Made by a program: the position numbers and the translations under genes. The notes beneath the pieces are model-generated. The model was not told where the DNA came from. It worked only from the letters and a program-made list of their open reading frames with translations, and searched no databases. A stretch of 64,000 bases of DNA from Flavisolibacter longurius (GTDB taxonomy: Bacteria > Bacteroidota > Bacteroidia > Chitinophagales > Chitinophagaceae), in the NCBI GenBank assembly GCA_013327885.1, contig JABUMY010000017.1:1-64000 (forward strand), given 5' to 3'. Below, in pieces: positions 1-64,000 of this stretch (position 1 is the first letter of the stretch; every line of letters starts with the position of its first letter).

Positions 1-87
1 TTTAATTAACCGGTTCCGTTCAACACCGGCTTCATTGTTCGCCCGTTGGGCGCAACGAAGCCTTAGTTATTGTGTGCTGGGCTTTTG
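1..87 (-). repeat. attC-like palindromic site at the window edge
   Basis: Non-coding stretch after the stop codon of the first small gene. It folds into nested palindromes: GGCTTC (28-33) pairs with GAAGCC (57-62), and GCCC (41-44) with GGGC (48-51). Read on the minus strand, the core is GCCCAAC, which fits the integron attC core RYYYAAC; on the plus strand it is GTTGGGC (45-51), the partner motif GTTRRRY. A GTTCAAC (18-24) lies nearby. A full attC is usually 57-141 bp, so this site would continue beyond the window. No integrase is visible; the call is an inference from motif and position after a minus-strand gene. Confidence 0.35.
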
Positions 88-318
88 TCAGCCCAAAGTT
101 TCAGCAATGTCAATACAGATAAAGCCTGCCATTTTCAAAATGTCTGTTACCATTTCAGGGTGGTTGTCATCTTCTAAGTGTTCAACTATTAAAATTTTGT
201 CAGGGCGATTTAAGTTAAAAGAAAATTTGCAGTCTGTGTAAAATGGTTGAAGCATTTGAATTATGGCTTTTGCTTCGTCTTGTTTAGTTACCGATGTTTT
301 GAATTTTGAAAAAATCAT
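88..318 (-). CDS. small HMA-like hypothetical protein
   Basis: A 76-residue soluble protein with no signal peptide. Its spacing of hydrophobic residues (an N-terminal FKTSV strand, a KQDEAKAIIQML helix, a DKILIVEH strand and a MVTDILKMAGF helix) resembles the beta-alpha-beta-beta-alpha-beta fold of heavy-metal-associated domains, but the metal-binding CxxC is absent. Small proteins of this type are common and uncharacterised in Bacteroidota. It is the last gene before the attC-like palindrome at 1-62 and is separated by a terminator hairpin from the monooxygenase gene at 406-699, so it may be an independent cassette. Function unknown; the fold assignment is weak. Confidence 0.6.
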   Translation of the reverse strand: MIFSKFKTSVTKQDEAKAIIQMLQPFYTDCKFSFNLNRPDKILIVEHLEDDNHPEMVTDILKMAGFICIDIAETLG

Positions 319-325
319 TGTGGAG

Positions 326-385
326 GTTTTAAAAAGAACTGGCTGCCGTAAATTCGCAAGACGATTTTATGGCAGCCAGCCTAAC
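326..385 (-). terminator. intrinsic terminator hairpin
   Basis: Imperfect stem of about 18 bp: CTGGCTGCC (339-347) pairs with GGCAGCCAG (371-379) and pairing continues inward with two mismatches. On the minus strand the stem is followed by a T-rich run (331-338 read in reverse). It lies after the 406-699 gene and just before the start of 88-318. Confidence 0.6.
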
Positions 386-405
386 ATTAAATGTTTAATA
401 ACCCC

Positions 406-699
406 TTATTTCGCTGCCAAAATATCTATTGGCTCAATTTTGGGTGCTGCAGCAAGTAACTCGGCAGCGTTTTCCATTAACGCCTTTGCAATCTTACCAC
501 CAAGATGTGCTTTTCTACCTTCTTCATCTGAAAAAGTGTCAAAAATGCCAAATGTAGAAGCGTCAATACGGAACGCAAACCACGTAATAGTACCCGCTTC
601 TTCATTAGCAAGTGGCAATGCACTTGTAATAAACTCTTCAACACTTTTTTCTTTTCCTGCTTTTGCTTCTAGTCGAACTAATAATCCTAATTTTTTCAT
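406..699 (-). CDS. antibiotic biosynthesis monooxygenase (ABM) domain protein, putative quinol monooxygenase
   Basis: A 97-residue protein that fits the dimeric alpha+beta barrel ABM family. It opens with LGLLVRLEAKAGKEKSVEEF, has a central TITWFAFRID strand and the FGIFDTFSDEEGRKAHL segment typical of these small cofactor-free oxygenases. Known relatives oxidise quinols or polyketide rings, or degrade haem; the substrate here cannot be told. It is cytoplasmic. It lies 100 bp downstream of an AraC-family regulator on the same strand, which suggests that the regulator controls it or that both are co-transcribed, and it ends at a hairpin terminator. Confidence 0.75.
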   Translation of the reverse strand: MKKLGLLVRLEAKAGKEKSVEEFITSALPLANEEAGTITWFAFRIDASTFGIFDTFSDEEGRKAHLGGKIAKALMENAAELLAAAPKIEPIDILAAK

Positions 700-798
700 G
701 TCTTTTTATTTTTTAATTAAACCAATTTTGTTTTAACAAATTTAGCTCTCTAAGCTTGTGAGGCTTTTTTATTTAGTTCAAAAACTTATGAAAAAAGG

Positions 799-1647
799 TC
801 AAACTGTGTTAGTCTGTTTTGGGCTGTATCCGAATTCATTTTTAAAGGCAGTACTAAAATTTGATAGGCTATCGTAGCCAAATTCCATATAAATTTCGGA
901 AGGAGTTGCTTTGTTATTCAGCAGCAATTCTCTTGCTTTGTTCAATCGTGTTTGTTGAAACCATTTGCCCGGAGATTCTTGATAAATGGAGATGAATTTC
1001 CTTTTAAAGGTAGATGCACTCATATTGCATAGAAACGCTACTTCTTCAAGGTTTAAATTAGTGTACAGGTTTTTTTCAATGACTTTTTTAAACGATAATT
1101 CTCGTTCGCTGGTTAATAAAGAATTTAGATAAGCAAAAAAAGGTTGTCCATATTTATTAGCTAAGTAAAGCATAATTTCTTCAAACTTTAGTTCCAGTAT
1201 TTTTTGTGAAATTGTTTTGTGTAAACCAAAGCTATGTTTGAGAGAATTGATGTAGTGAACAATGAAATTGTCTTTTTCTATAAAGAAATAAGGAGCAGTT
1301 ATTGTTGGTTTATTTTGATTGAATTGAGGCGAGTGTTTCACTAAAAAATCGCTGATGTTTTTTTGAGAAAAGAAAAAAAGCAAGCAACGATAACTGCTTG
1401 TCCCAACAAGCTCTGTCATTAAAAAATTACCTGATGAAATAAGCAGGGATTGTGTGTCATTTATAGAAACGATGTCGTTAGAAAAGTGAATATCCTTTTG
1501 TCCGTCTAACAAAAAACTAATGACATTTTTGTTTAGGTTAATTTTGTTTTTGGTAGCATTTTTATACACTTCGTAATTAGCAATTTGCAATTCTGACGAA
1601 TTGTGGTTGCCCTCAAATAAATTTTCGGGGAGATTGATAATATCCAT
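799..1647 (-). CDS. AraC-family transcriptional regulator
   Basis: A 282-residue protein with a C-terminal AraC/XylS double helix-turn-helix over roughly the last 90 residues. The first HTH contains NLEEVAFLCNMSASTFKRKF; the second contains the hallmark GYDSLSNFSTAFKNEFGYSP. The N-terminal ~180 residues are a cupin-like sensing region rich in F, I and L with no recognised ligand motif. It is DNA-binding and cytoplasmic. Codon use is AT-rich, unlike the chromosome further right, which suggests it arrived with the accessory block. The neighbouring ABM oxygenase is the obvious candidate target. Confidence 0.88.
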   Translation of the reverse strand: MDIINLPENLFEGNHNSSELQIANYEVYKNATKNKINLNKNVISFLLDGQKDIHFSNDIVSINDTQSLLISSGNFLMTELVGTSSYRCLLFFFSQKNISDFLVKHSPQFNQNKPTITAPYFFIEKDNFIVHYINSLKHSFGLHKTISQKILELKFEEIMLYLANKYGQPFFAYLNSLLTSERELSFKKVIEKNLYTNLNLEEVAFLCNMSASTFKRKFISIYQESPGKWFQQTRLNKARELLLNNKATPSEIYMEFGYDSLSNFSTAFKNEFGYSPKQTNTV

Positions 1648-1830
1648 AATGTTCTGTCTTAAGTAAAATATTCTGCAAGTTTCAAAAATCCTTTCTAAAT
1701 CAATTGAAGTATTTTTATTCTATCTGTTTCAAGTTGAGCTATGGTATGATGTCGGGTAGCCTTGCACACAACGTGAAAGCATTGGCGATGTGGCGGTATT
1801 CTGTGTTCCGTCTGCCTGGTACCGCTGCTG
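1648..1830. other. non-coding flank between AraC gene and IS110 element
   Basis: No gene. It should contain the promoter of the AraC gene. GCGGTA (1793-1798) can pair with TACCGC (1820-1825). ACACAACG (about 1768) resembles but does not match the attC core RYYYAAC. The exact left boundary of the insertion element lies somewhere near the right end of this stretch or just beyond it. Confidence 0.3.
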
Positions 1831-1959
1831 ATTAAAGATACAAAAGCTCATCGTTTATTCTGCTGCTTGGCTTTGTTCGTCTGCCGAAACCGAAGCTGAA
1901 TAGCGAACAAAAAGATGAGAACATATTCGTCGCCCCGCCATTGCTGTAATGCAATCCTA

Positions 1960-2160
1960 TGTTTACAATTGAGTAAATTCAGGTATGAGGTTAAACCACT
2001 AATTCGAAAGAACAAAGGGCGGAATAAGATGTTAAATGCACTTCGGCCTTTGAGCCTCTCTAACATGATCATCCCCGCCCTTTTCTTACCCGATGCTGAA
2101 CAGTTCAACAAGCTCATTTTTGAAGCTTGCAGTAGGATCGATAGCACAGTGTAAGATTGT
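1960..2160 (+). ncRNA. candidate IS110 bridge RNA
   Basis: The leader of the transposase gene is highly structured. AAAGGGCGG (2014-2022) pairs with CCGCCCTTT (2075-2083); inside it ATGTTA (2029-2034) pairs with TAACAT (2061-2066), leaving internal loops on both sides and an apical loop. A second hairpin follows: CAAGCT (2109-2114) with AGCTTG (2124-2129). Stems with large internal loops just upstream of an IS110 recombinase are what bridge RNAs look like; the loops carry target- and donor-specifying guides. The limits and the loop assignment are inferred. Confidence 0.45.
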
Positions 2161-2221
2161 TCTTCCGAGGCCGTTTTCCCTCTTCTAAAGGTACAAAGCA
2201 TTCACTCAAAACGCATTCAAC

Positions 2222-3199
2222 ATGGAAACAAAAAAATTATGCTGCGGCATTGATGTCTCTTTCACCACACTGGATGTATGTTATCAAAACAACCTCGGCG
2301 AGCTCTTTCACCTGCACGTTGGTAACAACAACGCCGGCTTCAAAAAAATTATGGAGCATACCGGCACAAACCACCATTTTGTGATGGAAGCCACCGGTGT
2401 GTATTACATCCGCTTGGCCTTCTTTCTTCACAGCCATGGCTGCACGCAAAGTGTGGTGAATGCCCTTTCTATCAAACGTTTCATTCAAATGCATGGGGAG
2501 CGAAACAAATCTGATAAAAAAGATGCGGGCTGGATCTGCCGCTACGCCATTGAGCAACAGCCGCCTGCCTGGCAAATGCCCGACAGCGCTTACTTTCAGG
2601 GCAAACAACTCTACAACACTATCCGCGAATACCAGGAGCAGATCAAGCGATTCAACAACCAATTACATAGTCTCGGCCTATTACCCATACAAAGCAAAGA
2701 AGCAATACGGTCCATCGAAAAGATAAGGAGCAGTTTGCAAAAAGAAGTCAAAACACTGGAGGGTAAACTACAGGAACTCCTGGCGGCGTGGCAACCCGAA
2801 CAACTTAAAAACATCAGCAGTGTGAAAGGCATCGGCAAGCGGGCAGCCGCTATGTTAATTATCTTCACGCAAGGATTCAAACACACTCACAGTCACCGGC
2901 AGTTGATCTCTTTTGCAGGACTAAGTCCAACCGAATACAGCAGCGGCACCAGCATTCAAGGCGAATCCAAAATCTGTAAACGGGGTGGCAAGCTGCTAAG
3001 AGATGTTTTGTACATGTGTGCGATGAATGCCATGAAAACCAACCCTGCCTGCAAAGCTCTTTACGAACGCCTCAGAGCAAAAGGTAAAACAGGAAAACAA
3101 GCTCTGATTGCTGTGTGTAACAAACTGTTGAAGCAGGTCTTTGCTGTCATGAAAAACAATACCCTCTATCAACCAGCATACCGCTCAGCAAAACCTTAA
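2222..3199 (+). CDS. IS110-family transposase (DEDD recombinase)
   Basis: A 325-residue transposase. The N-terminal RuvC-like domain keeps all four acidic residues: D11 (GIDVS), E56 (VMEATG), D98 and D101 (KSDKKDAG). A coiled region around residues 130-190 leads to the C-terminal Transposase_20 domain, which starts at KGIGKRAAAML and includes GLSPTEYSSGTS with candidate catalytic serines at 240-245 and KRGGKLLRDVLYMCA. Known relatives move by RNA-guided recombination without a DDE mechanism. The frame is intact, so the element may be active. ATG at 2222 is the only sensible start. Copies elsewhere in the genome cannot be judged from here. Confidence 0.93.
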   Translation: METKKLCCGIDVSFTTLDVCYQNNLGELFHLHVGNNNAGFKKIMEHTGTNHHFVMEATGVYYIRLAFFLHSHGCTQSVVNALSIKRFIQMHGERNKSDKKDAGWICRYAIEQQPPAWQMPDSAYFQGKQLYNTIREYQEQIKRFNNQLHSLGLLPIQSKEAIRSIEKIRSSLQKEVKTLEGKLQELLAAWQPEQLKNISSVKGIGKRAAAMLIIFTQGFKHTHSHRQLISFAGLSPTEYSSGTSIQGESKICKRGGKLLRDVLYMCAMNAMKTNPACKALYERLRAKGKTGKQALIAVCNKLLKQVFAVMKNNTLYQPAYRSAKP

Positions 3200-3228
3200 A
3201 AATTTATTTGGTTTTTCTCACAGTTCAT

Positions 3229-3235
3229 GTTGGGC
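3229..3235. repeat. integron-like core motif GTTGGGC
   Basis: GTTGGGC fits GTTRRRY. It is the inverted partner of GCCCAAC at 3930-3936, and the two bracket the two-gene minus-strand cassette. It lies immediately right of the IS110 element. Confidence 0.35.
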
Positions 3236-3249
3236 GTTCGCTTTTTGTC

Positions 3250-3528
3250 TTACAAGTCAATAATCTTCTGAGCAATTTCTTCGCAATGTTTTTTGCTTTC
3301 TGTAGTCGCAACTTCCATGTCAACTAATTCAAACTTGTAAAGCTTTTCTGCAATAGTTGTCTTGTCTGCCTTGTGAATTTTTAAACCGAAGATTTGCAAC
3401 GCATAACTTGTATACTCATCTCTTGCTTCTTCCACATCATTTACTCCAACTGGGTCCCAGTCATTCCAAAGAATTTCGTCAATGGATTTCAAAATGTTCT
3501 TTTGGTCAATAGTCATTTTCATCGTCAA
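3250..3528 (-). CDS. DUF1871-like hypothetical protein
   Basis: A 92-residue soluble protein. Its centre reads SIDEILWNDWDPVGV followed by DEYTSYA, a pattern found in DUF1871-type small proteins and some immunity-like families. No catalytic motif is apparent. The start overlaps the stop of the upstream gene by 4 bp (ATGA), so the two are translationally coupled. Three in-frame ATGs occur in the first five codons (3528, 3522, 3516); the first gives the coupling. The pair could be an immunity or stress module of the cassette, but nothing in the sequence proves this. Confidence 0.6.
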   Translation of the reverse strand: MTMKMTIDQKNILKSIDEILWNDWDPVGVNDVEEARDEYTSYALQIFGLKIHKADKTTIAEKLYKFELVDMEVATTESKKHCEEIAQKIIDL

Positions 3529-3905
3529 AACATTTCATTATAAGCCTTAACATGATGAGGAAACTCTTCTTCATAAAATGGATAAGGGATGCCTAAAACT
3601 GTGATGTCAAACACATCATTGTTCATGCCTGAAACATTTGCTACAATACCTTTTATTTTCGTTCCTGTCTCGTCAATTACTATAAGATTTGGAATATCAC
3701 TTGTCTGAATAAGTCTGTCGTCTGGATAATCAGTGACTATTTTAATGTTGTTTGCTAAGCAATGAGTTTTAAAAAAGTCATAGCCAGAAATAATATTGAT
3801 AAATTTTATTTTACCAAAAACAACACCCATCGGTGCGTCTGCTTTTTCAAGTTCAGTCGTTCCGATTTTATTGCCGTCAAGTAAAATGTCGTAAGTTTTA
3901 TTCAT
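3525..3905 (-). CDS. hypothetical cassette protein
   Basis: About 126 residues, no signal peptide. It begins MNKTYDILLDGNKIGTTELE and ends KAYNEMF. The N-terminal half resembles a compact beta-rich fold with a DAPMGVVFGKI strand-turn; no family is recognised with confidence. I chose ATG at 3905 rather than the TTG at 3938 because the longer version would read through the GCCCAAC core motif at 3930-3936. It is coupled to the following gene by a 4-bp overlap. The two genes share low GC content and are flanked by inverted core motifs, which suggests that they moved together. Confidence 0.6.
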   Translation of the reverse strand: MNKTYDILLDGNKIGTTELEKADAPMGVVFGKIKFINIISGYDFFKTHCLANNIKIVTDYPDDRLIQTSDIPNLIVIDETGTKIKGIVANVSGMNNDVFDITVLGIPYPFYEEEFPHHVKAYNEMF

Positions 3906-3929
3906 TAGAAACTGTCTGTCTAAAGTGAC

Positions 3930-3936
3930 GCCCAAC
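3930..3936. repeat. integron-like core motif GCCCAAC
   Basis: GCCCAAC fits RYYYAAC and is the inverted partner of GTTGGGC at 3229-3235. It marks the right-hand edge of the last cassette; to its right lies a short palindrome, GCAAG and CTTGC around 3950-3961, and then chromosomal sequence. Confidence 0.35.
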
Positions 3937-4089
3937 AATTGTATTTACGCAAGTCCTTGCTCCAACTTGTATTGATTTTCAAAAGCAATTAGAGCAAGAT
4001 TTCAACCTTAACTTTTTTTGCAAAGAAATAAAACTGGCCTGTCGTAAAATCTTTCAATCTAAAGACAAGTGTTTTCTGCCTTTCCCCAA

Positions 4090-4131
4090 AACAAAAAACC
4101 CTCACCAAACTTTCATTTGATGAGGGTTTCC
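4090..4131 (-). terminator. terminator after tRNA-Leu
   Basis: AAACCCTCA(CC/TC)AAA (4096-4109) pairs with TTTGATGAGGGTTT (about 4117-4129), and on the minus strand the stem ends in a T-rich run (TTTTTTGTTTT). It lies 10 bp beyond the 3' end of the tRNA. Confidence 0.8.
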
Positions 4132-4139
4132 ATTGTTAT

Positions 4140-4224
4140 TGGTGCCCAGGACTGGATTCGAACCAGCACACCTCGCGGCGCTGCCACCTGAAGACAGTGC
4201 GTCTACCAATTTCGCCACCTGGGC
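4140..4224 (-). tRNA. tRNA-Leu (CAG anticodon)
   Basis: Type II cloverleaf of 85 nt with encoded CCA. Acceptor GCCCAGG (4224-4218) pairs with CCTGGGC (4150-4144), the discriminator is A, and CCA occupies 4142-4140. The anticodon stem CTGTC/GGCAG encloses the loop TTCAGGT, giving CAG (reads CUG). The long variable arm and the TTCGAAT T-loop fit tRNA-Leu. Its 3' end points toward the accessory block at 1-3,950, a common position for an integration site. Confidence 0.95.
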
Positions 4225-4335
4225 AGGAAAACAAAAGAGCAATGGAAAAAGAAACAAGCTAAAATTCTGCGAACAGTTACCTGTTTTCTGATTTTTTTGT
4301 TCCCTTTCGGGGTTGCAAATATAGGGGGAAACCTT

Positions 4336-5271
4336 TTAAACTTCCAACACCTTTTTTTGCTTCCGCCAACTTAACAAAAGAATTCCGGTGATCACCAGGC
4401 TAGTGCCTACCAGTTGCTCCACCAGGATCGGTTCGTTCAGCAGCCAGTGGGCTTGTAAAATGGTGGACACAGGACCGATGCTGGAGATAATGGCCACGTT
4501 GTTGGAGCCGATCCGCTTCATGGCCTGCGCCAGCAAAAACGTAGGGATCACCGTGGCAAAAATGGCCAGCAGGATGCCGTAAGGAATGGTGGTCGTTTGT
4601 AAAAGTGGCGCCATAGACCCGTTGGTAAAAAGATAGTGCAGAAAAACACCACCCGTTGCCGCCAGCATGGCGTAAGCAGTAAACCGGTTGCTGCCAATGT
4701 GCGGAATGATCTTGCCGCTGCCGGAAAGGTAAACTGCATAGGTAACGGCGCAAACAGCTACGCAAAAACTACCCCACCAAAACTGCGGGTTGGCAGCTTC
4801 CAGCCGCACTTCGCCAAGAAAGGCAATGCCGATGCCGGCATAGGTAAGGAGGAGGGCCATCCATTGCAATTTGTATACTGCCTGCCGAAAGAAAAAAAGG
4901 TTGATGAGCACCGCAAACGTGGGATACAAAAAAAGAATTAACCGCTCCAGTCCGGCCGATATGTATTGCAGGCCGATAAAATCAAACAGGCTGCTGAGGT
5001 AGTAGCCAAAAATGCCAAGGGCAAGTGTGGCAGTCCATTGCTTTTTGGTGAGGGGTGCCTGCGCCTCCCGCCGGCTAACCAAAAAGGCCGCTACCACGTA
5101 AAAGGGCAGGGAAAAAAGCATGCGCAGCGTTAGCAGGGTAACGGCTTCCACTCCTGTAGCAAAGAATGCTTTTTTGACCAGGATGGCCTTGGTGGAAAAC
5201 AGGATCGCACCCAAAAACGTGATCAGGAAACCGGCAACGGTAAGGGTTCGCTTTTCAGCAGTAGTGTTCAT
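4336..5271 (-). CDS. EamA/DMT-family transporter
   Basis: About 311 residues with ten hydrophobic segments in two EamA repeats, typical of drug/metabolite inner-membrane exporters. The first repeat begins GFLITFLGAILFSTKAILVKKAFF and contains LRMLFSLPFYVVAAF and RLILFLYPTFAVL; the second contains TAYAMLAATGG and ends SLVITGILLLSWRKQKK. I chose ATG at 5271 (MNTTAEKRT) because the 15 residues before it in the longer frame read from a repeat-like intergenic sequence. Substrate unknown. It stands alone, with dapD upstream on the same strand but separated by 170 bp of repeats. Confidence 0.85.
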   Translation of the reverse strand: MNTTAEKRTLTVAGFLITFLGAILFSTKAILVKKAFFATGVEAVTLLTLRMLFSLPFYVVAAFLVSRREAQAPLTKKQWTATLALGIFGYYLSSLFDFIGLQYISAGLERLILFLYPTFAVLINLFFFRQAVYKLQWMALLLTYAGIGIAFLGEVRLEAANPQFWWGSFCVAVCAVTYAVYLSGSGKIIPHIGSNRFTAYAMLAATGGVFLHYLFTNGSMAPLLQTTTIPYGILLAIFATVIPTFLLAQAMKRIGSNNVAIISSIGPVSTILQAHWLLNEPILVEQLVGTSLVITGILLLSWRKQKKVLEV

Positions 5272-5442
5272 TTGAAATAGAAAAAACCACAAAGACCCTG
5301 GGGCAAAACGTTTCACTGCATTCTCTTTGTGACCCTTTGTGCCTTCCTGTCTTTGTGGTATAAAAAAACCAGCTTCTGTCAGGTTTGTAACAAATCAAAA
5401 GCGACCTTCCCACACTTACCACTCACCATTCACCACTCACCA
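5272..5442. repeat. intergenic palindrome and CACCACTCACCAT minisatellite
   Basis: Two repeat types share this gap. ACCACAAAGAC (5286-5296) is the perfect inverse of GTCTTTGTGGT (5349-5359), with CTTTGTG repeated in between. At about 5412-5447 runs a degenerate repeat of CCACTCACCATT-like units, which recurs at 9839-9869 and 52021-52053. Confidence 0.6.
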
Positions 5443-6255
5443 TCACACCGCCACGTTAAAATCACGCAGGGCATCGTTCAGGCTTGTTTTCAGGTCGGTA
5501 CTGGCCTTGCGCTGGCCAATGATCAGGGCACAGCTTACACTGTATTCGCCTGCCGGGAATTTTTTGGCATAACTACCGGGGATCACTACACTCCGTGCCG
5601 GTACCCGTCCGCGGTATTCCACCGGTTCGGCGCCGCTCACGTCGATGATCTTGGTCGATTGGGTCAACACCACGTTGGCGCCCAGCACCGCTTCTTTTTC
5701 TACCCGTACGCCTTCCACCACAATACAGCGGGAGCCGACAAACACGCCGTCTTCAATGATCACCGGTGAGGCTTGCAGGGGTTCCAGCACGCCGCCAATG
5801 CCAACGCCGCCGCTCAGGTGCACGCCTTTGCCAATTTGTGCGCAACTGCCTACGGTGGCCCAGGTGTCCACCATCGTGCCTTCGTCAACGTACGCACCGA
5901 TGTTGACATAAGAGGGCATGAGCACCACGTTTTTGGCAATGTAGGCGCCATAGCGGGCAATGGCATGGGGCACGGCACGAACACCCAGTTCTTTGTACCC
6001 TTTTTTCAGGAGCATTTTATCGTAAAACTCAAAAGGCTCAACGTTCCAGGTTTGCATAGGCTGAATGCCGAAATAAAGCAGGATCGCCTGTTTTACCCAT
6101 TCGTTCACCTTCCAGCCATCTTCGGAAGGCTCGGCAACACGGAGGCGGCCTTTGTCCACCTCTTCAATCACCGTGCGAACCGCTTCCTGGAAAGCCTGGT
6201 AAGACATCATTTCGCGGTTTTGCCAGCCTTGCTCAATTGTTTCTCTTAAGTTCAT
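5443..6255 (-). CDS. dapD: 2,3,4,5-tetrahydropyridine-2,6-dicarboxylate N-succinyltransferase
   Basis: A 270-residue enzyme of the succinylase branch of lysine/diaminopimelate synthesis: tetrahydrodipicolinate plus succinyl-CoA gives N-succinyl-2-amino-6-ketopimelate. The N-terminal helical domain (1-95) includes NEWVKQAILLYFGI. A left-handed beta-helix of hexapeptide repeats follows (about 100-235), with MPSYVNIGAYVDEGTMVDTW, ATVGSCAQIG and GVLEPLQASPVIIEDGVFVGSR. Length and domains match DapD. It is cytoplasmic and works as a trimer. The gene is divergent from the glycosyltransferase at 6283, with only 27 bp between the two starts, so the promoters must overlap coding sequence or each other. 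Confidence 0.96.
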   Translation of the reverse strand: MNLRETIEQGWQNREMMSYQAFQEAVRTVIEEVDKGRLRVAEPSEDGWKVNEWVKQAILLYFGIQPMQTWNVEPFEFYDKMLLKKGYKELGVRAVPHAIARYGAYIAKNVVLMPSYVNIGAYVDEGTMVDTWATVGSCAQIGKGVHLSGGVGIGGVLEPLQASPVIIEDGVFVGSRCIVVEGVRVEKEAVLGANVVLTQSTKIIDVSGAEPVEYRGRVPARSVVIPGSYAKKFPAGEYSVSCALIIGQRKASTDLKTSLNDALRDFNVAV

Positions 6256-6282
6256 CGGTCAAAAATTATTTTTGCAAACTTA

Positions 6283-7275
6283 ATGGAGAAGATGAAAATT
6301 CTGGTTCGTTTGCCAAATTGGTTGGGCGATATGGTGATGGCGGTGGGAGCCCTGCGGCAATTGCCGGAAATTTTCCCGGGTGCAGAGGTGAGTGTGATTG
6401 TAAAAAAAGGGCTGCAGGACCTGTTGCCGTTCTTCCCGCCAACAGTGCACCAGTTTGTCTTTAGCAAGGATGAATACAAAGGACTACGCGGTGCCTGGCG
6501 GTTTGGCAAAATGATCCGGCAAACCGAAACGTTTGACCTTTTTCTTTCTTTTCCGGATTCGTTTTCATCGGCCCTGGTGGGTTATGCCACCCGAGCTAAA
6601 AAACGGGTTGGCTTCCGCAAAGAAGCCCGGGATCTTTTGCTGACCAACGTGTATGCCAAACCGAAAAACCTGCACCGCGTTGAGGAGTATTCGTCCTTAC
6701 TTGAATTGTACATGGGAAAGAAAGCAAGGCGTCTGAAAGTTTCCCTTTTTCACAACTTCACTAAGAAGGACCACATCGTCATCAACATCAACTCCGAAGC
6801 ACAAAGCCGGCGGCTGACAGTAGCCAAAGCCGTGGAAGTGATCAGCGCCGTGCGCAAGCGTGTTGATGCTGACATATTCCTGATCGGTGGTGGCAAAGAA
6901 GCCGGTTTTGTGGAAAGTGTAATGGCGCTGTTACCCAACCGGGAAAGGATAAGCTCCCTCGCCGGCAAAACCTCGCTGCCGCAATTGGCAGAAGTGCTGG
7001 CATCGGCAAGAGCGGTCCTCACTACCGATTCCGGTCCGGCGCACCTGGCCAATGCGCTGGGCACGCAGACCATCGTGCTTTTTGGTGCCGGCAACGAAGC
7101 CAATACAGCGCCGTATGAAAAAGAGCTTTTGCAGGTGATACGGCTGGGAAAACTTTCCTGCGAGCCCTGCACCAAAAACGTTTGTGTGCGGTTCGAAACG
7201 CCGCAATGCCTCGAGCGTCTGGATACACAGTTTATCACAACAACTTTACAGCAACGAATTGCACATGTCGACTAA
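6283..7275 (+). CDS. glycosyltransferase family 9 (heptosyltransferase-like)
   Basis: A 330-residue GT9 enzyme of the type that adds sugars to lipopolysaccharide core. It begins ILVRLPNWLGDMVMAVGALR, the GT9 acceptor-side motif. The donor-side motif TDSGPAHLANALGTQTIVLFG lies at about residues 246-266, followed by the cysteine-bearing LSCEPCTKNVC segment common in WaaF-like proteins. It acts at the inner face of the inner membrane. Start could be 6283 or the ATG three codons later. It overlaps the downstream threonylcarbamoyl-AMP synthase gene by 11 bp, so both are probably on one transcript. Confidence 0.9.
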   Translation: MEKMKILVRLPNWLGDMVMAVGALRQLPEIFPGAEVSVIVKKGLQDLLPFFPPTVHQFVFSKDEYKGLRGAWRFGKMIRQTETFDLFLSFPDSFSSALVGYATRAKKRVGFRKEARDLLLTNVYAKPKNLHRVEEYSSLLELYMGKKARRLKVSLFHNFTKKDHIVININSEAQSRRLTVAKAVEVISAVRKRVDADIFLIGGGKEAGFVESVMALLPNRERISSLAGKTSLPQLAEVLASARAVLTTDSGPAHLANALGTQTIVLFGAGNEANTAPYEKELLQVIRLGKLSCEPCTKNVCVRFETPQCLERLDTQFITTTLQQRIAHVD

Positions 7276-7837
7276 TTTTTCAGCAGAAGTAGAAGCGGCG
7301 CTTACGGCCCTGCGGGATGGAAAGGTGATCCTTTATCCCACCGATACCATTTGGGGATTGGGTTGCGATGCCACCGACGAAGCGGCGATACAAAAAATTT
7401 ACAGCATCAAACAGCGGGACGACAGCAAAAGCCTGATCATCTTGGTTGCCGACGAACGGGATGTGCTGCAATATGTATCGGCGCCGGACCTGGCGGTGTT
7501 TGATTTTTTAGCGGAGCAGGAGCGGCCCACCACGGTGATCTTTGACGGGGCCATTGGCCTGCCCGATAACCTGGTGGCCGAAGATGGCTCTGTTGCCATC
7601 CGCATTGTAAAGGATGAATATTGTCGCCACCTGGTGCGGCGTTTACAAAAGCCGATCGTTTCCACGTCGGCCAATATCAGCGGGCAGCCCTCGCCGCGGT
7701 TTTACGAAGAGATCAGTGAAGAGGTGAAAAACGGTGTTGACCACATTGTTGGCTGGCGGCAGGCCGACAAAACCCCATCCTTGCCCTCGCAGATCATCCG
7801 GTGGAAGGAGGGGGAGGTTGTTTATGTGAGGAAATGA
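7265..7837 (+). CDS. L-threonylcarbamoyladenylate synthase (YrdC/Sua5 type)
   Basis: About 190 residues forming a YrdC domain without the extra Sua5 C-terminal domain, so it is TsaC-like in length. It makes threonylcarbamoyl-AMP from Thr, bicarbonate and ATP for the t6A37 tRNA modification. Motifs are VILYPTDTIWGLGCDATDE, KQRDDSKSLIILV and PIVSTSANISGQPSP. I chose ATG at 7265 because the 27 residues of the longer frame before it have no match to the family and overlap the preceding gene. The 11-bp overlap with the glycosyltransferase indicates coupling. Confidence 0.93.
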   Translation: MSTNFSAEVEAALTALRDGKVILYPTDTIWGLGCDATDEAAIQKIYSIKQRDDSKSLIILVADERDVLQYVSAPDLAVFDFLAEQERPTTVIFDGAIGLPDNLVAEDGSVAIRIVKDEYCRHLVRRLQKPIVSTSANISGQPSPRFYEEISEEVKNGVDHIVGWRQADKTPSLPSQIIRWKEGEVVYVRK

Positions 7838-8299
7838 AGTTTGTGGTTTGTAGTTTGTAGTTGGGTGTTGGAAGTTCGATGTTTGAGGTTGAATGTTTGA
7901 AGTTCGAGGTTCGAGGTTAGAGGTTCGATGTTTCAAAATCCGGGTTCGATGTTCAGTTTGATGTCTAAAGTCGGCCGCCTTTTTCATTACGTCCATGTCG
8001 GATAGAATTGCAGGGACTTAACAGATCGACATAACCCAAAAAGCTCTCATGGCTTATCTGTTAGAAGTTAGCCTGTAAAAAATCCCCTTTCTACCATTTG
8101 CCCCGGCGCTTTAGCCCAGGGTTCCGAAAAGATAAGTTGCTGCATGCGTATCGGCTTCAGCCGAATCAAAAAAATTATATTCAGGGCGTTGTAATACTTT
8201 AAAATATCAGCACCTCCAAAAACTACAAACTACAAACGACGAACTACAAACTCCTAACCCCAAACACCAAACCCCAAACTCTCTTAGCTTTGCCGCCTG
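7838..8299. repeat. intergenic minisatellites and CTTCAG palindromes
   Basis: No gene. The left part (about 7840-7950) is a degenerate run of GTTTGTAGTTTGTAG- and GAAGTTCGATGTTTGAG-like units. The right part (8216-8281) is a CTACAAACTACAAAC run, inverse to the first, so the ends of the gap can pair. In the middle, TCGGC (8151-8155) pairs with GCCGA (8160-8164) around TTCA, and a related GCGCTTTAGCCC unit lies at about 8106-8117. Confidence 0.65.
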
Positions 8300-9730
8300 A
8301 TGGAAATTTCTTGTAGCGATACGGAACTGGGTATTTTTCAGAAAGTAAGCGAAGCCGCGGCTTCACTAAACCTGCCCTGCTATTTGGTGGGTGGCTTTGT
8401 GCGGGATAAACTGCTCGACCGTCAGACCAAGGACGCTGATTTTGTTTGCGTGGGTGATGCCCTTGCCCTGGCCACAGCCGTTTCCCGGCAATTTGTGCCG
8501 CATCCCAAAGTCAGCCTGTTCAAAAATTTTGGTACGGCGCAGTTCCGGCTCCCCGATGGCTTCGACCTTGAATTTGTGGGTGCCCGCAGGGAAAGTTACC
8601 GGCATCATTCCCGCAAGCCCGAGGTGGAACCCGGTACGATCGAAGACGATCAAAAACGTCGCGACTTTACCATCAATGCCCTGGCCATCAGCCTGAACAA
8701 AGAGGACTTTGGAACGCTGGTCGATCCTTTCAATGGGAGAGAAGATCTGCAAAATTGCATTATCCGGACACCGCTGGAGCCGGCGCAAACCTTTAGCGAC
8801 GACCCGCTGCGCATGATGCGGGCCATCCGCTTTGCAGCCCAATTGAATTTTACCATTTACCCAACCACGCTGCGGGCCATCAAAGAGCAAAAAGACCGAA
8901 TAAAGATCATCTCGCAGGAACGCATCACCGACGAACTGAACAAGATTATCCTCAGCAAAAAACCTTCGGTTGGTTTTAAGCTTTTGTACGATACGGGGCT
9001 TTTAAGCCTGATCTTCCCGCAGATGGTGGAGCTGGCCGGTGCCGAGTTTATTGATGGAAAGGGCCACAAGGACAATTTTTACCACACCCTGCAAGTCCTC
9101 GACAACACAGCCGACCGTACGCCCAACCTCTGGCTGCGCTGGGCTGCCATCCTGCACGACATTGCCAAGCCGGCCACCAAGCGGTTTGAGGAAGGCCACG
9201 GCTGGACCTTTCACGGGCACGAAGTAGTGGGCGGTCGCATGGTACCCAGGATCTTTAACCAGCTAAAGCTGCCGCTGGGCGAGCAAATGAAATATGTACG
9301 TAAACTGGTAGAACTGCACCTGCGTCCCATTTCCCTGACAAAAGAAGAGATCACCGATTCGGCCATCCGCCGCATCCTTTTTGATGCCGGTGAGGATTTC
9401 GACGACCTGATGATTCTTTGCGAATCGGACATCACCTCAAAAAATGCGGCAAAAGTGCGTCGTTACCTCGAGAATTTTGAGCTAGTGCGACAGCGTTGCA
9501 AGGAGGTGGAAGAAAAAGACGCCATCCGTGCCTGGCAACCACCCATCACCGGCGAGATCATCATGGAAACCTTTGGCATCAAACCCTCCAAGCCGGTTGG
9601 TATCATCAAAGATGCCATCAAAGACGCTATTTTGGATGGGGTTATCGGCAACAGCTACGAGGCCGCTTACCAGTTTATGCTCGAAAAAGGCAAAGAATGC
9701 GGGTTGGAGCCGGTTGTCAGGGGACAATAG
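8300..9730 (+). CDS. CCA-adding-type tRNA nucleotidyltransferase with HD domain
   Basis: A 476-residue class II nucleotidyltransferase. The head domain has CYLVGGFVRDKLLDR, the catalytic DAD of KDADFVCVGD, and the RRDFTINALAIS motif. A neck region with DDPLRMMRAIRFAAQL (ERxxxD-type) follows. A C-terminal HD phosphohydrolase domain includes AAILHDIAKP and HGHEVVGG. Such enzymes add CCA to tRNA 3' ends, or poly(A) in some clades. A CCA-adding role fits, because one tRNA in the window encodes CCA and the other (tRNA-Glu) does not. Cytoplasmic. Flanked by repeats on both sides. Confidence 0.92.
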   Translation: MEISCSDTELGIFQKVSEAAASLNLPCYLVGGFVRDKLLDRQTKDADFVCVGDALALATAVSRQFVPHPKVSLFKNFGTAQFRLPDGFDLEFVGARRESYRHHSRKPEVEPGTIEDDQKRRDFTINALAISLNKEDFGTLVDPFNGREDLQNCIIRTPLEPAQTFSDDPLRMMRAIRFAAQLNFTIYPTTLRAIKEQKDRIKIISQERITDELNKIILSKKPSVGFKLLYDTGLLSLIFPQMVELAGAEFIDGKGHKDNFYHTLQVLDNTADRTPNLWLRWAAILHDIAKPATKRFEEGHGWTFHGHEVVGGRMVPRIFNQLKLPLGEQMKYVRKLVELHLRPISLTKEEITDSAIRRILFDAGEDFDDLMILCESDITSKNAAKVRRYLENFELVRQRCKEVEEKDAIRAWQPPITGEIIMETFGIKPSKPVGIIKDAIKDAILDGVIGNSYEAAYQFMLEKGKECGLEPVVRGQ

Positions 9731-9916
9731 GCAATGGGCAAGGAGAAGCAAGCAGTAGGCAGTTGGCAGTAGGCAATAAGCAATAAGCAATAGGCTGAAG
9801 AGGATTTTTAAAAGAAATTTTAAATAACAGGATTAACAACTCACCACTCACCACTCATCACTCACCATTGGCCCTCTTTTTTTATATTTGACGTTTACTC
9901 TACACAAATACAGCGC
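9731..9916. repeat. GCAATAAGCAATAGGC and CACCACTCACCA minisatellites
   Basis: About 9740-9794 is a degenerate repeat of GGCAGTTGGCAGTAGGCAAT / AAGCAATAAGCAAT units. About 9839-9869 is the CACCACTCACCACT repeat also seen at 5412 and 52021. The 9917 gene starts about 50 bp later. Confidence 0.6.
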
Positions 9917-10492
9917 ATGGCCATTTTGAAATTCAGGGTTTATTTTGAAGAAGATGACAGTGTGTACCGCGATATCGCCATCCGGCACAAGCAAAGTTTT
10001 TTTGAGCTGCACGAAACGATCCTAAAATCGTATGAATTTGATACAAAGCACGGCGCCACTTTTTACCGGAGTAACGACAACTGGCAGCGTGGACGGGAAA
10101 TTTCTGTGGAGGTTTATCCCAACCGGCCATACAAGGCGCCACCGCTCCTGATGAAAGAAACCACCATCGGCTCCGAAATAAAAGACCCCAACCAAAAATT
10201 TATCTATCTCTACGACTTTGTAAAAGGCTGGACCTTTCTGGTAGAGCTGATCAATGTGGCCAAGGAAGAAAATCCAAAGGTCACTTACCCGGCTGTTGTT
10301 CGCAAAGAAGGCATTCCGCCCAGCCAATACGGTACCAAAAGCCTGTTGGGCGAACGCTTTGCCGATGTAGAAGAAAAATACGATCTCTCCAAAGGCGCCG
10401 AAGGTTTTGGCGAAGAAGGTGAGGAGGGAAGCGGCGGGGGCGATGATTACGGCACCGAAGAAAGCACAGGCTCCAGCGAAGAAGAGTATTAA
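9917..10492 (+). CDS. pRiA4b ORF-3-like family protein
   Basis: A 191-residue cytoplasmic protein. The first ~140 residues match the plasmid pRiA4b ORF-3-like domain: FRVYFEEDDSVYRDIAI, an internal SFFELHETILKSYEF helix, then YLYDFVKGWTFLVELI, where the family usually has YDFGDGW. The last ~45 residues are low-complexity and acidic (runs of E, G and S ending SSEEEY). Function unknown; the domain occurs in plasmid and transposon passenger proteins and in stand-alone chromosomal genes. It lies between the CCA-adding enzyme and miaA, both tRNA-maturation genes, which is the only clue to a role. Confidence 0.8.
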   Translation: MAILKFRVYFEEDDSVYRDIAIRHKQSFFELHETILKSYEFDTKHGATFYRSNDNWQRGREISVEVYPNRPYKAPPLLMKETTIGSEIKDPNQKFIYLYDFVKGWTFLVELINVAKEENPKVTYPAVVRKEGIPPSQYGTKSLLGERFADVEEKYDLSKGAEGFGEEGEEGSGGGDDYGTEESTGSSEEEY

Positions 10493-10553
10493 ACAGATTA
10501 TGAAAACAAAGGGCTCCTTTCCTGTCTTTTTGTTGCGTTAACCATTACAGCGT

Positions 10554-11453
10554 TTGCCAATCCGCCAGAAAAAAACAGTTATTGTCATTGCAGGGCCAAC
10601 GGCCGTAGGCAAAACAGCCGTCGGCATTGCCGTGGCCCGGCGTTTCGGTACGGAGATCATTTCGGCCGACAGCCGGCAATGCTACCGCGAAATGAACATC
10701 GGCGTAGCCCGCCCTTCCCCGGATGAACTGGCCGCGGTGCCGCACCATTTTATCGCTTCGCATTCCATCCACGAAAAAATAAATGCTGCCACGTTTGAAG
10801 CGTATGCGCTGGCAAAAGCAGAGGAAATTTTTCGAAAGGCTGATACAGTGGTGATGGTGGGCGGTACCGGTTTGTACATCAAAGCATTTACCGATGGCAT
10901 GGATGCCATTCCCGACGTACCCGAAGAAGTTCACAACAACGTTGTCGCCGCTTATAATCACAACGGGCTTTCCTGGCTGCAGGAAAAAATAAAAACGATG
11001 GATCCGCTTTTTTATAGCAAGGGAGAAATCCAAAACCCACAACGGCTGATGCGGGCACTTGAAGTGGTGGAAGCAACTGGTCGGTCGGTTCTTTCATTCC
11101 GCACCGGCGAAAAAAAAGAGCGGCCGTTTAACGTGGTAAAGATATGCCTCGACCTGCCGCGGGAGGAGCTTTACCGGCGTATCAATCACCGGGTGGATGT
11201 AATGATGGAAAACGGCCTATTGGAAGAAGTGCGCAGCCTCCTGCCTTACCAGCACCTCAATGCCCTGCAAACCGTCGGCTACAAAGAATTATTCGCTCAT
11301 CTTTCCGGTGAGCTTTCCCTCCCCGAAGCTATCAATGCCATCAAGCAAAACACAAGGCATTATGCCAAGCGCCAGCTAACCTGGTTCCGGAAGGACGAAA
11401 ACTACCGCTGGCTGCCTCCCGACGCAGCTGCTGTCCTGTCTTCTCTACAATAA
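10554..11453 (+). CDS. miaA: tRNA dimethylallyltransferase
   Basis: A 299-residue enzyme that transfers dimethylallyl from DMAPP to N6 of A37 in tRNAs reading UNN codons. Motifs are the P-loop AGPTAVGKT, SADSRQCYREMNIGVA, VGGTGLYIKAF and QTVGYKELFAHLSGE, and KQNTRHYAKRQLTWFRKD near the end. The start is TTG at 10554: an in-frame stop (TAA at 10539) lies upstream and the P-loop begins only about ten residues in, so no ATG is available. The gene ends at a bidirectional terminator shared with the convergent hydrolase gene. Confidence 0.96.
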   Translation: MPIRQKKTVIVIAGPTAVGKTAVGIAVARRFGTEIISADSRQCYREMNIGVARPSPDELAAVPHHFIASHSIHEKINAATFEAYALAKAEEIFRKADTVVMVGGTGLYIKAFTDGMDAIPDVPEEVHNNVVAAYNHNGLSWLQEKIKTMDPLFYSKGEIQNPQRLMRALEVVEATGRSVLSFRTGEKKERPFNVVKICLDLPREELYRRINHRVDVMMENGLLEEVRSLLPYQHLNALQTVGYKELFAHLSGELSLPEAINAIKQNTRHYAKRQLTWFRKDENYRWLPPDAAAVLSSLQ

Positions 11454-11483
11454 AAAAGGCTGTCTCCCGACAACCTTTTTTTA
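11452..11483. terminator. bidirectional terminator between convergent genes
   Basis: AAAAAGG-C-TGTC (about 11453-11464) pairs with GACA-A-CCTTTTT (11469-11480) with one mismatch. A-rich and T-rich flanks let it work on both strands, for miaA and the hydrolase gene at 11501. Confidence 0.8.
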
Positions 11484-11500
11484 TTTCTGCTAGAAGTAAT

Positions 11501-12622
11501 TTATGCGTAAACCAACGCAGGCTCATTTTGCTTTAACAGGCTTTTCAAAAAGAGGACTTCTTCCTGCCGGTACGGTTCGCCATTTTCACGGAAGATGTCG
11601 TGAAACCAAAGCTCGGGCTCCTGCTCGTAGCGGATCTGCCAGCTATCCCAGGGACAGTGCGTTTGCGATTTGCCTGCCACAAATCCCCAGTTGTAAGCAC
11701 CAATGTTGTATTGCTTGAACAAAGGCAGGATATCTTCAAACGTGCTTTCCAAGGGTCTTGCCATGTATTCGGTACAAACCATTGGCCGGCCATAACGCTG
11801 GATGTCTTTGATGCGCTTTTCCATGCCAGCCCTGTTCTCGTAGCAATGAAAGCTAACGATATCCGAATGGCTGAACATGTAGTTGTCAAGCGCCGTGATG
11901 CGGGTATCGCAACTCCAGTCGTTCTGCCAGGGCGCCATGGTGATGGGCTGTTCGGGGTTGATGGCTCTTACCCATCCAATGGTCTTTTTCAGCAGCGCCA
12001 TAGAAAGTTCGGCCTTGTGAATGATGTAGTCATCATCCTTGTAAGAAGCCAGGTTCATGTTATCGGGCTCGTTGTACAGGTCCCACATCAGTACGCGGTC
12101 GTCGTTCTTGAAATGCGACACCACGCCATGAACATAGTTGTGCAAACCATCATAAGCTGCCGGGTTGTTCAGCACATCGTAACCGGGGCTTTGCACCCAG
12201 CCGGAGTTGTGCACATTGTGCTTGGGAACGGGTTGTACGCCCAGTTTGGGAAAAGGATTCCAGACAGCATCGAACAGCACCAGCATGGTGCGGATCTTGT
12301 GCCGGTAAGCAATGGAAAGAAAGGTGTCGATCCTGGCCAGGAAACCTTCGCTGTCCTGCTCCCAAAGCAGGTTATGCAGGAAAACCCTTACGGTATTGAA
12401 GCCAAGATCGGCTGCCCATCCCAGTTCCTTTTCGATCAGCTCGGGAGAAAAGGTTTCGGCCTGCCACATTTCCAATTGGTTGATGGCGTTTGACGGGATG
12501 TAATTGCAGCCCACCAACCAGCCGTTTTTTTCCATCCATTGGTTGGATCGTTCGGCAGTCCATCGGTGAGCGAGTTCTTTTTCTTGTGCGGGAAAAGGCA
12601 CGGAGTTGTCTGCGGTTAACAT
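11501..12622 (-). CDS. GH5-like (beta/alpha)8 glycoside hydrolase, cytoplasmic
   Basis: A 373-residue protein of the GH5/clan A type. The barrel starts with WLVGCNYIPSNAINQLEMW and includes LGFNTVRVFLHNLLW. The candidate acid/base is E185 in DLYNEPD and the candidate nucleophile E285 in VCTEYMARP, both at the ends of the expected strands. No signal peptide is present, so it would act on imported oligosaccharides or glycosides rather than polymers outside. Substrate unknown; relatives are labelled cellulase or xylanase without proof. Divergent from galK. Confidence 0.8.
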   Translation of the reverse strand: MLTADNSVPFPAQEKELAHRWTAERSNQWMEKNGWLVGCNYIPSNAINQLEMWQAETFSPELIEKELGWAADLGFNTVRVFLHNLLWEQDSEGFLARIDTFLSIAYRHKIRTMLVLFDAVWNPFPKLGVQPVPKHNVHNSGWVQSPGYDVLNNPAAYDGLHNYVHGVVSHFKNDDRVLMWDLYNEPDNMNLASYKDDDYIIHKAELSMALLKKTIGWVRAINPEQPITMAPWQNDWSCDTRITALDNYMFSHSDIVSFHCYENRAGMEKRIKDIQRYGRPMVCTEYMARPLESTFEDILPLFKQYNIGAYNWGFVAGKSQTHCPWDSWQIRYEQEPELWFHDIFRENGEPYRQEEVLFLKSLLKQNEPALVYA

Positions 12623-12831
12623 ATGTAAAGGATTAGTTGGACTCTCTTTTTTTTGTTTGAAGTATCAGACTCAAAATTGTTAGAAAAGGGCCAGCGGGTC
12701 AAGTGCTTTTCGTGATGGCATTCTTTTTTATCGTTGAAGTGGGTGAAAGAACGGCCGAATCCAAAATGCCTTTTTTTTATCACGGAAACTGGCCGTTATT
12801 TGTGCCGGTTTTTCTCACACAAATCAGCCAT

Positions 12832-13992
12832 ATGAACCAGGAATTAAGCAAGCGTGTAAAGGAAAGTTTTCAGCAACGGTTTGGAACAGATCCACTACTG
12901 GTGCGGTCGCCGGGACGGGTGAACGTAATTGGCGAGCACACCGATTATAACAACGGTTTTGTGCTGCCGGCCGCGATTGATAAAGCCATTTATATTGGTG
13001 TCAGTCGCCGCGATGATGACGAGATCGTGCTGTATTCGGAAGAATTCAAGCAGGAGCACCGCTCTACGGTCGCCGGCGTTGCCATTACCGATAAACAATG
13101 GCCCAATTATATTCTGGGTGTGGTGTACCAGTTGAACAAGCGTGGCTACAAAATTTCCGGGTTCAACCTGAATATCGACGGTGATGTACCGGTAGGGGCG
13201 GGGCTCTCATCTTCCGCCGCAGTGGAATGTGCAACGGCCTTTGCGCTGAACAAGATATTTTCATTAGGCATCGACAAAATGGAGCTTGCGCTGATCGGTC
13301 AAAAAGCCGAGCATACGTTTGCCGGTGTAATGTGTGGTATCATGGACCAGTTTGCATCGGTCTTTGGCAAAGAAGGACATGTGATCCGTTTAGATTGCCA
13401 GAGCCTGGAATACGAATACGTGCCGTTAAAGCTTGAAGGACACAAGATCCTCCTGTTGAATACGAATGTGAAACACTCGCTTGCTTCTTCGGAATACAAC
13501 ACCCGCCGGCAGGAATGTGCCGAAGGTGTGCGGCTTTTGCAGGAAGGCGGCGAGCAGGTACAAAGACTGCGGGATGCCAACCTGGCTATGATCACAAAAC
13601 ACATCAAAGACAAAAATGAAGTGGTGTACCGCCGCTGCAAGTTTATTGTAGAAGAAAACCAGCGCCTGCTCACGGCCTGTGAGGCTCTTATTGCCGGTGA
13701 CCTGCAAACGCTGGGGCTAAACATGTACGGCTCGCACGACGGACTGCAGCATGAGTACGAAGTAAGCTGCAAGGAACTGGATTTTTTAGTGGATGCTGTT
13801 CGCGATAACAAGAGCGTCGTGGGTGCCCGCATGACCGGGGGTGGATTTGGTGGTTGTACCATCAACCTGGTAAAAGAAGAAGCAATTGATAGCCTGGTTG
13901 CGGATCTAAGGAAAAAATACAAAGAAGCGATGGGTCTTGAGCTGACCGCTTACATTGCGCAAACCGCGGACGGATCGTCGCTCGTTCAATAA
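12832..13992 (+). CDS. galK: galactokinase
   Basis: A 386-residue GHMP kinase that makes galactose 1-phosphate from galactose and ATP. It carries the galactokinase signature RSPGRVNVIGEHTDYNNGF, the ATP-binding PVGAGLSSSAAVE and the C-terminal GARMTGGGFGGCTI. I chose ATG at 12832 (MNQELSKRV) because the 43 residues upstream in the longer frame are unrelated to the family. The gene ends at an intrinsic terminator and so is probably transcribed alone. The other Leloir genes are not in the window. Confidence 0.96.
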   Translation: MNQELSKRVKESFQQRFGTDPLLVRSPGRVNVIGEHTDYNNGFVLPAAIDKAIYIGVSRRDDDEIVLYSEEFKQEHRSTVAGVAITDKQWPNYILGVVYQLNKRGYKISGFNLNIDGDVPVGAGLSSSAAVECATAFALNKIFSLGIDKMELALIGQKAEHTFAGVMCGIMDQFASVFGKEGHVIRLDCQSLEYEYVPLKLEGHKILLLNTNVKHSLASSEYNTRRQECAEGVRLLQEGGEQVQRLRDANLAMITKHIKDKNEVVYRRCKFIVEENQRLLTACEALIAGDLQTLGLNMYGSHDGLQHEYEVSCKELDFLVDAVRDNKSVVGARMTGGGFGGCTINLVKEEAIDSLVADLRKKYKEAMGLELTAYIAQTADGSSLVQ

Positions 13993-13998
13993 ACTGTT

Positions 13999-14034
13999 AA
14001 TCCCTGCCGGCGGAAGCTTGCAGGGATTATTTTT
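13999..14034 (+). terminator. terminator after galK
   Basis: AATCCCTGC (13999-14007) pairs perfectly with GCAGGGATT (14020-14028), followed by ATTTTTG. Confidence 0.85.
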
Positions 14035-14052
14035 GAAGGATAACACCACCGC

Positions 14053-14640
14053 ATGAAAAAAGCCTTCTTCTCACTCGTTGCCGTACTCTTTGTTTTTGCC
14101 GTGCAGGCGCAAAAGCCCGAAGGATTGTTCATCAATTCAAAGGCACCGGAGTTTAAGTTGAAAGACCAAACCGGTGTTGAAATAAGCCTGAAAGAGCTAC
14201 GCAAAAAAGGACCTGTTGTCATACTCTTTTACCGCGGTGCCTGGTGCCCGTTTTGCAACCGCCAGTTAAAGGCGTTGCAGGATTCATTGGGACTAATCTA
14301 TACCCGCGGTGCACAGGTGGTGGCTATTACACCGGAACTTCCCGAAGGCATCGACTCAACGGTGAAAAAGACCGGTGCTATTTTCCCCATTTTACACGAC
14401 AAGGACATGAAACTTTCCACCGAATACCAGGTAGTGTATAACGTGGATGATCGTACGCTGGGCCGCTATCGCACGGGTGGTATCGATCTGCTGAAAGCCA
14501 ACGGGCAGCGCACCGCCATGCTTCCCATACCTGCTGTGTATATCATCAACACCGAGGGCTCGGTTACTTATCGTTATTTTAACGAGAACTACCGGACAAG
14601 GGTATCCGTACAGGAGATCCTCAAAAACCTTCCGCGGTAA
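14053..14640 (+). CDS. secreted peroxiredoxin-like/thioredoxin-fold protein
   Basis: A 195-residue protein with an N-terminal signal peptide (MKKAFFSLVAVLFVFAVQAQ). The mature part is an AhpC/TSA-type thioredoxin fold: APEFKLKDQTGVEISL, then FYRGAWCPFCNRQLKAL with C65-P-F-C68, and a cis-proline-type IPAVYIIN late in the domain. The CPFC pair resembles peroxiredoxin-like redox proteins rather than classical CGPC thioredoxins. It probably acts in the periplasm as a peroxidase or disulfide reductase. It stands alone between a terminator and a repeat-rich gap. Confidence 0.85.
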   Translation: MKKAFFSLVAVLFVFAVQAQKPEGLFINSKAPEFKLKDQTGVEISLKELRKKGPVVILFYRGAWCPFCNRQLKALQDSLGLIYTRGAQVVAITPELPEGIDSTVKKTGAIFPILHDKDMKLSTEYQVVYNVDDRTLGRYRTGGIDLLKANGQRTAMLPIPAVYIINTEGSVTYRYFNENYRTRVSVQEILKNLPR

Positions 14641-14941
14641 AGAGAAAATATTCACACGTAAACTTAATAGGCACGCCGCAGCGTGTCTTTTTTATGAATA
14701 GTCGCACGGAGCCAAGGAGGAAAGGAGAGGAGCAATAGGCAATAGACAATATGCAATTTGCAACAGTGTGAGTGTTGTACGAATAAAACCTCCTTTTCAC
14801 CTTGGCTCCGTGCGAAAAAAAACATTGGCGCAGCCAATGCATAAAACCTGCTAAGACGGCAGCAAAAACGCCTGTGTTATCTTCAATTTCTGCTTACACC
14901 TGACCGTTGGAATTGCTTATCTTTCATTAAAATCTTTACAG
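14641..14941. repeat. large inverted repeat enclosing CAATAGGCAATAGAC minisatellite
   Basis: TCGCACGGAGCCAAGG (14702-14717) is the exact inverse of CCTTGGCTCCGTGCGA (14800-14815); pairing continues inward imperfectly for about ten more bases. The 80-bp loop contains AGCAATAGGCAATAGACAAT-like repeats. No gene is seen; the promoter of the 14942 gene should lie to the right. Confidence 0.7.
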
Positions 14942-16345
14942 ATGAAAATAGCATTTCACGGCGCGGCCAGAACAGTTACCGGCTCCAAGCATTTACTGAC
15001 ACTTCGGAATGGTAAAAAAGTTTTACTGGACTGCGGCATGTTCCAGGGAATGGGAAAGGATACAGATTCGTTAAACCGTGATCTGGGCTTTGTAGCTTCG
15101 GAAGTTGATGCGCTTGTTCTATCGCATGCACATATCGATCATTCAGGCCTGATTCCGAAGCTGACAAAAGAAGGATTTCGCGGAAAGATATTCTGTACCG
15201 ATGCCACAAAATCGCTTGCTTTTCTCCTGCTGGAAGATTCCGCTGAAATACAGGAAAGCGATGCCAAATACCACAACAAAGGCAGCAGGGCTCAGGGCAA
15301 GCCGCTGGTGCAGCCGCTATATACAAAAGAAGATGCCATGCGATCCTTCGGGCATTTTGAAGGACAGGCTTACGGTCAATGGTTTCCTGTTACCGACGGC
15401 GTGGAAGCGTTGTTTACCGATGCCGGGCATATTATCGGCAGTGCCTGTGTGCACCTGCGGATAAACGAGAACGGCAAAACAACAACACTAACCTTCAGCG
15501 GTGACGTGGGCCGCTACCGCGACGTGATCCTGAAATCGCCGGAAACCTTTCCGCAAGCCGATTACATCATCATGGAATCAACTTACGGCAACAGCCTGCA
15601 CGAAGACATTCATTCCACCATCGATCATTTCCTGGAATGGGTGGAACGTACTTGCGTGCAAAAAAGGGGCAAGCTGATCATCCCTGCGTTTAGCCTGGGT
15701 CGTACGCAGGAAGTATTGTATGCTTTCAACCAGCTTTCGCTGGAAGGCCGCCTGCCGAAGGTTGACGTGTTCCTCGACAGTCCGCTTAGTACCTCCATTA
15801 CAGAAGTGGTGAAGTCTTACCCGCAATATTTCAACAAAACCATTCAAAAGGTTTTGCAGTCAGACGATGATCCGTTTCATTTTGACGGCCTGCGTTATGT
15901 AAAGAATGTCGAAGAGTCCAAGCTGCTCAACTACCGCAACGAACCCTGCGTGATCATTTCTGCCAGCGGCATGGCCGAAGCCGGAAGGGTAAAACACCAC
16001 ATCAGCAACAACGTGGAGAACAGTCGCAATGCTGTACTGATGACAGGTTATTGCGAACCATCTTCTTTGGGAGCCCGCCTGCTGAAAGGGACCAAAGAAG
16101 TGGGCATCTTTGGCGTGCAGCACGAGGTAAATGCGGAGATCGGGCAGATACGCAGTATGAGTGCCCACGGCGATTATGAAGACCTGAGCCAGTGGCTCGC
16201 CTGCCAGAACAAACAACAGGTAAAAAAACTTTTTTTGGTGCACGGCGAATACGATGTGCAAACCGATTTTAAAAAATGGCTGCTCAAGCGTGACTTCCCG
16301 GATGTGGAGATACCCGAGCAGCATTACGAGGTAGGGCTGTCGTAA
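14942..16345 (+). CDS. metallo-beta-lactamase/beta-CASP RNA-processing-type protein
   Basis: A 467-residue protein of the MBL fold with beta-CASP and RMMBL domains, the family of CPSF-73-like and RNase J-like nucleases. The metal site is SHAHIDHSGLIPKL at about residues 60-73, and FTDAGHIIGSACVHL supplies a later histidine. The beta-CASP part includes IPAFSLGRTQEVLYAF, and SASGMAEAGRVKHH and MSAHGDYEDLSQWL come near the C-terminus. It is cytoplasmic and probably cleaves RNA; the target is unknown. It lies just upstream of tRNA-Glu on the same strand. Confidence 0.88.
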   Translation: MKIAFHGAARTVTGSKHLLTLRNGKKVLLDCGMFQGMGKDTDSLNRDLGFVASEVDALVLSHAHIDHSGLIPKLTKEGFRGKIFCTDATKSLAFLLLEDSAEIQESDAKYHNKGSRAQGKPLVQPLYTKEDAMRSFGHFEGQAYGQWFPVTDGVEALFTDAGHIIGSACVHLRINENGKTTTLTFSGDVGRYRDVILKSPETFPQADYIIMESTYGNSLHEDIHSTIDHFLEWVERTCVQKRGKLIIPAFSLGRTQEVLYAFNQLSLEGRLPKVDVFLDSPLSTSITEVVKSYPQYFNKTIQKVLQSDDDPFHFDGLRYVKNVEESKLLNYRNEPCVIISASGMAEAGRVKHHISNNVENSRNAVLMTGYCEPSSLGARLLKGTKEVGIFGVQHEVNAEIGQIRSMSAHGDYEDLSQWLACQNKQQVKKLFLVHGEYDVQTDFKKWLLKRDFPDVEIPEQHYEVGLS

Positions 16346-16422
16346 AAAAAACTTGAAAGATTTTCAATAAAGTTTTGGAAGGAAAGGTTCTGCCTCCTAT
16401 TTTTGCACTCCCAAAACGATAC

Positions 16423-16494
16423 GCCGCGTTCGTCTAAGGGCTAGGACGCCTCCCTTTCACGGAGGTAATACGGGTTCGAATCCCGTACGCGGTA
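16423..16494 (+). tRNA. tRNA-Glu (TTC anticodon)
   Basis: A 72-nt cloverleaf. Acceptor GCCGCGT (16423-16429) pairs with ACGCGGT (16487-16493) with a terminal G-U pair. The anticodon stem CCTCC/GGAGG encloses CTTTCAC, giving TTC. GGGTTCGAATCCC forms the T arm. CCA is not encoded, so it must be added after transcription. Confidence 0.95.
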
Positions 16495-16501
16495 CAAGAA
16501 C

Positions 16502-16550
16502 AAAAGCCTGGAATGCAGATAAAAAGCGTTTCAGGCTTTTTTGTTTTTTT
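16502..16550 (+). terminator. terminator after tRNA-Glu
   Basis: AAAAGCCTG (16502-16510) pairs with CAGGCTTTT (16532-16540), followed by TTGTTTTTTT. Confidence 0.8.
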
Positions 16551-16968
16551 ACGCCTTTAACTTGTTTCAAAACTTTGTTTCACAAGCTATTGACATTGTC
16601 TTTTTCGCAGGTTATCTTGCACCCGGAATTATCGCATGGATTTACCGGTTTTGGATCTTAATTTGATACGAATCGCTGATCTTATATCGTAAACTTTCGT
16701 TTGATACCGTACAGTCTCCAACTATCCTCCTGAAAACCTGATCCGTTACTATTCCTTTATTCTTAGCAAACCACGTTTTACTTTTTGTTTACCGCTTTTC
16801 TAACCTGTTTGGCAAATGGGTTTTTGCAATGATGGCTTTGCCGGTGATTGCCGGGCTGCAGGCAAAAAGTAAAAGGGGAAAAAGCAGTTTTTCCCGGAAA
16901 GGATCGTTTTCAGGCATCGCAACAGTGCGGTACAAACAATAATCTAGATCTAACCAAAAACACCACCC
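16551..16968. other. intergenic region with no recognisable feature
   Basis: About 420 bp with short ORFs only and no clear repeat. It should contain the promoter of the secreted protein at 16969. Confidence 0.4.
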
Positions 16969-19077
16969 ATGCGGAAACTTCTATTCACGTTTCTTACACT
17001 TTGGCTATTTGCCACCTCCTTTGCACAAGTCGGTCACCTCGATTCTTCCTTTGGCACCAATGGCTTTAAAACGCTTGGCGACCCGGTTGACCTGGACGGC
17101 TATGAACTGATCAAAAGCTTTCCGGCAGACAACGGCGGCCGCTTTGATGTGATGGGCATTACCTACTTTACCGATGGCCCTCTCTTCATTGTGAAATACT
17201 TAAAGGACGGCAGCCTTGATGCTACGTATGGTACTAATGGCGTTTCCGATGGCGTGATCATGAATCCGCGTTCTGTAGTGCGGCAGTCCGATGGACGCAT
17301 AACGGCCGCAGGGGTTATTGACAATGAGTACAGTTCACCTCACCACGACCTTGTAATGTATCGCTTCGCAAATGACGGTACCGTAGATTACTCCTATAAG
17401 ATCGGCTATGAGGGCTCTCAATATGAAGATGTTGTTTCCTTGAAGGTGCAGGAAAACACGGTTATTCTTTCTGGTGTCAGCGCATCGGTGCATATCGGCA
17501 CGTACTACTTTGTAAAGATCGTTTACCCGGATGGCAGCGACTGGAGTTACGAATCCCCTATATTTTACAATGCTACGTTTGATTACGAAGAAGAAGATGC
17601 GTTTTACTATTATGAAGGACTGGAAGATCCTTTCGCCAATGGGTACAAAGTAGCAATAGAAGGAGAGAAGATTGTGCTGGAAGGTCCTATGGGCTATACA
17701 CACACTGAATTCTACCAGGACAATAAAGTATTTCACCAGTATACAATCGAATACACCACCGTGCGGTTGAATGGCGACGGCACAAGAGATGCCAGCTTTG
17801 GCGTGAACGGCTCTTTGCCAATGGGCAGCTATACGTTCCCTGCAAATACAGATAACTATGCACCAAAAACAAGCCCTGTAAGAAAAGTGGTACTGGCCCC
17901 GGTGCTTAATGGCACTAACGGCAACCAAGACTTTTCGGTAACGGTTTACAAAGAAGACGAGACCATTGACCAAAGTTTTGGTAATGGCGGAACAGTAACG
18001 CTTGATTTTGGCGGCGATGATGTTCCTTTTGCTTATGCCTGGCAGGGCAATGACCTGCTTGTAGGTGGCAGCACCACTAGGCAAACCGGGAGAAGCGATG
18101 CCCTTTCCCTGGCACGGTTCACCAGCACGGGTGCACTGGACCCTGCGTTCAATGGAACGGGCAAACAACTAATTCCAACAACAGGACTTGATTTTACCCT
18201 CAAGCAAATGCAATTACAGAAAAACGGAAGCAAAAACACGCTGCTTGCCATTGGGGAAACAATGATAGCAGCAGTAGTGCTGGAAGACGACGCCCAACTT
18301 ACCTGCGTAGAAGACAAGGAAGTGCCTGTATTTGTTGGTGCCAGCAATGCCGTTGTAAAAAACATTGATCCGTCTTTAGCGCCGGCATCTGGCAATGTTG
18401 TTGCCAGTTACACACTATCTGGCGCCACAACCGGAAGCGGTTCGGGTAGTGCCAGCGGAAAGACTTTCAACAAAGGCATCACTACGGTTACCTACAAGCT
18501 GGCCGGTACCACGACACAAACCTGCACGTTTACGGTTACGCTTTATGACCCGGGTGCACCGTTGCCCGTGAAGCTGGTTGCATTTGATGGCAAGCTAATG
18601 CCAACAGGTGCTGTGCAACTGACCTGGCAAACCGCCACGGAAGTAAACAGCTTTCATTATGTCGTTGAACGCTCTGATGAAAAAGGACAATTCATCGAGA
18701 TTGGAAAGGTTGCTGCCACCGGTGCTGGCTCAGCTTATCTTTTCTCCGACAACAAGCCTTTGCAAGGGATCAATACCTACCGCCTGCGGCTGGTGGATAG
18801 CGATGGTAAACAAGCCTATTCTACAACTGTTTCGGTGAACATTGCCAGTCGCAATGCCATCACTCTTTCGCCCAACCCTTCTGTTGGAATGGTGAAGGTG
18901 ACACTCCAGGGACGTGACAACAAGAACCTTGTCCAGGTGTTTTCTGCCAGTGGCTCACCTGTTTACAGCAGGCAGCATACCGGCAACAACTTTACACTGG
19001 ATCTTTCCCATCTTCCGAGTGGTGTTTACCTCTTGCGTATGGGCAACGAACAAACACGACTGATCATTGCAAAATAA
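16969..19077 (+). CDS. T9SS-secreted delta-60 repeat protein
   Basis: A 702-residue protein with a signal peptide (MRKLLFTFLTLWLFATSFAQ). Delta-60-type repeats run through the first ~410 residues, each with a DxSFGxNG-like start (LDSSFGTNGF, LDATYGTNGV, RDASFGVNGS, IDQSFGNGGT, LDPAFNGTGK). An HYR-like linker region and a KLVAFDGKLMPTGAVQLTWQTATE segment follow. The C-terminal ~75 residues, starting LSPNPSVGMVKV and ending LLRMGNEQTRLIIAK, form a type A T9SS sorting domain. The protein should be exported through the outer membrane and anchored to the surface or released. Role unknown, adhesive or substrate-binding perhaps. Confidence 0.9.
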   Translation: MRKLLFTFLTLWLFATSFAQVGHLDSSFGTNGFKTLGDPVDLDGYELIKSFPADNGGRFDVMGITYFTDGPLFIVKYLKDGSLDATYGTNGVSDGVIMNPRSVVRQSDGRITAAGVIDNEYSSPHHDLVMYRFANDGTVDYSYKIGYEGSQYEDVVSLKVQENTVILSGVSASVHIGTYYFVKIVYPDGSDWSYESPIFYNATFDYEEEDAFYYYEGLEDPFANGYKVAIEGEKIVLEGPMGYTHTEFYQDNKVFHQYTIEYTTVRLNGDGTRDASFGVNGSLPMGSYTFPANTDNYAPKTSPVRKVVLAPVLNGTNGNQDFSVTVYKEDETIDQSFGNGGTVTLDFGGDDVPFAYAWQGNDLLVGGSTTRQTGRSDALSLARFTSTGALDPAFNGTGKQLIPTTGLDFTLKQMQLQKNGSKNTLLAIGETMIAAVVLEDDAQLTCVEDKEVPVFVGASNAVVKNIDPSLAPASGNVVASYTLSGATTGSGSGSASGKTFNKGITTVTYKLAGTTTQTCTFTVTLYDPGAPLPVKLVAFDGKLMPTGAVQLTWQTATEVNSFHYVVERSDEKGQFIEIGKVAATGAGSAYLFSDNKPLQGINTYRLRLVDSDGKQAYSTTVSVNIASRNAITLSPNPSVGMVKVTLQGRDNKNLVQVFSASGSPVYSRQHTGNNFTLDLSHLPSGVYLLRMGNEQTRLIIAK

Positions 19078-19097
19078 ATCGTCAGCAATAATTCAAC

Positions 19098-19132
19098 AGC
19101 AACGTCCCTGCTTCAGCGGGGACGTTGCTTTG
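19098..19132 (+). terminator. terminator after T9SS protein gene
   Basis: AGCAACGTCCC (19098-19108) pairs perfectly with GGGACGTTGCT (19118-19128), followed by TTTGT. Confidence 0.8.
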
Positions 19133-19323
19133 TATAGCACAAATGGAGTTGGGGAAAGGGAAAAGTTTACAAGTTCACTAGTTCACGTGTTCACGAGTTT
19201 TCAGGCATCAAGCTTCAAACATTGAGCATAGTGAAAACTGCTCCTATTTATTTGCATCAAAGGTTGTCCTTTGAACTTTTTCGTTGTGATAACTATTCAA
19301 GAAATCATAGTGATTTCTGCTCA

Positions 19324-19411
19324 GAAGCCCGGATGGGCTTCAATTTGAATAGCGCCGGGTGAAACCCGGTGTATAAATATGAATGACCAACCAGAACCCC
19401 GAATGGGGTTC
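19324..19411. repeat. cluster of three short palindromes
   Basis: GAAGCCC/GGGCTTC (19324-19330 and 19335-19341), CCGGGT/ACCCGG (19355-19360 and 19364-19369) and GAACCCC/GGGGTTC (19394-19400 and 19405-19411). The first and third share the layout GAA-NCCC-GNAT-GGGN-TTC followed by AAT. Such units are scattered in genomes of this group and may be REP-like. Confidence 0.65.
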
Positions 19412-20271
19412 AATGTGTATTGGTATTGTGCGATGCTCTGGTTATGTGTTGGAAATATTATTTGGTTTGCAAACCCACCCCAAGGCATTACGGCAATAAC
19501 AAACATTAGGTCACCCCTCCAAGGAGGAGATTGCTGTTTAGCAAGACAGCTTGGGTTAAGGGTAAAATTGAATCATCGTGGCCAATTCGAAAAACTCCCA
19601 AATAAATGCAGCGATAAATTTTTCAATAATCAACGCTCACTATTCAATTCTCAAATGAGAGAACATCCTTCCTAATATTCCCTTTACCCGCTGGTTCGGC
19701 GCCTTATTGCGCATAGCCTAACGCTTCTTTTTGCTGTAGGAAAAGAATAGTGCAATACAGCGCTTGCAGTTGCTTGCTTTACAAGCCGATAGTTGAGTTT
19801 GCATCGAGCAACCTGCAGTGAAGAATGTTTCGAATAAGAAAGACAGCTTACAAAATAAATAGTGCAACGAGTAAAGAATGGCTGTTGTGCGCTGGCCTTG
19901 GCAAATCCAGTGGAGCGTTGGATTTGTCTTGAACTTTTGGCTCCACCTTTTGTTTCCAAGACAAAAGGTGGAAAACGACTTAACGTAATGACTGTATGTA
20001 ACTGAAAGTTACCAGAGTAATACGACCTGTTTTGTGCACGAGTTCACACGTTTTGAGAAATCAATTGGTTAAGAAGTAAACATGGAAATTGAAAACCTTT
20101 TGTATTAAACATTCTTCAAACCACAATCAGATAATCTTAAAGTTGACGGCTTGTCAAACTGGAATAAAACCAAAAATTCATTTTCTCAGCTAAATACAAA
20201 CATTGTTGAAACTGTGATTCTGATTTCCATTACACAAACCGAAACAGCAACGGTGTTGAATCAAAACCCCA
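19412..20271. repeat. gene-free stretch with repeat-like element at 19684-19971
   Basis: CCACCTTTTG (19943-19952) pairs with CAAAAGGTGG (19962-19971). Directly left of it, on the minus strand, an open frame (19684-19959) of 91 residues begins METKGGAKSSRQIQRSTGFA. I read this as a translated dispersed repeat, not a gene: the composition is odd and the start lies in the palindrome. The remaining sequence to 20271 shows nothing I can name beyond TTCACGAGTTCACACG-like phrases. Confidence 0.45.
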
Positions 20272-21579
20272 TCACACCATCTCCAATTTCGCCTTATGCC
20301 GCTTTACTTTTTTCAACCCAACCTTATGCCCCGCAACCGCATAATAAAGTATGTAGAGATAAGCCGGCAGCGCACAGAGATAAAAAGAAGCATGGTTAGA
20401 TATACCAACTTTGTCTTTTAACCCCGTGTACAACAACGGCATCAACGCCCCACCGGCAATACCCATCACCAACAAAGCCGAACCGATCTTGGTAAACCGT
20501 CCCAGGTTATGAATGGCAAGCGGGAAGATAGCTGGCCACATCAGGGCATTCGACAATCCCAACAGTGCAATAAAGATAATGGCTGCATAACCCTGGCTCA
20601 AGAAAGCGCCGGTAGCAAACAAAATCCCGGAGATTGCCGAAATAGAAAGCGCTTTTTGTTGCGAAACATATTTTGGTATGGTAAAGATCCCGATTACATA
20701 TCCTACCAACATGGCAAAGAGGGTAAACGAGGTAAAGTATTTTGTTTCTTCCAGCGGAATACCCAGTTCGTTGCCGTAGATACCAATGGCATCACCAGCC
20801 AAAACTTCCACGCCAACATACAGGAACAGGCAAAGTACACCCAGCACCAGGTGCGGGAACTGCAGCACCGATTGCTTTTTGGTTTCGGATGATATTTCGC
20901 CGCTTTCTTCGCCATCCATGTCAATTTCAGGGAGTGATGATTTGCGGATCATCAGGGCCAGCAACACAAGAATAACCGCCATCACAATGTAAGGATTGAT
21001 CACCCGGTTAGCCATTTCCTGCAGCAATGCATTTTTGGTGGCGGCGTCAGTTGTTGCAGAAAGTTGTGTGGTCAGCTCGTCGCTATTTTTCAGCACCAAG
21101 GCACCCAACACAATCGGGCTTAAAATACCGGCAACTTTGTTGCAGATACCCATGATGCTGATACGCTTGGCCGCACTTTCAATGGGCCCGACAATACTGA
21201 TATAGGGGTTGCTGGCTGTTTGCAGAATCGCCAGACCGGCACCCTGTATAAAAAGACCGGTAAGGAAAAGCGAAAAGCTACGGACATTCGCAGCAGGAAT
21301 AAATACCAGCGATCCAACAGCCATCACGGCAAGGCCCCAGGCCATCCCGTTTTTAAAGCCGGTTTTTTTCAGCAGGTAAGACGAAGGAATGGCCAAAAAG
21401 AAATAGGCCATGTAAAACGCAAACGTGACAAAAAATGCCTGGATATCGTTTTCCAGTTCACAGGCAATTTTTAAAAACGGGATCAGGGTTCCGTTCAGCC
21501 AGGTAACAAAACCAAACACAAAAAACAGAACACCAATAATGAAAATTGCGGACCCGTTGCTTGCTGACGTTTTCTTCAT
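20272..21579 (-). CDS. sugar MFS transporter, FucP/glucose-galactose permease type
   Basis: A 435-residue inner-membrane protein with 12 hydrophobic segments. It starts IFIIGVLFFVFGFVTWLNGT and has FFLAIPSSYLLKKTGFKNGM and IQGAGLAILQTASNPYI, all hallmarks of the FucP/GGP branch of H+-sugar symporters. Likely cargo is fucose, galactose, glucose or an aminosugar; this cannot be decided from the sequence. It is divergent from the CBM9-like gene. A pair of inverted LacI-type sites lies 51-90 bp upstream of the start, so it probably belongs to the regulon of the LacI protein at 22564. The loop between TM6 and TM7 carries an acidic insertion (DMDGEESGEISSE). Confidence 0.92.
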   Translation of the reverse strand: MKKTSASNGSAIFIIGVLFFVFGFVTWLNGTLIPFLKIACELENDIQAFFVTFAFYMAYFFLAIPSSYLLKKTGFKNGMAWGLAVMAVGSLVFIPAANVRSFSLFLTGLFIQGAGLAILQTASNPYISIVGPIESAAKRISIMGICNKVAGILSPIVLGALVLKNSDELTTQLSATTDAATKNALLQEMANRVINPYIVMAVILVLLALMIRKSSLPEIDMDGEESGEISSETKKQSVLQFPHLVLGVLCLFLYVGVEVLAGDAIGIYGNELGIPLEETKYFTSFTLFAMLVGYVIGIFTIPKYVSQQKALSISAISGILFATGAFLSQGYAAIIFIALLGLSNALMWPAIFPLAIHNLGRFTKIGSALLVMGIAGGALMPLLYTGLKDKVGISNHASFYLCALPAYLYILYYAVAGHKVGLKKVKRHKAKLEMV

Positions 21580-21629
21580 AGAAGCGCTTTAGGTGCTGAA
21601 AATAAGAAGGCAGTTTCCTAATTTACGGA

Positions 21630-21669
21630 GCAAACGATTGCGCAAAACCAAACTTGCTCAATCGTTTGC
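21630..21669. promoter_or_regulatory. paired LacI-type operator
   Basis: GCAAACGATTGCGC (21630-21643) and GCTCAATCGTTTGC (21656-21669) are inverted copies differing at one of 14 positions, with centres 26 bp apart. The pair lies between the sugar transporter (minus strand) and the CBM9-like gene (plus strand) and could serve both. Similar sites are at 23976-24012, 44520-44555 and 48435-48446. Confidence 0.75.
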
Positions 21670-21761
21670 ACACTTCTGCAAGGTGCGCTTTGTTTAGGTT
21701 TGAAAAGGCGAATGGGCAGCAATTTCTTTTTCTATCGTTAAAGAGAAAAGGTATTGTATGA

Positions 21762-22472
21762 ATGCCTAGGAATGTAACAACCAACGCAATGAATGTAAAA
21801 GAAGATATTCAGGGAGATCATTTGTTTGTGCCTTTTCTGCCTGCGCAAGGTGCGACGGGCATTGACGCAATTGCACAAACGATGCAAAGCTTCGGAAGAA
21901 ATAAGATAGGACATGCACCGTGGGCGACAACTTACCCGTCAATGCCTGCTGTACAGTTTTCCATTGCATATAGTAATGATAACTTTTATCTGCAGTTTGA
22001 TGTAGAAGAAGATTTTATCCGGGCAGCAAATGGCAAGGCCAACGAACCCGTGTACGAAGATAGCTGCGTGGAGTTTTTCATCAGCCTGGACGGGGGGGAT
22101 ATCTATTACAATTTTGAATTCAATGCCATTGGTACCGTACTGGCATCTTACGGTGCATCCAAAACTGACCGGCAGTTTCTGCCCTTAAGTTTGGTGGATC
22201 AGGTAGAAAGTCAAAGCACCATAAGGCGATTGGCAAAGAGTCTCGTTGTCAGTTGGCAATTAACAGTGGTGATTCCGTTCACTGTTTTTCAAAATCATCC
22301 GTCACTAACATTAAGTGGAAAAATTTGCAAAGCCAATTTTTATAAATGCGGCGATCTGCTGCCAGAACCGCATTTTTTGTGTTGGTCGCCGGTGCATAAT
22401 GAAACACCTAATTTTCACCTGCCGCAGTATTTCGGAACGCTTTCCTTTGCTGTAGCGGAAGTGAATGAATAG
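21762..22472 (+). CDS. CBM9-like carbohydrate-binding protein
   Basis: A 236-residue protein with no signal peptide. It fits the family 9-like carbohydrate-binding fold (DOMON-related): a W-containing ATTYPSMPAVQFSIAYSNDNFYLQFDVEE, then YEDSCVEFFISLDGGDIYYNFEFNAIGT, the strongest family segment, and a C-terminal CWSPVHNETPNFHLPQYFGTL. Members bind sugars or accompany glycan-degrading enzymes; no enzymatic motif is seen. Start could be 21762 or ATG at 21789. It lies between the FucP-like transporter and the LacI regulator, and shares the operator region with the transporter. Confidence 0.8.
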   Translation: MPRNVTTNAMNVKEDIQGDHLFVPFLPAQGATGIDAIAQTMQSFGRNKIGHAPWATTYPSMPAVQFSIAYSNDNFYLQFDVEEDFIRAANGKANEPVYEDSCVEFFISLDGGDIYYNFEFNAIGTVLASYGASKTDRQFLPLSLVDQVESQSTIRRLAKSLVVSWQLTVVIPFTVFQNHPSLTLSGKICKANFYKCGDLLPEPHFLCWSPVHNETPNFHLPQYFGTLSFAVAEVNE

Positions 22473-22563
22473 CAGAAAAGACTTTGCCCGCTAAGCCTTT
22501 GGTTCGCGAATGAAAAATTGAACAGAAAACGATAAATTGACGAAACAACTAAATTGCTGCACT

Positions 22564-23598
22564 ATGGAAAACAAACTGCCTACCATTAAAGAAATTGCTA
22601 AACGGTTGAATGTTTCCGTTTCCACGGTGTCAAGGGCCCTGAGCGATCATCCCCGTATCGGCCTGCGCACCAAAATGCAGGTGCAGCAACTGGTGAAGGA
22701 ACTCGGTTATGAACCAAACGCCAAAGCCATTTCCTTCAAGCAGCAAAAATCATTTGTGGTAGGCGTGATCCTGCCTTTTATCCGCGAAGAGTTTTTTTCG
22801 CAGGCCATCAGTGGTATTGAAACGGCCGCCACCGAATCCAACTATACCATCCTTTTCGGGCAGAGTTATGATGATGTGGAGCGGGAGAAAAATGTGGTAG
22901 AAGCTTTTCGTAAACAGCGGGTAGATGGTTTGCTGATTTCCCTAAGCAAAGAAACCAACAGTTACGAACACCTGCGGGCACTTGAAAAATACAATATCCC
23001 CGTTGTTTATTTCGATCGCATACCGCCTTTCCAGGAAGCCAACAAAGTCTTCTGCAACCTGTACAAAGGCACCGTGGAAATGGTGGGTTGGCTGATCAGT
23101 CGCGGTTACAAGCGAATTGCACTGATTAATGGTCCTGATAAATTGGGCGCCAGCAAGGAACGGCTTAATGGCTACATCGAAGGCCACTCCCGCAAAAAGA
23201 TCAAGGTGGATATGCAACTGGTTGAAAAAACGGACCTCTCCAAAGAAGGCACCTATGCCGCCCTTGAAATGCTGCTGGCACGAAAGAACAGGCCGCAGGT
23301 TGTCATTACGTTTAATGAATATGTACACATGGATGCCGTGCAGTATGCACAGCAACAAAACATCTTGGTAAACCGTGATGTTGTTTTTGCCAGTTATGCC
23401 AATCTGCCCATCACCAATTACACAGCTCATCCGCCGCTGGTATCGGTTGAGCAATACCCATACGGACAAGGTGAAAAGGCGATGGAGATCATGATCGCTC
23501 TCCTTGGCAAAAAAATGGATGCGGATTACAATCCCAACGAGTTCCAGGTGGAAGAGATGCCGGCTACACTTGTCATGCATCCCAATACAAGACCGTAA
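22564..23598 (+). CDS. LacI-family transcriptional regulator
   Basis: A 345-residue repressor-type protein. The N-terminal HTH and hinge helix are classical: PTIKEIAKRLNVSVSTVSRALSDHP then LGYEPNAKA. A periplasmic-binding-like sensor domain (about residues 60-335) follows, with VGVILPFIREEFFSQAISGIE and DGLLISLSKET. I chose ATG at 22564 over TTG at 22537 because the HTH begins a few residues after the ATG. It lies in the middle of a cluster whose four promoters carry CAAACGNTTG palindromes, the type of site LacI proteins bind; the inducer is probably a sugar from the glycoprotein substrate. Confidence 0.93.
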   Translation: MENKLPTIKEIAKRLNVSVSTVSRALSDHPRIGLRTKMQVQQLVKELGYEPNAKAISFKQQKSFVVGVILPFIREEFFSQAISGIETAATESNYTILFGQSYDDVEREKNVVEAFRKQRVDGLLISLSKETNSYEHLRALEKYNIPVVYFDRIPPFQEANKVFCNLYKGTVEMVGWLISRGYKRIALINGPDKLGASKERLNGYIEGHSRKKIKVDMQLVEKTDLSKEGTYAALEMLLARKNRPQVVITFNEYVHMDAVQYAQQQNILVNRDVVFASYANLPITNYTAHPPLVSVEQYPYGQGEKAMEIMIALLGKKMDADYNPNEFQVEEMPATLVMHPNTRP

Positions 23599-24240
23599 GA
23601 TTTCAGCACCCTTAGTATTGTATACATGCATTGCATGAACAAGGCAGCAATGCTTGATATTTCGTTGTGCACACATTCACCTGCAAGTGTAATGCATTTG
23701 AAAAGATTGACTTGCAAGAGAGTCTGCGTTGATGCATTGGCAATCATTCAATAGAACTTATAGTGCCATCATCTTCTCCTTAGCTTCAATAATTACGATT
23801 TGATGAATCTTCTGAAAGCCTTGTCCAGAAAGGATTTGGCTGAATCAATTGCTGTAAACTAATTGGCATTGATCTACCTTGTGCCTTTAACTTTTCTTCT
23901 CTTTGAACCCGACGATGCGTCGCTCCATAGCAAACACGTTGCAAGGATTTTCAAATACTCATTTTTCAAAAACTTGCGCAAACGTTTGACCACGTTGTTC
24001 AAACGTTTGCGCATCGGCACACGGCCATTCGCTCTTTTTTTAGCTTAAAAAATCGTCATAGTATCGTTTTGAAATTAACAGAGTCTTTTCATTCAATTAA
24101 GATTTGATTAACACAAAAAGCTTGCACCAGGTGATACCAAAACTGGTTTTTTAAATGCAATGCATTGTTCAAACCAAATCACAATAACCCGCTGAATGAC
24201 CCTCTTTAAACAGGGAGACAAAGTCAAACTAACGTATACA
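23599..24240. other. regulatory intergenic region before the 19-kb operon
   Basis: About 640 bp without a gene. It contains the strongest operator pair (23976-24012) and should contain the promoter and leader of the SusC operon. The ~230 bp between the operators and the start codon are AT-rich. ATGCATTGCATGAAC-like and TGCAATGCATTG phrases occur near both ends (about 23626 and 24157). No clear promoter match could be fixed. Confidence 0.5.
23976..24012. promoter_or_regulatory. perfect paired LacI-type operator
   Basis: GCGCAAACGTTTGA (23976-23989) and TCAAACGTTTGCGC (23999-24012) are perfect inverse copies, centres 23 bp apart, each with the palindromic core CAAACGTTTG. It lies about 230 bp upstream of the first susC start and is the only such site before the 11-gene operon. 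Confidence 0.82.
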
Positions 24241-27192
24241 ATGAGGAAACGATTGTCACACGCTGCTGCCAGCCTTAAAGGTTTACTGATTGGTTCCGTT
24301 TTATTCCCGGCTTCGGTATTGAATGCACAAAAGGATTCAGCCATCCGGCACAACGATACCGCTTCGTTAACGGTTACGGCCAATGGTGCGCTGGCACCCC
24401 GTTCGCTCACAGGTGGCCTGGCCAGCACGGTGCCGTTGCAAAATGTAAATGCGCATCCCTACCTCTCCCTGCAGCAAATGCTCAAAGGGAATGTCGCCGG
24501 TGTACATATACAGGAGCCCAGCGGCGAACCGGGTACAGAACAAAACATTTTTATCCGTGGCATCAGTTCACCGCTGCTGAGCAAGCGGGAACTGTTCGAC
24601 CAGCAGGCGGCTGTTTACCTGAACGGCATACCGCTGACAGGCGACAATCCTTTTGTGTATGAGATACAGAAATATGACTTCAACCGTGTTGGACCGGCAA
24701 CCAACCTGCTTGCTGCTGTCAATCCTAATAACGTTCAATCGATCGAGGTCATAACCGACCCAGTACGGCTTGCAGCGCTGGGACCGGTAGCTGCTAACGG
24801 TGCCATCTGGATCACCACCAAAAATGCGCATGCGGGTTACCGTGAGATCAGTGTCAACACCTACACGGGCCTGGCACTGCGGCCACAGATAACACCGGTG
24901 AATGCCGCTTACGAAAATGATTTTCGCAAACCGTTTTACAATCAGTTTGGCACCATCAACGACCGGCTAAACTACCCGCCGTTTCTTCGCGATTCTACCA
25001 ATGCCGATTATTACGGGCCGGCCAATTGGGGGGATGTATATTATAAAAACAGCCTGCTGTACAACGTTGATATGAGCCTGACGGGTGGTTCGGAACGGGC
25101 CAACTTCCGGTTCTTTACCGGTGTGACAAAAAATGCCGGGAATGCCGACAATACAGCTCTCAACCGCTACACCGGTTCGTTCTTTATCAACGTAGCGCCA
25201 CTGCACTGGCTAATGGTTTCTAGCATGATCAATTACAACAAGCTGGATCGTACCCGCAACCGCAATGTACGCGACCGTCTTGCCGAGCAGCGCTACATTC
25301 CCGATCTTATCAACCCACTCACGCCGAACAGGAACCTTTACACGGCCTACCTCACGGAGTTTGACAAAGCCATCGACCGCAACTCGTCAGACCTGGTGCA
25401 GGGATACCTTTCCATCAGTGCCAACCTGCACAAGTTTCGCTACAAAGGGCAATTGAGCTTTGATTATAACGAAGGGCTCCGCGAAGCGTTCTGGCCCACC
25501 ACGTTGCTGGAAGGAAACAATTTTGTATCGAACTATTTTGGGTACAACCAGCGTTCAGTGATCAGCAACACACTGACGTATGGCATTGACCTTGGTGGTG
25601 GAAAAAGCCTGTCGCTGGAAGGCGGGCAAAGCTTTCAATCCGACGAATACAAATACAACTATGCTTATGCCTACAATACACCTAATGATTATATCAAGAT
25701 CAACGTGGTGAATGGTGACCCTAACGCTGCCGATTACCTCGACCCGAGGGGCTTCCGTGTGTATTATTTCCCCGGTAAAATGCAGGCAAGGCTGGCGTCT
25801 TTTTACGGTCAGGCTACTTACGATCACAAAGGGATCTTCAGCCTGAGTGGCGTTGCCCGTCGCGATGGTTCTTCTAACATGCAACCCGATAACCGGTGGT
25901 TCACTTCGTTTTCCGGTGCCGCCGGTTGGAACATCAAAGAGCATTTGCTTAGCGACAACAACACCTTTAGCTCCCTTTCCCTCAATGCCTCGTTTGCCCG
26001 CCTGGGCAAGCTATTGAGCGATGACCGCTTTAGTGCCGGACCGCAATACCGTGTTGACCTGGGCTGGAGCAACGAACCCACCATTGGTTCCTATGCCGGG
26101 CTACCGGGCATTTCCCGGCCTTATACAAGCGGCTGGGTAGGTTACGGCATTCCCGGGGCTTACAGTGATAAACTGAATATTGGTGTGAAGCTTGGCCTCG
26201 CAAACGAAAGGATCAAGCTGGCGCTGGATGCGTACAGCCGCGATGACAAGGACATGCTGCTGCCGATACCGGTGGCTTCGGAATGGGGTTACACCGGCGC
26301 TTATCTCTCCGGGCTGCGTGTTGCCAACAAAGGATTGGATTTTTCTTTACTGGCTGATATTGTTCCCGCCAAAAATAACGGCTTTAGTTGGGTGCTTACC
26401 ACCAATGCCAATTACAACAGGAATAGCTTAAAAGCCTTGCCCGATGGGTTGAGTGAACTGGTGATCGGCAACCAAAAGCTGGTGGTTGGCGAAAGGGTAG
26501 ATGCGTTCTGGTTGCTGCAGAATAAGGGTGGCTTTGCCACTGACGCTGATGTGCCGGTATCGCCGCAAACAGGCCAAAAGCTCAATTTTAAAGGTGTTGC
26601 CCTAAAAGCCGGCGATCCCAGTTGGGCTGACCTGAACGGTGATCATACCATCAACGATGCAGACAAAACCCTGATGGGACAATACATGCCGAAAGTTACC
26701 GGCGGGCTCGGAAGCTCGTTTGGATACAAAGCATTTACCCTTGATGTACAGTTTTATTTTGCCCTGGGACACAATGCGCTTAACCGCTATGCCGCTTCGC
26801 GTCTTGATTTCATTAACACGGAAGTGGCCAATAATATCAACTCGGTGAAAGAGATCACGTTCTGGGAAAAGAAGCAGGACCTGTCAAGTTTCCCTGTTTA
26901 CAATCCCTGGAGTACAGTAGTGGCTTACCGTCCCGACCAGGACCTGTTTTTAGAAGACGCCTCGTTTGTAAAACTGCGTTCCCTGACACTGCGGTACAAC
27001 CTGTTGAAAAATACAACCCAGACAAACCGCCTACTGAAAGGCTTCAGCGTTTATGCAACGGCAACCAACATGTTCACCCTTTCTTCTTTCAAAGCCGATG
27101 ATCCCGAACTGGTGAATTACAACGGTTATTACGATGGGTACGGGTTACCGATTCCGCGGGCCATCATTGCCGGTGTAAAGCTCGATCTCTAG
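24241..27192 (+). CDS. SusC-type TonB-dependent outer-membrane transporter (first of three)
   Basis: About 983 residues. A signal peptide (MRKRLSHAAASLKGLLIGSV...) ends near VLNAQ. It then goes almost directly into the plug domain (LSLQQMLKGNVAGVHIQEPSGEPG, IFIRGISS, IEVITDPVRLAALGPVAANGAIWITT); the N-terminal carboxypeptidase-regulatory-like domain usual in SusC proteins is missing. The barrel occupies the rest and ends AIIAGVKLDL. I chose ATG at 24241; 24196 would add 15 residues before the signal peptide. It should import a glycan or glycopeptide with the SusD partner 44 bp downstream. First gene of the LacI-controlled operon. Confidence 0.93.
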   Translation: MRKRLSHAAASLKGLLIGSVLFPASVLNAQKDSAIRHNDTASLTVTANGALAPRSLTGGLASTVPLQNVNAHPYLSLQQMLKGNVAGVHIQEPSGEPGTEQNIFIRGISSPLLSKRELFDQQAAVYLNGIPLTGDNPFVYEIQKYDFNRVGPATNLLAAVNPNNVQSIEVITDPVRLAALGPVAANGAIWITTKNAHAGYREISVNTYTGLALRPQITPVNAAYENDFRKPFYNQFGTINDRLNYPPFLRDSTNADYYGPANWGDVYYKNSLLYNVDMSLTGGSERANFRFFTGVTKNAGNADNTALNRYTGSFFINVAPLHWLMVSSMINYNKLDRTRNRNVRDRLAEQRYIPDLINPLTPNRNLYTAYLTEFDKAIDRNSSDLVQGYLSISANLHKFRYKGQLSFDYNEGLREAFWPTTLLEGNNFVSNYFGYNQRSVISNTLTYGIDLGGGKSLSLEGGQSFQSDEYKYNYAYAYNTPNDYIKINVVNGDPNAADYLDPRGFRVYYFPGKMQARLASFYGQATYDHKGIFSLSGVARRDGSSNMQPDNRWFTSFSGAAGWNIKEHLLSDNNTFSSLSLNASFARLGKLLSDDRFSAGPQYRVDLGWSNEPTIGSYAGLPGISRPYTSGWVGYGIPGAYSDKLNIGVKLGLANERIKLALDAYSRDDKDMLLPIPVASEWGYTGAYLSGLRVANKGLDFSLLADIVPAKNNGFSWVLTTNANYNRNSLKALPDGLSELVIGNQKLVVGERVDAFWLLQNKGGFATDADVPVSPQTGQKLNFKGVALKAGDPSWADLNGDHTINDADKTLMGQYMPKVTGGLGSSFGYKAFTLDVQFYFALGHNALNRYAASRLDFINTEVANNINSVKEITFWEKKQDLSSFPVYNPWSTVVAYRPDQDLFLEDASFVKLRSLTLRYNLLKNTTQTNRLLKGFSVYATATNMFTLSSFKADDPELVNYNGYYDGYGLPIPRAIIAGVKLDL

Positions 27193-27236
27193 CCTCATCC
27201 CATTCAAAACAAAAATGAATACCAAACAAAACACGT

Positions 27237-28796
27237 ATGATAACGGTACTGTATAAACGTTTTGGAAAACTGAAGCCGGCGCTCGTCCTGCTGCTTTTGC
27301 TGGCAACGGCCTCCTGCAACAAGCAGTTGGATGTGGATGCCTCCCGGCAGGCCAAAGAGGCAGGTCACTGGACAAAATACGAAGATGCCCGCAGCGGACT
27401 CATAGGACTTTACGGCCTGTTTCGTGCCGCCGTTGCCGATAACAACGCACACTGGATGTGGGGCGAACTTCGCCAGGGCGACTTCCGATCGGTTTTCCGC
27501 CCGGACCTAAAAGCCATCACGGAAGGCAATCTCAATGCTTCGTTTCCGCTGCTGGAAAGCGTCAGCAACTGGCGCCGATTTTACGCGGTGATCAACGCCA
27601 GTAACTTATTTATTGAAAGAGTGCACGGTTGCCTGGCCGACAAACGCTACACCGAATCTTACTTAAAGCTGGATATTGCGCAGGCCCGCACCATTCGTGC
27701 TTTTGCTTATTTCTACATGTCCAGGATCTGGGGTGATGTGCCGCTGATCACCCGATCAAACGATGGTGAGTTTGAGTCTCTGCCCCGCACTAAACAGGAA
27801 GCCGTGCTTTCGTTTGCCGAAACAGAGTTGGTGGACGCTGCGCAGGCCCTGCCTTACCTCTATTCGGGCAACGATCCTGAGCAGTTGTTCCCGGCCAACT
27901 ATTACGGTGTGTCGCAGGACACCTGGTTGAATGCACCATTCAACCGGCTGGCGGCCTATGCCATTCTTGCCCACATCAGCGCCTGGCAGGGACATTACCT
28001 GGATGTGGCCACCTACACGGATTTTATCCTAAACAACTATACCAAAAGCAACCTCAGTTTTGTTACTACCGACCAGTTGGTGAGCCCAACTGGTTTTTTC
28101 CAGGCAGGCAATGAAAACTATAACCAACTGTCGGCGTTCAACTTTATTTACAGTCGTGGCGAAACCACAACCGATGGTCACATTGAGCAACTGACGCTTG
28201 CCAATACCACCAACTACACTATGTCGAAGCAACTGCCCGACATCTATGTACCCAAGGATTCCATCTCCCGGATCTTTCCTTCCGGCTTTGGCAACGACCA
28301 GCGTTTTGGTATCGACATCCGTTACACACCGGCTCTCCTGCTAACAACTTATTTTGAAAACTACAACGCCGAAGTGCCGGTGTTTAAAAAGATCCGCGTG
28401 GTGAACGGAAACGTGTCGGGAAATTTTGCGGTGTACAATTCCTCTATTGTGTTTACAAGGCTTGAAGAGATCCGGCTCCTGCGTGCCGAAGCCCTGGCCG
28501 TTGTGGGAGCGCAAAGTGAAGCCGTGGTGCAGCTAAATGCTGTTCGCACCAGCCGCGGACTGCAACCCGTAACACTTTCTCCTTCGATTGACCTGCTCAC
28601 AGAAATTTTTGCCGAAAGAAGACGCGAGCTGATGGGAGAGGGCTGGCGCTGGTACGACCAGGTTCGGTACAACCGCCTGAAAAGAACAGACCCCGCTTTT
28701 AATGTCCTGCTTACCGAAGGCGGCATCTACTGGCCTGTTGCAGAAGAGGTGCTGACTCGCAATCCCAGGATCGAACAAAACAGCTTCTGGCGTTAA
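27237..28796 (+). CDS. SusD/RagB-family surface glycan-binding lipoprotein
   Basis: A 519-residue lipoprotein with lipobox LATASC, so it is anchored in the outer membrane. The helical TPR scaffold includes RRFYAVINASNLFIERV and ARTIRAFAYFYMSRIWGDVPLIT, the SusD signature. The C-terminal SusD part includes EEIRLLRAEALAVVGAQSEAVVQLNAVR and FAERRRELMGEGWRWYDQVRYNRL. It binds the ligand for the SusC partner encoded 44 bp upstream. Ligand not predictable. Confidence 0.94.
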   Translation: MITVLYKRFGKLKPALVLLLLLATASCNKQLDVDASRQAKEAGHWTKYEDARSGLIGLYGLFRAAVADNNAHWMWGELRQGDFRSVFRPDLKAITEGNLNASFPLLESVSNWRRFYAVINASNLFIERVHGCLADKRYTESYLKLDIAQARTIRAFAYFYMSRIWGDVPLITRSNDGEFESLPRTKQEAVLSFAETELVDAAQALPYLYSGNDPEQLFPANYYGVSQDTWLNAPFNRLAAYAILAHISAWQGHYLDVATYTDFILNNYTKSNLSFVTTDQLVSPTGFFQAGNENYNQLSAFNFIYSRGETTTDGHIEQLTLANTTNYTMSKQLPDIYVPKDSISRIFPSGFGNDQRFGIDIRYTPALLLTTYFENYNAEVPVFKKIRVVNGNVSGNFAVYNSSIVFTRLEEIRLLRAEALAVVGAQSEAVVQLNAVRTSRGLQPVTLSPSIDLLTEIFAERRRELMGEGWRWYDQVRYNRLKRTDPAFNVLLTEGGIYWPVAEEVLTRNPRIEQNSFWR

Positions 28797-28805
28797 TTCA
28801 AAACC

Positions 28806-29504
28806 ATGCGTATGAAAAGAAAGAATTTTCGATATGACGTTTTAATAGCAGCCGCTTTTCTTGCAGTCATTGGCCTGGCAACCGGCTGCAAAAAAACCGA
28901 CGACAGCTACAAGAACTATTCGCCGACCGCTGGCAACTTTAACGGCAGTGCGTTGCAATACCTGCAGTCACAGCCCGGTGTTTACGACTCCATGCTGCTG
29001 GCCATAAACCGGGTGCCCGGGCTGGCTGATACACTTTCTGCAAACGAAGTAACCTTGTTTGCCGTGAGCAACCGCAGTTTTGCGCTGGCCCTGCAAAACA
29101 TTAACCAGGCCCGTATGGATTCTATTCCCCGCATGCCCCTTCTTTCCATCAACACCATCGATGCGGCCGTGCTGGATACTTTTCTCACCCGCTATGTTTT
29201 ACGCGGACGAGCCACCAGTGAAAGCATTGTTACGTTTACAGATGGCCGCTTGTTCTCTTCCGTTAAATACGATTACGGCATGCACATGCTGTACAGTCAA
29301 ACCAATGCCTCCGGCTTTAAGAACGGCGGTCCCAAGGTGATTACGTTCAGTGATCCAAAGAACTCCATCTTCACCCGGTACTGGGTAAGGGTGAATACCA
29401 TCACGGTGGACATTAAAACGACCAATGCCACGGTACACCTCCTGCCGCCCGGTCATGATTTCGGCTTTGGCGATGACTTTATCCGCCGTGTCAACCAACG
29501 GTGA
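28806..29504 (+). CDS. fasciclin-domain lipoprotein
   Basis: A 232-residue lipoprotein (lipobox LATGC after a hydrophobic segment). The rest forms one FAS1-like domain: ALQYLQSQPGVYDSMLLAINRV opens, EVTLFAVSNRSFALAL matches the FAS1 H1 box (TLFAPTDxAF), and LDTFLTRYVLRG follows. It is probably on the cell surface as an accessory of the SusC/SusD pair, and may bind substrate or other surface proteins. It starts 10 bp after susD. A second copy of this gene type (35389) follows the second SusC/SusD pair. Confidence 0.82.
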   Translation: MRMKRKNFRYDVLIAAAFLAVIGLATGCKKTDDSYKNYSPTAGNFNGSALQYLQSQPGVYDSMLLAINRVPGLADTLSANEVTLFAVSNRSFALALQNINQARMDSIPRMPLLSINTIDAAVLDTFLTRYVLRGRATSESIVTFTDGRLFSSVKYDYGMHMLYSQTNASGFKNGGPKVITFSDPKNSIFTRYWVRVNTITVDIKTTNATVHLLPPGHDFGFGDDFIRRVNQR

Positions 29505-29543
29505 TCCTTCCACAACACGATTGAAAAAAGAAGATACGTAAGC

Positions 29544-30599
29544 ATGAAAAAATATACATTTCAAACAACGCTTCCGCTCAAATTTTTGCTGGCAGCAACA
29601 GTGCTGCTCAGTGTGGTGGTTTCCTGTAAAAAATACCTGCCGGAAGAACGGGAAACAGTAGGGGTGGACTCGCAGTTTACCATCGACCTCCTGCAACCGG
29701 TATTGGGCCGTACCACTTATTTCTCCAATACCTTTTTTAAAGGGAGCACCACGTTCCCGGCCGATTTTAAGATCGTGAATGTGCGTCGCCGCAACGGTGA
29801 TGCTGCTCCTGAACTCACCGATGTTTTTCCTGTCAAAGTTTGGAAAGAAGCCTATGATGGCACCGAAACTTCCCTGGCGGAAATTGAAGCCAAGCGGCAA
29901 TTGCAAAACAGGCCGCTTTTCGAGATCGGTCCGCACTCCGGAGAGTTTATCATGTGGGGAGAGGCCCGTTCGAGCTTTGTACGTTCGCAGCCTGATTCGG
30001 GATACCTGTTCGATGTGGAATTGAGCAATTCCGGTGGCCGGCGTTATTTCCGCAATTTCCGCCTGATGCCGATGAAGGAGCGTCCGTTTGAGCCTTCCAA
30101 CGTAAACGCCATTTCAGGACAGCCGCTTTCTAACGGCGTTTTTCCCAGCCAGGTTACCCTCATCAAAGGTGCTTCCAAAGACCGTTACCTTTCTTTTTTC
30201 GACGTTGATGTTTTTATCCGCAAACAGCTTGACCCCACAAAATCCGGCAGCGGCAACACGCTAACGTTCAAATTTCGCGATACCCTGTACAAACCCATGA
30301 ACCCGGCGCAGTTCTCTACTACAAACTGGGCCAGCCTGGTGCACGGTTTCAACATGAAAATGACCGATTCATCTGTCACGTACGATGTAGCCTACCCGGT
30401 ACCGTTAGTGGAACTGCCAACAAAATTCACCAGCCCTGATGGCAAGCGGGCAAGGGTTCGTTTTACGTATTCAAGAATCGGTTTTGGCGGCAGCCGCGAG
30501 GATGCCTCTTTTGGCCTTGACTTCGCTATCTATGAACCGGGCGACTGGGAGATCGTTTTTGCCTTTAAGAACGACAATCCAAAATTCATCAATGACTAA
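29544..30599 (+). CDS. DUF5007-like surface lipoprotein
   Basis: A 351-residue lipoprotein with lipobox VVVSC followed by KKYLPEERE. It looks beta-rich with repeated strands (FPADFKIVNVRRRNGDAAPEL, RARVRFTYSRIGFGG, DWEIVFAFKND) and is similar to DUF5007 proteins, which are found next to SusC/SusD genes in Bacteroidota. No catalytic motif. Probably a ligand-binding accessory at the outer membrane. It ends 34 bp before the second susC start, so both modules are on one transcript. The family name is from memory of sequence pattern and context. Confidence 0.65.
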   Translation: MKKYTFQTTLPLKFLLAATVLLSVVVSCKKYLPEERETVGVDSQFTIDLLQPVLGRTTYFSNTFFKGSTTFPADFKIVNVRRRNGDAAPELTDVFPVKVWKEAYDGTETSLAEIEAKRQLQNRPLFEIGPHSGEFIMWGEARSSFVRSQPDSGYLFDVELSNSGGRRYFRNFRLMPMKERPFEPSNVNAISGQPLSNGVFPSQVTLIKGASKDRYLSFFDVDVFIRKQLDPTKSGSGNTLTFKFRDTLYKPMNPAQFSTTNWASLVHGFNMKMTDSSVTYDVAYPVPLVELPTKFTSPDGKRARVRFTYSRIGFGGSREDASFGLDFAIYEPGDWEIVFAFKNDNPKFIND

Positions 30600-30632
30600 T
30601 TCAGCTTCGTTAACAAAGCAAAATTGACTTCA

Positions 30633-33600
30633 ATGAGAATAAAGATTTACCTGCTCTCCCTTGCTTTGACAGCCCTTTTCTGCACGGAAGGTTTTGCGCA
30701 AAACAAGATCACTGTATCAGGTGTGGTCAGGGATAAGAATGGCGATGCCGGTATGAGCGGCGTAACCATTGCGGCCGGCAACCCGCCAAAAACACTGGGC
30801 ACCACCGATGATAAAGGTTCGTTCACGGTAAGCGTGGATGCCGGTACCTCCCTGCAATTTTCGTTCAGCGGGTACGAGACCGTGAACCGCACCGTAACCG
30901 CAGGCAGCCGTGCGTTGGAGATCACGCTGGCACCGCGCCAAAATTCGATGACGGAGGTGATCGTCCAGGGCTTTAAGTCAAAGACCCGCGAAACCTCAAC
31001 GGGTTCCAGTACCATCATTACGGGTAAAGCCTTGCAGGACGTACCGGTGTCAAACGTGATGGAACTGCTGCAGGGAAAAGTGGCCGGCCTGAACATCCAG
31101 AATAACAACGGTTCGCCCGGTGGCATGGGAACGATACAGATGCGTGGTCTTTCTTCCGTTAACATTTCTGCCGATGGATTTCTCACGCCAACATCACCCT
31201 TGTTTGTAATCGATGGTGTGCCGGTGGATGTAAATACCAACTACGAATACGGCTTCCAGGGTGGTGGCCCCGGCATTAGCCCGCTGGCGCTGATCCCACC
31301 GGAAGACATCGAGCAAATGGATTTTTTGAAAGATGCGGCCGCCACTTCGCAATACGGTTCCCGCGGTGCCTATGGTGTCATCATCGTCACCACCAAACGC
31401 GGTAGTTCCAAAGTGCCCATCATCCAGTATTCATCTAACTTTTTTGTAAAAAGCCCGCCCAAGCTGCGCAACGTGATCGGTGGAAAAGAAGAACGCTTAA
31501 GCCGCATCCGGGCCATTATGGCGTATGATACCAGCTATGCCGCCGCGCAGGCGCTTATCAATGGCACCAATTTCTTAGCTGATAGCTTAAACCCATATTT
31601 CAACAACGCTACCAACTGGCAGGATTATTTTTTCCGCTCCACCTACAACCAGCAGCACAACCTGAGTATCTCGGGTGGTGATGTGCGTTTCAATTACAAA
31701 ACAAACCTGAACTACTACCAGGAGAACGGTATCATTCAAAACACCGGCTTCCGTCGCTACTCGCTGAGCATGAATGCAGCCTACCAGCCAACGGAAACCT
31801 TTCGTGCCATGATCAACCTCAGCACATCGCTGGGACAAAAGCAGAACGGCAGCGGGGTAGGCCTGGTGCAGACCGGTGTGGCTTCGGGTGCTTCCACTTC
31901 ATCATTATTGCCACCACCATCGCTGTTCTCCGAAAACAACAGTGTGCTGGCTGCATCCACAGTAAAGAACAACAACAAAACCTCCAACATTTCCTCTTCC
32001 TTCGATATTTCGTATGAGCCCATCAAAGGCATTCGCTTTGGCAACCTGTTAAGCTACAATTTTAACTCGGGCACGACGGATCGTTTTACCGCTTCTACAC
32101 TGAACAACGGATCATCGGAAGCCTATAGCTATAACGACCGCACCTATACTTTGTACAACCGCTCTATCATCAACTTTGTAAAAGCGGTGAACAACCTGCA
32201 CAATTTCAGCGGTTATCTTTTTAACGAGATCAACAGCTATGGCTTTAAAGCAAACGCCATCCAGTTGAACCAAACGGCGCACGACCAGGTGGAAGGACCG
32301 ATCGGGTACAATTCCAACATCACCGGCGGCGGTACGCTGAACAATATCAAGGACACAAGGCAACATGGCTACGGCGGTTCGTTTTCGTACAACTTCGACC
32401 GCAAATACGTGATTGATTTCAGTTACCGCTTCGACGGACTTTCTACCAACGGGCCTTCGCAGGGGTATTCGCAAAACCCTTCCATCAGTGCCCGCTGGAA
32501 CTTTGGACGCGAAAAATGGTTTGACAAAGCCTACTGGCTGAACTATGGTTCTATCCGCGCAAGCTGGGGCCGCAACATCAAGCCTACTGGTAACATCTTT
32601 GATGTGTACGGAAAATACATCGCCGGATCGCAGTACAACAACGATCCCACGGTGACCATCGATTTCGGTACAGCGCCTAACGTCAACTTCCTGCCCGAAA
32701 CACAAACGCAAACCAACGTTGGTCTGGAGTTTGGCCTTTGGGACAATACCGTCAGCGCTACGTTTGAAACCTATTACCGCTCTATCGACAACCAGGTGAT
32801 TGGCGTAACGCTTGCCGACATCAACGGCTTTGGCAAAGTGCAGACCAACGCAGTAAGTCTTGTTAACTATGGCTTTGATTACAGTACTACGTTCCGCTTA
32901 TTCAAGAAAAGAAAAGTGAACTGGGACCTGAGCATCAACGGTGCCCTAAACCGCGATGTGCTGACACAGCTTCCCAACGGCCTGCGGCAAATGGAAATCT
33001 CCATCAACGACGCCGGTGGCAGTGTTCCCATTATCTACCGCATTGGCCGCAACTCGTTGTCCAACCTGCTGTACCATACGCAAGGCGTTTATGGCAGCAC
33101 GGGCGACGTGCCGGTAAACCTGGCAACAGGCAGACGGCAGCAACTTGGCGCCGGATCAGGCTTTTATTTCCAGGGTGGCGATCCCCGCTGGACAGATGTT
33201 AACGGCGACTACGTGATCGATGCCAATGATCTTTTGCCCCTTGGCAACCCGGTTCCGAAAGTAACGGGCGGTATCAATTCGCGTACAACCTACAAAGGCT
33301 TTACGCTGAACGTAAACGTTACGTATACGCTTTTCCGTGACCTCCTGAATTCTACCATGGCAGGCATGTTCCAGAACTACATTGTGCCGGTGCCGGCCAA
33401 CGGCCAGCCAACAGCCTTGCTGCCGATCAATGATTTTAATTTCTGGCGGCCAACCGATATGGGCAAAGGCGTGGGCACTGTGGATGCGGCCTTTCCTAAC
33501 CCTTATGATTTTCGCAGGGCGGGCATTCTGCAGCCTTTCCGCACCAACCAAACGCTTTTCCTCGAGGACGGATCGTACTGGAAGATCAACAACGTGGTGG

Positions 33601-33800
33601 TGGCTTACAACGTGGACCGCAACCTGATCCGGCGCTATGGCATGACCTCGCTGCGACTCTCTCTAAGCGCTAACAATATTTACACGTTTAGCAATTACAG
33701 CGGTCCCGACCCGGAGCTGGTAACGGCCCTCGGTCGCGATGTGTCGGGAGGTTTTCCCAATGCCCGCAGTTATGCCATCGGTGTCAACATCCAGTTTTAA
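30633..33800 (+). CDS. SusC-type TonB-dependent outer-membrane transporter (second)
   Basis: A 1055-residue transporter. A signal peptide (MRIKIYLLSLALTALFCTEGFAQ) is followed by a complete carboxypeptidase-like domain (ITVSGVVRDKNGDAGMSGVTI to LEITLAPR), the plug with TGKALQDVPVSNVMELLQGKVAGLNI, MRGLSS, and MDFLKDAAATSQYGSRGAYGVIIVTTKRG, and a long barrel ending SYAIGVNIQF. ATG at 30633 was chosen over TTG at 30624. It shares the operon with the first pair but differs strongly in sequence and domain make-up, so it probably takes another part of the same substrate. Confidence 0.95.
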   Translation: MRIKIYLLSLALTALFCTEGFAQNKITVSGVVRDKNGDAGMSGVTIAAGNPPKTLGTTDDKGSFTVSVDAGTSLQFSFSGYETVNRTVTAGSRALEITLAPRQNSMTEVIVQGFKSKTRETSTGSSTIITGKALQDVPVSNVMELLQGKVAGLNIQNNNGSPGGMGTIQMRGLSSVNISADGFLTPTSPLFVIDGVPVDVNTNYEYGFQGGGPGISPLALIPPEDIEQMDFLKDAAATSQYGSRGAYGVIIVTTKRGSSKVPIIQYSSNFFVKSPPKLRNVIGGKEERLSRIRAIMAYDTSYAAAQALINGTNFLADSLNPYFNNATNWQDYFFRSTYNQQHNLSISGGDVRFNYKTNLNYYQENGIIQNTGFRRYSLSMNAAYQPTETFRAMINLSTSLGQKQNGSGVGLVQTGVASGASTSSLLPPPSLFSENNSVLAASTVKNNNKTSNISSSFDISYEPIKGIRFGNLLSYNFNSGTTDRFTASTLNNGSSEAYSYNDRTYTLYNRSIINFVKAVNNLHNFSGYLFNEINSYGFKANAIQLNQTAHDQVEGPIGYNSNITGGGTLNNIKDTRQHGYGGSFSYNFDRKYVIDFSYRFDGLSTNGPSQGYSQNPSISARWNFGREKWFDKAYWLNYGSIRASWGRNIKPTGNIFDVYGKYIAGSQYNNDPTVTIDFGTAPNVNFLPETQTQTNVGLEFGLWDNTVSATFETYYRSIDNQVIGVTLADINGFGKVQTNAVSLVNYGFDYSTTFRLFKKRKVNWDLSINGALNRDVLTQLPNGLRQMEISINDAGGSVPIIYRIGRNSLSNLLYHTQGVYGSTGDVPVNLATGRRQQLGAGSGFYFQGGDPRWTDVNGDYVIDANDLLPLGNPVPKVTGGINSRTTYKGFTLNVNVTYTLFRDLLNSTMAGMFQNYIVPVPANGQPTALLPINDFNFWRPTDMGKGVGTVDAAFPNPYDFRRAGILQPFRTNQTLFLEDGSYWKINNVVVAYNVDRNLIRRYGMTSLRLSLSANNIYTFSNYSGPDPELVTALGRDVSGGFPNARSYAIGVNIQF

Positions 33801-33821
33801 AAACCTGAAAGAAGAAACAAC

Positions 33822-35369
33822 ATGAAGCGCATACTTTATTTTTCTCTCTTGCTGCTAATGGCAACTGGCATGGGAAGCTGTAAAAAATACCTCAGCCTTG
33901 ATCCGCCCAGTGACCTTTCGGGCAACAACTTCTGGCAAACAAAAGCCGATGTGGAACAATACACCAACGGCCTGTATGAATTGTTACGCAAAGCCGTTTT
34001 TCGCAACGACATGAAGGCTGGTCCGGGCAACGATGAATTTCCCTTTTTTGCCTGGGGCGGCGACATGCGGGGCGCACCGGTACAGGCTAACCGCGATGGC
34101 TCTATTTCCTTCCGCGGTGAGTACGTGGACAATCTTGCCTTTAACAACATTCGTGCGGTGCTCAACAGCGGCTACGGCTCTTATTTCAATGCGGTGCGGT
34201 TTACCCGCTGGGATCGTTTTTACAAAGTGATCGCTTCGGCCAATATTCTTTACGATCGCATTGACGGCGTGCCCGAAAATGCACTGACGGCGGCTGAGAA
34301 AGCACGGTACAAAGGCGAAGCCGTGTTTATGCGCTGCCTGACCTATTTTTTTATGGTGCGGCTTTGGGGTGATGTTCCTTATTACACCAATGCCTACAAT
34401 ACCGAGCCGCTGCCGCGTACACCGATGGTGGACGTATTGAAAGGCTGCGTGGCCGACATGATGGCGGCAAAAGACGGCCTGCCCTGGACTTATGAAAACA
34501 CGGCGCTGGTGGCCGTACGGGCCATGCGGGGTTCAGCCCTTGCCTTGCTCATGCACATGAACATGTGGCTGGCAGGTTTTGACTCGGCAAGCGAAACAGC
34601 CTATTACGAAGCGGTAGATGCACTGGGTGATGAACTGCAAAGCGGTGGTGCCACAGCGTACGAGTTATTGCCTCTGCAAAGGACCCGCGAGATCTTCAAA
34701 GGCCGTTCAAAAGAAGGCTTGTTCGAGATACCGCAGAACGTGAACTATGGTGAATCGTTTGGCTATTCGGCGTTCTCCGATAACGTGCTGTATGCGCCCT
34801 ACAAAACACAGGTGATCAAAGCCAGCTTTCTTTCTTACGAGAAGGATTTTATGGAAGAGATCTACCCACGCAGCGAAGCCGATGGTCGCAAGCAGGTTTG
34901 GTACGATGAACGTTACATGTACAATGGCGATGGCAAATTCCTGATGCTGAAGTTTACCAACGTATATGCCAACGAAAACGCAGAAGACCTAAACCCCGAT
35001 GACAACCAAACAGTGTTTCGCCTGCCTGATGCTTTGCTGCTGCATGCAGAAGCCCTGGCCAAACTGGGTAACGCGGTGGAAGCCCGCCAGGTGGCCAACA
35101 AAGTGCGGGCCCGTGCCGGCGCTGCCGATTTGACCACCTCGGGTACGGACCTCCTGGACGATATTTTTTTTGAGCGTTGTCGCGAACTGATGGGAGAGGG
35201 GCACTACTGGTACGACGTGGTGCGGCAAAAGCGCATCATCGACTTCCGCTACGAATACGGTTACCACTGTACGGTGGAACAATTCAAAGCCGGCGCCTGG
35301 ACCTGGCCGCTCGATCCGGCCGTTCGGGTGAACAACCCGAAAGTGACCTTAAACAATTATTGGCAATAA
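33822..35369 (+). CDS. SusD/RagB-family lipoprotein (second)
   Basis: A 515-residue lipoprotein with lipobox GMGSC followed by KKYLSLDPPSDLSGNNFWQTKADVEQYTNGLYELL, the standard SusD N-terminus. RFYKVIASANILYDRIDGV and FMRCLTYFFMVRLWGDVPYYTNAY are the TPR signature; the C-terminus has FRLPDALLLHAEALAKLGNAVEARQVANKVR and FFERCRELMGEGHYWYDVVRQKRI. It is the partner of the SusC encoded 21 bp upstream. Confidence 0.95.
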   Translation: MKRILYFSLLLLMATGMGSCKKYLSLDPPSDLSGNNFWQTKADVEQYTNGLYELLRKAVFRNDMKAGPGNDEFPFFAWGGDMRGAPVQANRDGSISFRGEYVDNLAFNNIRAVLNSGYGSYFNAVRFTRWDRFYKVIASANILYDRIDGVPENALTAAEKARYKGEAVFMRCLTYFFMVRLWGDVPYYTNAYNTEPLPRTPMVDVLKGCVADMMAAKDGLPWTYENTALVAVRAMRGSALALLMHMNMWLAGFDSASETAYYEAVDALGDELQSGGATAYELLPLQRTREIFKGRSKEGLFEIPQNVNYGESFGYSAFSDNVLYAPYKTQVIKASFLSYEKDFMEEIYPRSEADGRKQVWYDERYMYNGDGKFLMLKFTNVYANENAEDLNPDDNQTVFRLPDALLLHAEALAKLGNAVEARQVANKVRARAGAADLTTSGTDLLDDIFFERCRELMGEGHYWYDVVRQKRIIDFRYEYGYHCTVEQFKAGAWTWPLDPAVRVNNPKVTLNNYWQ

Positions 35370-35388
35370 CCTAACCTGCTTTACCACA

Positions 35389-36105
35389 ATGAAATTCTTT
35401 TCTTCCGCAAAAAAATTGTTGGCAGTGACTGCACTGGTTGCAGTGACCATTGGCTGCCAGAAAAAGGACTATTTCGAAGACACCGGCAAGCACGAACCCA
35501 ATTTTGGCGGTACGGTGCTGCAATACCTTAAATCAAAACCGGGCATGTTTGATTCGGTGGTAAGGGTGATTGACCTGGCCGGTATGAACGAGGTGTTTGA
35601 AAAAGAAGAGATCACATTTTTTGCACCGGCTGATTCTTCTTTCCGCGCCACGCTTTTATCGCTGAACCGGCAACTGGCGCAACTGGGACAAAAAGAAGTG
35701 CGGTCGCTCAGCCAGATCAAGCCTGAAGTGTGGCGGGAGCAGCTTGCCCGCTACCTGTTCAAAGGAAAACGCGGCATGAATGATTTTCCCCAGTTGGACC
35801 CGGCAAACGTTTCGGCTTACCCAGGGCGGATTTACAGCGCTTATGATGGCGATATCATGAACATTGGCGTGGTGTACAACGATGCCGGTGGCGTAAAATA
35901 TGCCGGCTACCGCCAGTTGCTGCTGTCCTACATTCCTTCGCAGTCAACACCACTTGACTACCAAAGCTGGTATGCCGTGTTTGTGGCTTCTGTGAACATA
36001 GCACCCACTAACGGCTATGTACATGCGCTGCAGTTTGCCAACCACGAGTTTGGCTTCAACTCCCTCCAGTTCACAGAAAAAGCCCTGGCCAAAGGCATCG
36101 ATTAA
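35389..36105 (+). CDS. fasciclin-domain lipoprotein (second)
   Basis: A 238-residue lipoprotein (TIGC lipobox, then QKKDYFEDTGKHEP). The FAS1 domain starts TVLQYLKSKPGMFDSVVRVIDLAGM and has the H1 box EITFFAPADSSFRATLLSLNRQL; the end is APTNGYVHALQFANHEFGF, a match to the conserved VHVLD-type H2 box. It lies 19 bp after the second susD, just as the first FAS1 gene follows the first susD, so the operon contains a repeated SusC-SusD-FAS1 unit. Confidence 0.85.
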   Translation: MKFFSSAKKLLAVTALVAVTIGCQKKDYFEDTGKHEPNFGGTVLQYLKSKPGMFDSVVRVIDLAGMNEVFEKEEITFFAPADSSFRATLLSLNRQLAQLGQKEVRSLSQIKPEVWREQLARYLFKGKRGMNDFPQLDPANVSAYPGRIYSAYDGDIMNIGVVYNDAGGVKYAGYRQLLLSYIPSQSTPLDYQSWYAVFVASVNIAPTNGYVHALQFANHEFGFNSLQFTEKALAKGID

Positions 36106-36147
36106 GAGCGACCAAAACAATCATTCATTCCACATTATAACATTGAT

Positions 36148-37785
36148 ATGATCAGATTCATAAACAGAACACTAGGGAAAAAAGCAGTGCCGCTTTATGC
36201 GATGGCATCCCTGCTTTTCTTTTCCTGTGTAAAATCAAAGTTTGAGCCGGTTGAGCACTACCCCGACCCGCCGCCAACGCTGGTAAAATTTGTTGACCGT
36301 ACGCCCAACCCGGCCATTGGTGCCGAAGGCTCTGTGGTCACCTACCAGGTAACCGGCCTGAAAGGAAAGGAAGGGCAATTTAAATTCTTTCTCAACCAAA
36401 CCGAAGCTGAAGTGGTGGAAGTGCAGGAAGCTGCGGTAAAGGTAAAAGTGCCGGCCAATGCCAGCACCGGTGGCGCTGCTGTGCTGATCAACGGTGAATA
36501 TTATTTTGGACCGACCTTCACCGTGCGGGGTAAAGTGACCATCGATCCGTTGTTCAATACCGATGCTTACCGCAGCAATGCATTCATCGAGGGCATTATC
36601 AAAGCTTCGGGAACCAACTATCTTCTTTATGGCGGCTTTTCCAATTACAACAACAAAGCAACTACCGACAAACCTGTTACCGGTATTGCCCTGGTAGATG
36701 TGAACGGCGTGTTTGCCGGTACGCAGTTGAACATGGGTAAGGAAGGCTTGAATGGCCCGGTAGGCGGCGTGATCTTTACACCCAGCAGCAAGTTCCTGCT
36801 TGCCGGGTCGTTTACAAAATTCGATACGGTCGGCAACATCAATAACCTGGTGCGGGTCAACAATGACGGCACCCTGGAAACGATGGTGGTAGATGTGATC
36901 AATCCCGATCCCGCCAACTTTCCTGATGACAGCAAAGCCACCGTGCCTTCCTTCAACGGTGGTACCCTCGGTGCTATCTCTAAATTATTTACGGATAACC
37001 TTGACCGTGTGATCGCCGTTGGCAACTTTTTCGGGCATACCAGCACATTTTATGAGCGTTCCACCAAAACAGGACCTTTTCTCGACAGGGTGGAAGTGCG
37101 GCAGATAGTACGGATGAACAGCGACGGCTCTTTTGACTCTACCTTCAATTTTGACAGGGCAACAGGGAAAAGTTATGCCGGCGGCAACGGCTATGTTTAC
37201 GACGCCGTGCAACTGTCGAACGGCAAGATCATCCTGGCCGGCAACTTTACCAATTTTAGCGGCAAAACGGTTAACTACATTACCGGCATCAACATGGAAA
37301 CCGGCTTGCCGGACGAAAGCTTCAACAGCGGCGGTACCGGTGCCGATGGTCCTATTCAACAGGTAACCTACAACAGTGCCACGGGGCGGTTACTGCTCAC
37401 CGGTACCTTCCGCCATTACAATGGTCAGGAGGCTAACGGTGTAGTGATGATCAAAGAAGACGGCAGCATCGATCCTTCCTTCACATTCAGAACAACTGCA
37501 GGCGGCATTCCCAATTTTGCCGGCCAGTTGACCAATGGAAAAGTCATTGTATCGGGCTCGTTTACGCACTACGACGGCATTGTGCGTCCGGGCATGGTCA
37601 TACTCAATGCCGATGGTTCGCTGGCTGCCGGTTATAACAACCTGGGTCTATTCCGCGGGCAGGTAAATGATATGATCGAAACACCGGCCGTCGCCGGCGT
37701 TCCAACGGTCATTCTCGTCGGGTCCTTCGATCGCTTCGACAACAGGCAGGTTGGCAACATTGTCAAGTTTCGCATTGAAAATTAA
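36148..37785 (+). CDS. DUF5008-like lipoprotein with IPT/TIG and delta-60 repeats
   Basis: A 545-residue lipoprotein with lipobox LFFSC. Residues about 45-130 look like an IPT/TIG immunoglobulin-like domain (PNPAIGAEGSVVTYQVTGLKG... AVLINGEYYFGPTFTVRG). The remainder is a delta-60-type propeller with repeated DGSFDSTFNFDRATG, DESFNSGGTGADG and DGSIDPSFTF units and KIILAGNFTNF/KVIVSGSFTHY strands. The architecture fits DUF5008 proteins of SusC/SusD operons and suggests a surface glycan-binding protein rather than an enzyme. It is the counterpart of the DUF5007-like gene in the first module. Confidence 0.75.
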   Translation: MIRFINRTLGKKAVPLYAMASLLFFSCVKSKFEPVEHYPDPPPTLVKFVDRTPNPAIGAEGSVVTYQVTGLKGKEGQFKFFLNQTEAEVVEVQEAAVKVKVPANASTGGAAVLINGEYYFGPTFTVRGKVTIDPLFNTDAYRSNAFIEGIIKASGTNYLLYGGFSNYNNKATTDKPVTGIALVDVNGVFAGTQLNMGKEGLNGPVGGVIFTPSSKFLLAGSFTKFDTVGNINNLVRVNNDGTLETMVVDVINPDPANFPDDSKATVPSFNGGTLGAISKLFTDNLDRVIAVGNFFGHTSTFYERSTKTGPFLDRVEVRQIVRMNSDGSFDSTFNFDRATGKSYAGGNGYVYDAVQLSNGKIILAGNFTNFSGKTVNYITGINMETGLPDESFNSGGTGADGPIQQVTYNSATGRLLLTGTFRHYNGQEANGVVMIKEDGSIDPSFTFRTTAGGIPNFAGQLTNGKVIVSGSFTHYDGIVRPGMVILNADGSLAAGYNNLGLFRGQVNDMIETPAVAGVPTVILVGSFDRFDNRQVGNIVKFRIEN

Positions 37786-37808
37786 ACTAACGAAAACGTT
37801 CAAGCAAT

Positions 37809-39566
37809 ATGAAACAATTTACTATCGGGTTCAGGTCAGTTGCAGCAAGGTTTGCCTGCATCCTGGCAGGTTTTGTGCTCCTGCTGACCGCCTGTAACAA
37901 ACCCTTTCCTGACACAAGGGAAAAAGATGGGGGTGGCAATGGTGAGCAGGCCGCTATGCAACGCAAAGTCATGCTGATTGTGGTTGATGGCGCCGTGGGC
38001 TCGGAGGTAAGAGCAGCGCTGCCACCAACGCTTAACAGCCTCCTTGATTTTTCTATTTATTCCTGGGATGCGCTGAGCAGCTACCAGAACGCACCTGTTA
38101 CGAACGCCGAAGGCTGGGCCAACCTGCTCACCGGTACGGGCAGTAGCAAGCACAATGTGTCGACCGAAGATTTTGCCGGTAACAACCTGGCCGATTATCC
38201 CTCGCTGTTCACCCGCCTGAAGCAGGAAAAGCCGTCCTTACAATCGGTGGCCATTACGGCTTCGCAAAGCCTGGCAACAAATCTTGCGGCCGATGCCACA
38301 AAAAAAGAAACCAAGGGGAGTGATGCCGCGGTGAAAGAGGCGGTGATAGCCGAATTGTCTTCCGGCAATCCTGATCTCCTGTTGGCACAGTTCAGCAGTG
38401 TGGACGAAGCCGGTAAAGCGGCGGGTTATTCCGTGGCGTCCGCCGGGTACAAAGCCGCCATCCTGCAGGTAGATGCCTACATTGGCGAGATCCTCACGGC
38501 CATGCGTAACCGTACGAATTTTGCCGCTGAAAACTGGATGGTACTGATCACTTCCAACAAAGGCAGCAATACCGTATTTACGCCGCCCGGCGGCTCACAA
38601 TGGAATGCATTTAACGATGCAGCCCACAATACGTTTTTTATTAATTACAATCCGCGTTTTGTCAGCCAAAACCCGGCAAAGCCCTCCACCATTATTCCTT
38701 ACGTTGGTACTACGCCGCTTTATGTTGACCAGGAAACCAGTCGCTCCCGTGTGCTGAATCCGCAGACCAATTTGGATATGGGCGCCACTGGTGGCTATAC
38801 CATCCAGTGCAAGGTGAAGATCCCGCCCGGAGGCTATTATTATCCGGCCATTATCGGAAAGCGGGCAAGTTTTGCCGGTGGCCAGGTAGGTTGGGTCTTT
38901 TTCCTGGAAGGCAATATCTGGATGATGAACATGAGCCAGGCAGGCGCCGGCAACCGGCAGGTAGCCGGCGGCGTGGTGGCCGACAACCAGTGGCATACAT
39001 TGACTGCCGTAGTAAGACAGGAAGGAACGCAGCGTAACGTTTATGTGTACACGGATGGTGTGCCCAGTTCAGGCAAAACCAATATTGCTGACTGGGGCAA
39101 CATGAGCAGCCCGGCACCGCTGACCGCCGGTTTTATTCCGGGGTCACGAAATGGCGGCAGCTATAGTCCCAACAACTTCCGCATTACGGATATCCGTTTG
39201 TACAACACCGCATTGCCTGCCGACTACATCGCTTCTAATTATTGCAAAACCGATGTAGGAGCCGACGATCCTTACCGCGACAACCTGCTAGGCTTCTGGC
39301 CTGCCACCACCGTTTCGCCAGACAAGTTGATGGCGGACCTGAGTGGCAACAACAACCCCATGACGGTGGACAGCTACAACCCGGGATCGTTCAGTGATAT
39401 TTCAGCCTCTGTTTGTCCCAGCATTTCCGAAAGTATTTACGCCACCGTTCCCAATTCGGTTGATGTCGTTTTCCAGATCTACCAGTGGCTGGGCGTGATT
39501 GCACCGCCATCCTGGCAGCTTGACGGCAAAAGCTGGATACCGGCCTACTCAGATGTAAAAGGATAA
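37809..39566 (+). CDS. DUF4983-type lipoprotein: degenerate phosphodiesterase domain plus LamG
   Basis: A 585-residue lipoprotein (lipobox LLTAC). Residues about 55-250 follow the alkaline-phosphatase/type I phosphodiesterase fold: VMLIVVDGAVGSEV holds the first metal Asp, and NAEGWANLLTGTGSSKHNV matches the nucleophile loop. But the later metal motifs are altered: DLLLAQFSSVDEAGKAAG has K where relatives have H, and LITSNKGSNT replaces the usual SDHG. Residues about 290-460 form a LamG/concanavalin-like domain (YTIQCKVKIPPGGYYYPAIIGK... NQWHTLTAVV... VYTDGVPSSG). It is probably a non-catalytic surface glycan binder. A paralogue follows at 41693. Confidence 0.78.
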   Translation: MKQFTIGFRSVAARFACILAGFVLLLTACNKPFPDTREKDGGGNGEQAAMQRKVMLIVVDGAVGSEVRAALPPTLNSLLDFSIYSWDALSSYQNAPVTNAEGWANLLTGTGSSKHNVSTEDFAGNNLADYPSLFTRLKQEKPSLQSVAITASQSLATNLAADATKKETKGSDAAVKEAVIAELSSGNPDLLLAQFSSVDEAGKAAGYSVASAGYKAAILQVDAYIGEILTAMRNRTNFAAENWMVLITSNKGSNTVFTPPGGSQWNAFNDAAHNTFFINYNPRFVSQNPAKPSTIIPYVGTTPLYVDQETSRSRVLNPQTNLDMGATGGYTIQCKVKIPPGGYYYPAIIGKRASFAGGQVGWVFFLEGNIWMMNMSQAGAGNRQVAGGVVADNQWHTLTAVVRQEGTQRNVYVYTDGVPSSGKTNIADWGNMSSPAPLTAGFIPGSRNGGSYSPNNFRITDIRLYNTALPADYIASNYCKTDVGADDPYRDNLLGFWPATTVSPDKLMADLSGNNNPMTVDSYNPGSFSDISASVCPSISESIYATVPNSVDVVFQIYQWLGVIAPPSWQLDGKSWIPAYSDVKG

Positions 39567-39605
39567 GGACCGAAAACGAAAAGAACCAAAATAAAAGGAT
39601 CGAAC

Positions 39606-41603
39606 ATGCAGCAACTTGTTCTGTTTAAAAAAATGAATGTTCTTCTTCTCCTGGCAATTGTCTTTGCGGCCTGCCAGAAGAAGAATGATTTTAACTACAC
39701 CGATGGCACACCCGGTGACGGCGAACCCACATCGAATATCAGCGTGGATACTGCCAACAAAGGCGTGGACGTAAGCAAATACGCCCAGGCAAGGGTGTTC
39801 CCGGGTCTTGTTTGCGCGGATGAACCACGGTTGCAAAACCTGTCGGTAACACTGGACCTGAACTACAATTATGTAGGGGAGAAGCTGCGCATCAACGTGC
39901 CGCCGCAGCCACAGTTCAGCACCGGTTTGTATGCCGCACCCGGCGAACTGGTAACGATTGATGTGCCGCCCGGTGAGTATTCCCTTTCGGCGCAGATCGG
40001 TGCCTGGACCGACAACCTTTCCGCCATTCAAACGCCACCCCGCGACCCGGTGATCTACTCCCGTACCCAACTGGCGCCGGGCCGCAACTACCTGCGCAAC
40101 CTGTATGGCGGCCATATTTACATTTACGCCGGCCGGCCGCTTCCAACACCCCTTAACCTGGTGTTCAGCAACGTGGTCAGATCACCTGATTACGTACTGG
40201 GAAAAACAACCAATGAAACCTGGAAAGCTGCGGTTGCTGCCTCCTGTGTTCCCTGGATGGAACTGCGCAGTGAGAACATGATCTTCGTGGTGCCGCGTGA
40301 ATATATCCTGTCACGACCCATTGCCGATATCACGGCCTCCATGCAGGAGTGGGACAATATCATCAAATACGATTTTTACGAGTGGGAAGGCCTGGTGGAA
40401 AACCCTGCCGATCCTGTTGACAAAGCACCGTTGCTGCCCCTGCGCATCGTGCTCGACATCATGCCTTCCGTAGGCTACGGGCACAGCGGCTGGCCCATTG
40501 TGGCTACCAACGATTATTCCTGGTACGATGGTATTGGCAACGTGGCAATGATTAACGGCGGCGGTAACTGGGGTTATTACCACGAAGTAGGCCACAACAA
40601 CCAGCAACCGTCTTACTGGAGCTGGAGTTCACTTGGTGAAGTTACCAACAACCTGTTTGCGTTTAAAGTGGCCAACCGGCTGAAAGCGCAGATACCCCAG
40701 GCCTGGCCACCGAAGCACCCCTCACTGGCGGGCAGCATTCCGGCTGCTTTGCGCTTTGCTGCCGATCCGTCCACCACAAAAAACTTTGATGGCACAGATG
40801 CCCGCATCCACGATCCGTTTGCCCGCCTGACGCCTTTCCTGCAAATCTTCGACAATGTGCCGGCGGGGATGAACTACGATGGTTGGGGTTTCATGACCGA
40901 ATTGTACAAAAAAGCAAGAAGGGCACAGCGCATCTCCCTAACGGACCAGAACAAACGTGATTTTGTGTATGAAACGCTTTGCGATTATACAGGCCGCGAC
41001 TGGATCTATTTCTTCAACGCCTGGGGCATTACCGTTAGCAATATTGCGCAGGCAAAAAAGGCAGGTTTGCCAAAAATGCTCCAGCGTCTTTGGGAGTATA
41101 ACCCCCTGACCCGCACCGGTGGGGATGGACTGATTCCAACGGCCTGGATACCTTACAGCAACACCGGCTGGACGATCCGTTCATTCAGTTCGGAGGAAGC
41201 TGGTGGCGAAGGTCCCGTGAACGGCTATGCCCGTGCCATTATTGATGGTAACGCGAATACGTTCTGGCATTCCCGCTGGTCGGTAGGCGGCTTTACAGCG
41301 CCTCACTGGATCGTTTTTGATATGGGTGCTGTGCAGCCGGTGGATGGTTTTGTATTTACGCAACGCCAGAGCCTCACCCGTAACCTGAAAAATGTTAGGG
41401 TGGAGACCAGTAACGATGCCGCTACCTGGACCCTCGTGAAAGGCAGTCCGTTTGCGCTGACGCAAACAGCACCGGCGCAGGAAATAAGGCTGACGGAAGT
41501 GCTGGATGCCCGGTATATCCGAATCACCGTTCCTACAACTGCAGATGTGTTTGACGGAACCCAGTTTGCCGCGCTGGCAGAATTTACTGCCCTTCATCCC
41601 TAA
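39606..41603 (+). CDS. M60-family (mucinase-type) metallopeptidase lipoprotein with F5/8C domain
   Basis: A 665-residue lipoprotein (lipobox VFAAC). The peptidase M60/enhancin-like domain covers about residues 70-490. The zinc site is H326-E-V-G-H330, with the third ligand probably E345 in SLGEVTNN, matching the M60 gluzincin pattern HEXGH-x(8-28)-E. The C-terminal ~140 residues are an F5/8 type C carbohydrate-binding domain (ANTFWHSRWSVGG... PHWIVFDMGAVQPVDGFVFTQRQS). Known M60 enzymes cleave mucin-type O-glycoproteins next to glycosylated Ser/Thr. It is the one clear degradative enzyme of this operon. ATG at 39636 is an alternative start. Confidence 0.9.
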   Translation: MQQLVLFKKMNVLLLLAIVFAACQKKNDFNYTDGTPGDGEPTSNISVDTANKGVDVSKYAQARVFPGLVCADEPRLQNLSVTLDLNYNYVGEKLRINVPPQPQFSTGLYAAPGELVTIDVPPGEYSLSAQIGAWTDNLSAIQTPPRDPVIYSRTQLAPGRNYLRNLYGGHIYIYAGRPLPTPLNLVFSNVVRSPDYVLGKTTNETWKAAVAASCVPWMELRSENMIFVVPREYILSRPIADITASMQEWDNIIKYDFYEWEGLVENPADPVDKAPLLPLRIVLDIMPSVGYGHSGWPIVATNDYSWYDGIGNVAMINGGGNWGYYHEVGHNNQQPSYWSWSSLGEVTNNLFAFKVANRLKAQIPQAWPPKHPSLAGSIPAALRFAADPSTTKNFDGTDARIHDPFARLTPFLQIFDNVPAGMNYDGWGFMTELYKKARRAQRISLTDQNKRDFVYETLCDYTGRDWIYFFNAWGITVSNIAQAKKAGLPKMLQRLWEYNPLTRTGGDGLIPTAWIPYSNTGWTIRSFSSEEAGGEGPVNGYARAIIDGNANTFWHSRWSVGGFTAPHWIVFDMGAVQPVDGFVFTQRQSLTRNLKNVRVETSNDAATWTLVKGSPFALTQTAPAQEIRLTEVLDARYIRITVPTTADVFDGTQFAALAEFTALHP

Positions 41604-41692
41604 CGCTGGTGAAGCAGCCGCGAGCAACCACTGTTAACGGCAACGCTGAACGGCAAAGGAGTCGTTCAATTATCAACAGGAAAAAAAAGAAA

Positions 41693-43423
41693 ATGAAAAA
41701 AGCTACATCAATCATTTTTTTAGCAATAGCCATACTGGTCGTATACGCCTTGCCTTCGTGCAAGCGCTATTACGATCCGCCACCTTATTTTGAGGAGCCG
41801 GGAGACACGGCCAGGCTGTCGGCCCGCAAGGTGCTGATCATCGGTATCGACGGTGCTGTCGGCAGCGAATACAAAGCCATCAAAGCGCCGGTGCTGGAGA
41901 GTATGAAGGCGCACAGTAAATACTCCTGGGAAGCGGTTTCCGACGAGGTGACCACCAGCGCCGCTTCGTGGAAAACACTGGTGACCGGTATTTCTTATGG
42001 CCGTCATACCATTTCTGACAGCACATTCATTTATACCCAACCGCCGGGTGGTGATCTGCATGGCGAGATCAAGTCCTATCCTTCGTTCTTTAACTATATT
42101 CTTTCCTCTTCGCGGTCCGACCTGAAAACAGTCTTTATCAGCCAGTGGGGAACCTTGCTGAACCGCCTGGTGCCCGAGGTGGAGAGCAAGGTACAGGTGC
42201 AGAGCGATGCGGCCGCAAAAGATTCCGCCGTCAGCCGGTTAAAAAATACCAATGCCGACCTCATGATCGTGCATTTCAACAGCCCGGCTGCAGCTGGCAA
42301 GGCAGGTGAATTTTCCGCCACATCGTCAACTTACAAAGACGCCGTATTAAAAGTGGATGGCTATATCGGCGAGATCATGACAGCGCTGAAAGCAAGACCT
42401 GAATACAACAAGGCAGAAGAGTGGCTGGTGATCGTAACCGGAACACATGGCGGTATGGATAATAACTATGGCGGTTCTTCGGCTGGCGAAACCAACGTGG
42501 TATCGTTTTACTACAACGAAAACATGAAGCCGACAGAGTTGACGCGAAACGGTGCATTTGCCGGTGTGCAGTTGAAAGGCACCAACGATGCCGTTATCCG
42601 TGCGCAACTGGAAGGTGATAATGGTCAGTACAACCCAGAGAGGGGCGAGCAAACCGTGCAGATAAGGATCAAAGGAACAGCCGGTGCGTACCCGCATTTT
42701 TTCTCCAAAATGCAAACCTGGCCCTCTACAGCAGGCTGGTCGATGTTCACAGCCGGCAGCGCCTGGGCTGTATCGGTACGATCTACTACCAGCGGCGAAA
42801 GAAGGATCCAGCCGGGGTCTCCCAACGTGTTCGACAACCAATGGCATACTATCACCATGGTGTTTGCCGACAGTGCCGGCAAGCGTTGGCTGCGTCGCTA
42901 TACCGATGGTGTACGGCATGACCAAACAGACATTACAAACCTCTATGACAATGGCGGAACCATCACCTCTTCTTCGCCGTTAACAGTGGGCTGGCAGGCA
43001 GACCGCGGTATGCCGGCGGTGACGATGTACCCAGCCGATATCATGATCTACAACACAGCCCTTTCTGATGCGGAAATAGCGGGTGCCCGTTGCCTGAAAG
43101 ATGTGACGGCTCACCCCAAAAACAATCACCTGATTGGCTACTGGCCGGGCAACGATGGCTTTGGCAGTTCGTTCCGTAACCTGGCGCAGGGACAAACGGC
43201 CAGCTTTCACCTGGAAGGTGGTTTCCAGTGGCAAAGCCTGCCCGACCTGCCCTGTTCCCTAACACCGCAGGGCGGCAACAGTGGCTTTAAAAGCCTGCTG
43301 GTAAAAGGTGTTGACGTGGTTGCTACCAGCCTTTATTGGCTGCGCATCCCGGCCAACAGCAAATGGGGACTGGAAGGTGCCACCTGGATCCAGGAATACG
43401 AGATCGAGTTTGTAAAAATATAG
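41693..43423 (+). CDS. DUF4983-type lipoprotein, paralogue of 37809
   Basis: About 576 residues, lipobox LPSC. It has the same order as the 37809 protein: a phosphodiesterase-like domain (VLIIGIDGAVGSEYKAIKAPVLE, TTSAASWKTLVTGISYGRHTI) and a LamG-like domain (FDNQWHTITMVFADSAGKRWLRRYTDGVRHD). Metal motifs are again degenerate but differently: DLMIVHFNSPAAAGKAG lacks the Asp and His of the second motif, while VTGTHGGMDN keeps the histidine of the SDHG motif and loses its Asp. I chose ATG at 41693 because it starts the signal peptide; the longer frame is intergenic. Last gene of the operon, followed by a strong terminator. Confidence 0.78.
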   Translation: MKKATSIIFLAIAILVVYALPSCKRYYDPPPYFEEPGDTARLSARKVLIIGIDGAVGSEYKAIKAPVLESMKAHSKYSWEAVSDEVTTSAASWKTLVTGISYGRHTISDSTFIYTQPPGGDLHGEIKSYPSFFNYILSSSRSDLKTVFISQWGTLLNRLVPEVESKVQVQSDAAAKDSAVSRLKNTNADLMIVHFNSPAAAGKAGEFSATSSTYKDAVLKVDGYIGEIMTALKARPEYNKAEEWLVIVTGTHGGMDNNYGGSSAGETNVVSFYYNENMKPTELTRNGAFAGVQLKGTNDAVIRAQLEGDNGQYNPERGEQTVQIRIKGTAGAYPHFFSKMQTWPSTAGWSMFTAGSAWAVSVRSTTSGERRIQPGSPNVFDNQWHTITMVFADSAGKRWLRRYTDGVRHDQTDITNLYDNGGTITSSSPLTVGWQADRGMPAVTMYPADIMIYNTALSDAEIAGARCLKDVTAHPKNNHLIGYWPGNDGFGSSFRNLAQGQTASFHLEGGFQWQSLPDLPCSLTPQGGNSGFKSLLVKGVDVVATSLYWLRIPANSKWGLEGATWIQEYEIEFVKI

Positions 43424-43438
43424 CCGAGAAATAGCCAC

Positions 43439-43472
43439 AAGACCCCGGGCGGACCAACCCCCGGGGTCTTTG
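43439..43472 (+). terminator. terminator of the 19-kb operon
   Basis: AAGACCCCGGG (43439-43449) pairs with CCCGGGGTCTT (43460-43470). The stem is very stable, though the T-run is short. Confidence 0.85.
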
Positions 43473-43526
43473 AATGTCTTTTGGTTACCATCTGATTGAT
43501 TTGTTGCAAGCTAAACAGGCTGGCGT

Positions 43527-44324
43527 ATGGTGAGGTCACTTTATTTCATTTTGCTCTTGCTACCGCTAACGCATTTCGGCCAGTATATATTTCCGCTGGA
43601 AGATTCGTTCAACCGTTTTGCAGCGGAAGTTGTGATGGCTGATTGTAGCAACGGTGTTTGTAACGGTGCCGGCTATGTGAAGATCAGCGAGAAGAACGGG
43701 AACCTGTTTTTGCAGACCATTCATTTTAAAAACCAAGTCTTGTTTTACGGGGCAGACGTAAGGGTGAAAGAAGGCAGGCCGGCAATGGCTTTTAAAAAGG
43801 CCCCTGCCTGGTTTGTGGATTTGAATTTTGATGGGTTCAGCGACCTTGTTTTGGGTTCGGCAGAATCGCTGCAACTTTACCAGTACAGGCCCGAAAAAAA
43901 ACAGTTCGTTCTTCAGCCGTTGAATGGCCGGTTGAAAAAAAATACCGTCACGGGTATCGGGGTAGATACGGCTACGAAAAGACTGGTGCTGCATTATAAC
44001 AGCTCCGACAGAAAGGTGCGGGAAGAATACCGGTGGGAGGAAGGCAGGCCGCAACATGTGTTTTCGCTGTCGGTGCGGGAGAGAACGATAGGATTTAGTA
44101 CCGGCGACCAGCGCATCAATCCACCGTTACCGACCCAAAGGGAAAAGGGAGTGAATGAGGCAGGGAGTGAAAGAACTCTTTCGGTGAAGGGTAAAAACAA
44201 AAAGCCAACCGTTTTGCTGATCGTTGTCAAAGAAGAGCGTGTGGGCAAACGCTGGATAAAAACAGCAAAACGGTTTACACCGGAAACGTATACATTTCCA
44301 GAGGCCGCAGGCTGGCAACTTTGA
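43527..44324 (+). CDS. secreted XAC2610-like hypothetical protein
   Basis: A 265-residue protein with a signal peptide (MVRSLYFILLLLPLTHFG). The centre has an FG-GAP-like calcium-type loop, WFVDLNFDGFSDLVLGS, typical of XAC2610-type periplasmic proteins. The last ~80 residues are charged and K/R-rich (KGKNKKPTVLLIVVKEERVGKRW). No enzyme motif is apparent. It follows the operon terminator by 55 bp and has no operator-like site of its own. Function unknown. Confidence 0.65.
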   Translation: MVRSLYFILLLLPLTHFGQYIFPLEDSFNRFAAEVVMADCSNGVCNGAGYVKISEKNGNLFLQTIHFKNQVLFYGADVRVKEGRPAMAFKKAPAWFVDLNFDGFSDLVLGSAESLQLYQYRPEKKQFVLQPLNGRLKKNTVTGIGVDTATKRLVLHYNSSDRKVREEYRWEEGRPQHVFSLSVRERTIGFSTGDQRINPPLPTQREKGVNEAGSERTLSVKGKNKKPTVLLIVVKEERVGKRWIKTAKRFTPETYTFPEAAGWQL

Positions 44325-44824
44325 ATTGATCATCTTAGCGCGGAGTATGAGGTGCGAGGAGTGGTAAGTAGGAAAAGTGCTTTGCAAATTGGAAAGGTTG
44401 GTGCGATGGTGAATCGGTTTTTGAAGGTTAGGTTGTAAGCAGGGTGATGGTAAAGAAAAAGGGCGGGTGTAAATCACTGCTTCTTACCATGTTGGCGGAT
44501 GAATGGCGAATGCAGTCTTGCACAATCGTTTGCACCAAATAGCACAAACGATTGCATGGGAACGGAGGACATTGTTTAGCTATTTTTCACCTTCAAATGC
44601 AACTGTCGTTGTTGCTTAGCTGGTAGCACTGGATAATTGTTATGTGGGATGAGAAACCAGCAGGATAGTAAAATTGCCAAAAACTGGTATTTACTTTGAA
44701 CCAATAATGGATTGATCACAATAAGTAAAGAGACGCTGTTGCAGGTGATTTAATGCAATTTCTCATGGCGCATCAAATGACAATTTTACCGGTACGTTGA
44801 TCACAAAAAAAGAGGAGAAGACGA
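44325..44824. other. regulatory intergenic region with LacI-type pair
   Basis: About 500 bp without a gene. The left third is composed of GGTGCGAGGAGTGGTAAG-like phrases. The operator pair lies at 44520-44555. Beyond it the sequence is AT-rich up to the start codon at 44825. Confidence 0.5.
44520..44555. promoter_or_regulatory. paired LacI-type operator
   Basis: GCACAATCGTTTGC (44520-44533) and GCACAAACGATTGC (44542-44555) contain inverted CAATCGTTTG/CAAACGATTG cores with centres 22 bp apart. The cores are the same as those at 21630-21669. About 270 bp before the kinase gene. Confidence 0.78.
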
Positions 44825-45865
44825 ATGTCACAATCTGTTTTGCCCGCATATGGTTTACACGAAGAGTCGCTGAAAATGGAGTCGTTTGGTAGCGGGCTGA
44901 TTAACCGTACCTGGAAGATCACCACGCCGGAAAGTGAATATATTCTACAGCGGGTCAATCAAACGGTTTTTGAAAAACCCGGTAAGATCGCTTCCAACAT
45001 ACGGCAGATCGCCGCCTTTCTCAAAGAAAAGCATCCCGCTTATAATTTTGTGGCGCCGCTGGCTTCCAGCGATGGCAGCGAAATGATTTATGTAAAGGAC
45101 GAAGGTTTTTTCCGGCTTTTCCCCTTTGTGGCCGGCTCGCATTCAAAAGATGTGGTGGATTGTCCGGAGCAGGCCTACGAAGCCGCCCGGCAATTTGGTC
45201 GCTTTACCCGCATGTTGTCGGGTATGGATGTAACAAAGCTCGAGGTTACTATTCCTTCCTTTCACGATCTTTCGCTGCGCTATCACCAGTTTTTGGAAGC
45301 GTTGGAAACCGGTAACAGGGAGCGGCGGCAGGAAAGCCGGCAATTGGTTGCCAGGTTATTCGACCACGATGCGATCGTTACGCAGTACGAAGCGATCAGG
45401 AAGAACCCCCACTTCAAATTACGTGTGACCCACCACGATACCAAGATCAGCAATGTTTTGTTTGATAAGGCCAACAAGGGCATTTGTGTCATTGACCTGG
45501 ATACGGTGATGCCAGGCTATTTTATTTCGGACGTTGGCGATATGATGCGGACCTATCTCTCGCCGGTAAGCGAAGAAGAAAAGGATGTGTCGAAAGTGGT
45601 GATCCGCGATGATTTTTACAAAGCCGTTGTGGAAGGCTATTATTCCGAAATGAAAGACGAGTTGACCAGCGATGAAAAAGCCTGCTTTTTCTATGCCGGC
45701 AAGTTTATGATCTATATGCAGGCACTCCGCTTTTTTACGGATCACCTGAACAACGACTTGTATTACGGTGCCCGGTACAAGGGCCACAACCTGGTTCGGG
45801 CCGAAAACCAGCTTGCTTTGCTGGAGCGACTGCTGGAAAAAGAACAGGTCCTGGCGCGGATCTAA
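44825..45865 (+). CDS. phosphotransferase-family kinase, N-acetylhexosamine 1-kinase-like
   Basis: A 346-residue cytoplasmic protein of the APH/choline-kinase fold. It starts with FGSGLINRTWKITTPESEYILQRVN (nucleotide-binding lobe), and carries the catalytic loop VTHHDTKISNVLFD and the metal motif VIDLDTVMPG. This pattern matches the NahK/LnpB group, which phosphorylates GlcNAc and GalNAc at C1, and related proteins often misnamed mucin desulfatase. It would use aminosugars freed from O-glycans. First gene of a three-gene operon behind a LacI-type operator pair. The exact sugar is inferred. Confidence 0.8.
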   Translation: MSQSVLPAYGLHEESLKMESFGSGLINRTWKITTPESEYILQRVNQTVFEKPGKIASNIRQIAAFLKEKHPAYNFVAPLASSDGSEMIYVKDEGFFRLFPFVAGSHSKDVVDCPEQAYEAARQFGRFTRMLSGMDVTKLEVTIPSFHDLSLRYHQFLEALETGNRERRQESRQLVARLFDHDAIVTQYEAIRKNPHFKLRVTHHDTKISNVLFDKANKGICVIDLDTVMPGYFISDVGDMMRTYLSPVSEEEKDVSKVVIRDDFYKAVVEGYYSEMKDELTSDEKACFFYAGKFMIYMQALRFFTDHLNNDLYYGARYKGHNLVRAENQLALLERLLEKEQVLARI

Positions 45866-45931
45866 ACAACACCTGATTTTACCCACTTTTAATACCGGTT
45901 GCCTCTGCGCATTGCAGCAACCATTGTAACC

Positions 45932-46930
45932 ATGATCAAAGCGAAAATTTTAGTAATCGGGGCATCGGGCCAGATTGGTGTGGAACTGACGCTGGCCCTG
46001 CGCAGGATCTATGGCGAGGCCAACGTCATTGCCTCTGATCTGCGGGAGCAAAACCCGCTGCTGCAGGGCACAGGGCCCTATGTGAGCCTGGATGTGATGA
46101 ACAAGGAAATGCTGCATGTGCAGGTGATTAGGCAGGGCATTACCCAGGTTTACCTGCTGGCCGCGATTTTATCTGCAACAGGAGAAAAGAACCCCGGCCT
46201 TGCCTGGCACTTAAACATGCAGGGGCTTTTGAACGTGCTGGAGATTGCCCGCGAAGAAAAGCTGCACAAAGTCTATTGGCCTTCTTCTATTGCCGTGTTT
46301 GGGCCTACCTCGCCAAAGAAAGATTGCCCGCAAAAGACCATCATTGAGCCTACCACTGTTTACGGCATTAGCAAGTATGCCGGTGAGTTTTGGTGCCATT
46401 ACTACTTTAGCAAATACGGCGTGGATGTCCGGAGCCTTCGCTACCCGGGACTCATTTCGTATAAATCGGCGCCAGGCGGCGGCACCACGGACTATGCGGT
46501 AGAGATCTTCCATGAAGCGCTGGAGGAAGGCCGTTACACCTGCTTTCTTCAAAAGGACACCTACCTGCCCATGATGTACATGCCGGATGCAATTCGTGCC
46601 ACCATTGAGCTGATGGAAGCGCCGGCGGAAAACATCCGGGAGCGAACCTCCTACAACGTTTCGGCGATTTCATTTTCACCGGAAGAGATAGCCAGCGAGA
46701 TCAAAAAGCACATTCCGGGCTTCACCATTGATTACCAGCCCGACTACCGGCAGGCCATTGCCGACAGTTGGCCCGGCAGCATTGATGACTCGATTGCAAG
46801 AACCGACTGGGAATGGAGCCACGAATACAACCTGGCCCGCATGACCAAAGATATGCTCGAAAATTTGCGTGTTGAAAAAGATGAAACGGCAAATAAACCT
46901 GAACAAACTCGCCAGCAAAATCTGAATTGA
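45932..46930 (+). CDS. NAD-dependent SDR enzyme, probable L-threonine 3-dehydrogenase
   Basis: A 332-residue extended SDR. GASGQIGVELTLALR is the NAD-binding loop, and TVYGISKYAGE carries the catalytic YxxxK. LLAAILSATGEKNPGLAWHLNMQGLLNVLE, YWPSSIAVFGPTSP and RYPGLISYKSAPGGGTTDYAVEIF match SDR-type threonine dehydrogenases rather than GalE. The reaction would be L-Thr to 2-amino-3-ketobutyrate. ATG at 45932 was chosen over TTG at 45899. In an operon with an aminosugar-kinase-like gene and under the same operator type as the M60 peptidase operon, it could use threonine from digested mucin-like protein. A sugar-nucleotide epimerase role is the alternative. Confidence 0.78.
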   Translation: MIKAKILVIGASGQIGVELTLALRRIYGEANVIASDLREQNPLLQGTGPYVSLDVMNKEMLHVQVIRQGITQVYLLAAILSATGEKNPGLAWHLNMQGLLNVLEIAREEKLHKVYWPSSIAVFGPTSPKKDCPQKTIIEPTTVYGISKYAGEFWCHYYFSKYGVDVRSLRYPGLISYKSAPGGGTTDYAVEIFHEALEEGRYTCFLQKDTYLPMMYMPDAIRATIELMEAPAENIRERTSYNVSAISFSPEEIASEIKKHIPGFTIDYQPDYRQAIADSWPGSIDDSIARTDWEWSHEYNLARMTKDMLENLRVEKDETANKPEQTRQQNLN

Positions 46931-46954
46931 CGAACCACCTAAACCTTATCTGAA

Positions 46955-48280
46955 ATGAAGAAAATTTTTTTGCTGGCGACGCTGGCCGGATGGACAAGTA
47001 TGGCTGCTTCGCAAAGCACAGCCGGCGCTGTTTACCCTTCGCGAACGGAAGTGATTTCACCGCTGCGCAAAACGAGTTTTACTACAAACAATAATAACAA
47101 TTGTCCTGAACGCAGGCAAGGTGGCAATGCACGCATGGTGAACGGCTATCTTGCGTTTGATGGTTCCCTGGATGGCAACCGCCAGGTTGATCCGCAGATT
47201 GCTGTAGGCGGTGGTTATGTATTGCACGGCACCAACAGCGGTCTTGTTATCTACAACAAAAAAGGCGAGTATGTACAAGGCGTTTCGCAAAAATGTTTTA
47301 ACGACGGTATCGACCCCAAAATGTATTACGACCTGCACAACAACATGTTTGTTTTCAACCTTTGGTGGTATTACGACAAAGAGAAAACAAAGCCGGTGAA
47401 TGTTTCCGTTTCTGAAACCAGCGATCCAACCGGTGCCTGGAATACGTACCCTGTACCGGCGCCCAATGGTGTTGACGGTGGTGGCATTGGTTACAGTCGT
47501 AAATGGATTGGTTATTCATTCCCCGGAGGCGAGGAGCGAACATTTGTTCTCCGCGCAGCGGATGCGAAAAAAGGAAGACCGGCAACCGTCTATCATTTCA
47601 AAGGCAGTTTGGGCCACCCGGTGTTTGGCCAGGATAAAACAGACGACCTGTATTTTTTTGAAATTGACCGCGGCGATTTTGTCATTCGCAAAGTAACGGA
47701 AGGCGCAAACGGGCAACCGTACGCCGTGTTGGTTTCCCGCAAGCCGCACAACCTGAAGTACAGCAACTACCCGCCGCAATCGAAACAAAAAGGCACAGAG
47801 CAAAAAGTTTCCAGCGGCGACCGCAATCCAAAAAACCTGGTGTTGCAAAGCGGCAGCATCTGGTTTTCGCAGGCAATCAATTGCGAAGGCCGTTCGGCCG
47901 TGCAATGGCACGAGATCAGTGCAAAAGACGGTACAGTGAAGCAAACCGGATTGATCAAAAGCGATACCTCCAACTACATTCAAACCACTATCGCTGTCAA
48001 CAAAAAAAAGGATGTGTTAGTTGGTTTCCAGGAAGCTGGTGAAAGCATGTTCATTTCGCCACGTTTTGCCTATCGCAAGGCAAAAAATAATCCGGGAACC
48101 ATTCGCGAAGTTGTTCGGGTAGGCGAGGGCCGCGGTGCCGCAGATGGCGTGGCCTGGGGCGATTACAGCGGCAGCATGATCGATGGCGACAACAGCAAAG
48201 ATCTTTGGACCATCCAAAGCATCGCCAATGAAAAAGGTCGCGGTGAAACGGTGATTGTAAAAGTACCGCAGCCGAAGTAG
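46955..48280 (+). CDS. secreted protein of unknown function, propeller-like
   Basis: A 441-residue protein with a signal peptide (MKKIFLLATLAGWTSMAASQ). The mature part has repeating strands with aromatic and glycine turns (DPQIAVGGGYVLHGTNSGLVIYNKKG, YYDLHNNMFVFNLWWYYDKE, GGIGYSRKWIGYSFPGG, VAWGDYSGSMIDGDN), suggesting a beta-propeller. I know no named family for it with confidence. It starts 24 bp after the dehydrogenase gene, so it belongs to the same operon and probably acts on or binds the extracellular substrate. Confidence 0.7.
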   Translation: MKKIFLLATLAGWTSMAASQSTAGAVYPSRTEVISPLRKTSFTTNNNNNCPERRQGGNARMVNGYLAFDGSLDGNRQVDPQIAVGGGYVLHGTNSGLVIYNKKGEYVQGVSQKCFNDGIDPKMYYDLHNNMFVFNLWWYYDKEKTKPVNVSVSETSDPTGAWNTYPVPAPNGVDGGGIGYSRKWIGYSFPGGEERTFVLRAADAKKGRPATVYHFKGSLGHPVFGQDKTDDLYFFEIDRGDFVIRKVTEGANGQPYAVLVSRKPHNLKYSNYPPQSKQKGTEQKVSSGDRNPKNLVLQSGSIWFSQAINCEGRSAVQWHEISAKDGTVKQTGLIKSDTSNYIQTTIAVNKKKDVLVGFQEAGESMFISPRFAYRKAKNNPGTIREVVRVGEGRGAADGVAWGDYSGSMIDGDNSKDLWTIQSIANEKGRGETVIVKVPQPK

Positions 48281-48434
48281 GAATGTTGGTTATTGAGATA
48301 TTGGAATATCAGGATATTGTGTGAATAGGATTGAAGCAGTAGGCGCTTTCATTAAAAAAGAAGTTGCAAGCGGTTTGTAATTGGTAACAAGGCAAACCGC
48401 TTTTTCATTGTAGATAGCTGAAGTTTAAAAATAG

Positions 48435-48446
48435 GCAAACGTTTGC
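48435..48446. promoter_or_regulatory. single LacI-type operator
   Basis: GCAAACGTTTGC is a perfect 12-bp palindrome with the same core as 23976-24012 and is followed by GC, as there. It lies about 90 bp before the sulfatase start. No second copy is near. Confidence 0.72.
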
Positions 48447-48533
48447 GCATCCTGATGTTGGGTGCAATGCCTAAGTTTAGGCAATCATTCACTCGCATTT
48501 AACCACAGCGAACAAGCCCGGAGGGATTGCTGC

Positions 48534-49931
48534 ATGAAAAAGTCCACCGTTTTCTTACTGAGCTTTTTTGTTTTTTGTATTGCGATAGAAGCGCAAACAA
48601 TAAAAGAAAGTCTTCCCAACATCATTTTCATCCTTGCCGATGATTTGGGCTACGGTGATATCGGTCCTTATGGTCAGCAAAAGATCAAAACACCTCATCT
48701 CGATCAACTGGCGAAAGAAGGCATGCGCTTTACCGATTTCTATGCCGGCAGTACCGTGTGTGCACCTTCCCGTGCTTCGCTGATGACGGGCCAGCACACC
48801 GGCCGTACCTACATTCGCGGCAATGGCGAATTGCCCCTGCGTCAACAGGATTCTGTTCTGCCGCAATACTTCAAGCAAAAAGGTTATGTCAATGGCATGG
48901 TGGGCAAATGGGGACTGGGTTTAGAAAACACTACCGGCGCGCCGGAGAAAAAAGGCTGGGATTTTTTTGTTGGTCACCTGCACCATGTCGAGGGTCACTA
49001 CCAGCAAAGCGATTCTGTGTGGAAGATGAACAAGAGAGAAAGTAAAAAGCTGCCTGTGCCAAAGGGCACTTTCCTGAATGAATTGTTTACGACAGCAGCA
49101 ATTGATTTTATTCAGCAGAATAAAAAAAAGCCTTTCTTTTTATACGTTTCTTACACCTTGCCGCATGCCGAACTGGTGGTGCCAAAAAAATACCTTCAAC
49201 AATATTTGGATAATGCCGGTAACAGTTTGTTTGCACCTGAAAAAGCCCAGCCGGCCGGACTGCATTACGGTGCGCAGCCGCATCCAAAAGCAGCCTATGC
49301 CGCCATGGTTACCAGCATGGATGATTACATTGGCAACATTCTTCAGCAACTAAAAAAGTTGGGGCTGGAAAAGAACACCATTGTTGTTTTTGCCAGCGAT
49401 AATGGTACGCACATTGAAGGCGGCCGGCGCATGCAGGACGCTGCAGAATTTTTCAACAGCAACGGTCCGTTGCGTGGCATAAAGCGGGATTTGTATGAAG
49501 GCGGCATCCGCATACCTTTTATTGTCAAATGGCCAGGCCGTGTGCCGGCGGGCAGTACATCCAATTTCGTCGGTGCGTTCTGGGACCTGTTGCCAACCTT
49601 TGCTGCTATTAGCAACGCAAAAGTTTCCAATACCGATGGGCTCTCGTTTTTGCCTGCGCTGAAAGGGCAGGCACAGACGTCGCAACACGATTTTCTGTAC
49701 TGGGAATTTTATGAGCAAGGGTTTAAACAGGCTGTTCGGAAAGAGGAGTGGAAAGCTATTCGTTTTTACAAAGCGGGAAAACCTGTTCGTACGGAGCTGT
49801 ACAACCTGAAAGAAGATATAGGTGAGAAGGTTGATCTTTCAAAAACCAATCCCGGTAAAGTAATTGAGTTGGAAGTGCTGATGGACAAAGCGCACCAGCC
49901 ATCGGAAAGTAAACTGTTTCAAATTAAATAA
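48534..49931 (+). CDS. secreted S1-family sulfatase
   Basis: A 465-residue enzyme with a signal peptide (MKKSTVFLLSFFVFCIAIEAQ). NIIFILADDLGYGDIGPYG provides metal ligands, and C76-A-P-S-R is the Cys-type sulfatase signature whose Cys becomes formylglycine; VVFASDNGTHIEGG supplies the second metal pair. It therefore needs an anaerobic-type or FGE maturase encoded elsewhere. Arylsulfatase-like members of this group also remove sulfate from glycans; the position of its LacI-type site near the M60 operon suggests sulfated mucin-type glycans. I chose ATG at 48534 because it begins the signal peptide. Confidence 0.9.
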   Translation: MKKSTVFLLSFFVFCIAIEAQTIKESLPNIIFILADDLGYGDIGPYGQQKIKTPHLDQLAKEGMRFTDFYAGSTVCAPSRASLMTGQHTGRTYIRGNGELPLRQQDSVLPQYFKQKGYVNGMVGKWGLGLENTTGAPEKKGWDFFVGHLHHVEGHYQQSDSVWKMNKRESKKLPVPKGTFLNELFTTAAIDFIQQNKKKPFFLYVSYTLPHAELVVPKKYLQQYLDNAGNSLFAPEKAQPAGLHYGAQPHPKAAYAAMVTSMDDYIGNILQQLKKLGLEKNTIVVFASDNGTHIEGGRRMQDAAEFFNSNGPLRGIKRDLYEGGIRIPFIVKWPGRVPAGSTSNFVGAFWDLLPTFAAISNAKVSNTDGLSFLPALKGQAQTSQHDFLYWEFYEQGFKQAVRKEEWKAIRFYKAGKPVRTELYNLKEDIGEKVDLSKTNPGKVIELEVLMDKAHQPSESKLFQIK

Positions 49932-49963
49932 GAGCTGTGAGGTTTTAAAAACCTCACAGCTCT
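49931..49963. terminator. 33-bp palindrome after the sulfatase gene
   Basis: AGAGCTGTGAGGTTTT is followed by its exact inverse with almost no loop. There is no T-run, so it may stabilise the mRNA end or weakly terminate. GACCTGTGAGGTC at about 60178 shares the TGTGAGGT part. Confidence 0.55.
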
Positions 49964-50002
49964 GGCAATGAGTTGTCAAGCAATTCGACAAAATCAACAC
50001 CC

Positions 50003-51316
50003 ATGGTTAACCGTTTTTTTCTCCTGTTATCATTTACGCTCCCATTTCTTTCCTGTGCGGTTGCCAATAGGTCGCCCGGCGATAAGGAGAAAACGCAAGG
50101 TGCAACTTTAGAGCTGCCCATTGCCGGCAACACCTGGGTGACGGGAGCAGAAGGACGCACGAAAATGCTGACCAATAACGGCGTTGAATCCTGGACGGGC
50201 AAAGGGGTGCAGTTTGCCACCTATATCCGCGTTAGCCAGCCGGGCAACGTCCGCATTGCCCTGCAGGCAAAAACAGACGGTGAAAGCAAGTTGAAAATTT
50301 CGCTCGGTGGCAAGGAAAAAACCGTCACGATCAAAGGCGACGTGCTGCAGCAATATACAGCAGGCGAATGGAAGGTGACCGACACCGGCTACGTAAAAAT
50401 TATCCTTTCAGGAGTGTCAAAAACCGGGCAGCGGTATGCGGAAGTGACCGGCTATTCCCTTAGCGGGACGGCCGTTACCGGCAAAACGGCATTTGTCGCC
50501 ACCAACGAAGGCAATTTTTATTACTGGGGTAGAAGAGGGCCTTCGGTACACCTGAGTTATCCTTTTGCCCAAAGCCTCAAGGCCAAATGGTTTTACAACG
50601 AGGTAACGGTGCCCGAAGGTGACGATGTTATCGGCTCGTATTACATGGCCAATGGTTTTGGCGAAGGATATTTTGGTATACAAGTGAATTCACCAACCGA
50701 AAGAAGGATCCTGTTTTCTGTCTGGAGCCCGTTTTCAACCGACGATCCCAAAAGCATCCCGAAGGATCAGCGCATTCGTTTACTGAAAAAAGGCGATGGC
50801 GTCACAACAGGTGAATTTGGTAACGAAGGTTCGGGCGGACAAAGCTTTTTACGCTATAACTGGAAGGCTGGCGTTACTTATAAATTTCTCCTGAAAGGCG
50901 AGCCGGATGGAAAAGGCAACACCGTGTACACGGCGTATTTTTTTGCACCGGAAAAAAAGGACTGGATGCTGATCGCTTCGTTCAGCCGTCCAAAGACTGA
51001 TACGTATCTTAAGCGCTTTCATTCTTTCCTGGAGAATTTTATTCCTGAGCAGGGCGATAAAGAGCGAAAGGTTTTTTTCAACAACCAATGGGTGGGAGAT
51101 GCAGCCGGCAACTGGACCGAATTAACAAAGGCCAATTTTACCTATGACAACACCGCTGCAAAAGGCTACCGCATGGATTACGCCGGTGGGCTTCGGGACG
51201 GCCAGTTCTATTTACGCAACTGTGGTTTCTTTGCCGACTATACACCGTTTCGTTCTTCCTTTAATCGTCCGCCGTTAGCGAAAAAACCAGTGGTGGTTCT
51301 GGAGCAGTTGCCGTGA
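50003..51316 (+). CDS. DUF5077/DUF3472-type lipoprotein
   Basis: About 437 residues with lipobox LPFLSC. The N-terminal part (about 35-155) is a jelly-roll-like DUF5077 domain (WTGKGVQFATYIRVSQPGNVRIALQAK). From ATNEGNFYYWGRRGPSVHLSYPF on it is a DUF3472 domain, including GYFGIQVNSPTERRILFSVWSPF. Such proteins are widespread next to glycan-degrading genes and uncharacterised. ATG at 50003 was chosen over TTG at 49973. It follows the sulfatase after 71 bp and may be co-transcribed with it. Confidence 0.78.
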   Translation: MVNRFFLLLSFTLPFLSCAVANRSPGDKEKTQGATLELPIAGNTWVTGAEGRTKMLTNNGVESWTGKGVQFATYIRVSQPGNVRIALQAKTDGESKLKISLGGKEKTVTIKGDVLQQYTAGEWKVTDTGYVKIILSGVSKTGQRYAEVTGYSLSGTAVTGKTAFVATNEGNFYYWGRRGPSVHLSYPFAQSLKAKWFYNEVTVPEGDDVIGSYYMANGFGEGYFGIQVNSPTERRILFSVWSPFSTDDPKSIPKDQRIRLLKKGDGVTTGEFGNEGSGGQSFLRYNWKAGVTYKFLLKGEPDGKGNTVYTAYFFAPEKKDWMLIASFSRPKTDTYLKRFHSFLENFIPEQGDKERKVFFNNQWVGDAAGNWTELTKANFTYDNTAAKGYRMDYAGGLRDGQFYLRNCGFFADYTPFRSSFNRPPLAKKPVVVLEQLP

Positions 51317-52053
51317 AGGCACAAGACAACTGGCAATTGGCAATATGGGTAAGCAATCAGTAGATGGAAACAGGAGGTCTGAAAAAGCTGACACATATTA
51401 GCCCAAGGTGCAAGCCCTGGGTTAACTATTTATCAAGTGAACAAAGCACCCTGAAAGGGGGACGTATATTGCGCAATGCTTTTTGCTGTGTCGCCCCTTC
51501 AGGGCTCTGTCTCCATACATCCCTCATTCAAACCCGGCCCTTACAGGCCGGGTTGATATATGACGCCCTTTCAGGGCTGCAACGTTATGGGCTACAAAGC
51601 GCTTTCCATGAAATTACTATCCAAAAGGAAAATAGCAAGTCCCGGAGTTCGCAAGCTGGGTAATAAAAAAAGCTTCGTTTTAATAGATAGAAAATCGCAA
51701 GAAGGCTCCCGGCTCCGGAGGAGCCTCGTGTTTATAGTAAATCCTCAAAGAATGATAAATGGCTCCGAAGGAGCCCCGTGTTTCTGTAACAGGTAACACG
51801 AAGCTCCTTCAGAGCTATTGAATTGTTAAAGGCAGGCTTTCTATAAACACGAGGCGCCTTCAGCGCCAAAACCATCATTTAAATTTTGCAATGTGGACGT
51901 GACTACAAATGGTTAATGCGGCTTGGTTACGATGGACAATGCAATTATCACTATGGTGTGGTAATGCTTTTGTCACTACGCTGCCATCATTGCCATGCAG
52001 CTGGCCAAATCTAAAAGACACCCACTCACCACTGACCATTCACCACTCACCAC
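51317..52053. repeat. REP-like palindrome cluster and minisatellites
   Basis: No gene. At least six palindromes share a CTTCA-type loop: GCCC/GGGC (51493-51505), CCCGGCC/GGCCGGG (51533-51552), GCCC/GGGC (51565-51577), GGCTCC/GGAGCC twice (51711-51725, 51761-51775), AGCTC/GAGCT (51802-51816) and GGCGC/GCGCC (51853-51867). The last four are next to CGTGTTT or its inverse AACACG. GGCAATTGGCAAT-like repeats lie at about 51326 and the CACCACTCACCA repeat at 52021-52053, right behind the GntR stop codon. Confidence 0.75.
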
Positions 52054-52761
52054 CTAGCCGAACAGCCGGTTAAAATGATTTTCCAGGTGGTTGCGCATGG
52101 CATTGCGGAAAAGCTCGGGTGATCCATTCTCCAGGGTCTCAACCAGTCCTTTGTGCGAGACAAATGTTTTCAGCATCGGCTGTTTTTTTAGCAGGCCGCT
52201 GTTGTGTACATAATCAAATACGGGCAACAACATTTTCTGGAACTTCTTCATGGTATTGTTGCCGGTGATCTCGTAAAGCTTTCCGTGAAAGGCGATCTCG
52301 TGCTCGATATTAAAGAGGTGGTATTCGGTGGCAGGCGGCTCGTTGCTGACGATTCGTTTTAACTCGGCAATGTCTTCTTTGGTGACGCGGAAATAAAGCA
52401 GGTCGGCCATCCCTATCTCCAGCACCAGGCGAATCTCGAAAATCTCCCGAAGCGTATCCTGGTCGAGGATATGCGGGTTCATGCTCTTGCTCATCATACC
52501 AAAAATATCCGGGCTGGTGATCACCGAGCCTTTCTTCTTTTTCGATTCGATCAATCCCATCATGCGCAACCTGGTGAGGGCTTCGCGGATTACTGTGCGA
52601 CTAACGCCAAGCGTTTGCGCCAGTTCCACTTCCTTCGGAATTACATCGCCCACACCCAGTTTGCGACTTTGCAACAGCTCCACCAGGCTGGCTTCCACTT
52701 TGTCTACCAGCGAGGACGTATCGATGCTTCGGAACTTTTCTTTTATAGCAGGTCCACTCAT
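52054..52761 (-). CDS. GntR/FadR-type regulator of the sialic-acid locus
   Basis: A 235-residue regulator. The winged helix has IPKEVELAQTLGVSRTVIREALTRLRMMGLIESKKKKGSVI at about residues 41-81. An FCD-type helical ligand domain follows, with EIRLVLEIGMADLLY and NIEHEIAFHGKLYEITGN. It probably represses the divergent nan-type operon at 52944 and is released by sialic acid or ManNAc, as NanR does in other bacteria, but the ligand is inferred. A 17-bp operator-like site touches its own start codon, so self-control is likely. Confidence 0.88.
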   Translation of the reverse strand: MSGPAIKEKFRSIDTSSLVDKVEASLVELLQSRKLGVGDVIPKEVELAQTLGVSRTVIREALTRLRMMGLIESKKKKGSVITSPDIFGMMSKSMNPHILDQDTLREIFEIRLVLEIGMADLLYFRVTKEDIAELKRIVSNEPPATEYHLFNIEHEIAFHGKLYEITGNNTMKKFQKMLLPVFDYVHNSGLLKKQPMLKTFVSHKGLVETLENGSPELFRNAMRNHLENHFNRLFG

Positions 52762-52778
52762 ATAATGTATTACTTAAT
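52762..52778. promoter_or_regulatory. GntR-type operator at the regulator start
   Basis: ATAATGTATTACTTAAT has the FadR-subfamily core GT-N3-AC and matches the site at 52904-52920 at 13 of 17 positions; both read ATAATGT-N3-AC-N-TAAT. It directly adjoins the GntR start codon (52761). Confidence 0.7.
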
Positions 52779-52871
52779 CAAAGATAAATTATTTATTATC
52801 AATTGCAAATCAGCGTAACACGCCTTACAATTCACACGATATCAACAACATATAGAATTATTCAAATTTTA

Positions 52872-52904
52872 TTTGGCCACATGGTGGAAATTCTTTTAGC
52901 TTTA
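52872..52904 (+). promoter_or_regulatory. Bacteroidota-type promoter before susC
   Basis: TTTG (52872-52875) lies 21 bp before TAGCTTTA (52897-52904), close to the Bacteroidota consensus TTTG-N(17-23)-TAnnTTTG with one change in the -7 box. The transcription start would fall in the GntR operator that follows. Confidence 0.5.
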
Positions 52905-52920
52905 TAATGTCATACATAAT
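52904..52920. promoter_or_regulatory. GntR-type operator over the susC transcription start
   Basis: ATAATGTCATACATAAT; inner ATGT-CAT-ACAT is a perfect palindrome with the core TGT-N3-ACA. It overlaps the predicted -7 box and start point, a position suited to repression. Confidence 0.75.
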
Positions 52921-52943
52921 ACTTTAATTAAAACTTGCTTTAC

Positions 52944-55900
52944 ATGAAATCTGCTTGCTTGAGAGTAGGAATGACCCTCGCCCTTTTCCTATTCGTTTTC
53001 TCCGCATGGTCTCAGACACGGCAAATTACAGGCCGCGTCCTTTCGCAGGAAGACAACAAGCCACTGGCCGGTGTAACGGTTACGGTCAGGGGCAAAGCTG
53101 TTGCTTCTCAAACCGATGCGGATGGCAGCTATGCCATTGCCGCCGCCACCGCCGATGTGCTCGTGTTTTCCTATTCGGGTTTTACCCAGCAAGAAGCTGT
53201 CGTGGGTTCGGGCGCCACCATCGACATTGTTCTCCGTCCCGGTCAGGCTAAAATGGACGAGGTGGTTGTGATCGGCTACGGAACTGCCAGGCGCTCTAAA
53301 GTAACGTCCTCTATTTCCAAGCTCGATCCCAAAGTCCTGGAAACCGGAATTCGCTCCAACCCGGCGCAGGCGCTGGCAGGAACCATTGCCGGTGTACGGG
53401 TATCAACCGGAACGGGCCGTCCCGGTTCGCTGCCACAGATCGTTTTACGGGGCGGTACCAACTTCGACGGTTCGGGCAGTCCGCTTATCCTGATGGACGG
53501 CCAGGTGAGAGGCTCACTTAGTGACATCAACCCCGAAGACATTGCCAGCATGGAAGTGTTGAAAGACGCTTCTGCCACGGCCATTTATGGTGCCCGTGCC
53601 AGCAATGGTGTGATCCTGATCACAACCAAAAGAGGAAAAGCAGGCAGCTCGGCGCTCAACGTAAAAGTAAACCGCGGCACCAGCTACCTCAATGTGCCCT
53701 ATAATTTTTTAAGTGCCGAAGAATATATCCGCTGGACCCGCCTTGGTGTGGTTCAGGCCATGGTCAACGGAACCCTGGGCACAGTGGCTTCCAATACCGC
53801 TCTTTCGGCGGTTGGTCCCCGTGGTACAGGCAACCTATATAAAGATGCCAATGGCAACATCCTCGATGGCAACTACGATAGCCGTGCCGTTTGGAGCACC
53901 ATGCGCCTGAACGATGTCAACCGCGAGTTGCTGAACCAGCCCGGCTGGAAAACCATGAAAGACGCGGTGCCTACCAATGCGGCTGGCAACTATGATCCAA
54001 ACGGAACGTATGCCGATCTTATTTACAAGGATTTTAATTACGGTGACTATGGCCTGTACAAAAAAGCCACGGTGCAGGAATACAACGTGGGCATGACTGG
54101 CGGCAACGACCGCGGTAACTATTTTGCCAACCTGGGTTATTACGATGAAGGCGGCCTTTCACTGGCCACATTTTACAAGCGCCTAACGTTTACGCTTAAC
54201 GGCGAATACAAGATCAAAGAATGGCTGAAATCCGAAAGCAGCCTGCAATTCAACAAGGCCAACTGGCGAGACCAGTCACTGCTGAACGGCGAGGCCAACT
54301 ATTGGGGCCGCATGCTATCGGCACCCCCTACCATGCGGGGCACCAATGCCGCCGGTGAATTTATTCTTGGTCGCGATGCCAGCGATGGCAACCCAATTGT
54401 GAACATCGACCGGTTCAAGCGTTTTAATCAAACCGATAAGTTCACGCTAAGCCAGGCCTTCCGGGTTGATCTGATGAAAGGACTGTACGTACGCCTGAGC
54501 GGAATCCTGATGTATGACGAAGGTGTGGGTGAATATTTCGATAAAGATTTCCGCACCGGTTTTCTAAGCCTTACCAATCCCAATGCCGGCTGGAACCGCA
54601 CCCGTTCTACGTCTGCGTGGTTCGACCGTACGGTTCGGCAAACCTATAATGCCATTGCCAACTACAGTACCACGTTTTTGGGTAAAAACAACATTGATGC
54701 GATGGCTGGTTTTGAATATTATGATGCCTCATCAAGAGGGATTTCTGCCGGTGGCAGCCTGGCGCCAACGGATGATTTTGCCGACCTGCAATACACCCTC
54801 AACAACGCCACTACGCAAACACGTTCTACCGATACTTATCACAATAGCGACAGGATCATGTCGGGCTTTGGCCGCCTGTTGTATGATTACGACGGGAAAT
54901 ACCTGGCCAGCTTTACCATCAGAAGAGATGGTGTGTCGAGGCTGCGGGGTGATAACCAGTACGGGACCTTTCCGGCCGCTTCTGTTGGCTGGATGGTGCA
55001 CCGCGAAGATTTTATGGCCGGTGTCGGAAGCTGGTTATCTTACCTGAAGCTTCGTGCCTCCTGGGGTAAGAACGGCAACATCGGCATTGGTACCAGCAAT
55101 GCTGTTGGACTTTACGAAGTGCAAGGTTCTTATGGTTCTCAAGTGGCTTATAACGGTATCATTGGATTCCTGCAAACCGGTATCGCCAACCCTTCTTTAC
55201 GCTGGGAGAAAACAAATACCACAGAAGTGGGTGCCGACATGGGCTTTCTGAAGGGACGCCTAAATGTTTCGGTAGCATATTACAACCGTCTCACGCAAGA
55301 CAAATTGACAAACGTATCCCTGCCAACATCGTCGGGTGTGGGTAGCATCCGTACCAACAACGGCAGCATGCGCAACCGCGGTGTAGAACTGGAAGCCAGC
55401 TACCGCCTTGTTCAGAACAGGAACTTTACCTGGCAGGTGGCCGCCAATGCCGCCTGGAACAAAAACATCATTGTAAAACTGCCTTTCAACGGCAACGAAA
55501 ACAACCGCCAGGGCGGCCAGCAGATCTACGACCCGGCTACAAAGAGAATGATCTGGGTTGGTGGCCTGCAGGAAGGACAGGAGTGGGGTGAAATGTTTGG
55601 CTTTGTGGCCGAAGGCATCATCCGCAACCAGCGTGACCTGGAGAGTTACAACAAGTTTGACGAAGCCGCAAAAGGTGCTTACCAGAACGGCGGTGCCGGC
55701 AGGGGTGTGGCCAGCCAAAAGCTGATTGCCCAATACAACCTGAACGCGGGCCGGGCTGCCAACAACCCGCTTTATGTTGCTACGCAACTGGGTGACGTGA
55801 GGTGGAAGGATTTTGACAACAACGATACCATTGATTACCGCGACATGACGTCACTCGGCCGCACATTGCCCCGTTGGACAGGTGGTTTCAACACAACCGT

Positions 55901-56354
55901 TTCGTGGAAAGGCTTCAGCCTGTTTGCCCGTGTTGATTTTGCCCTCGGCCATATTCAGCAGGATTTTATGCAACTGTGGTCACTGGCAAGTGCACAGGGT
56001 GAGTTCAATGCCACCGACATTGTAAAGCAAACCTGGACACCGGAAAACCCGGATGCAAAATATGCCCGCTACGTATGGGCCGACCAGTTGAACACAAAGA
56101 ACTTCGACCGGCCGAACAGCATGTTTTATGTAAAGTCCGATTACCTGGCTTTCCGCGAACTGTCGCTGAGCTATAACCTTCCTTCCGCTTTGCTGGAAAA
56201 AGCAAAGATCAGTGGGCTGCGACTGACGGTAACCGGTCAGAACCTGGGTTATATCACCAACAGCATGCTGAAACTGCCGGAGCGTACCGGCCAGCAAAAC
56301 AGTGCGTACACCATTCCAACGCAACTGGTCTTTGGCGCTAACCTTACTTTTTAA
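52944..56354 (+). CDS. SusC-type TonB-dependent transporter of the sialic-acid locus
   Basis: A 1136-residue transporter. The signal peptide (MKSACLRVGMTLALFLFVFS...) ends near AWSQ; it is followed by the carboxypeptidase-like domain RQITGRVLSQEDNKPLAGVTVTV, the TonB-box-like MDEVVVIGYG, and the plug with NPAQALAGTIAGVRVSTGTG, IVLRGGTNF and MEVLKDASATAIYGARASNGVILITTKRG. The barrel ends TQLVFGANLTF. ATG at 52944 was chosen over TTG at 52935. With the SusD partner it should import sialic acid or sialylated glycans across the outer membrane. First gene of the GntR-controlled operon. Confidence 0.95.
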   Translation: MKSACLRVGMTLALFLFVFSAWSQTRQITGRVLSQEDNKPLAGVTVTVRGKAVASQTDADGSYAIAAATADVLVFSYSGFTQQEAVVGSGATIDIVLRPGQAKMDEVVVIGYGTARRSKVTSSISKLDPKVLETGIRSNPAQALAGTIAGVRVSTGTGRPGSLPQIVLRGGTNFDGSGSPLILMDGQVRGSLSDINPEDIASMEVLKDASATAIYGARASNGVILITTKRGKAGSSALNVKVNRGTSYLNVPYNFLSAEEYIRWTRLGVVQAMVNGTLGTVASNTALSAVGPRGTGNLYKDANGNILDGNYDSRAVWSTMRLNDVNRELLNQPGWKTMKDAVPTNAAGNYDPNGTYADLIYKDFNYGDYGLYKKATVQEYNVGMTGGNDRGNYFANLGYYDEGGLSLATFYKRLTFTLNGEYKIKEWLKSESSLQFNKANWRDQSLLNGEANYWGRMLSAPPTMRGTNAAGEFILGRDASDGNPIVNIDRFKRFNQTDKFTLSQAFRVDLMKGLYVRLSGILMYDEGVGEYFDKDFRTGFLSLTNPNAGWNRTRSTSAWFDRTVRQTYNAIANYSTTFLGKNNIDAMAGFEYYDASSRGISAGGSLAPTDDFADLQYTLNNATTQTRSTDTYHNSDRIMSGFGRLLYDYDGKYLASFTIRRDGVSRLRGDNQYGTFPAASVGWMVHREDFMAGVGSWLSYLKLRASWGKNGNIGIGTSNAVGLYEVQGSYGSQVAYNGIIGFLQTGIANPSLRWEKTNTTEVGADMGFLKGRLNVSVAYYNRLTQDKLTNVSLPTSSGVGSIRTNNGSMRNRGVELEASYRLVQNRNFTWQVAANAAWNKNIIVKLPFNGNENNRQGGQQIYDPATKRMIWVGGLQEGQEWGEMFGFVAEGIIRNQRDLESYNKFDEAAKGAYQNGGAGRGVASQKLIAQYNLNAGRAANNPLYVATQLGDVRWKDFDNNDTIDYRDMTSLGRTLPRWTGGFNTTVSWKGFSLFARVDFALGHIQQDFMQLWSLASAQGEFNATDIVKQTWTPENPDAKYARYVWADQLNTKNFDRPNSMFYVKSDYLAFRELSLSYNLPSALLEKAKISGLRLTVTGQNLGYITNSMLKLPERTGQQNSAYTIPTQLVFGANLTF

Positions 56355-56376
56355 TTGCATCAAAAAGCTAGAAAAC

Positions 56377-57954
56377 ATGACAACGTTGAAATATATCGTT
56401 TACGCTGCTTTTTTTATGCTGGCAGCAACGTCTTGCAAAAAATCGCTAGACCTGGCGCCGGTAGATTATTACGGCGATGGCAACTTTTGGAAGAACGAAG
56501 CCCAGGTAACCAATTTTATGGTAGGCCTGCACAAGCAATTTCGCGACAATCAATTTACGTTTGTTCGTTTGGGTGAGATGCGCGGCGGCGGCTTTAGCAA
56601 TGTTGACCGGCAAAACACATCGCTCAACGAGCTGACCATCATCAACCAGGCCATCGAAGAAACATCGGCCGGTGTTGGTAGCTGGGCCGGGTTGTATGGT
56701 CCCGTCCTGCAACTCAATCTTTTTATTCAAAAAGTGGAAGGTGTAAACTTCCTGGCAGCGGAAAGAAAAAGCTATATGCTGGGCCAGGCCTATGCCATGC
56801 GTGCCTACTATTATTTTCACCTCCTGCGCACCTATGGCGGCGTGCCGCTCTGGCTGGAGCCCGAAGTGCTGAACGGGAATACCGACCCTGTAAAACTGCG
56901 CAAAGCAAGGGCCAGTGAGGCCGAAGTACTGGCGGTTGTAAAAGCGGATGTGAACAAAGCCATCAGCTTGTTTGGCAACGCGGCGATACCGGCAGAAAAA
57001 AGCCAGTGGAATGGCGCAGCAGCGCAGATGCTAAAAGGAGAAGTATTTCTTTGGTCGGCCAAAGTGTACAACAACACCGCTGATCTGGCAGAAGCTAAAA
57101 CGGCGCTTACTGCCGTTACCGGAGCAACCCTGCAACCCAATTTTGCCGATGTATTTGGTTACAGCAAGAAAAATAACAGCGAGATCATTTTGGCGATCCG
57201 TTACCGCGTGGGTGAAGCGGAGATGGGTAACTATGCCACCTTCCTGTACTCAACATTCAACTTTGACAACATCCACGTAAAGGATTCTACCACGATTGCA
57301 CCGACACTGGTTGATCCCTTGCAAATTGCTGCCACCAATTCCATGCAGATCATCCAGCGCTACGGCTATACGTTTGAATTGTACCAGTCGTACGACGTTG
57401 CCGACAAGCGCCGGAATGCAACCTTTTACGATTATTACAAAACCAGCGCAAGCGGAACGCCGGCTGTTGTGCGACCGACTGTTCGCAATACCGCTCTGGT
57501 GAAATTCCTGGGAACCATCGATGCCAACAAGCGCTATTTTGCTGATGACTGGCCGGTGTACCGCGAAGCCGACAGGCTGCTGATGCTCGCAGAGATCGTG
57601 AATGCCGAAGGCGGCGATCCCACGCCGTACATCAAACCCGTCCGCGACCGTGCCTATGGCGGCGCCGCCAATGATCCTTCACCATTTGTGAACGGTACAA
57701 AAGATCAAAATGAGTTGGCCATTTTTGCAGAACGCAGCAAAGAGTTCGTCTACGAAGGCAAACGCTGGTACGACATTCGCCGCATGAAGGTGGGCAATGA
57801 GCCGCTGGTGTTCATCAGTCCCAACCATCCCTATGGTGTGCTGAATAAAGCCACGCAGGCTTACAAAGTTCTTTGGCCCATTGAAGCCGCTATCTGGACA
57901 AACGATCCGCTGGTAGATCAGACGCCCGGTTATCTTACTGCCAAACCAAAATAA
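56377..57954 (+). CDS. SusD/RagB-family lipoprotein of the sialic-acid locus
   Basis: About 525 residues, lipobox AATSC followed by KKSLDLAPVDYYGDGNFWKNEAQVTNFMVGL. LLRTYGGVPLWLEPEVL and the C-terminal FAERSKEFVYEGKRWYDIRRMKVG are SusD hallmarks. I chose ATG at 56377 because it starts the lipoprotein signal; the longer frame from 56302 runs through the end of susC. It lies 22 bp after susC and should bind sialoglycans for import. Confidence 0.94.
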   Translation: MTTLKYIVYAAFFMLAATSCKKSLDLAPVDYYGDGNFWKNEAQVTNFMVGLHKQFRDNQFTFVRLGEMRGGGFSNVDRQNTSLNELTIINQAIEETSAGVGSWAGLYGPVLQLNLFIQKVEGVNFLAAERKSYMLGQAYAMRAYYYFHLLRTYGGVPLWLEPEVLNGNTDPVKLRKARASEAEVLAVVKADVNKAISLFGNAAIPAEKSQWNGAAAQMLKGEVFLWSAKVYNNTADLAEAKTALTAVTGATLQPNFADVFGYSKKNNSEIILAIRYRVGEAEMGNYATFLYSTFNFDNIHVKDSTTIAPTLVDPLQIAATNSMQIIQRYGYTFELYQSYDVADKRRNATFYDYYKTSASGTPAVVRPTVRNTALVKFLGTIDANKRYFADDWPVYREADRLLMLAEIVNAEGGDPTPYIKPVRDRAYGGAANDPSPFVNGTKDQNELAIFAERSKEFVYEGKRWYDIRRMKVGNEPLVFISPNHPYGVLNKATQAYKVLWPIEAAIWTNDPLVDQTPGYLTAKPK

Positions 57955-58006
57955 AGGAGGCAAAGCGCTAACTACTTTTCTCATAAAGCAACAATCAAGT
58001 ATCCAC

Positions 58007-58030
58007 GCCGGGGATAGTCTTGTCCCCGGC
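58007..58030 (+). promoter_or_regulatory. stable intercistronic hairpin between susD and the lyase gene
   Basis: GCCGGGGA (58007-58014) pairs perfectly with TCCCCGGC (58023-58030) across an 8-nt loop. Only weak T-richness follows (TTATTTTTATC about 8 bp later). It may partly stop transcription or protect mRNA ends, so that susCD and the catabolic genes are made in different amounts. Confidence 0.6.
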
Positions 58031-58064
58031 ACTTAATCTTATTTTTATCTTTTAAACTACTGTG

Positions 58065-59015
58065 ATGAACGAAAGGAATAAACAACATTTGAGTGGCCTG
58101 ATTGCCGCACCGTTCACCCCCATGAAAGAAGACGGCTCGCTGAACCTTTCCCTGGTGCCGAAATATTACGAGATGCTGTTGGCTAATGGCGTTACCGGTG
58201 CTTTTATCTGCGGTTCCACCGGCGAAGGCGTTTCGCTGACATTGGCAGAAAAAAAAGCAGTGGCCGGAGCCTGGGCCGATTGCACACGGTCGAACCCCGG
58301 TTTTAAGGTTATGACCCTGCTGGGCGGCACCTCGCTTTCCGACTGCATTGACCTGGCAAAACATGCCCGGGAGATCGGGCTCTATGCTGTTTCTTTTACC
58401 GCACCATTTTATTTCAAACCACCCACGGTGCAGGCTCTTGCTGACTGCTGCAAGGCCATTGCTGATGAAGTGCCGGACATGCCATTTTATTATTACCATA
58501 TTCCTGTATTGACAGGTGTTGGCTTTACGATGTACGACCTGCTGCATGCTGTGGAAGGAAAGATCCCCAATTTCGCCGGCGTGAAATACACCCATGAGGA
58601 TTTTATGGATTTTCTTTCCTGCCTCCATTTTGGGGATGGTAAATATGACATGCTTTGGGGCCGGGATGAGAACATGCTGTCGGCGCTGGTGCTGGGCAGC
58701 AAGGGAGCCGTAGGCAGTACTTACAACTATGCGGCACCGTTATACTACGACCTGATCGATGCCTTCAACAAGGGCGACCTCAAGAAAGCACAGGCGTTGC
58801 AACAGCAATCCATCGACATGATTCGTCTCTTGGGTAAATACGGTGGCATTGCCACGGGCAAGGCTTACATGAAGCTGTTGGGTATCGACTGCGGCAAGTT
58901 CCGCCTGCCGGTGCAGAACATGAGCGACGAAAAATTTGAGCAGTTTCGCAGCGATGTGGAAGGACTTTCGTTTCAAAGCTATTCTTCCCGCCTGCCGGCG
59001 GAGATCTTCGTTTGA
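58065..59015 (+). CDS. nanA: N-acetylneuraminate lyase
   Basis: A 316-residue class I aldolase of the DHDPS/NAL family that splits N-acetylneuraminate into ManNAc and pyruvate. ICGSTGEGVSLTLAEK is the pyruvate-binding loop, the Schiff-base lysine is K174 in FAGVKYTHED, and Y144 in YYYHIP is the catalytic tyrosine. I chose ATG at 58065 over the GTG one codon earlier. Relative to DHDPS the context (sialidase, mutarotase, AGE epimerase) decides for the lyase. Four bp separate it from the mutarotase gene. Confidence 0.9.
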   Translation: MNERNKQHLSGLIAAPFTPMKEDGSLNLSLVPKYYEMLLANGVTGAFICGSTGEGVSLTLAEKKAVAGAWADCTRSNPGFKVMTLLGGTSLSDCIDLAKHAREIGLYAVSFTAPFYFKPPTVQALADCCKAIADEVPDMPFYYYHIPVLTGVGFTMYDLLHAVEGKIPNFAGVKYTHEDFMDFLSCLHFGDGKYDMLWGRDENMLSALVLGSKGAVGSTYNYAAPLYYDLIDAFNKGDLKKAQALQQQSIDMIRLLGKYGGIATGKAYMKLLGIDCGKFRLPVQNMSDEKFEQFRSDVEGLSFQSYSSRLPAEIFV

Positions 59016-59019
59016 TTAC

Positions 59020-60189
59020 ATGAAAACAAAATTCTTTTACCATATTCTCCTGCTGATGTTTTTAACCGCTGACGCAAAGGCGCAACAAACAAGTTTGCCC
59101 GCTAGGGCCTGGCGTGTAGCCGGCGAATTACCCGCTTTTCAGGCACAGCCACAGGCGCTGGGCGTAGCCGGACCGGTTGCCGGTGTGCATAACGATGTTC
59201 TGCTGGTTGCCGGCGGTGCCAACTTCCCCGAAGGTGCCCCCTGGCTCGGCGGCAAAAAAAAGTATTACCGGGAAGGATTTGTTTTTCGGAAAGACAGGAA
59301 CGGTGTACTGGTTAAAACAGCTGATTTTTCCTTGCCACTGGCTGTTGGCTACAGTGCCAATTGCACCACGCCATTTGGTATTGTGGCTGCCGGCGGCGAA
59401 ATGGATGCTGGCCTTCTGAGTTCAGTGTTGCTCTTACAGTGGAATAAAGAATCGCAGGCTGTTGTTTTCTCAAACTTACCGCCATTGCCTTTTGCTGTTA
59501 CCAATGCAGCCATCGCTTTTTACAACAATAAACTTTACCTCGCTGGCGGAGAAAGGGCGGAGGCCGTATCGCAAAATTTTTTGGTACTTGACATGGCTGA
59601 TACGTCCGCAGGCTGGAATACTTTACCGTCTATACCCAAACCGGTTTCACATGCCGTGCCGGTCGTGCAGCATAATGGCAGTGAGCAAGCACTTTACCTG
59701 GTGGGTGGACGCAAGCGCAATCCCGGTGGCCTGAGTGAACTCTCCGCTTCTGTGTATGTATTTGATTTGATAAAAGGAGCGTGGGTGGAGAAGGCACCGC
59801 TGCCGTATGCGCTTTCAGCAGGCACCGGCATGGCGGCGGGTAAACAATCGATCCTGTTGTTTGGTGGTGATACGGGAGAAACCTTTCACCAAACCGAAAG
59901 CCTGATTGCTGCCATTGCCAACGAAACCGACGAGAGTAAAAAGCAGTCGTTGAACAATGAAAAGATCACTGTGCAATCGTCCCATCCCGGCTTTTGTAAA
60001 CAGGTGTTGATTTATCATACAAAAAAAGACAAGTGGGAAGAAGCCGGTTGCATACCATTTTCAGCGCCTGTCACCACAACCGCTGTTGGCTGGAATGGTG
60101 AAGTGATTCTACCCAGCGGCGAAATAAAAGCCGGTGTGCGAACACCCTATATTTTATCAGCCGACCTCACCGGCCTTAAAGACCTGTGA
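59020..60189 (+). CDS. kelch-type N-acetylneuraminate mutarotase-like protein, exported
   Basis: A 389-residue protein with a signal peptide (MKTKFFYHILLLMFLTADAKAQQ). Kelch-like propeller blades contain LLVAGGANFPEG, GIVAAGGEMDAG, KLYLAGGERAEA, ALYLVGGRKRNPGG and ILLFGGDTGE. It fits the NanM group, which speeds alpha-to-beta conversion of sialic acid released by sialidases; the order resembles the cyclically permuted mutarotases of Bacteroidota. It would act in the periplasm. I chose ATG at 59020 because it starts the signal peptide, 4 bp after the lyase stop. Confidence 0.87.
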   Translation: MKTKFFYHILLLMFLTADAKAQQTSLPARAWRVAGELPAFQAQPQALGVAGPVAGVHNDVLLVAGGANFPEGAPWLGGKKKYYREGFVFRKDRNGVLVKTADFSLPLAVGYSANCTTPFGIVAAGGEMDAGLLSSVLLLQWNKESQAVVFSNLPPLPFAVTNAAIAFYNNKLYLAGGERAEAVSQNFLVLDMADTSAGWNTLPSIPKPVSHAVPVVQHNGSEQALYLVGGRKRNPGGLSELSASVYVFDLIKGAWVEKAPLPYALSAGTGMAAGKQSILLFGGDTGETFHQTESLIAAIANETDESKKQSLNNEKITVQSSHPGFCKQVLIYHTKKDKWEEAGCIPFSAPVTTTAVGWNGEVILPSGEIKAGVRTPYILSADLTGLKDL

Positions 60190-60216
60190 GGTCTGCTGAT
60201 AGCTAAGAATTAAAAA

Positions 60217-61464
60217 ATGCAAAATTCAAAAACATATCCCTGGATCGTTGTTGGACTGTTGTGGGTAGTGGCCCTGCTCAACTACATGGATCGGCAGATG
60301 CTTTCCACCATGCGGCCATCGATGCAGGTTGACATAGCCGAACTGCAATCAGCCACCGCCTTTGGCTACCTGATGGGCATTTTCCTGTGGGTCTATGGAT
60401 TGATGAGTCCTGTATCGGGCATCATTGCCGACAAGTTCAACCGCAAATGGATCATCACCGGCAGCCTGGCGGTATGGAGCGCCGTTACCTGGACAATGGG
60501 CTATGCAGAAACTTTTGACCAGTTGTACTGGTTACGGGCAGTCATGGGCGTTAGTGAGGCGCTTTATATTCCCGCCGGTCTTTCGCTGATCGCCGATTAT
60601 CATTCCGATAAATCACGATCACTGGCCATCGGCATTCACATGACAGGGCTTTACATGGGACAGGCGCTGGGTGGGTTTGGTGCTACCATCGCCGACCGCT
60701 TTACCTGGCACACTGCTTTTCAGTGGTTTGGTATCATTGGCGTGGTGTATGCGATGGTGCTGGTTTTTTTCCTGCGGGAGAAAAAAACGGCGACTGCCGA
60801 AGAAACATCAAGACCAACAAACAAGACCTCTGTTTTTAAAGGCCTGGGTGTTTTGTTTACCAACATTTCCTTTTGGGTCATCCTGTTTTATTTTGCCATT
60901 CCGAGCCTTCCGGGTTGGGGGGTGAAAAACTGGCTGCCCACGCTATTCGCCCAAAACCTTAATATCGACATGGCAAAGGCCGGGCCTTTGTCCACTATTA
61001 CCATCGCAGCGTCTTCGTTTTTGGGTGTCATATTCGGTGGCATTCTTTCCGACCGCTGGGTGCAAAAAAATATTCGCGGCCGTGTGTACACCAGTGCCAT
61101 CGGGCTTGGTCTCACCATCCCCGCTTTGCTCTTCATCGGCTTTGGCGATTCGCTCTTTAATGTCATCGGCGCAGCCTTTTGTTTTGGCTTTGGCTTTGGC
61201 ATGTTCGATGCCAACAACATGCCCATACTTTGCCAGATCGTTTCCGCCAAATACAGGGCAACAGCCTATGGGCTGATGAACATGGCCGGCGTGTTTGCCG
61301 GGGCTTTTATCACAGACTTCCTGGGCAAGTCAACCGATGCCGGAAACCTTGGGAAAAGCTTTGCCATGCTAAGCGGTATTGTGTTGGTGGCATTAATCAT
61401 TCAGCTTATTTTTTTGCGGCCTAAGGCTGCGGTGTATAAAGAGGCAACAAAAGTTGCCGGTTGA
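60217..61464 (+). CDS. MFS transporter, ACS type, probable sialic-acid importer
   Basis: A 415-residue inner-membrane protein with 12 hydrophobic segments. NYMDRQMLSTMRPSMQVDI near the first segment and GISEALYIPAGLSLIADYH-like sequence (VMGVSEALYIPAGLSLI) are typical of the anion:cation symporter branch, which takes up hexuronates, glucarate and sialic acid. Placed between mutarotase and sialidase, it most probably brings sialic acid into the cytoplasm for the lyase, like NanT. It starts 27 bp after the mutarotase stop. Confidence 0.88.
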   Translation: MQNSKTYPWIVVGLLWVVALLNYMDRQMLSTMRPSMQVDIAELQSATAFGYLMGIFLWVYGLMSPVSGIIADKFNRKWIITGSLAVWSAVTWTMGYAETFDQLYWLRAVMGVSEALYIPAGLSLIADYHSDKSRSLAIGIHMTGLYMGQALGGFGATIADRFTWHTAFQWFGIIGVVYAMVLVFFLREKKTATAEETSRPTNKTSVFKGLGVLFTNISFWVILFYFAIPSLPGWGVKNWLPTLFAQNLNIDMAKAGPLSTITIAASSFLGVIFGGILSDRWVQKNIRGRVYTSAIGLGLTIPALLFIGFGDSLFNVIGAAFCFGFGFGMFDANNMPILCQIVSAKYRATAYGLMNMAGVFAGAFITDFLGKSTDAGNLGKSFAMLSGIVLVALIIQLIFLRPKAAVYKEATKVAG

Positions 61465-61494
61465 GAAAAATATTCTGTTCACAAAAAAGTTGTC

Positions 61495-62655
61495 ATGAAG
61501 AAATTATTGGTAATCGTATTCTCGCTTTTTGTTTTTGCACACGGTTTCTCACAGGATAAGGTTCCCGTTTTTGTTTCCGGAACAGAAGGCCACAAAAGCT
61601 TTCGTATTCCGGCCATTATCCAGCTTCCCAACAAGGACCTGCTGGCTTTTTGCGAAGGAAGGGTGAACGGTGCAGGGGATTTTGGTGACATTAACCTGGT
61701 GATGAAACGCAGCGCCGATGGCGGCAAATCATGGTCTGCCCTACAAACCGTTGTGGACATCGGGACCTTGCAGGTTGGCAACCCGGCACCGGTGGTGGAT
61801 CTAGCCGATCCTGCATATCCCAATGGCCGGATCTTCTTATTTTACAACACCGGCAATAACCATGAAGGCGAAGTAAGAAAAGGCAAAGGCTTACGTGAAG
61901 CCTGGTACGTAACTTCTACCGATCACGGCCAAACCTGGAGCGAGCCGGTAAACATCACCACGCAGGTGCATCGCCCTAAGAATGTAGCCAGCAATCCAGC
62001 CTACAATTTTGCAGAAGACTGGCGCAGCTACGCAAACACGCCGGGCCATGCCATGCAGTTTGAAAAAGGGAAGTACAAGGGCCGGATCTTTATTGCGGCC
62101 AATCATTCTGCCGGTGATCCGCAGAACGGGTCTACTGATTACGCGGCACATGGCTATTACACCGATGATCATGGCAAAACATTTCATCTGTCTGCTACGG
62201 TCGCTGTTCCCGGCAGTAACGAATCAACGGCTGCTGAATTAAGCGGCGACAGGCTGATGATGAACAGCCGAAACCAAAAAGGGGATGTTAGGGCAAGAAT
62301 TGTTTCCATAAGCAGTGACGGCGGGGCTACCTGGGAGAAAACCTATTTTGATTCGACACTGATCGACCCGGTGAACGAAGGCAGTATACTCACCGTTGGA
62401 AAAAAAGGCGGGAAAAATATCCTGGCGTTTAGCAATGCTGCAGACACACGTCGGCGCGACAATCTTACGCTGCGCATCAGTTACGATGACGGCCTGACCT
62501 GGAAAAAAGCGATCGTGGTGGATAAAAGTGCAGACGGAAAAGGCGACTTTACGGCCTATTCGGACCTGGTAAAGTTGAATAAGAAAAAGGTTGGCATTTT
62601 GTATGAGCGGGATGGCTACAAGCAAATCGTTTTTAGTGCCATCAAATGGAAATAA
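61495..62655 (+). CDS. exo-alpha-sialidase (GH33-like)
   Basis: A 386-residue enzyme with a signal peptide (MKKLLVIVFSLFVFAHGFSQ). The sialidase FRIP motif is at residues 36-39 (R37 binds the carboxylate), followed by FCEGRVNGAGDFGDINLVMKRS. Four Asp boxes are visible: SADGGKSW, STDHGQTW, SSDGGATW and SYDDGLTW. It releases terminal sialic acid in the periplasm or outside the cell. No extra carbohydrate-binding domain is present. Its stop overlaps the epimerase start by 10 bp. Confidence 0.94.
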   Translation: MKKLLVIVFSLFVFAHGFSQDKVPVFVSGTEGHKSFRIPAIIQLPNKDLLAFCEGRVNGAGDFGDINLVMKRSADGGKSWSALQTVVDIGTLQVGNPAPVVDLADPAYPNGRIFLFYNTGNNHEGEVRKGKGLREAWYVTSTDHGQTWSEPVNITTQVHRPKNVASNPAYNFAEDWRSYANTPGHAMQFEKGKYKGRIFIAANHSAGDPQNGSTDYAAHGYYTDDHGKTFHLSATVAVPGSNESTAAELSGDRLMMNSRNQKGDVRARIVSISSDGGATWEKTYFDSTLIDPVNEGSILTVGKKGGKNILAFSNAADTRRRDNLTLRISYDDGLTWKKAIVVDKSADGKGDFTAYSDLVKLNKKKVGILYERDGYKQIVFSAIKWK

Positions 62656-63908
62656 ATTTCAAACCTGCATACAGCGACATCATGGGCTATTCAGCAAACG
62701 AGCTTCTTACGCTAAAAGAATTCTATTCTTCCCAACTGTTAAACGATACCATCCCTTTTTGGTTTCCGCGATCGTATGATAACGAGCACGGCGGCTTTTT
62801 ATTCATGCGGGATGCCGATGGCTCGCTTATCGATGACGACAAGGCCGTTTGGATACAAGGCCGTGCTACCTGGACCTTGTCAACGCTTTACAACACCGTG
62901 GAGAAAAAACAGGAATGGCTGGATGGCGCTAGGCTGGGATACGATTTCTTGAACAAGCATTGTTTCGACAGCGATGGGCAGATGTTTTTTCATGTAACAA
63001 GGGATGGCAAGCCCATTCGCAAGCGGCGCTATTTTTTTTCGGAAACCTTTTATGTGATCGCCGCGGCTGCCTATGCAAAAGCAAGTGGTGATGTAGAGGC
63101 AGCGGCCAATGCACGCAGGGTTTTTGGTGATTGCATTGCCTACGCCAGTGGCGAAAAGTTCTTGCCAAAAAAATATACCGACACCCGGCCTACACGGGGC
63201 ATTGGCATTCCCATGATCATGCTGAACACAGCACAACAGCTCAGGGAAAACATTGGCGATGACCGCTGTGACCTGTGGATCGATAAATGGATAACCGAGA
63301 TCGAATCGTTTTTTGTCAAGGATGATATCCGTTGCGTGATGGAACAGGTAGCGATCGACGGCAGCATCATCGATCATATCGATGGGAGAACCCTCAACCC
63401 GGGACATGCGATGGAAGGTGCCTGGTTTATCTTACACGAAGCGGTTCACCGCAACAATGATCCGCGTCTTATAGACCTTGGCTGCCGCATGCTCGATTAT
63501 ATGTGGGAGCGGGGCTGGGACAAAGAGTACGGTGGTGTTCTTTATTTCCGCGATGTGTACAACAAGCCCGTGCAGGAATACTGGCAGGACATGAAATTTT
63601 GGTGGCCGCACAACGAAGCCATCATTGCCACCTTGCTGGCCTACCTCATTACGGGTAACGAAAAATATGCAGGCTGGCACCGCCTGGTACACGACTGGGC
63701 CTACAAACATTTTCACGATAAAAAAGGGGGCGAATGGTTTGGTTATCTTCACCGCGATGGCACAATAGCACAAACCGCAAAGGGCAATTTGTACAAAGGT
63801 CCTTTTCACCTGCCGCGGCAGGAGTGGTACTGTGCCAAAATTCTCAACGAAACCATTCAGCAGCATGCAGGCAAAAGCAATCTCCACGCACCTTCAGCAA
63901 TCCCATAA
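62646..63908 (+). CDS. AGE-family epimerase (ManNAc/GlcNAc 2-epimerase)
   Basis: A 420-residue (alpha/alpha)6-barrel enzyme of the N-acylglucosamine 2-epimerase family. Motifs are FWFPRSYDNEHGGFLF, WIQGRATWTLSTLYN, LNPGHAMEGAWFILHEAV (catalytic His) and KFWWPHNEAIIATLLAY. Here it would turn ManNAc from the lyase into GlcNAc, the AGE-type route known from Bacteroides that avoids a ManNAc kinase. ATG at 62646 overlaps the sialidase by 10 bp, so translation is coupled; no signal peptide. A later ATG at 62682 is possible. Confidence 0.92.
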   Translation: MEINFKPAYSDIMGYSANELLTLKEFYSSQLLNDTIPFWFPRSYDNEHGGFLFMRDADGSLIDDDKAVWIQGRATWTLSTLYNTVEKKQEWLDGARLGYDFLNKHCFDSDGQMFFHVTRDGKPIRKRRYFFSETFYVIAAAAYAKASGDVEAAANARRVFGDCIAYASGEKFLPKKYTDTRPTRGIGIPMIMLNTAQQLRENIGDDRCDLWIDKWITEIESFFVKDDIRCVMEQVAIDGSIIDHIDGRTLNPGHAMEGAWFILHEAVHRNNDPRLIDLGCRMLDYMWERGWDKEYGGVLYFRDVYNKPVQEYWQDMKFWWPHNEAIIATLLAYLITGNEKYAGWHRLVHDWAYKHFHDKKGGEWFGYLHRDGTIAQTAKGNLYKGPFHLPRQEWYCAKILNETIQQHAGKSNLHAPSAIP

Positions 63909-64000
63909 AGCCGTTTTTTTCGCAGCGGGTATTTTATTTGCCGCCCTTTGGGCATCAGCATCAACCGCTACAAAAATTGGTCTTACTGCTGGCCAGCCTC
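63865..64000 (+). CDS. EamA/DMT-family transporter, 5' part only
   Basis: An open frame of 45 codons running off the window. It reads MQAKAISTHLQQ followed by a hydrophobic segment AVFFAAGILFAALWASAST and then ATKIGLTAGQP, the signature of the first membrane segment of EamA transporters. The start overlaps the end of the epimerase gene by 44 bp; no later ATG exists in the visible part. It is probably the next gene of the sialic-acid operon or a coupled neighbour. It is too short to appear as a complete gene here. Confidence 0.7.
   Translation, partial: MQAKAISTHLQQSHKAVFFAAGILFAALWASASTATKIGLTAGQP

What the first reader, a model, noticed from the sequence alone, without database searches (positions are those of the whole stretch)
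24241..43423. 19-kb operon with two SusC-SusD-fasciclin modules and one mucinase-type peptidase
Eleven genes have gaps of 10-90 bp, one operator pair in front and one strong terminator behind. Module 1 is SusC, SusD, FAS1, DUF5007-like; module 2 is SusC, SusD, FAS1, DUF5008-like, DUF4983-like, M60, DUF4983-like. There is no glycoside hydrolase. This is unlike classical polysaccharide loci and suggests uptake of glycopeptides made by the M60 enzyme.
Basis: partly seen in the sequence, partly recalled or inferred. Interest (0 to 1): 0.75.

Follow-up and report, generated by a model that had tools for sequence, protein, structure and literature searches.

The report
Conserved eleven-gene glycoprotein uptake operon
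A Bacteroidota genome carries an eleven-gene surface operon, kept in the same order from soil bacteria to gut Bacteroides, that probably binds and imports sugar-coated proteins and in which two, sometimes three, of the 'enzymes' have lost their active sites.

Summary
The operon is real: 11 co-directional genes with short gaps, a LacI-type operator pair in front and a hairpin behind. (1) Both 'DUF4983' proteins begin with an alkaline-phosphatase-superfamily domain. None of 78 aligned copies of either keeps the catalytic set (at most 2 and 3 of 6 residues), so they look like pseudoenzymes. (2) The unit is old. The order SusC-SusD-FAS1-DUF5007-SusC-SusD-FAS1-DUF5008-PDE1-M60-PDE2 holds, as far as each stretch reaches, in every M60-bearing relative examined, including Pedobacter, Sphingobacterium, Mucilaginibacter and Bacteroides. 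In one clade (mostly Bacteroides) M60 has also lost its zinc site, and five related units lack M60 and carry carbohydrate-binding modules on FAS1 instead. The constant part therefore looks like a glycan-binding import apparatus with optional proteolysis. 'No glycoside hydrolase' holds only inside the operon: operator-like sites precede a GalNAc/GlcNAc 1-kinase gene and a sulfatase gene, and a sialic-acid/fucosidase/GH20/GH109 cluster follows 9-35 kb downstream, pointing to mucin-type O-glycoproteins here. The gut version probably corresponds to B. theta PUL5, an arabinogalactan locus, so cargo differs by lineage. All functions are inferred from sequence.

The parts
20272..21579 (-). MFS sugar transporter, NagP/GluP-like, divergent from the CBM9-lacI pair
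   Evidence: TIGR01272 gluP 316.9 bits (above its cut-off); NF046060 NagP 418.5 bits (below its cut-off of 625)
21631..21672 (.). LacI-type operator-like pair between the MFS gene and the CBM9-lacI pair
   Evidence: 1- and 2-mismatch matches
21762..22472 (+). CBM9_2 protein
   Evidence: PF16011 2e-60
22537..23598 (+). LacI-family regulator, probable regulator of the operon
   Evidence: PF00356 plus periplasmic-binding domains; 50-51% identical LacI divergent to the same operon in G009 and G109, and a homologue in L182
23975..24013 (.). operator pair in front of the operon
   Evidence: two exact CAAACGTTTGCGCA copies in opposite orientation
24196..27192 (+). SusC1 (TonB-dependent transporter; likely start 24241)
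   Evidence: Plug PF07715; start judged from the signal peptide
27237..28796 (+). SusD1 lipoprotein
   Evidence: PF07980, PF14322
28806..29504 (+). FAS1a lipoprotein
   Evidence: PF02469 20.7 bits, just below cut-off; long orthologues in M60-less units above cut-off in 4 of 5 tested
29544..30599 (+). DUF5007 lipoprotein
   Evidence: PF16398 9e-90
30624..33800 (+). SusC2 with N-terminal CarbopepD_reg_2 domain
   Evidence: PF07715, PF13715
33822..35369 (+). SusD2 lipoprotein
   Evidence: PF07980, PF14322
35389..36105 (+). FAS1b lipoprotein
   Evidence: PF02469 20.5 bits, just below cut-off; two orthologues above cut-off
36148..37785 (+). DUF5008 + DUF5122 beta-propeller lipoprotein
   Evidence: PF16400 3e-6, PF17164 5e-28
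37809..39566 (+). PDE1: AlkP-superfamily pseudoenzyme + LamG lectin-type domain + DUF4983
   Evidence: PF01663, PF13385, PF16356; at most 2 of 6 catalytic positions in 78 copies; AF2 model matches Xac NPP and lectin-type folds
39606..41603 (+). M60 peptidase with M60-like_N and F5/8-type C domain; zinc motif intact here
   Evidence: PF13402 5e-39, PF17291, PF00754; H326 E327 H330 E345
41609..43423 (+). PDE2: paralogue of PDE1, 30% identical (likely start 41693)
   Evidence: PF01663 1e-9, PF13385; BLASTP 4e-64 to PDE1; at most 3 of 6 catalytic positions in 78 copies
43436..43475 (+). terminator-like hairpin
   Evidence: -25.0 kcal/mol; not listed by the scan
44519..44556 (.). operator-like site(s) before the kinase gene
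   Evidence: one 2-mismatch match; a second half-site read by eye in the sequence printed
44825..45865 (+). N-acetylhexosamine 1-kinase (NahK-like)
   Evidence: phmmer to 4ocu N-acetylhexosamine 1-phosphate kinase 9.9e-52
48432..48449 (.). operator before the sulfatase gene
   Evidence: one exact copy
48462..49931 (+). sulfatase
   Evidence: PF00884 2e-62
52054..63908 (.). separate cluster: GntR, SusC3/SusD3, DHDPS/NanA-family lyase, NanM-like, MFS, BNR sialidase-like, GlcNAc 2-epimerase-like
   Evidence: Pfam

Best explanation
The 11 genes form one inherited unit that builds a surface receptor-and-import apparatus for O-glycosylated proteins or glycopeptides. Two SusC/SusD gates each come with a FAS1 lipoprotein and a DUF5007 or DUF5008 lipoprotein. 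PDE1 and PDE2 are alkaline-phosphatase-fold pseudoenzymes fused to a lectin-type domain and most likely act as glycan-binding or scaffold proteins. M60, with its F5/8-type C module, trims the glycoprotein backbone in lineages where its zinc site is kept, as here. In this genome the cargo is most likely mucin-type (GalNAc-linked, sialylated) O-glycoprotein. LacI switches on the apparatus together with a sugar transporter, a GalNAc/GlcNAc 1-kinase and a sulfatase. Shown: gene content, order conservation, loss of catalytic residues, operator-like sites. Inferred: surface complex, cargo, binding role of the pseudoenzymes, regulation.
For: Order: the full 11 genes in 9 of 9 family relatives read whole, plus the window. 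Of 71 further long M60 loci, 68 keep DUF5007-SusC2-SusD2-FAS1b-DUF5008-PDE1-M60-PDE2 and the 3 misses are cut by contig ends. 16 of 16 upstream stretches, two of them from M60-less units, keep SusC1-SusD1-FAS1a-DUF5007-SusC2. Co-inheritance: pairwise distance correlations 0.79-0.97 among 8 gene trees over 67 common members. Pseudoenzymes: of 6 catalytic positions PDE1 keeps at most 2 and PDE2 at most 3 (78 copies each); 10 of 12 weaker AlkP-type hits from the family keep all 6. Fold: Xac NPP 7n1s, E 2.6e-8. Cargo: NahK-like kinase; NanA-family lyase, NanM-like, sialidase-like, epimerase, sialate esterase, two GH29, two GH20, GH16, GH109 and sulfatase downstream; weak likeness of PDE2's LamG part to a sialidase lectin domain (4c1w, E 1.1e-4). 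The 5 M60-less units examined carry CBM6/CBM35 or F5/8C modules on FAS1a.
Against: No binding, complex or expression data exist for this organism. B. finegoldii's unit sits beside GH43 genes, and the B. theta locus that I match to it responds to arabinogalactan, so the ligand is not one fixed substrate. The sialoglycan/GH109 cluster has its own GntR gene and SusCD, and the only operator-like match there (52608, 2 mismatches) lies inside the GntR gene, so the two loci may serve different substrates. The AlphaFold model is middling (mean pLDDT 71.7) and its TM-scores to NPP are low (0.28 by query, 0.41 by target). One Bacteroides member (L221) has an extra short ORF between SusC1 and SusD1. The window sulfatase, tried as a second control, did not align over the six positions. 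Terminator support is modest.
Confidence: 0.6

Rival explanations
1. One reading: a protease-driven peptide/glycopeptide uptake operon whose point is M60 cleavage, with the other lipoproteins as helpers.
For: The zinc motif HExxH is intact here and in 70 of 80 aligned copies; no glycoside hydrolase in the operon; BT4244-M60 is an O-glycopeptidase (PMC11992087 passages).
Against: 8 of 8 complete members of one clade keep the gene but not the zinc site, and 5 related units have no M60, so the rest of the unit is useful without it.
Confidence: 0.2
2. A plant O-glycoprotein (arabinogalactan-protein) uptake unit in all lineages, this one included.
For: B. finegoldii's unit lies beside an HTCS, a CBM4_9 protein and GH43 genes; product names of B. 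theta BT0269-BT0279 fit the order and BT0268 is driven by an arabinogalactan-responsive promoter. Several hosts carry plant- or soil-related names (titles).
Against: Around the window operon the genes scanned are of NahK, sialic-acid, GH20, GH29 and GH109 type; no GH43 appeared among the window and L059 genes that were scanned.
Confidence: 0.15
3. The two PDE proteins are active phosphodiesterases or phosphatases that process phosphorylated glycans.
For: Pfam PF01663 matches above cut-off and an NPP-like fold; B. theta BT3017 in another M60 locus is called a phosphatase.
Against: In 78 PDE1 copies the nucleophile, the GH histidine and the Asp of the DH pair are kept in none and the His of the pair in one; in 78 PDE2 copies the Asp of the pair is kept in none, the nucleophile in 7 and the GH histidine in 1, though the His of the pair is kept in 64. 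Ten ordinary relatives keep all six.
Confidence: 0.04
4. A chance or annotation cluster of unrelated surface genes.
For: One genome alone could not exclude it; promoter- and terminator-like sites are near chance level.
Against: Same order in the relatives examined, with mostly unrelated flanks, and correlated gene trees.
Confidence: 0.01

Closest known systems
Bacteroides thetaiotaomicron PUL5 (BT0262-BT0290), genes BT0268-BT0278
   Same: A table in PMC10434189 (passage) gives for BT0269-75: SusD, hypothetical, DUF5007, SusD, DUF5124; and for BT0277-79: carbohydrate-binding, alkaline phosphatase family, hypothetical. This fits the unit's order, and the DUF5008 slot of a Bacteroides MAG (G1045, the source of L147) carries DUF5008 plus DUF5124. 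An HTCS precedes it, as in B. finegoldii.
   Different: The table gives five product names for seven tags, so the exact register is my assignment. B. theta's sequence was not compared. Its locus is listed for arabinogalactan (PMC3243724 and PMC6874557, passages).
B. theta PUL BT4240-50 (mucin O-glycoprotein, GalNAc kinase)
   Same: M60 with CBM32, SusCD, GalNAc kinase and GH109 (PMC11992087, outline and passages).
   Different: One SusCD pair and GH2/GH109 named in the passages seen; the words fasciclin, FAS1 and phosphodiesterase do not occur in its text.
B. theta PUL-45 (BT3010-BT3017, M60 BT3015)
   Same: SusCD, M60 with F5/8C, a 'phosphatase', and no CAZymes (passages).
   Different: ECF-sigma/anti-sigma regulated; no FAS1, DUF5007 or DUF5008 in the passages seen.
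SusCD utilisome-type complexes
   Same: SusCD with extra surface lipoproteins (recalled, no call).
   Different: No physical complex is shown here; two gates and two or three enzyme-fold proteins without an intact active site.

Membership tests
SusC/SusD polysaccharide utilisation locus | tandem susC-susD genes | tested here: met
   two pairs, Pfam
SusC/SusD polysaccharide utilisation locus | carbohydrate-active enzymes in the same operon | tested here: not met
   no glycoside hydrolase, lyase or esterase family in the 11 genes; such genes only in a separate cluster downstream
SusC/SusD polysaccharide utilisation locus | dedicated sugar-type regulator | tested here: inconclusive
   LacI gene and operators by sequence; no binding test
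M60/PF13402 O-glycopeptidase | HExxH plus distal Glu | tested here: met
   window copy intact; absent in L141-L148, HQxxH in L083, L149 cut short
M60/PF13402 O-glycopeptidase | cleavage next to O-glycosylated Ser/Thr | not testable with these tools
   needs protein
Alkaline-phosphatase-superfamily phosphodiesterase | nucleophile and two-metal ligand set | tested here: not met
   0 of 78 PDE1 and 0 of 78 PDE2 keep all six positions examined; 10 control relatives do
FAS1 (fasciclin) domain | match to PF02469 above cut-off | tested here: inconclusive
   20.7 and 20.5 bits against 22 in the window; of ten FAS1-slot proteins of relatives scanned, six are above, one is below and three show none
BT4240-50-type mucin O-glycoprotein locus | M60 + GalNAc kinase + GH109 + GH2 in one locus | tested here: inconclusive
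   M60, NahK-like kinase and GH109 lie within about 35 kb but not in one operon; GH2 not seen among the genes scanned
B. theta PUL5 BT0268-BT0278 | same 11-gene order | tested here: inconclusive
   read from product names in a paper table, supported by a Bacteroides MAG's domains; B. theta sequence not compared

The most novel reading that the evidence does not exclude
A fixed eleven-part outer-membrane receptor machine, conserved as a block from soil to gut Bacteroidota, in which two gates share one surface complex and catabolic enzymes have been turned into glycoprotein-binding parts: two AlkP-fold proteins always, and M60 as well in the mostly-Bacteroides clade. The unit can change cargo (mucin-type to arabinogalactan-type O-glycoproteins) without changing gene order.
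Probability: 0.35. Interest if true: 0.8.

Novelty: new variant of a known kind. Interest (0 to 1): 0.62.

Why it matters
SusCD loci are known mainly for enzymes and for frequent reshuffling (recalled). A block of genes that keeps its order while its M60 protein diverges to 24-29% identity suggests that the parts work as one assembly. It gives a direct test of how glycoproteins, rather than free polysaccharides, are taken up, and of whether enzyme-fold surface lipoproteins without active sites serve as binding proteins. It also offers a likely role for DUF5007, DUF5008 and DUF4983. In the open-licence library searched, DUF5007 drew one mention and DUF5008 and DUF4983 none.

Tried and rejected
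Active phosphodiesterases: rejected on the residue counts. One universal ligand: not supported, because neighbours differ by lineage. DUF5008 as a marker of the unit across the class: most of the hits in 132 of 395 genomes are propeller repeats; 5 genomes show near-full-length matches in the listing. M60 alignment across the phylum: 57 of 395 genomes match, but most listed matches cover only the C-terminal F5/8C part and 3 are near full length. A single-domain AlkP-like protein of about 300 aa, common in Bacteroides, was checked as a possible unit member; the 4 loci looked at are not the unit. Full-length DUF5007 occurs in 6 of 158 Bacteroides genomes, none of B. theta's size as I recall it; since the paper names a DUF5007 protein in B. 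theta, it is probably not held, but this cannot be told. The 441-aa neighbour (46955-48280) has no Pfam, NCBIfam or PDB match at the thresholds used. Foldseek's lectin-domain hits include clostridial neurotoxin binding domains; these reflect a common lectin-type fold and say nothing about toxicity. Structure predictions of PDE2 and FAS1a were tried and never accepted.

Dropped or unexamined: L151-L155, short M60 matches without the unit, were left out. In the control, hits of 120 bits or more were left out beforehand, so the closer relatives of PDE1 were not tabulated; of the 12 kept, 10 align over all six positions, L040 keeps the four that align and L028 did not align. G124's unit is cut after PDE1 by its contig end. 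The units of G148, G929, G945 and G495 seen were not read. Double counting: from equal contig lengths at least four members occur twice in the 78- and 80-row tallies (L128/G083, L106/G109, L118/G009, L087/G103). L088, L092 and L139 have genes split into pieces; they were counted by fragments in the order check and not mended.
Full report
What is there. The window lies in contig C8 of a 5.75-Mb genome. The closest named relative by the M60 protein is Flavisolibacter longurius, 77% identical in the best segment. Eleven genes run from 24.2 to 43.4 kb on the + strand. Pfam gives, in order: SusC, SusD, FAS1 (just below cut-off), DUF5007, SusC, SusD, FAS1 (just below cut-off), DUF5008 with a DUF5122 propeller, PDE1, M60 with F5/8C, and PDE2. 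From the translations nine of the eleven look like lipoproteins, with a cysteine at the end of the signal peptide; this is my reading, and the pattern caught six of the nine. The two are paralogues, 30% identical.

Pseudoenzymes. The PDE1 profile aligns to Xanthomonas NPP (7mw8, 7n1s) over the second half of the catalytic domain and shows where those ligands should be; ligand names and numbers there are recalled. Six positions were tabulated. Of 12 weaker AlkP-type hits from genomes of the same family, 10 carry all six; one keeps the four that align and one did not align, nor did the window's sulfatase, tried as a further control. Closer relatives (120 bits or more) were left out of that control. 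In 78 PDE1 copies the nucleophile is kept in 0, the GH histidine in 0, the Asp of the DH pair in 0 and its His in 1; the first Asp is kept in 74 and the second in 24. In 78 PDE2 copies the Asp of the pair is kept in 0, the nucleophile in 7, the GH histidine in 1 and the second Asp in 1, while the first Asp is kept in 76 and the His of the pair in 64. An AlphaFold model of PDE1 (mean pLDDT 71.7) matches NPP (7n1s, E 2.6e-8, but TM-scores only 0.28 and 0.41) and, over its second half, lectin-type folds. PDE2's profile weakly matches a sialidase lectin domain (4c1w, E 1.1e-4). The fold seems kept and the chemistry not.

Conservation. Of 147 genomes of the window's family, 12 have an M60. Of their 16 M60 genes, 10 (one per genome) lie in the PDE-M60-PDE sandwich and 6 lie elsewhere (the six contexts). 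All nine relatives with the sandwich, read whole, carry the window's 11-gene order, with mostly unrelated flanks. A scan of named genomes gave 76 loci, of which 71 were analysed and 5 short matches without the unit left out. Of the 71, 68 keep the eight genes from DUF5007 to PDE2 in order and the three others are cut by contig ends; in most of these only eight genes were in view. They include Niabella, Lacibacter, Arachidicoccus, Pedobacter, Mucilaginibacter, Sphingobacterium, Bacteroides and a Dysgonamonadaceae bacterium. Sixteen upstream stretches were then fetched, two of them from M60-less units, and all keep SusC1-SusD1-FAS1a-DUF5007-SusC2. One Bacteroides MAG (L221) has an extra short ORF between SusC1 and SusD1. 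Trees of eight genes have pairwise distance correlations of 0.79-0.97 over 67 members. The unit is rare: 6 of 158 Bacteroides genomes have full-length DUF5007, and 3 of 395 genomes across the phylum show a near-full-length match to this M60.

M60 is optional. HExxH is present in 70 of 80 aligned M60 copies. It is absent in L141-L148 (five Bacteroides records, a Dysgonamonadaceae bacterium, one further Bacteroides MAG and one Sphingobacterium), is HQxxH in L083, and L149 is cut short. Four of the zinc-less proteins were scanned: all four match M60-like_N and the first part of Peptidase_M60. The group is a single clade in seven of the eight gene trees, with support 0.92 or more (only six of its eight members are in the DUF5007 tree); in the eighth, DUF5008, the clade also holds the cut-off L149. 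This fits one loss. Five related units examined lack M60. Three end in PDE1 followed by a protein with an F5/8C or PA14 domain, one of these matches being below its cut-off. One stops at DUF5008. In one the PDE1 position could not be read. In all five, FAS1a is 366-541 aa and carries CBM6/CBM35 (three) or F5/8C (two) modules, against 223-294 aa in the 24 M60-bearing units measured. A smaller SusC-SusD-FAS1-DUF5007 module exists in this genome (L231) and in others (L073, L078).

Regulation and surroundings in this genome. Operator-like sites recur before the MFS/CBM9-lacI pair, before the kinase gene and before the sulfatase gene. Three exact copies exist in the genome, all here, and five more with one mismatch, one of them here. 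G009 and Pinibacter aurantiacus (L182) keep the AAACGTTTG core upstream of SusC1 next to a divergent LacI; G109 has the LacI, but its fetched stretch was too short to show the site. The core is common to many LacI-family sites (recalled), so this is supportive only. Downstream are a NahK-like kinase, a sulfatase and then a separate GntR/SusCD cluster with NanA-family lyase, NanM-like, MFS, BNR and GlcNAc-2-epimerase-like proteins. The contig continues with a sialate esterase, two GH29, two GH20, a GH16, a GH109 and a sulfatase. This is what a mucin-type O-glycan pathway needs. B. theta BT4240-50 combines M60, a GalNAc kinase and GH109 in a similar way (PMC11992087, outline and passages). NahK homologues also lie next to the unit in L080, L100, L113 and L114 and upstream in L181. 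In ten loci (nine Pedobacter, one Sphingobacteriaceae MAG) GH2 and GH27 homologues follow the unit directly, with a short second M60 in nine of them; Pfam was run on one (L117), the rest by BLAST at 85-95% identity, so they are not independent.

A different cargo in gut Bacteroides. In B. finegoldii the unit is preceded by an HTCS and, divergent from it, a CBM4_9 protein with two GH43 genes; a third GH43 lies further out. This resembles B. theta PUL5, where BT0268 is the susC behind an arabinogalactan-responsive promoter and BT0267 the HTCS (PMC6874557 passages); PUL BT0262-90 is listed for arabinogalactan (PMC3243724 passages). A table in PMC10434189 names products for BT0269-75 and BT0277-79 that fit the unit's order (passage). 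It gives five names for seven tags, so the register is mine. The DUF5008 slot of a Bacteroides MAG (G1045) carries DUF5008 plus DUF5124, as that table requires. The main arabinogalactan paper cited in PMC8406133 (passages) is not held.

What is in print. Searches for DUF4983, DUF5007, DUF5008 and DUF5122 gave two papers: the iron study with the table above, seen in passages, and one on repeat proteins, seen only in the listing. Fasciclin with SusD gave three papers whose listed titles are unrelated. M60, arabinogalactan, peptidase and SusD together gave one, on chondroitin by its title. Only open-licence PMC papers were searched. The B. theta loci are known as PULs; in these searches I found no description of the conserved 11-gene block or of its pseudoenzymes.

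Verdict. It belongs to the broad SusCD kind, as a distinct variant. Function, cargo and complex formation are untested.

Noticed in passing
52054-63908 and L059:1-14736 (C8:64001-78736): A dense sialoglycan cluster: GntR, SusCD, NanA-family lyase, NanM-like, MFS, BNR, epimerase, sialate esterase, two GH29, two GH20, GH16, GH109 and a sulfatase.
   Followed up: partly
46955-48280: A 441-aa protein between a sugar epimerase-like gene and the sulfatase with no Pfam, NCBIfam or PDB match.
   Followed up: partly
L141-L148, M60 slot: M60-family proteins with the zinc site lost, keeping the N-terminal M60 domains in the four scanned.
   Followed up: yes
L083 10001-12016: Niabella drilacis M60 with HQxxH in place of HExxH.
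   Followed up: no
L088, L092, L139: Niabella loci in which several unit genes are split into pieces in correct order; decay or assembly errors.
   Followed up: no
L231 (own genome C48:92000-111999): A second, smaller SusC-SusD-FAS1-DUF5007 module in the same genome.
   Followed up: partly
L078 and L175: Short M60 genes (529-531 aa) directly beside a SusC-SusD-FAS1-DUF5007 module, apart from the 11-gene unit.
   Followed up: no
L164-L167: A stand-alone 299-305-aa AlkP-like protein, weakly related to PDE2, found in many Bacteroides genomes.
   Followed up: partly
2222-3199: IS110-family transposase upstream of the region.
   Followed up: no
16969-19077: DUF5122-propeller protein with a Por secretion tail, sharing the propeller family with the DUF5008 protein.
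   Followed up: no
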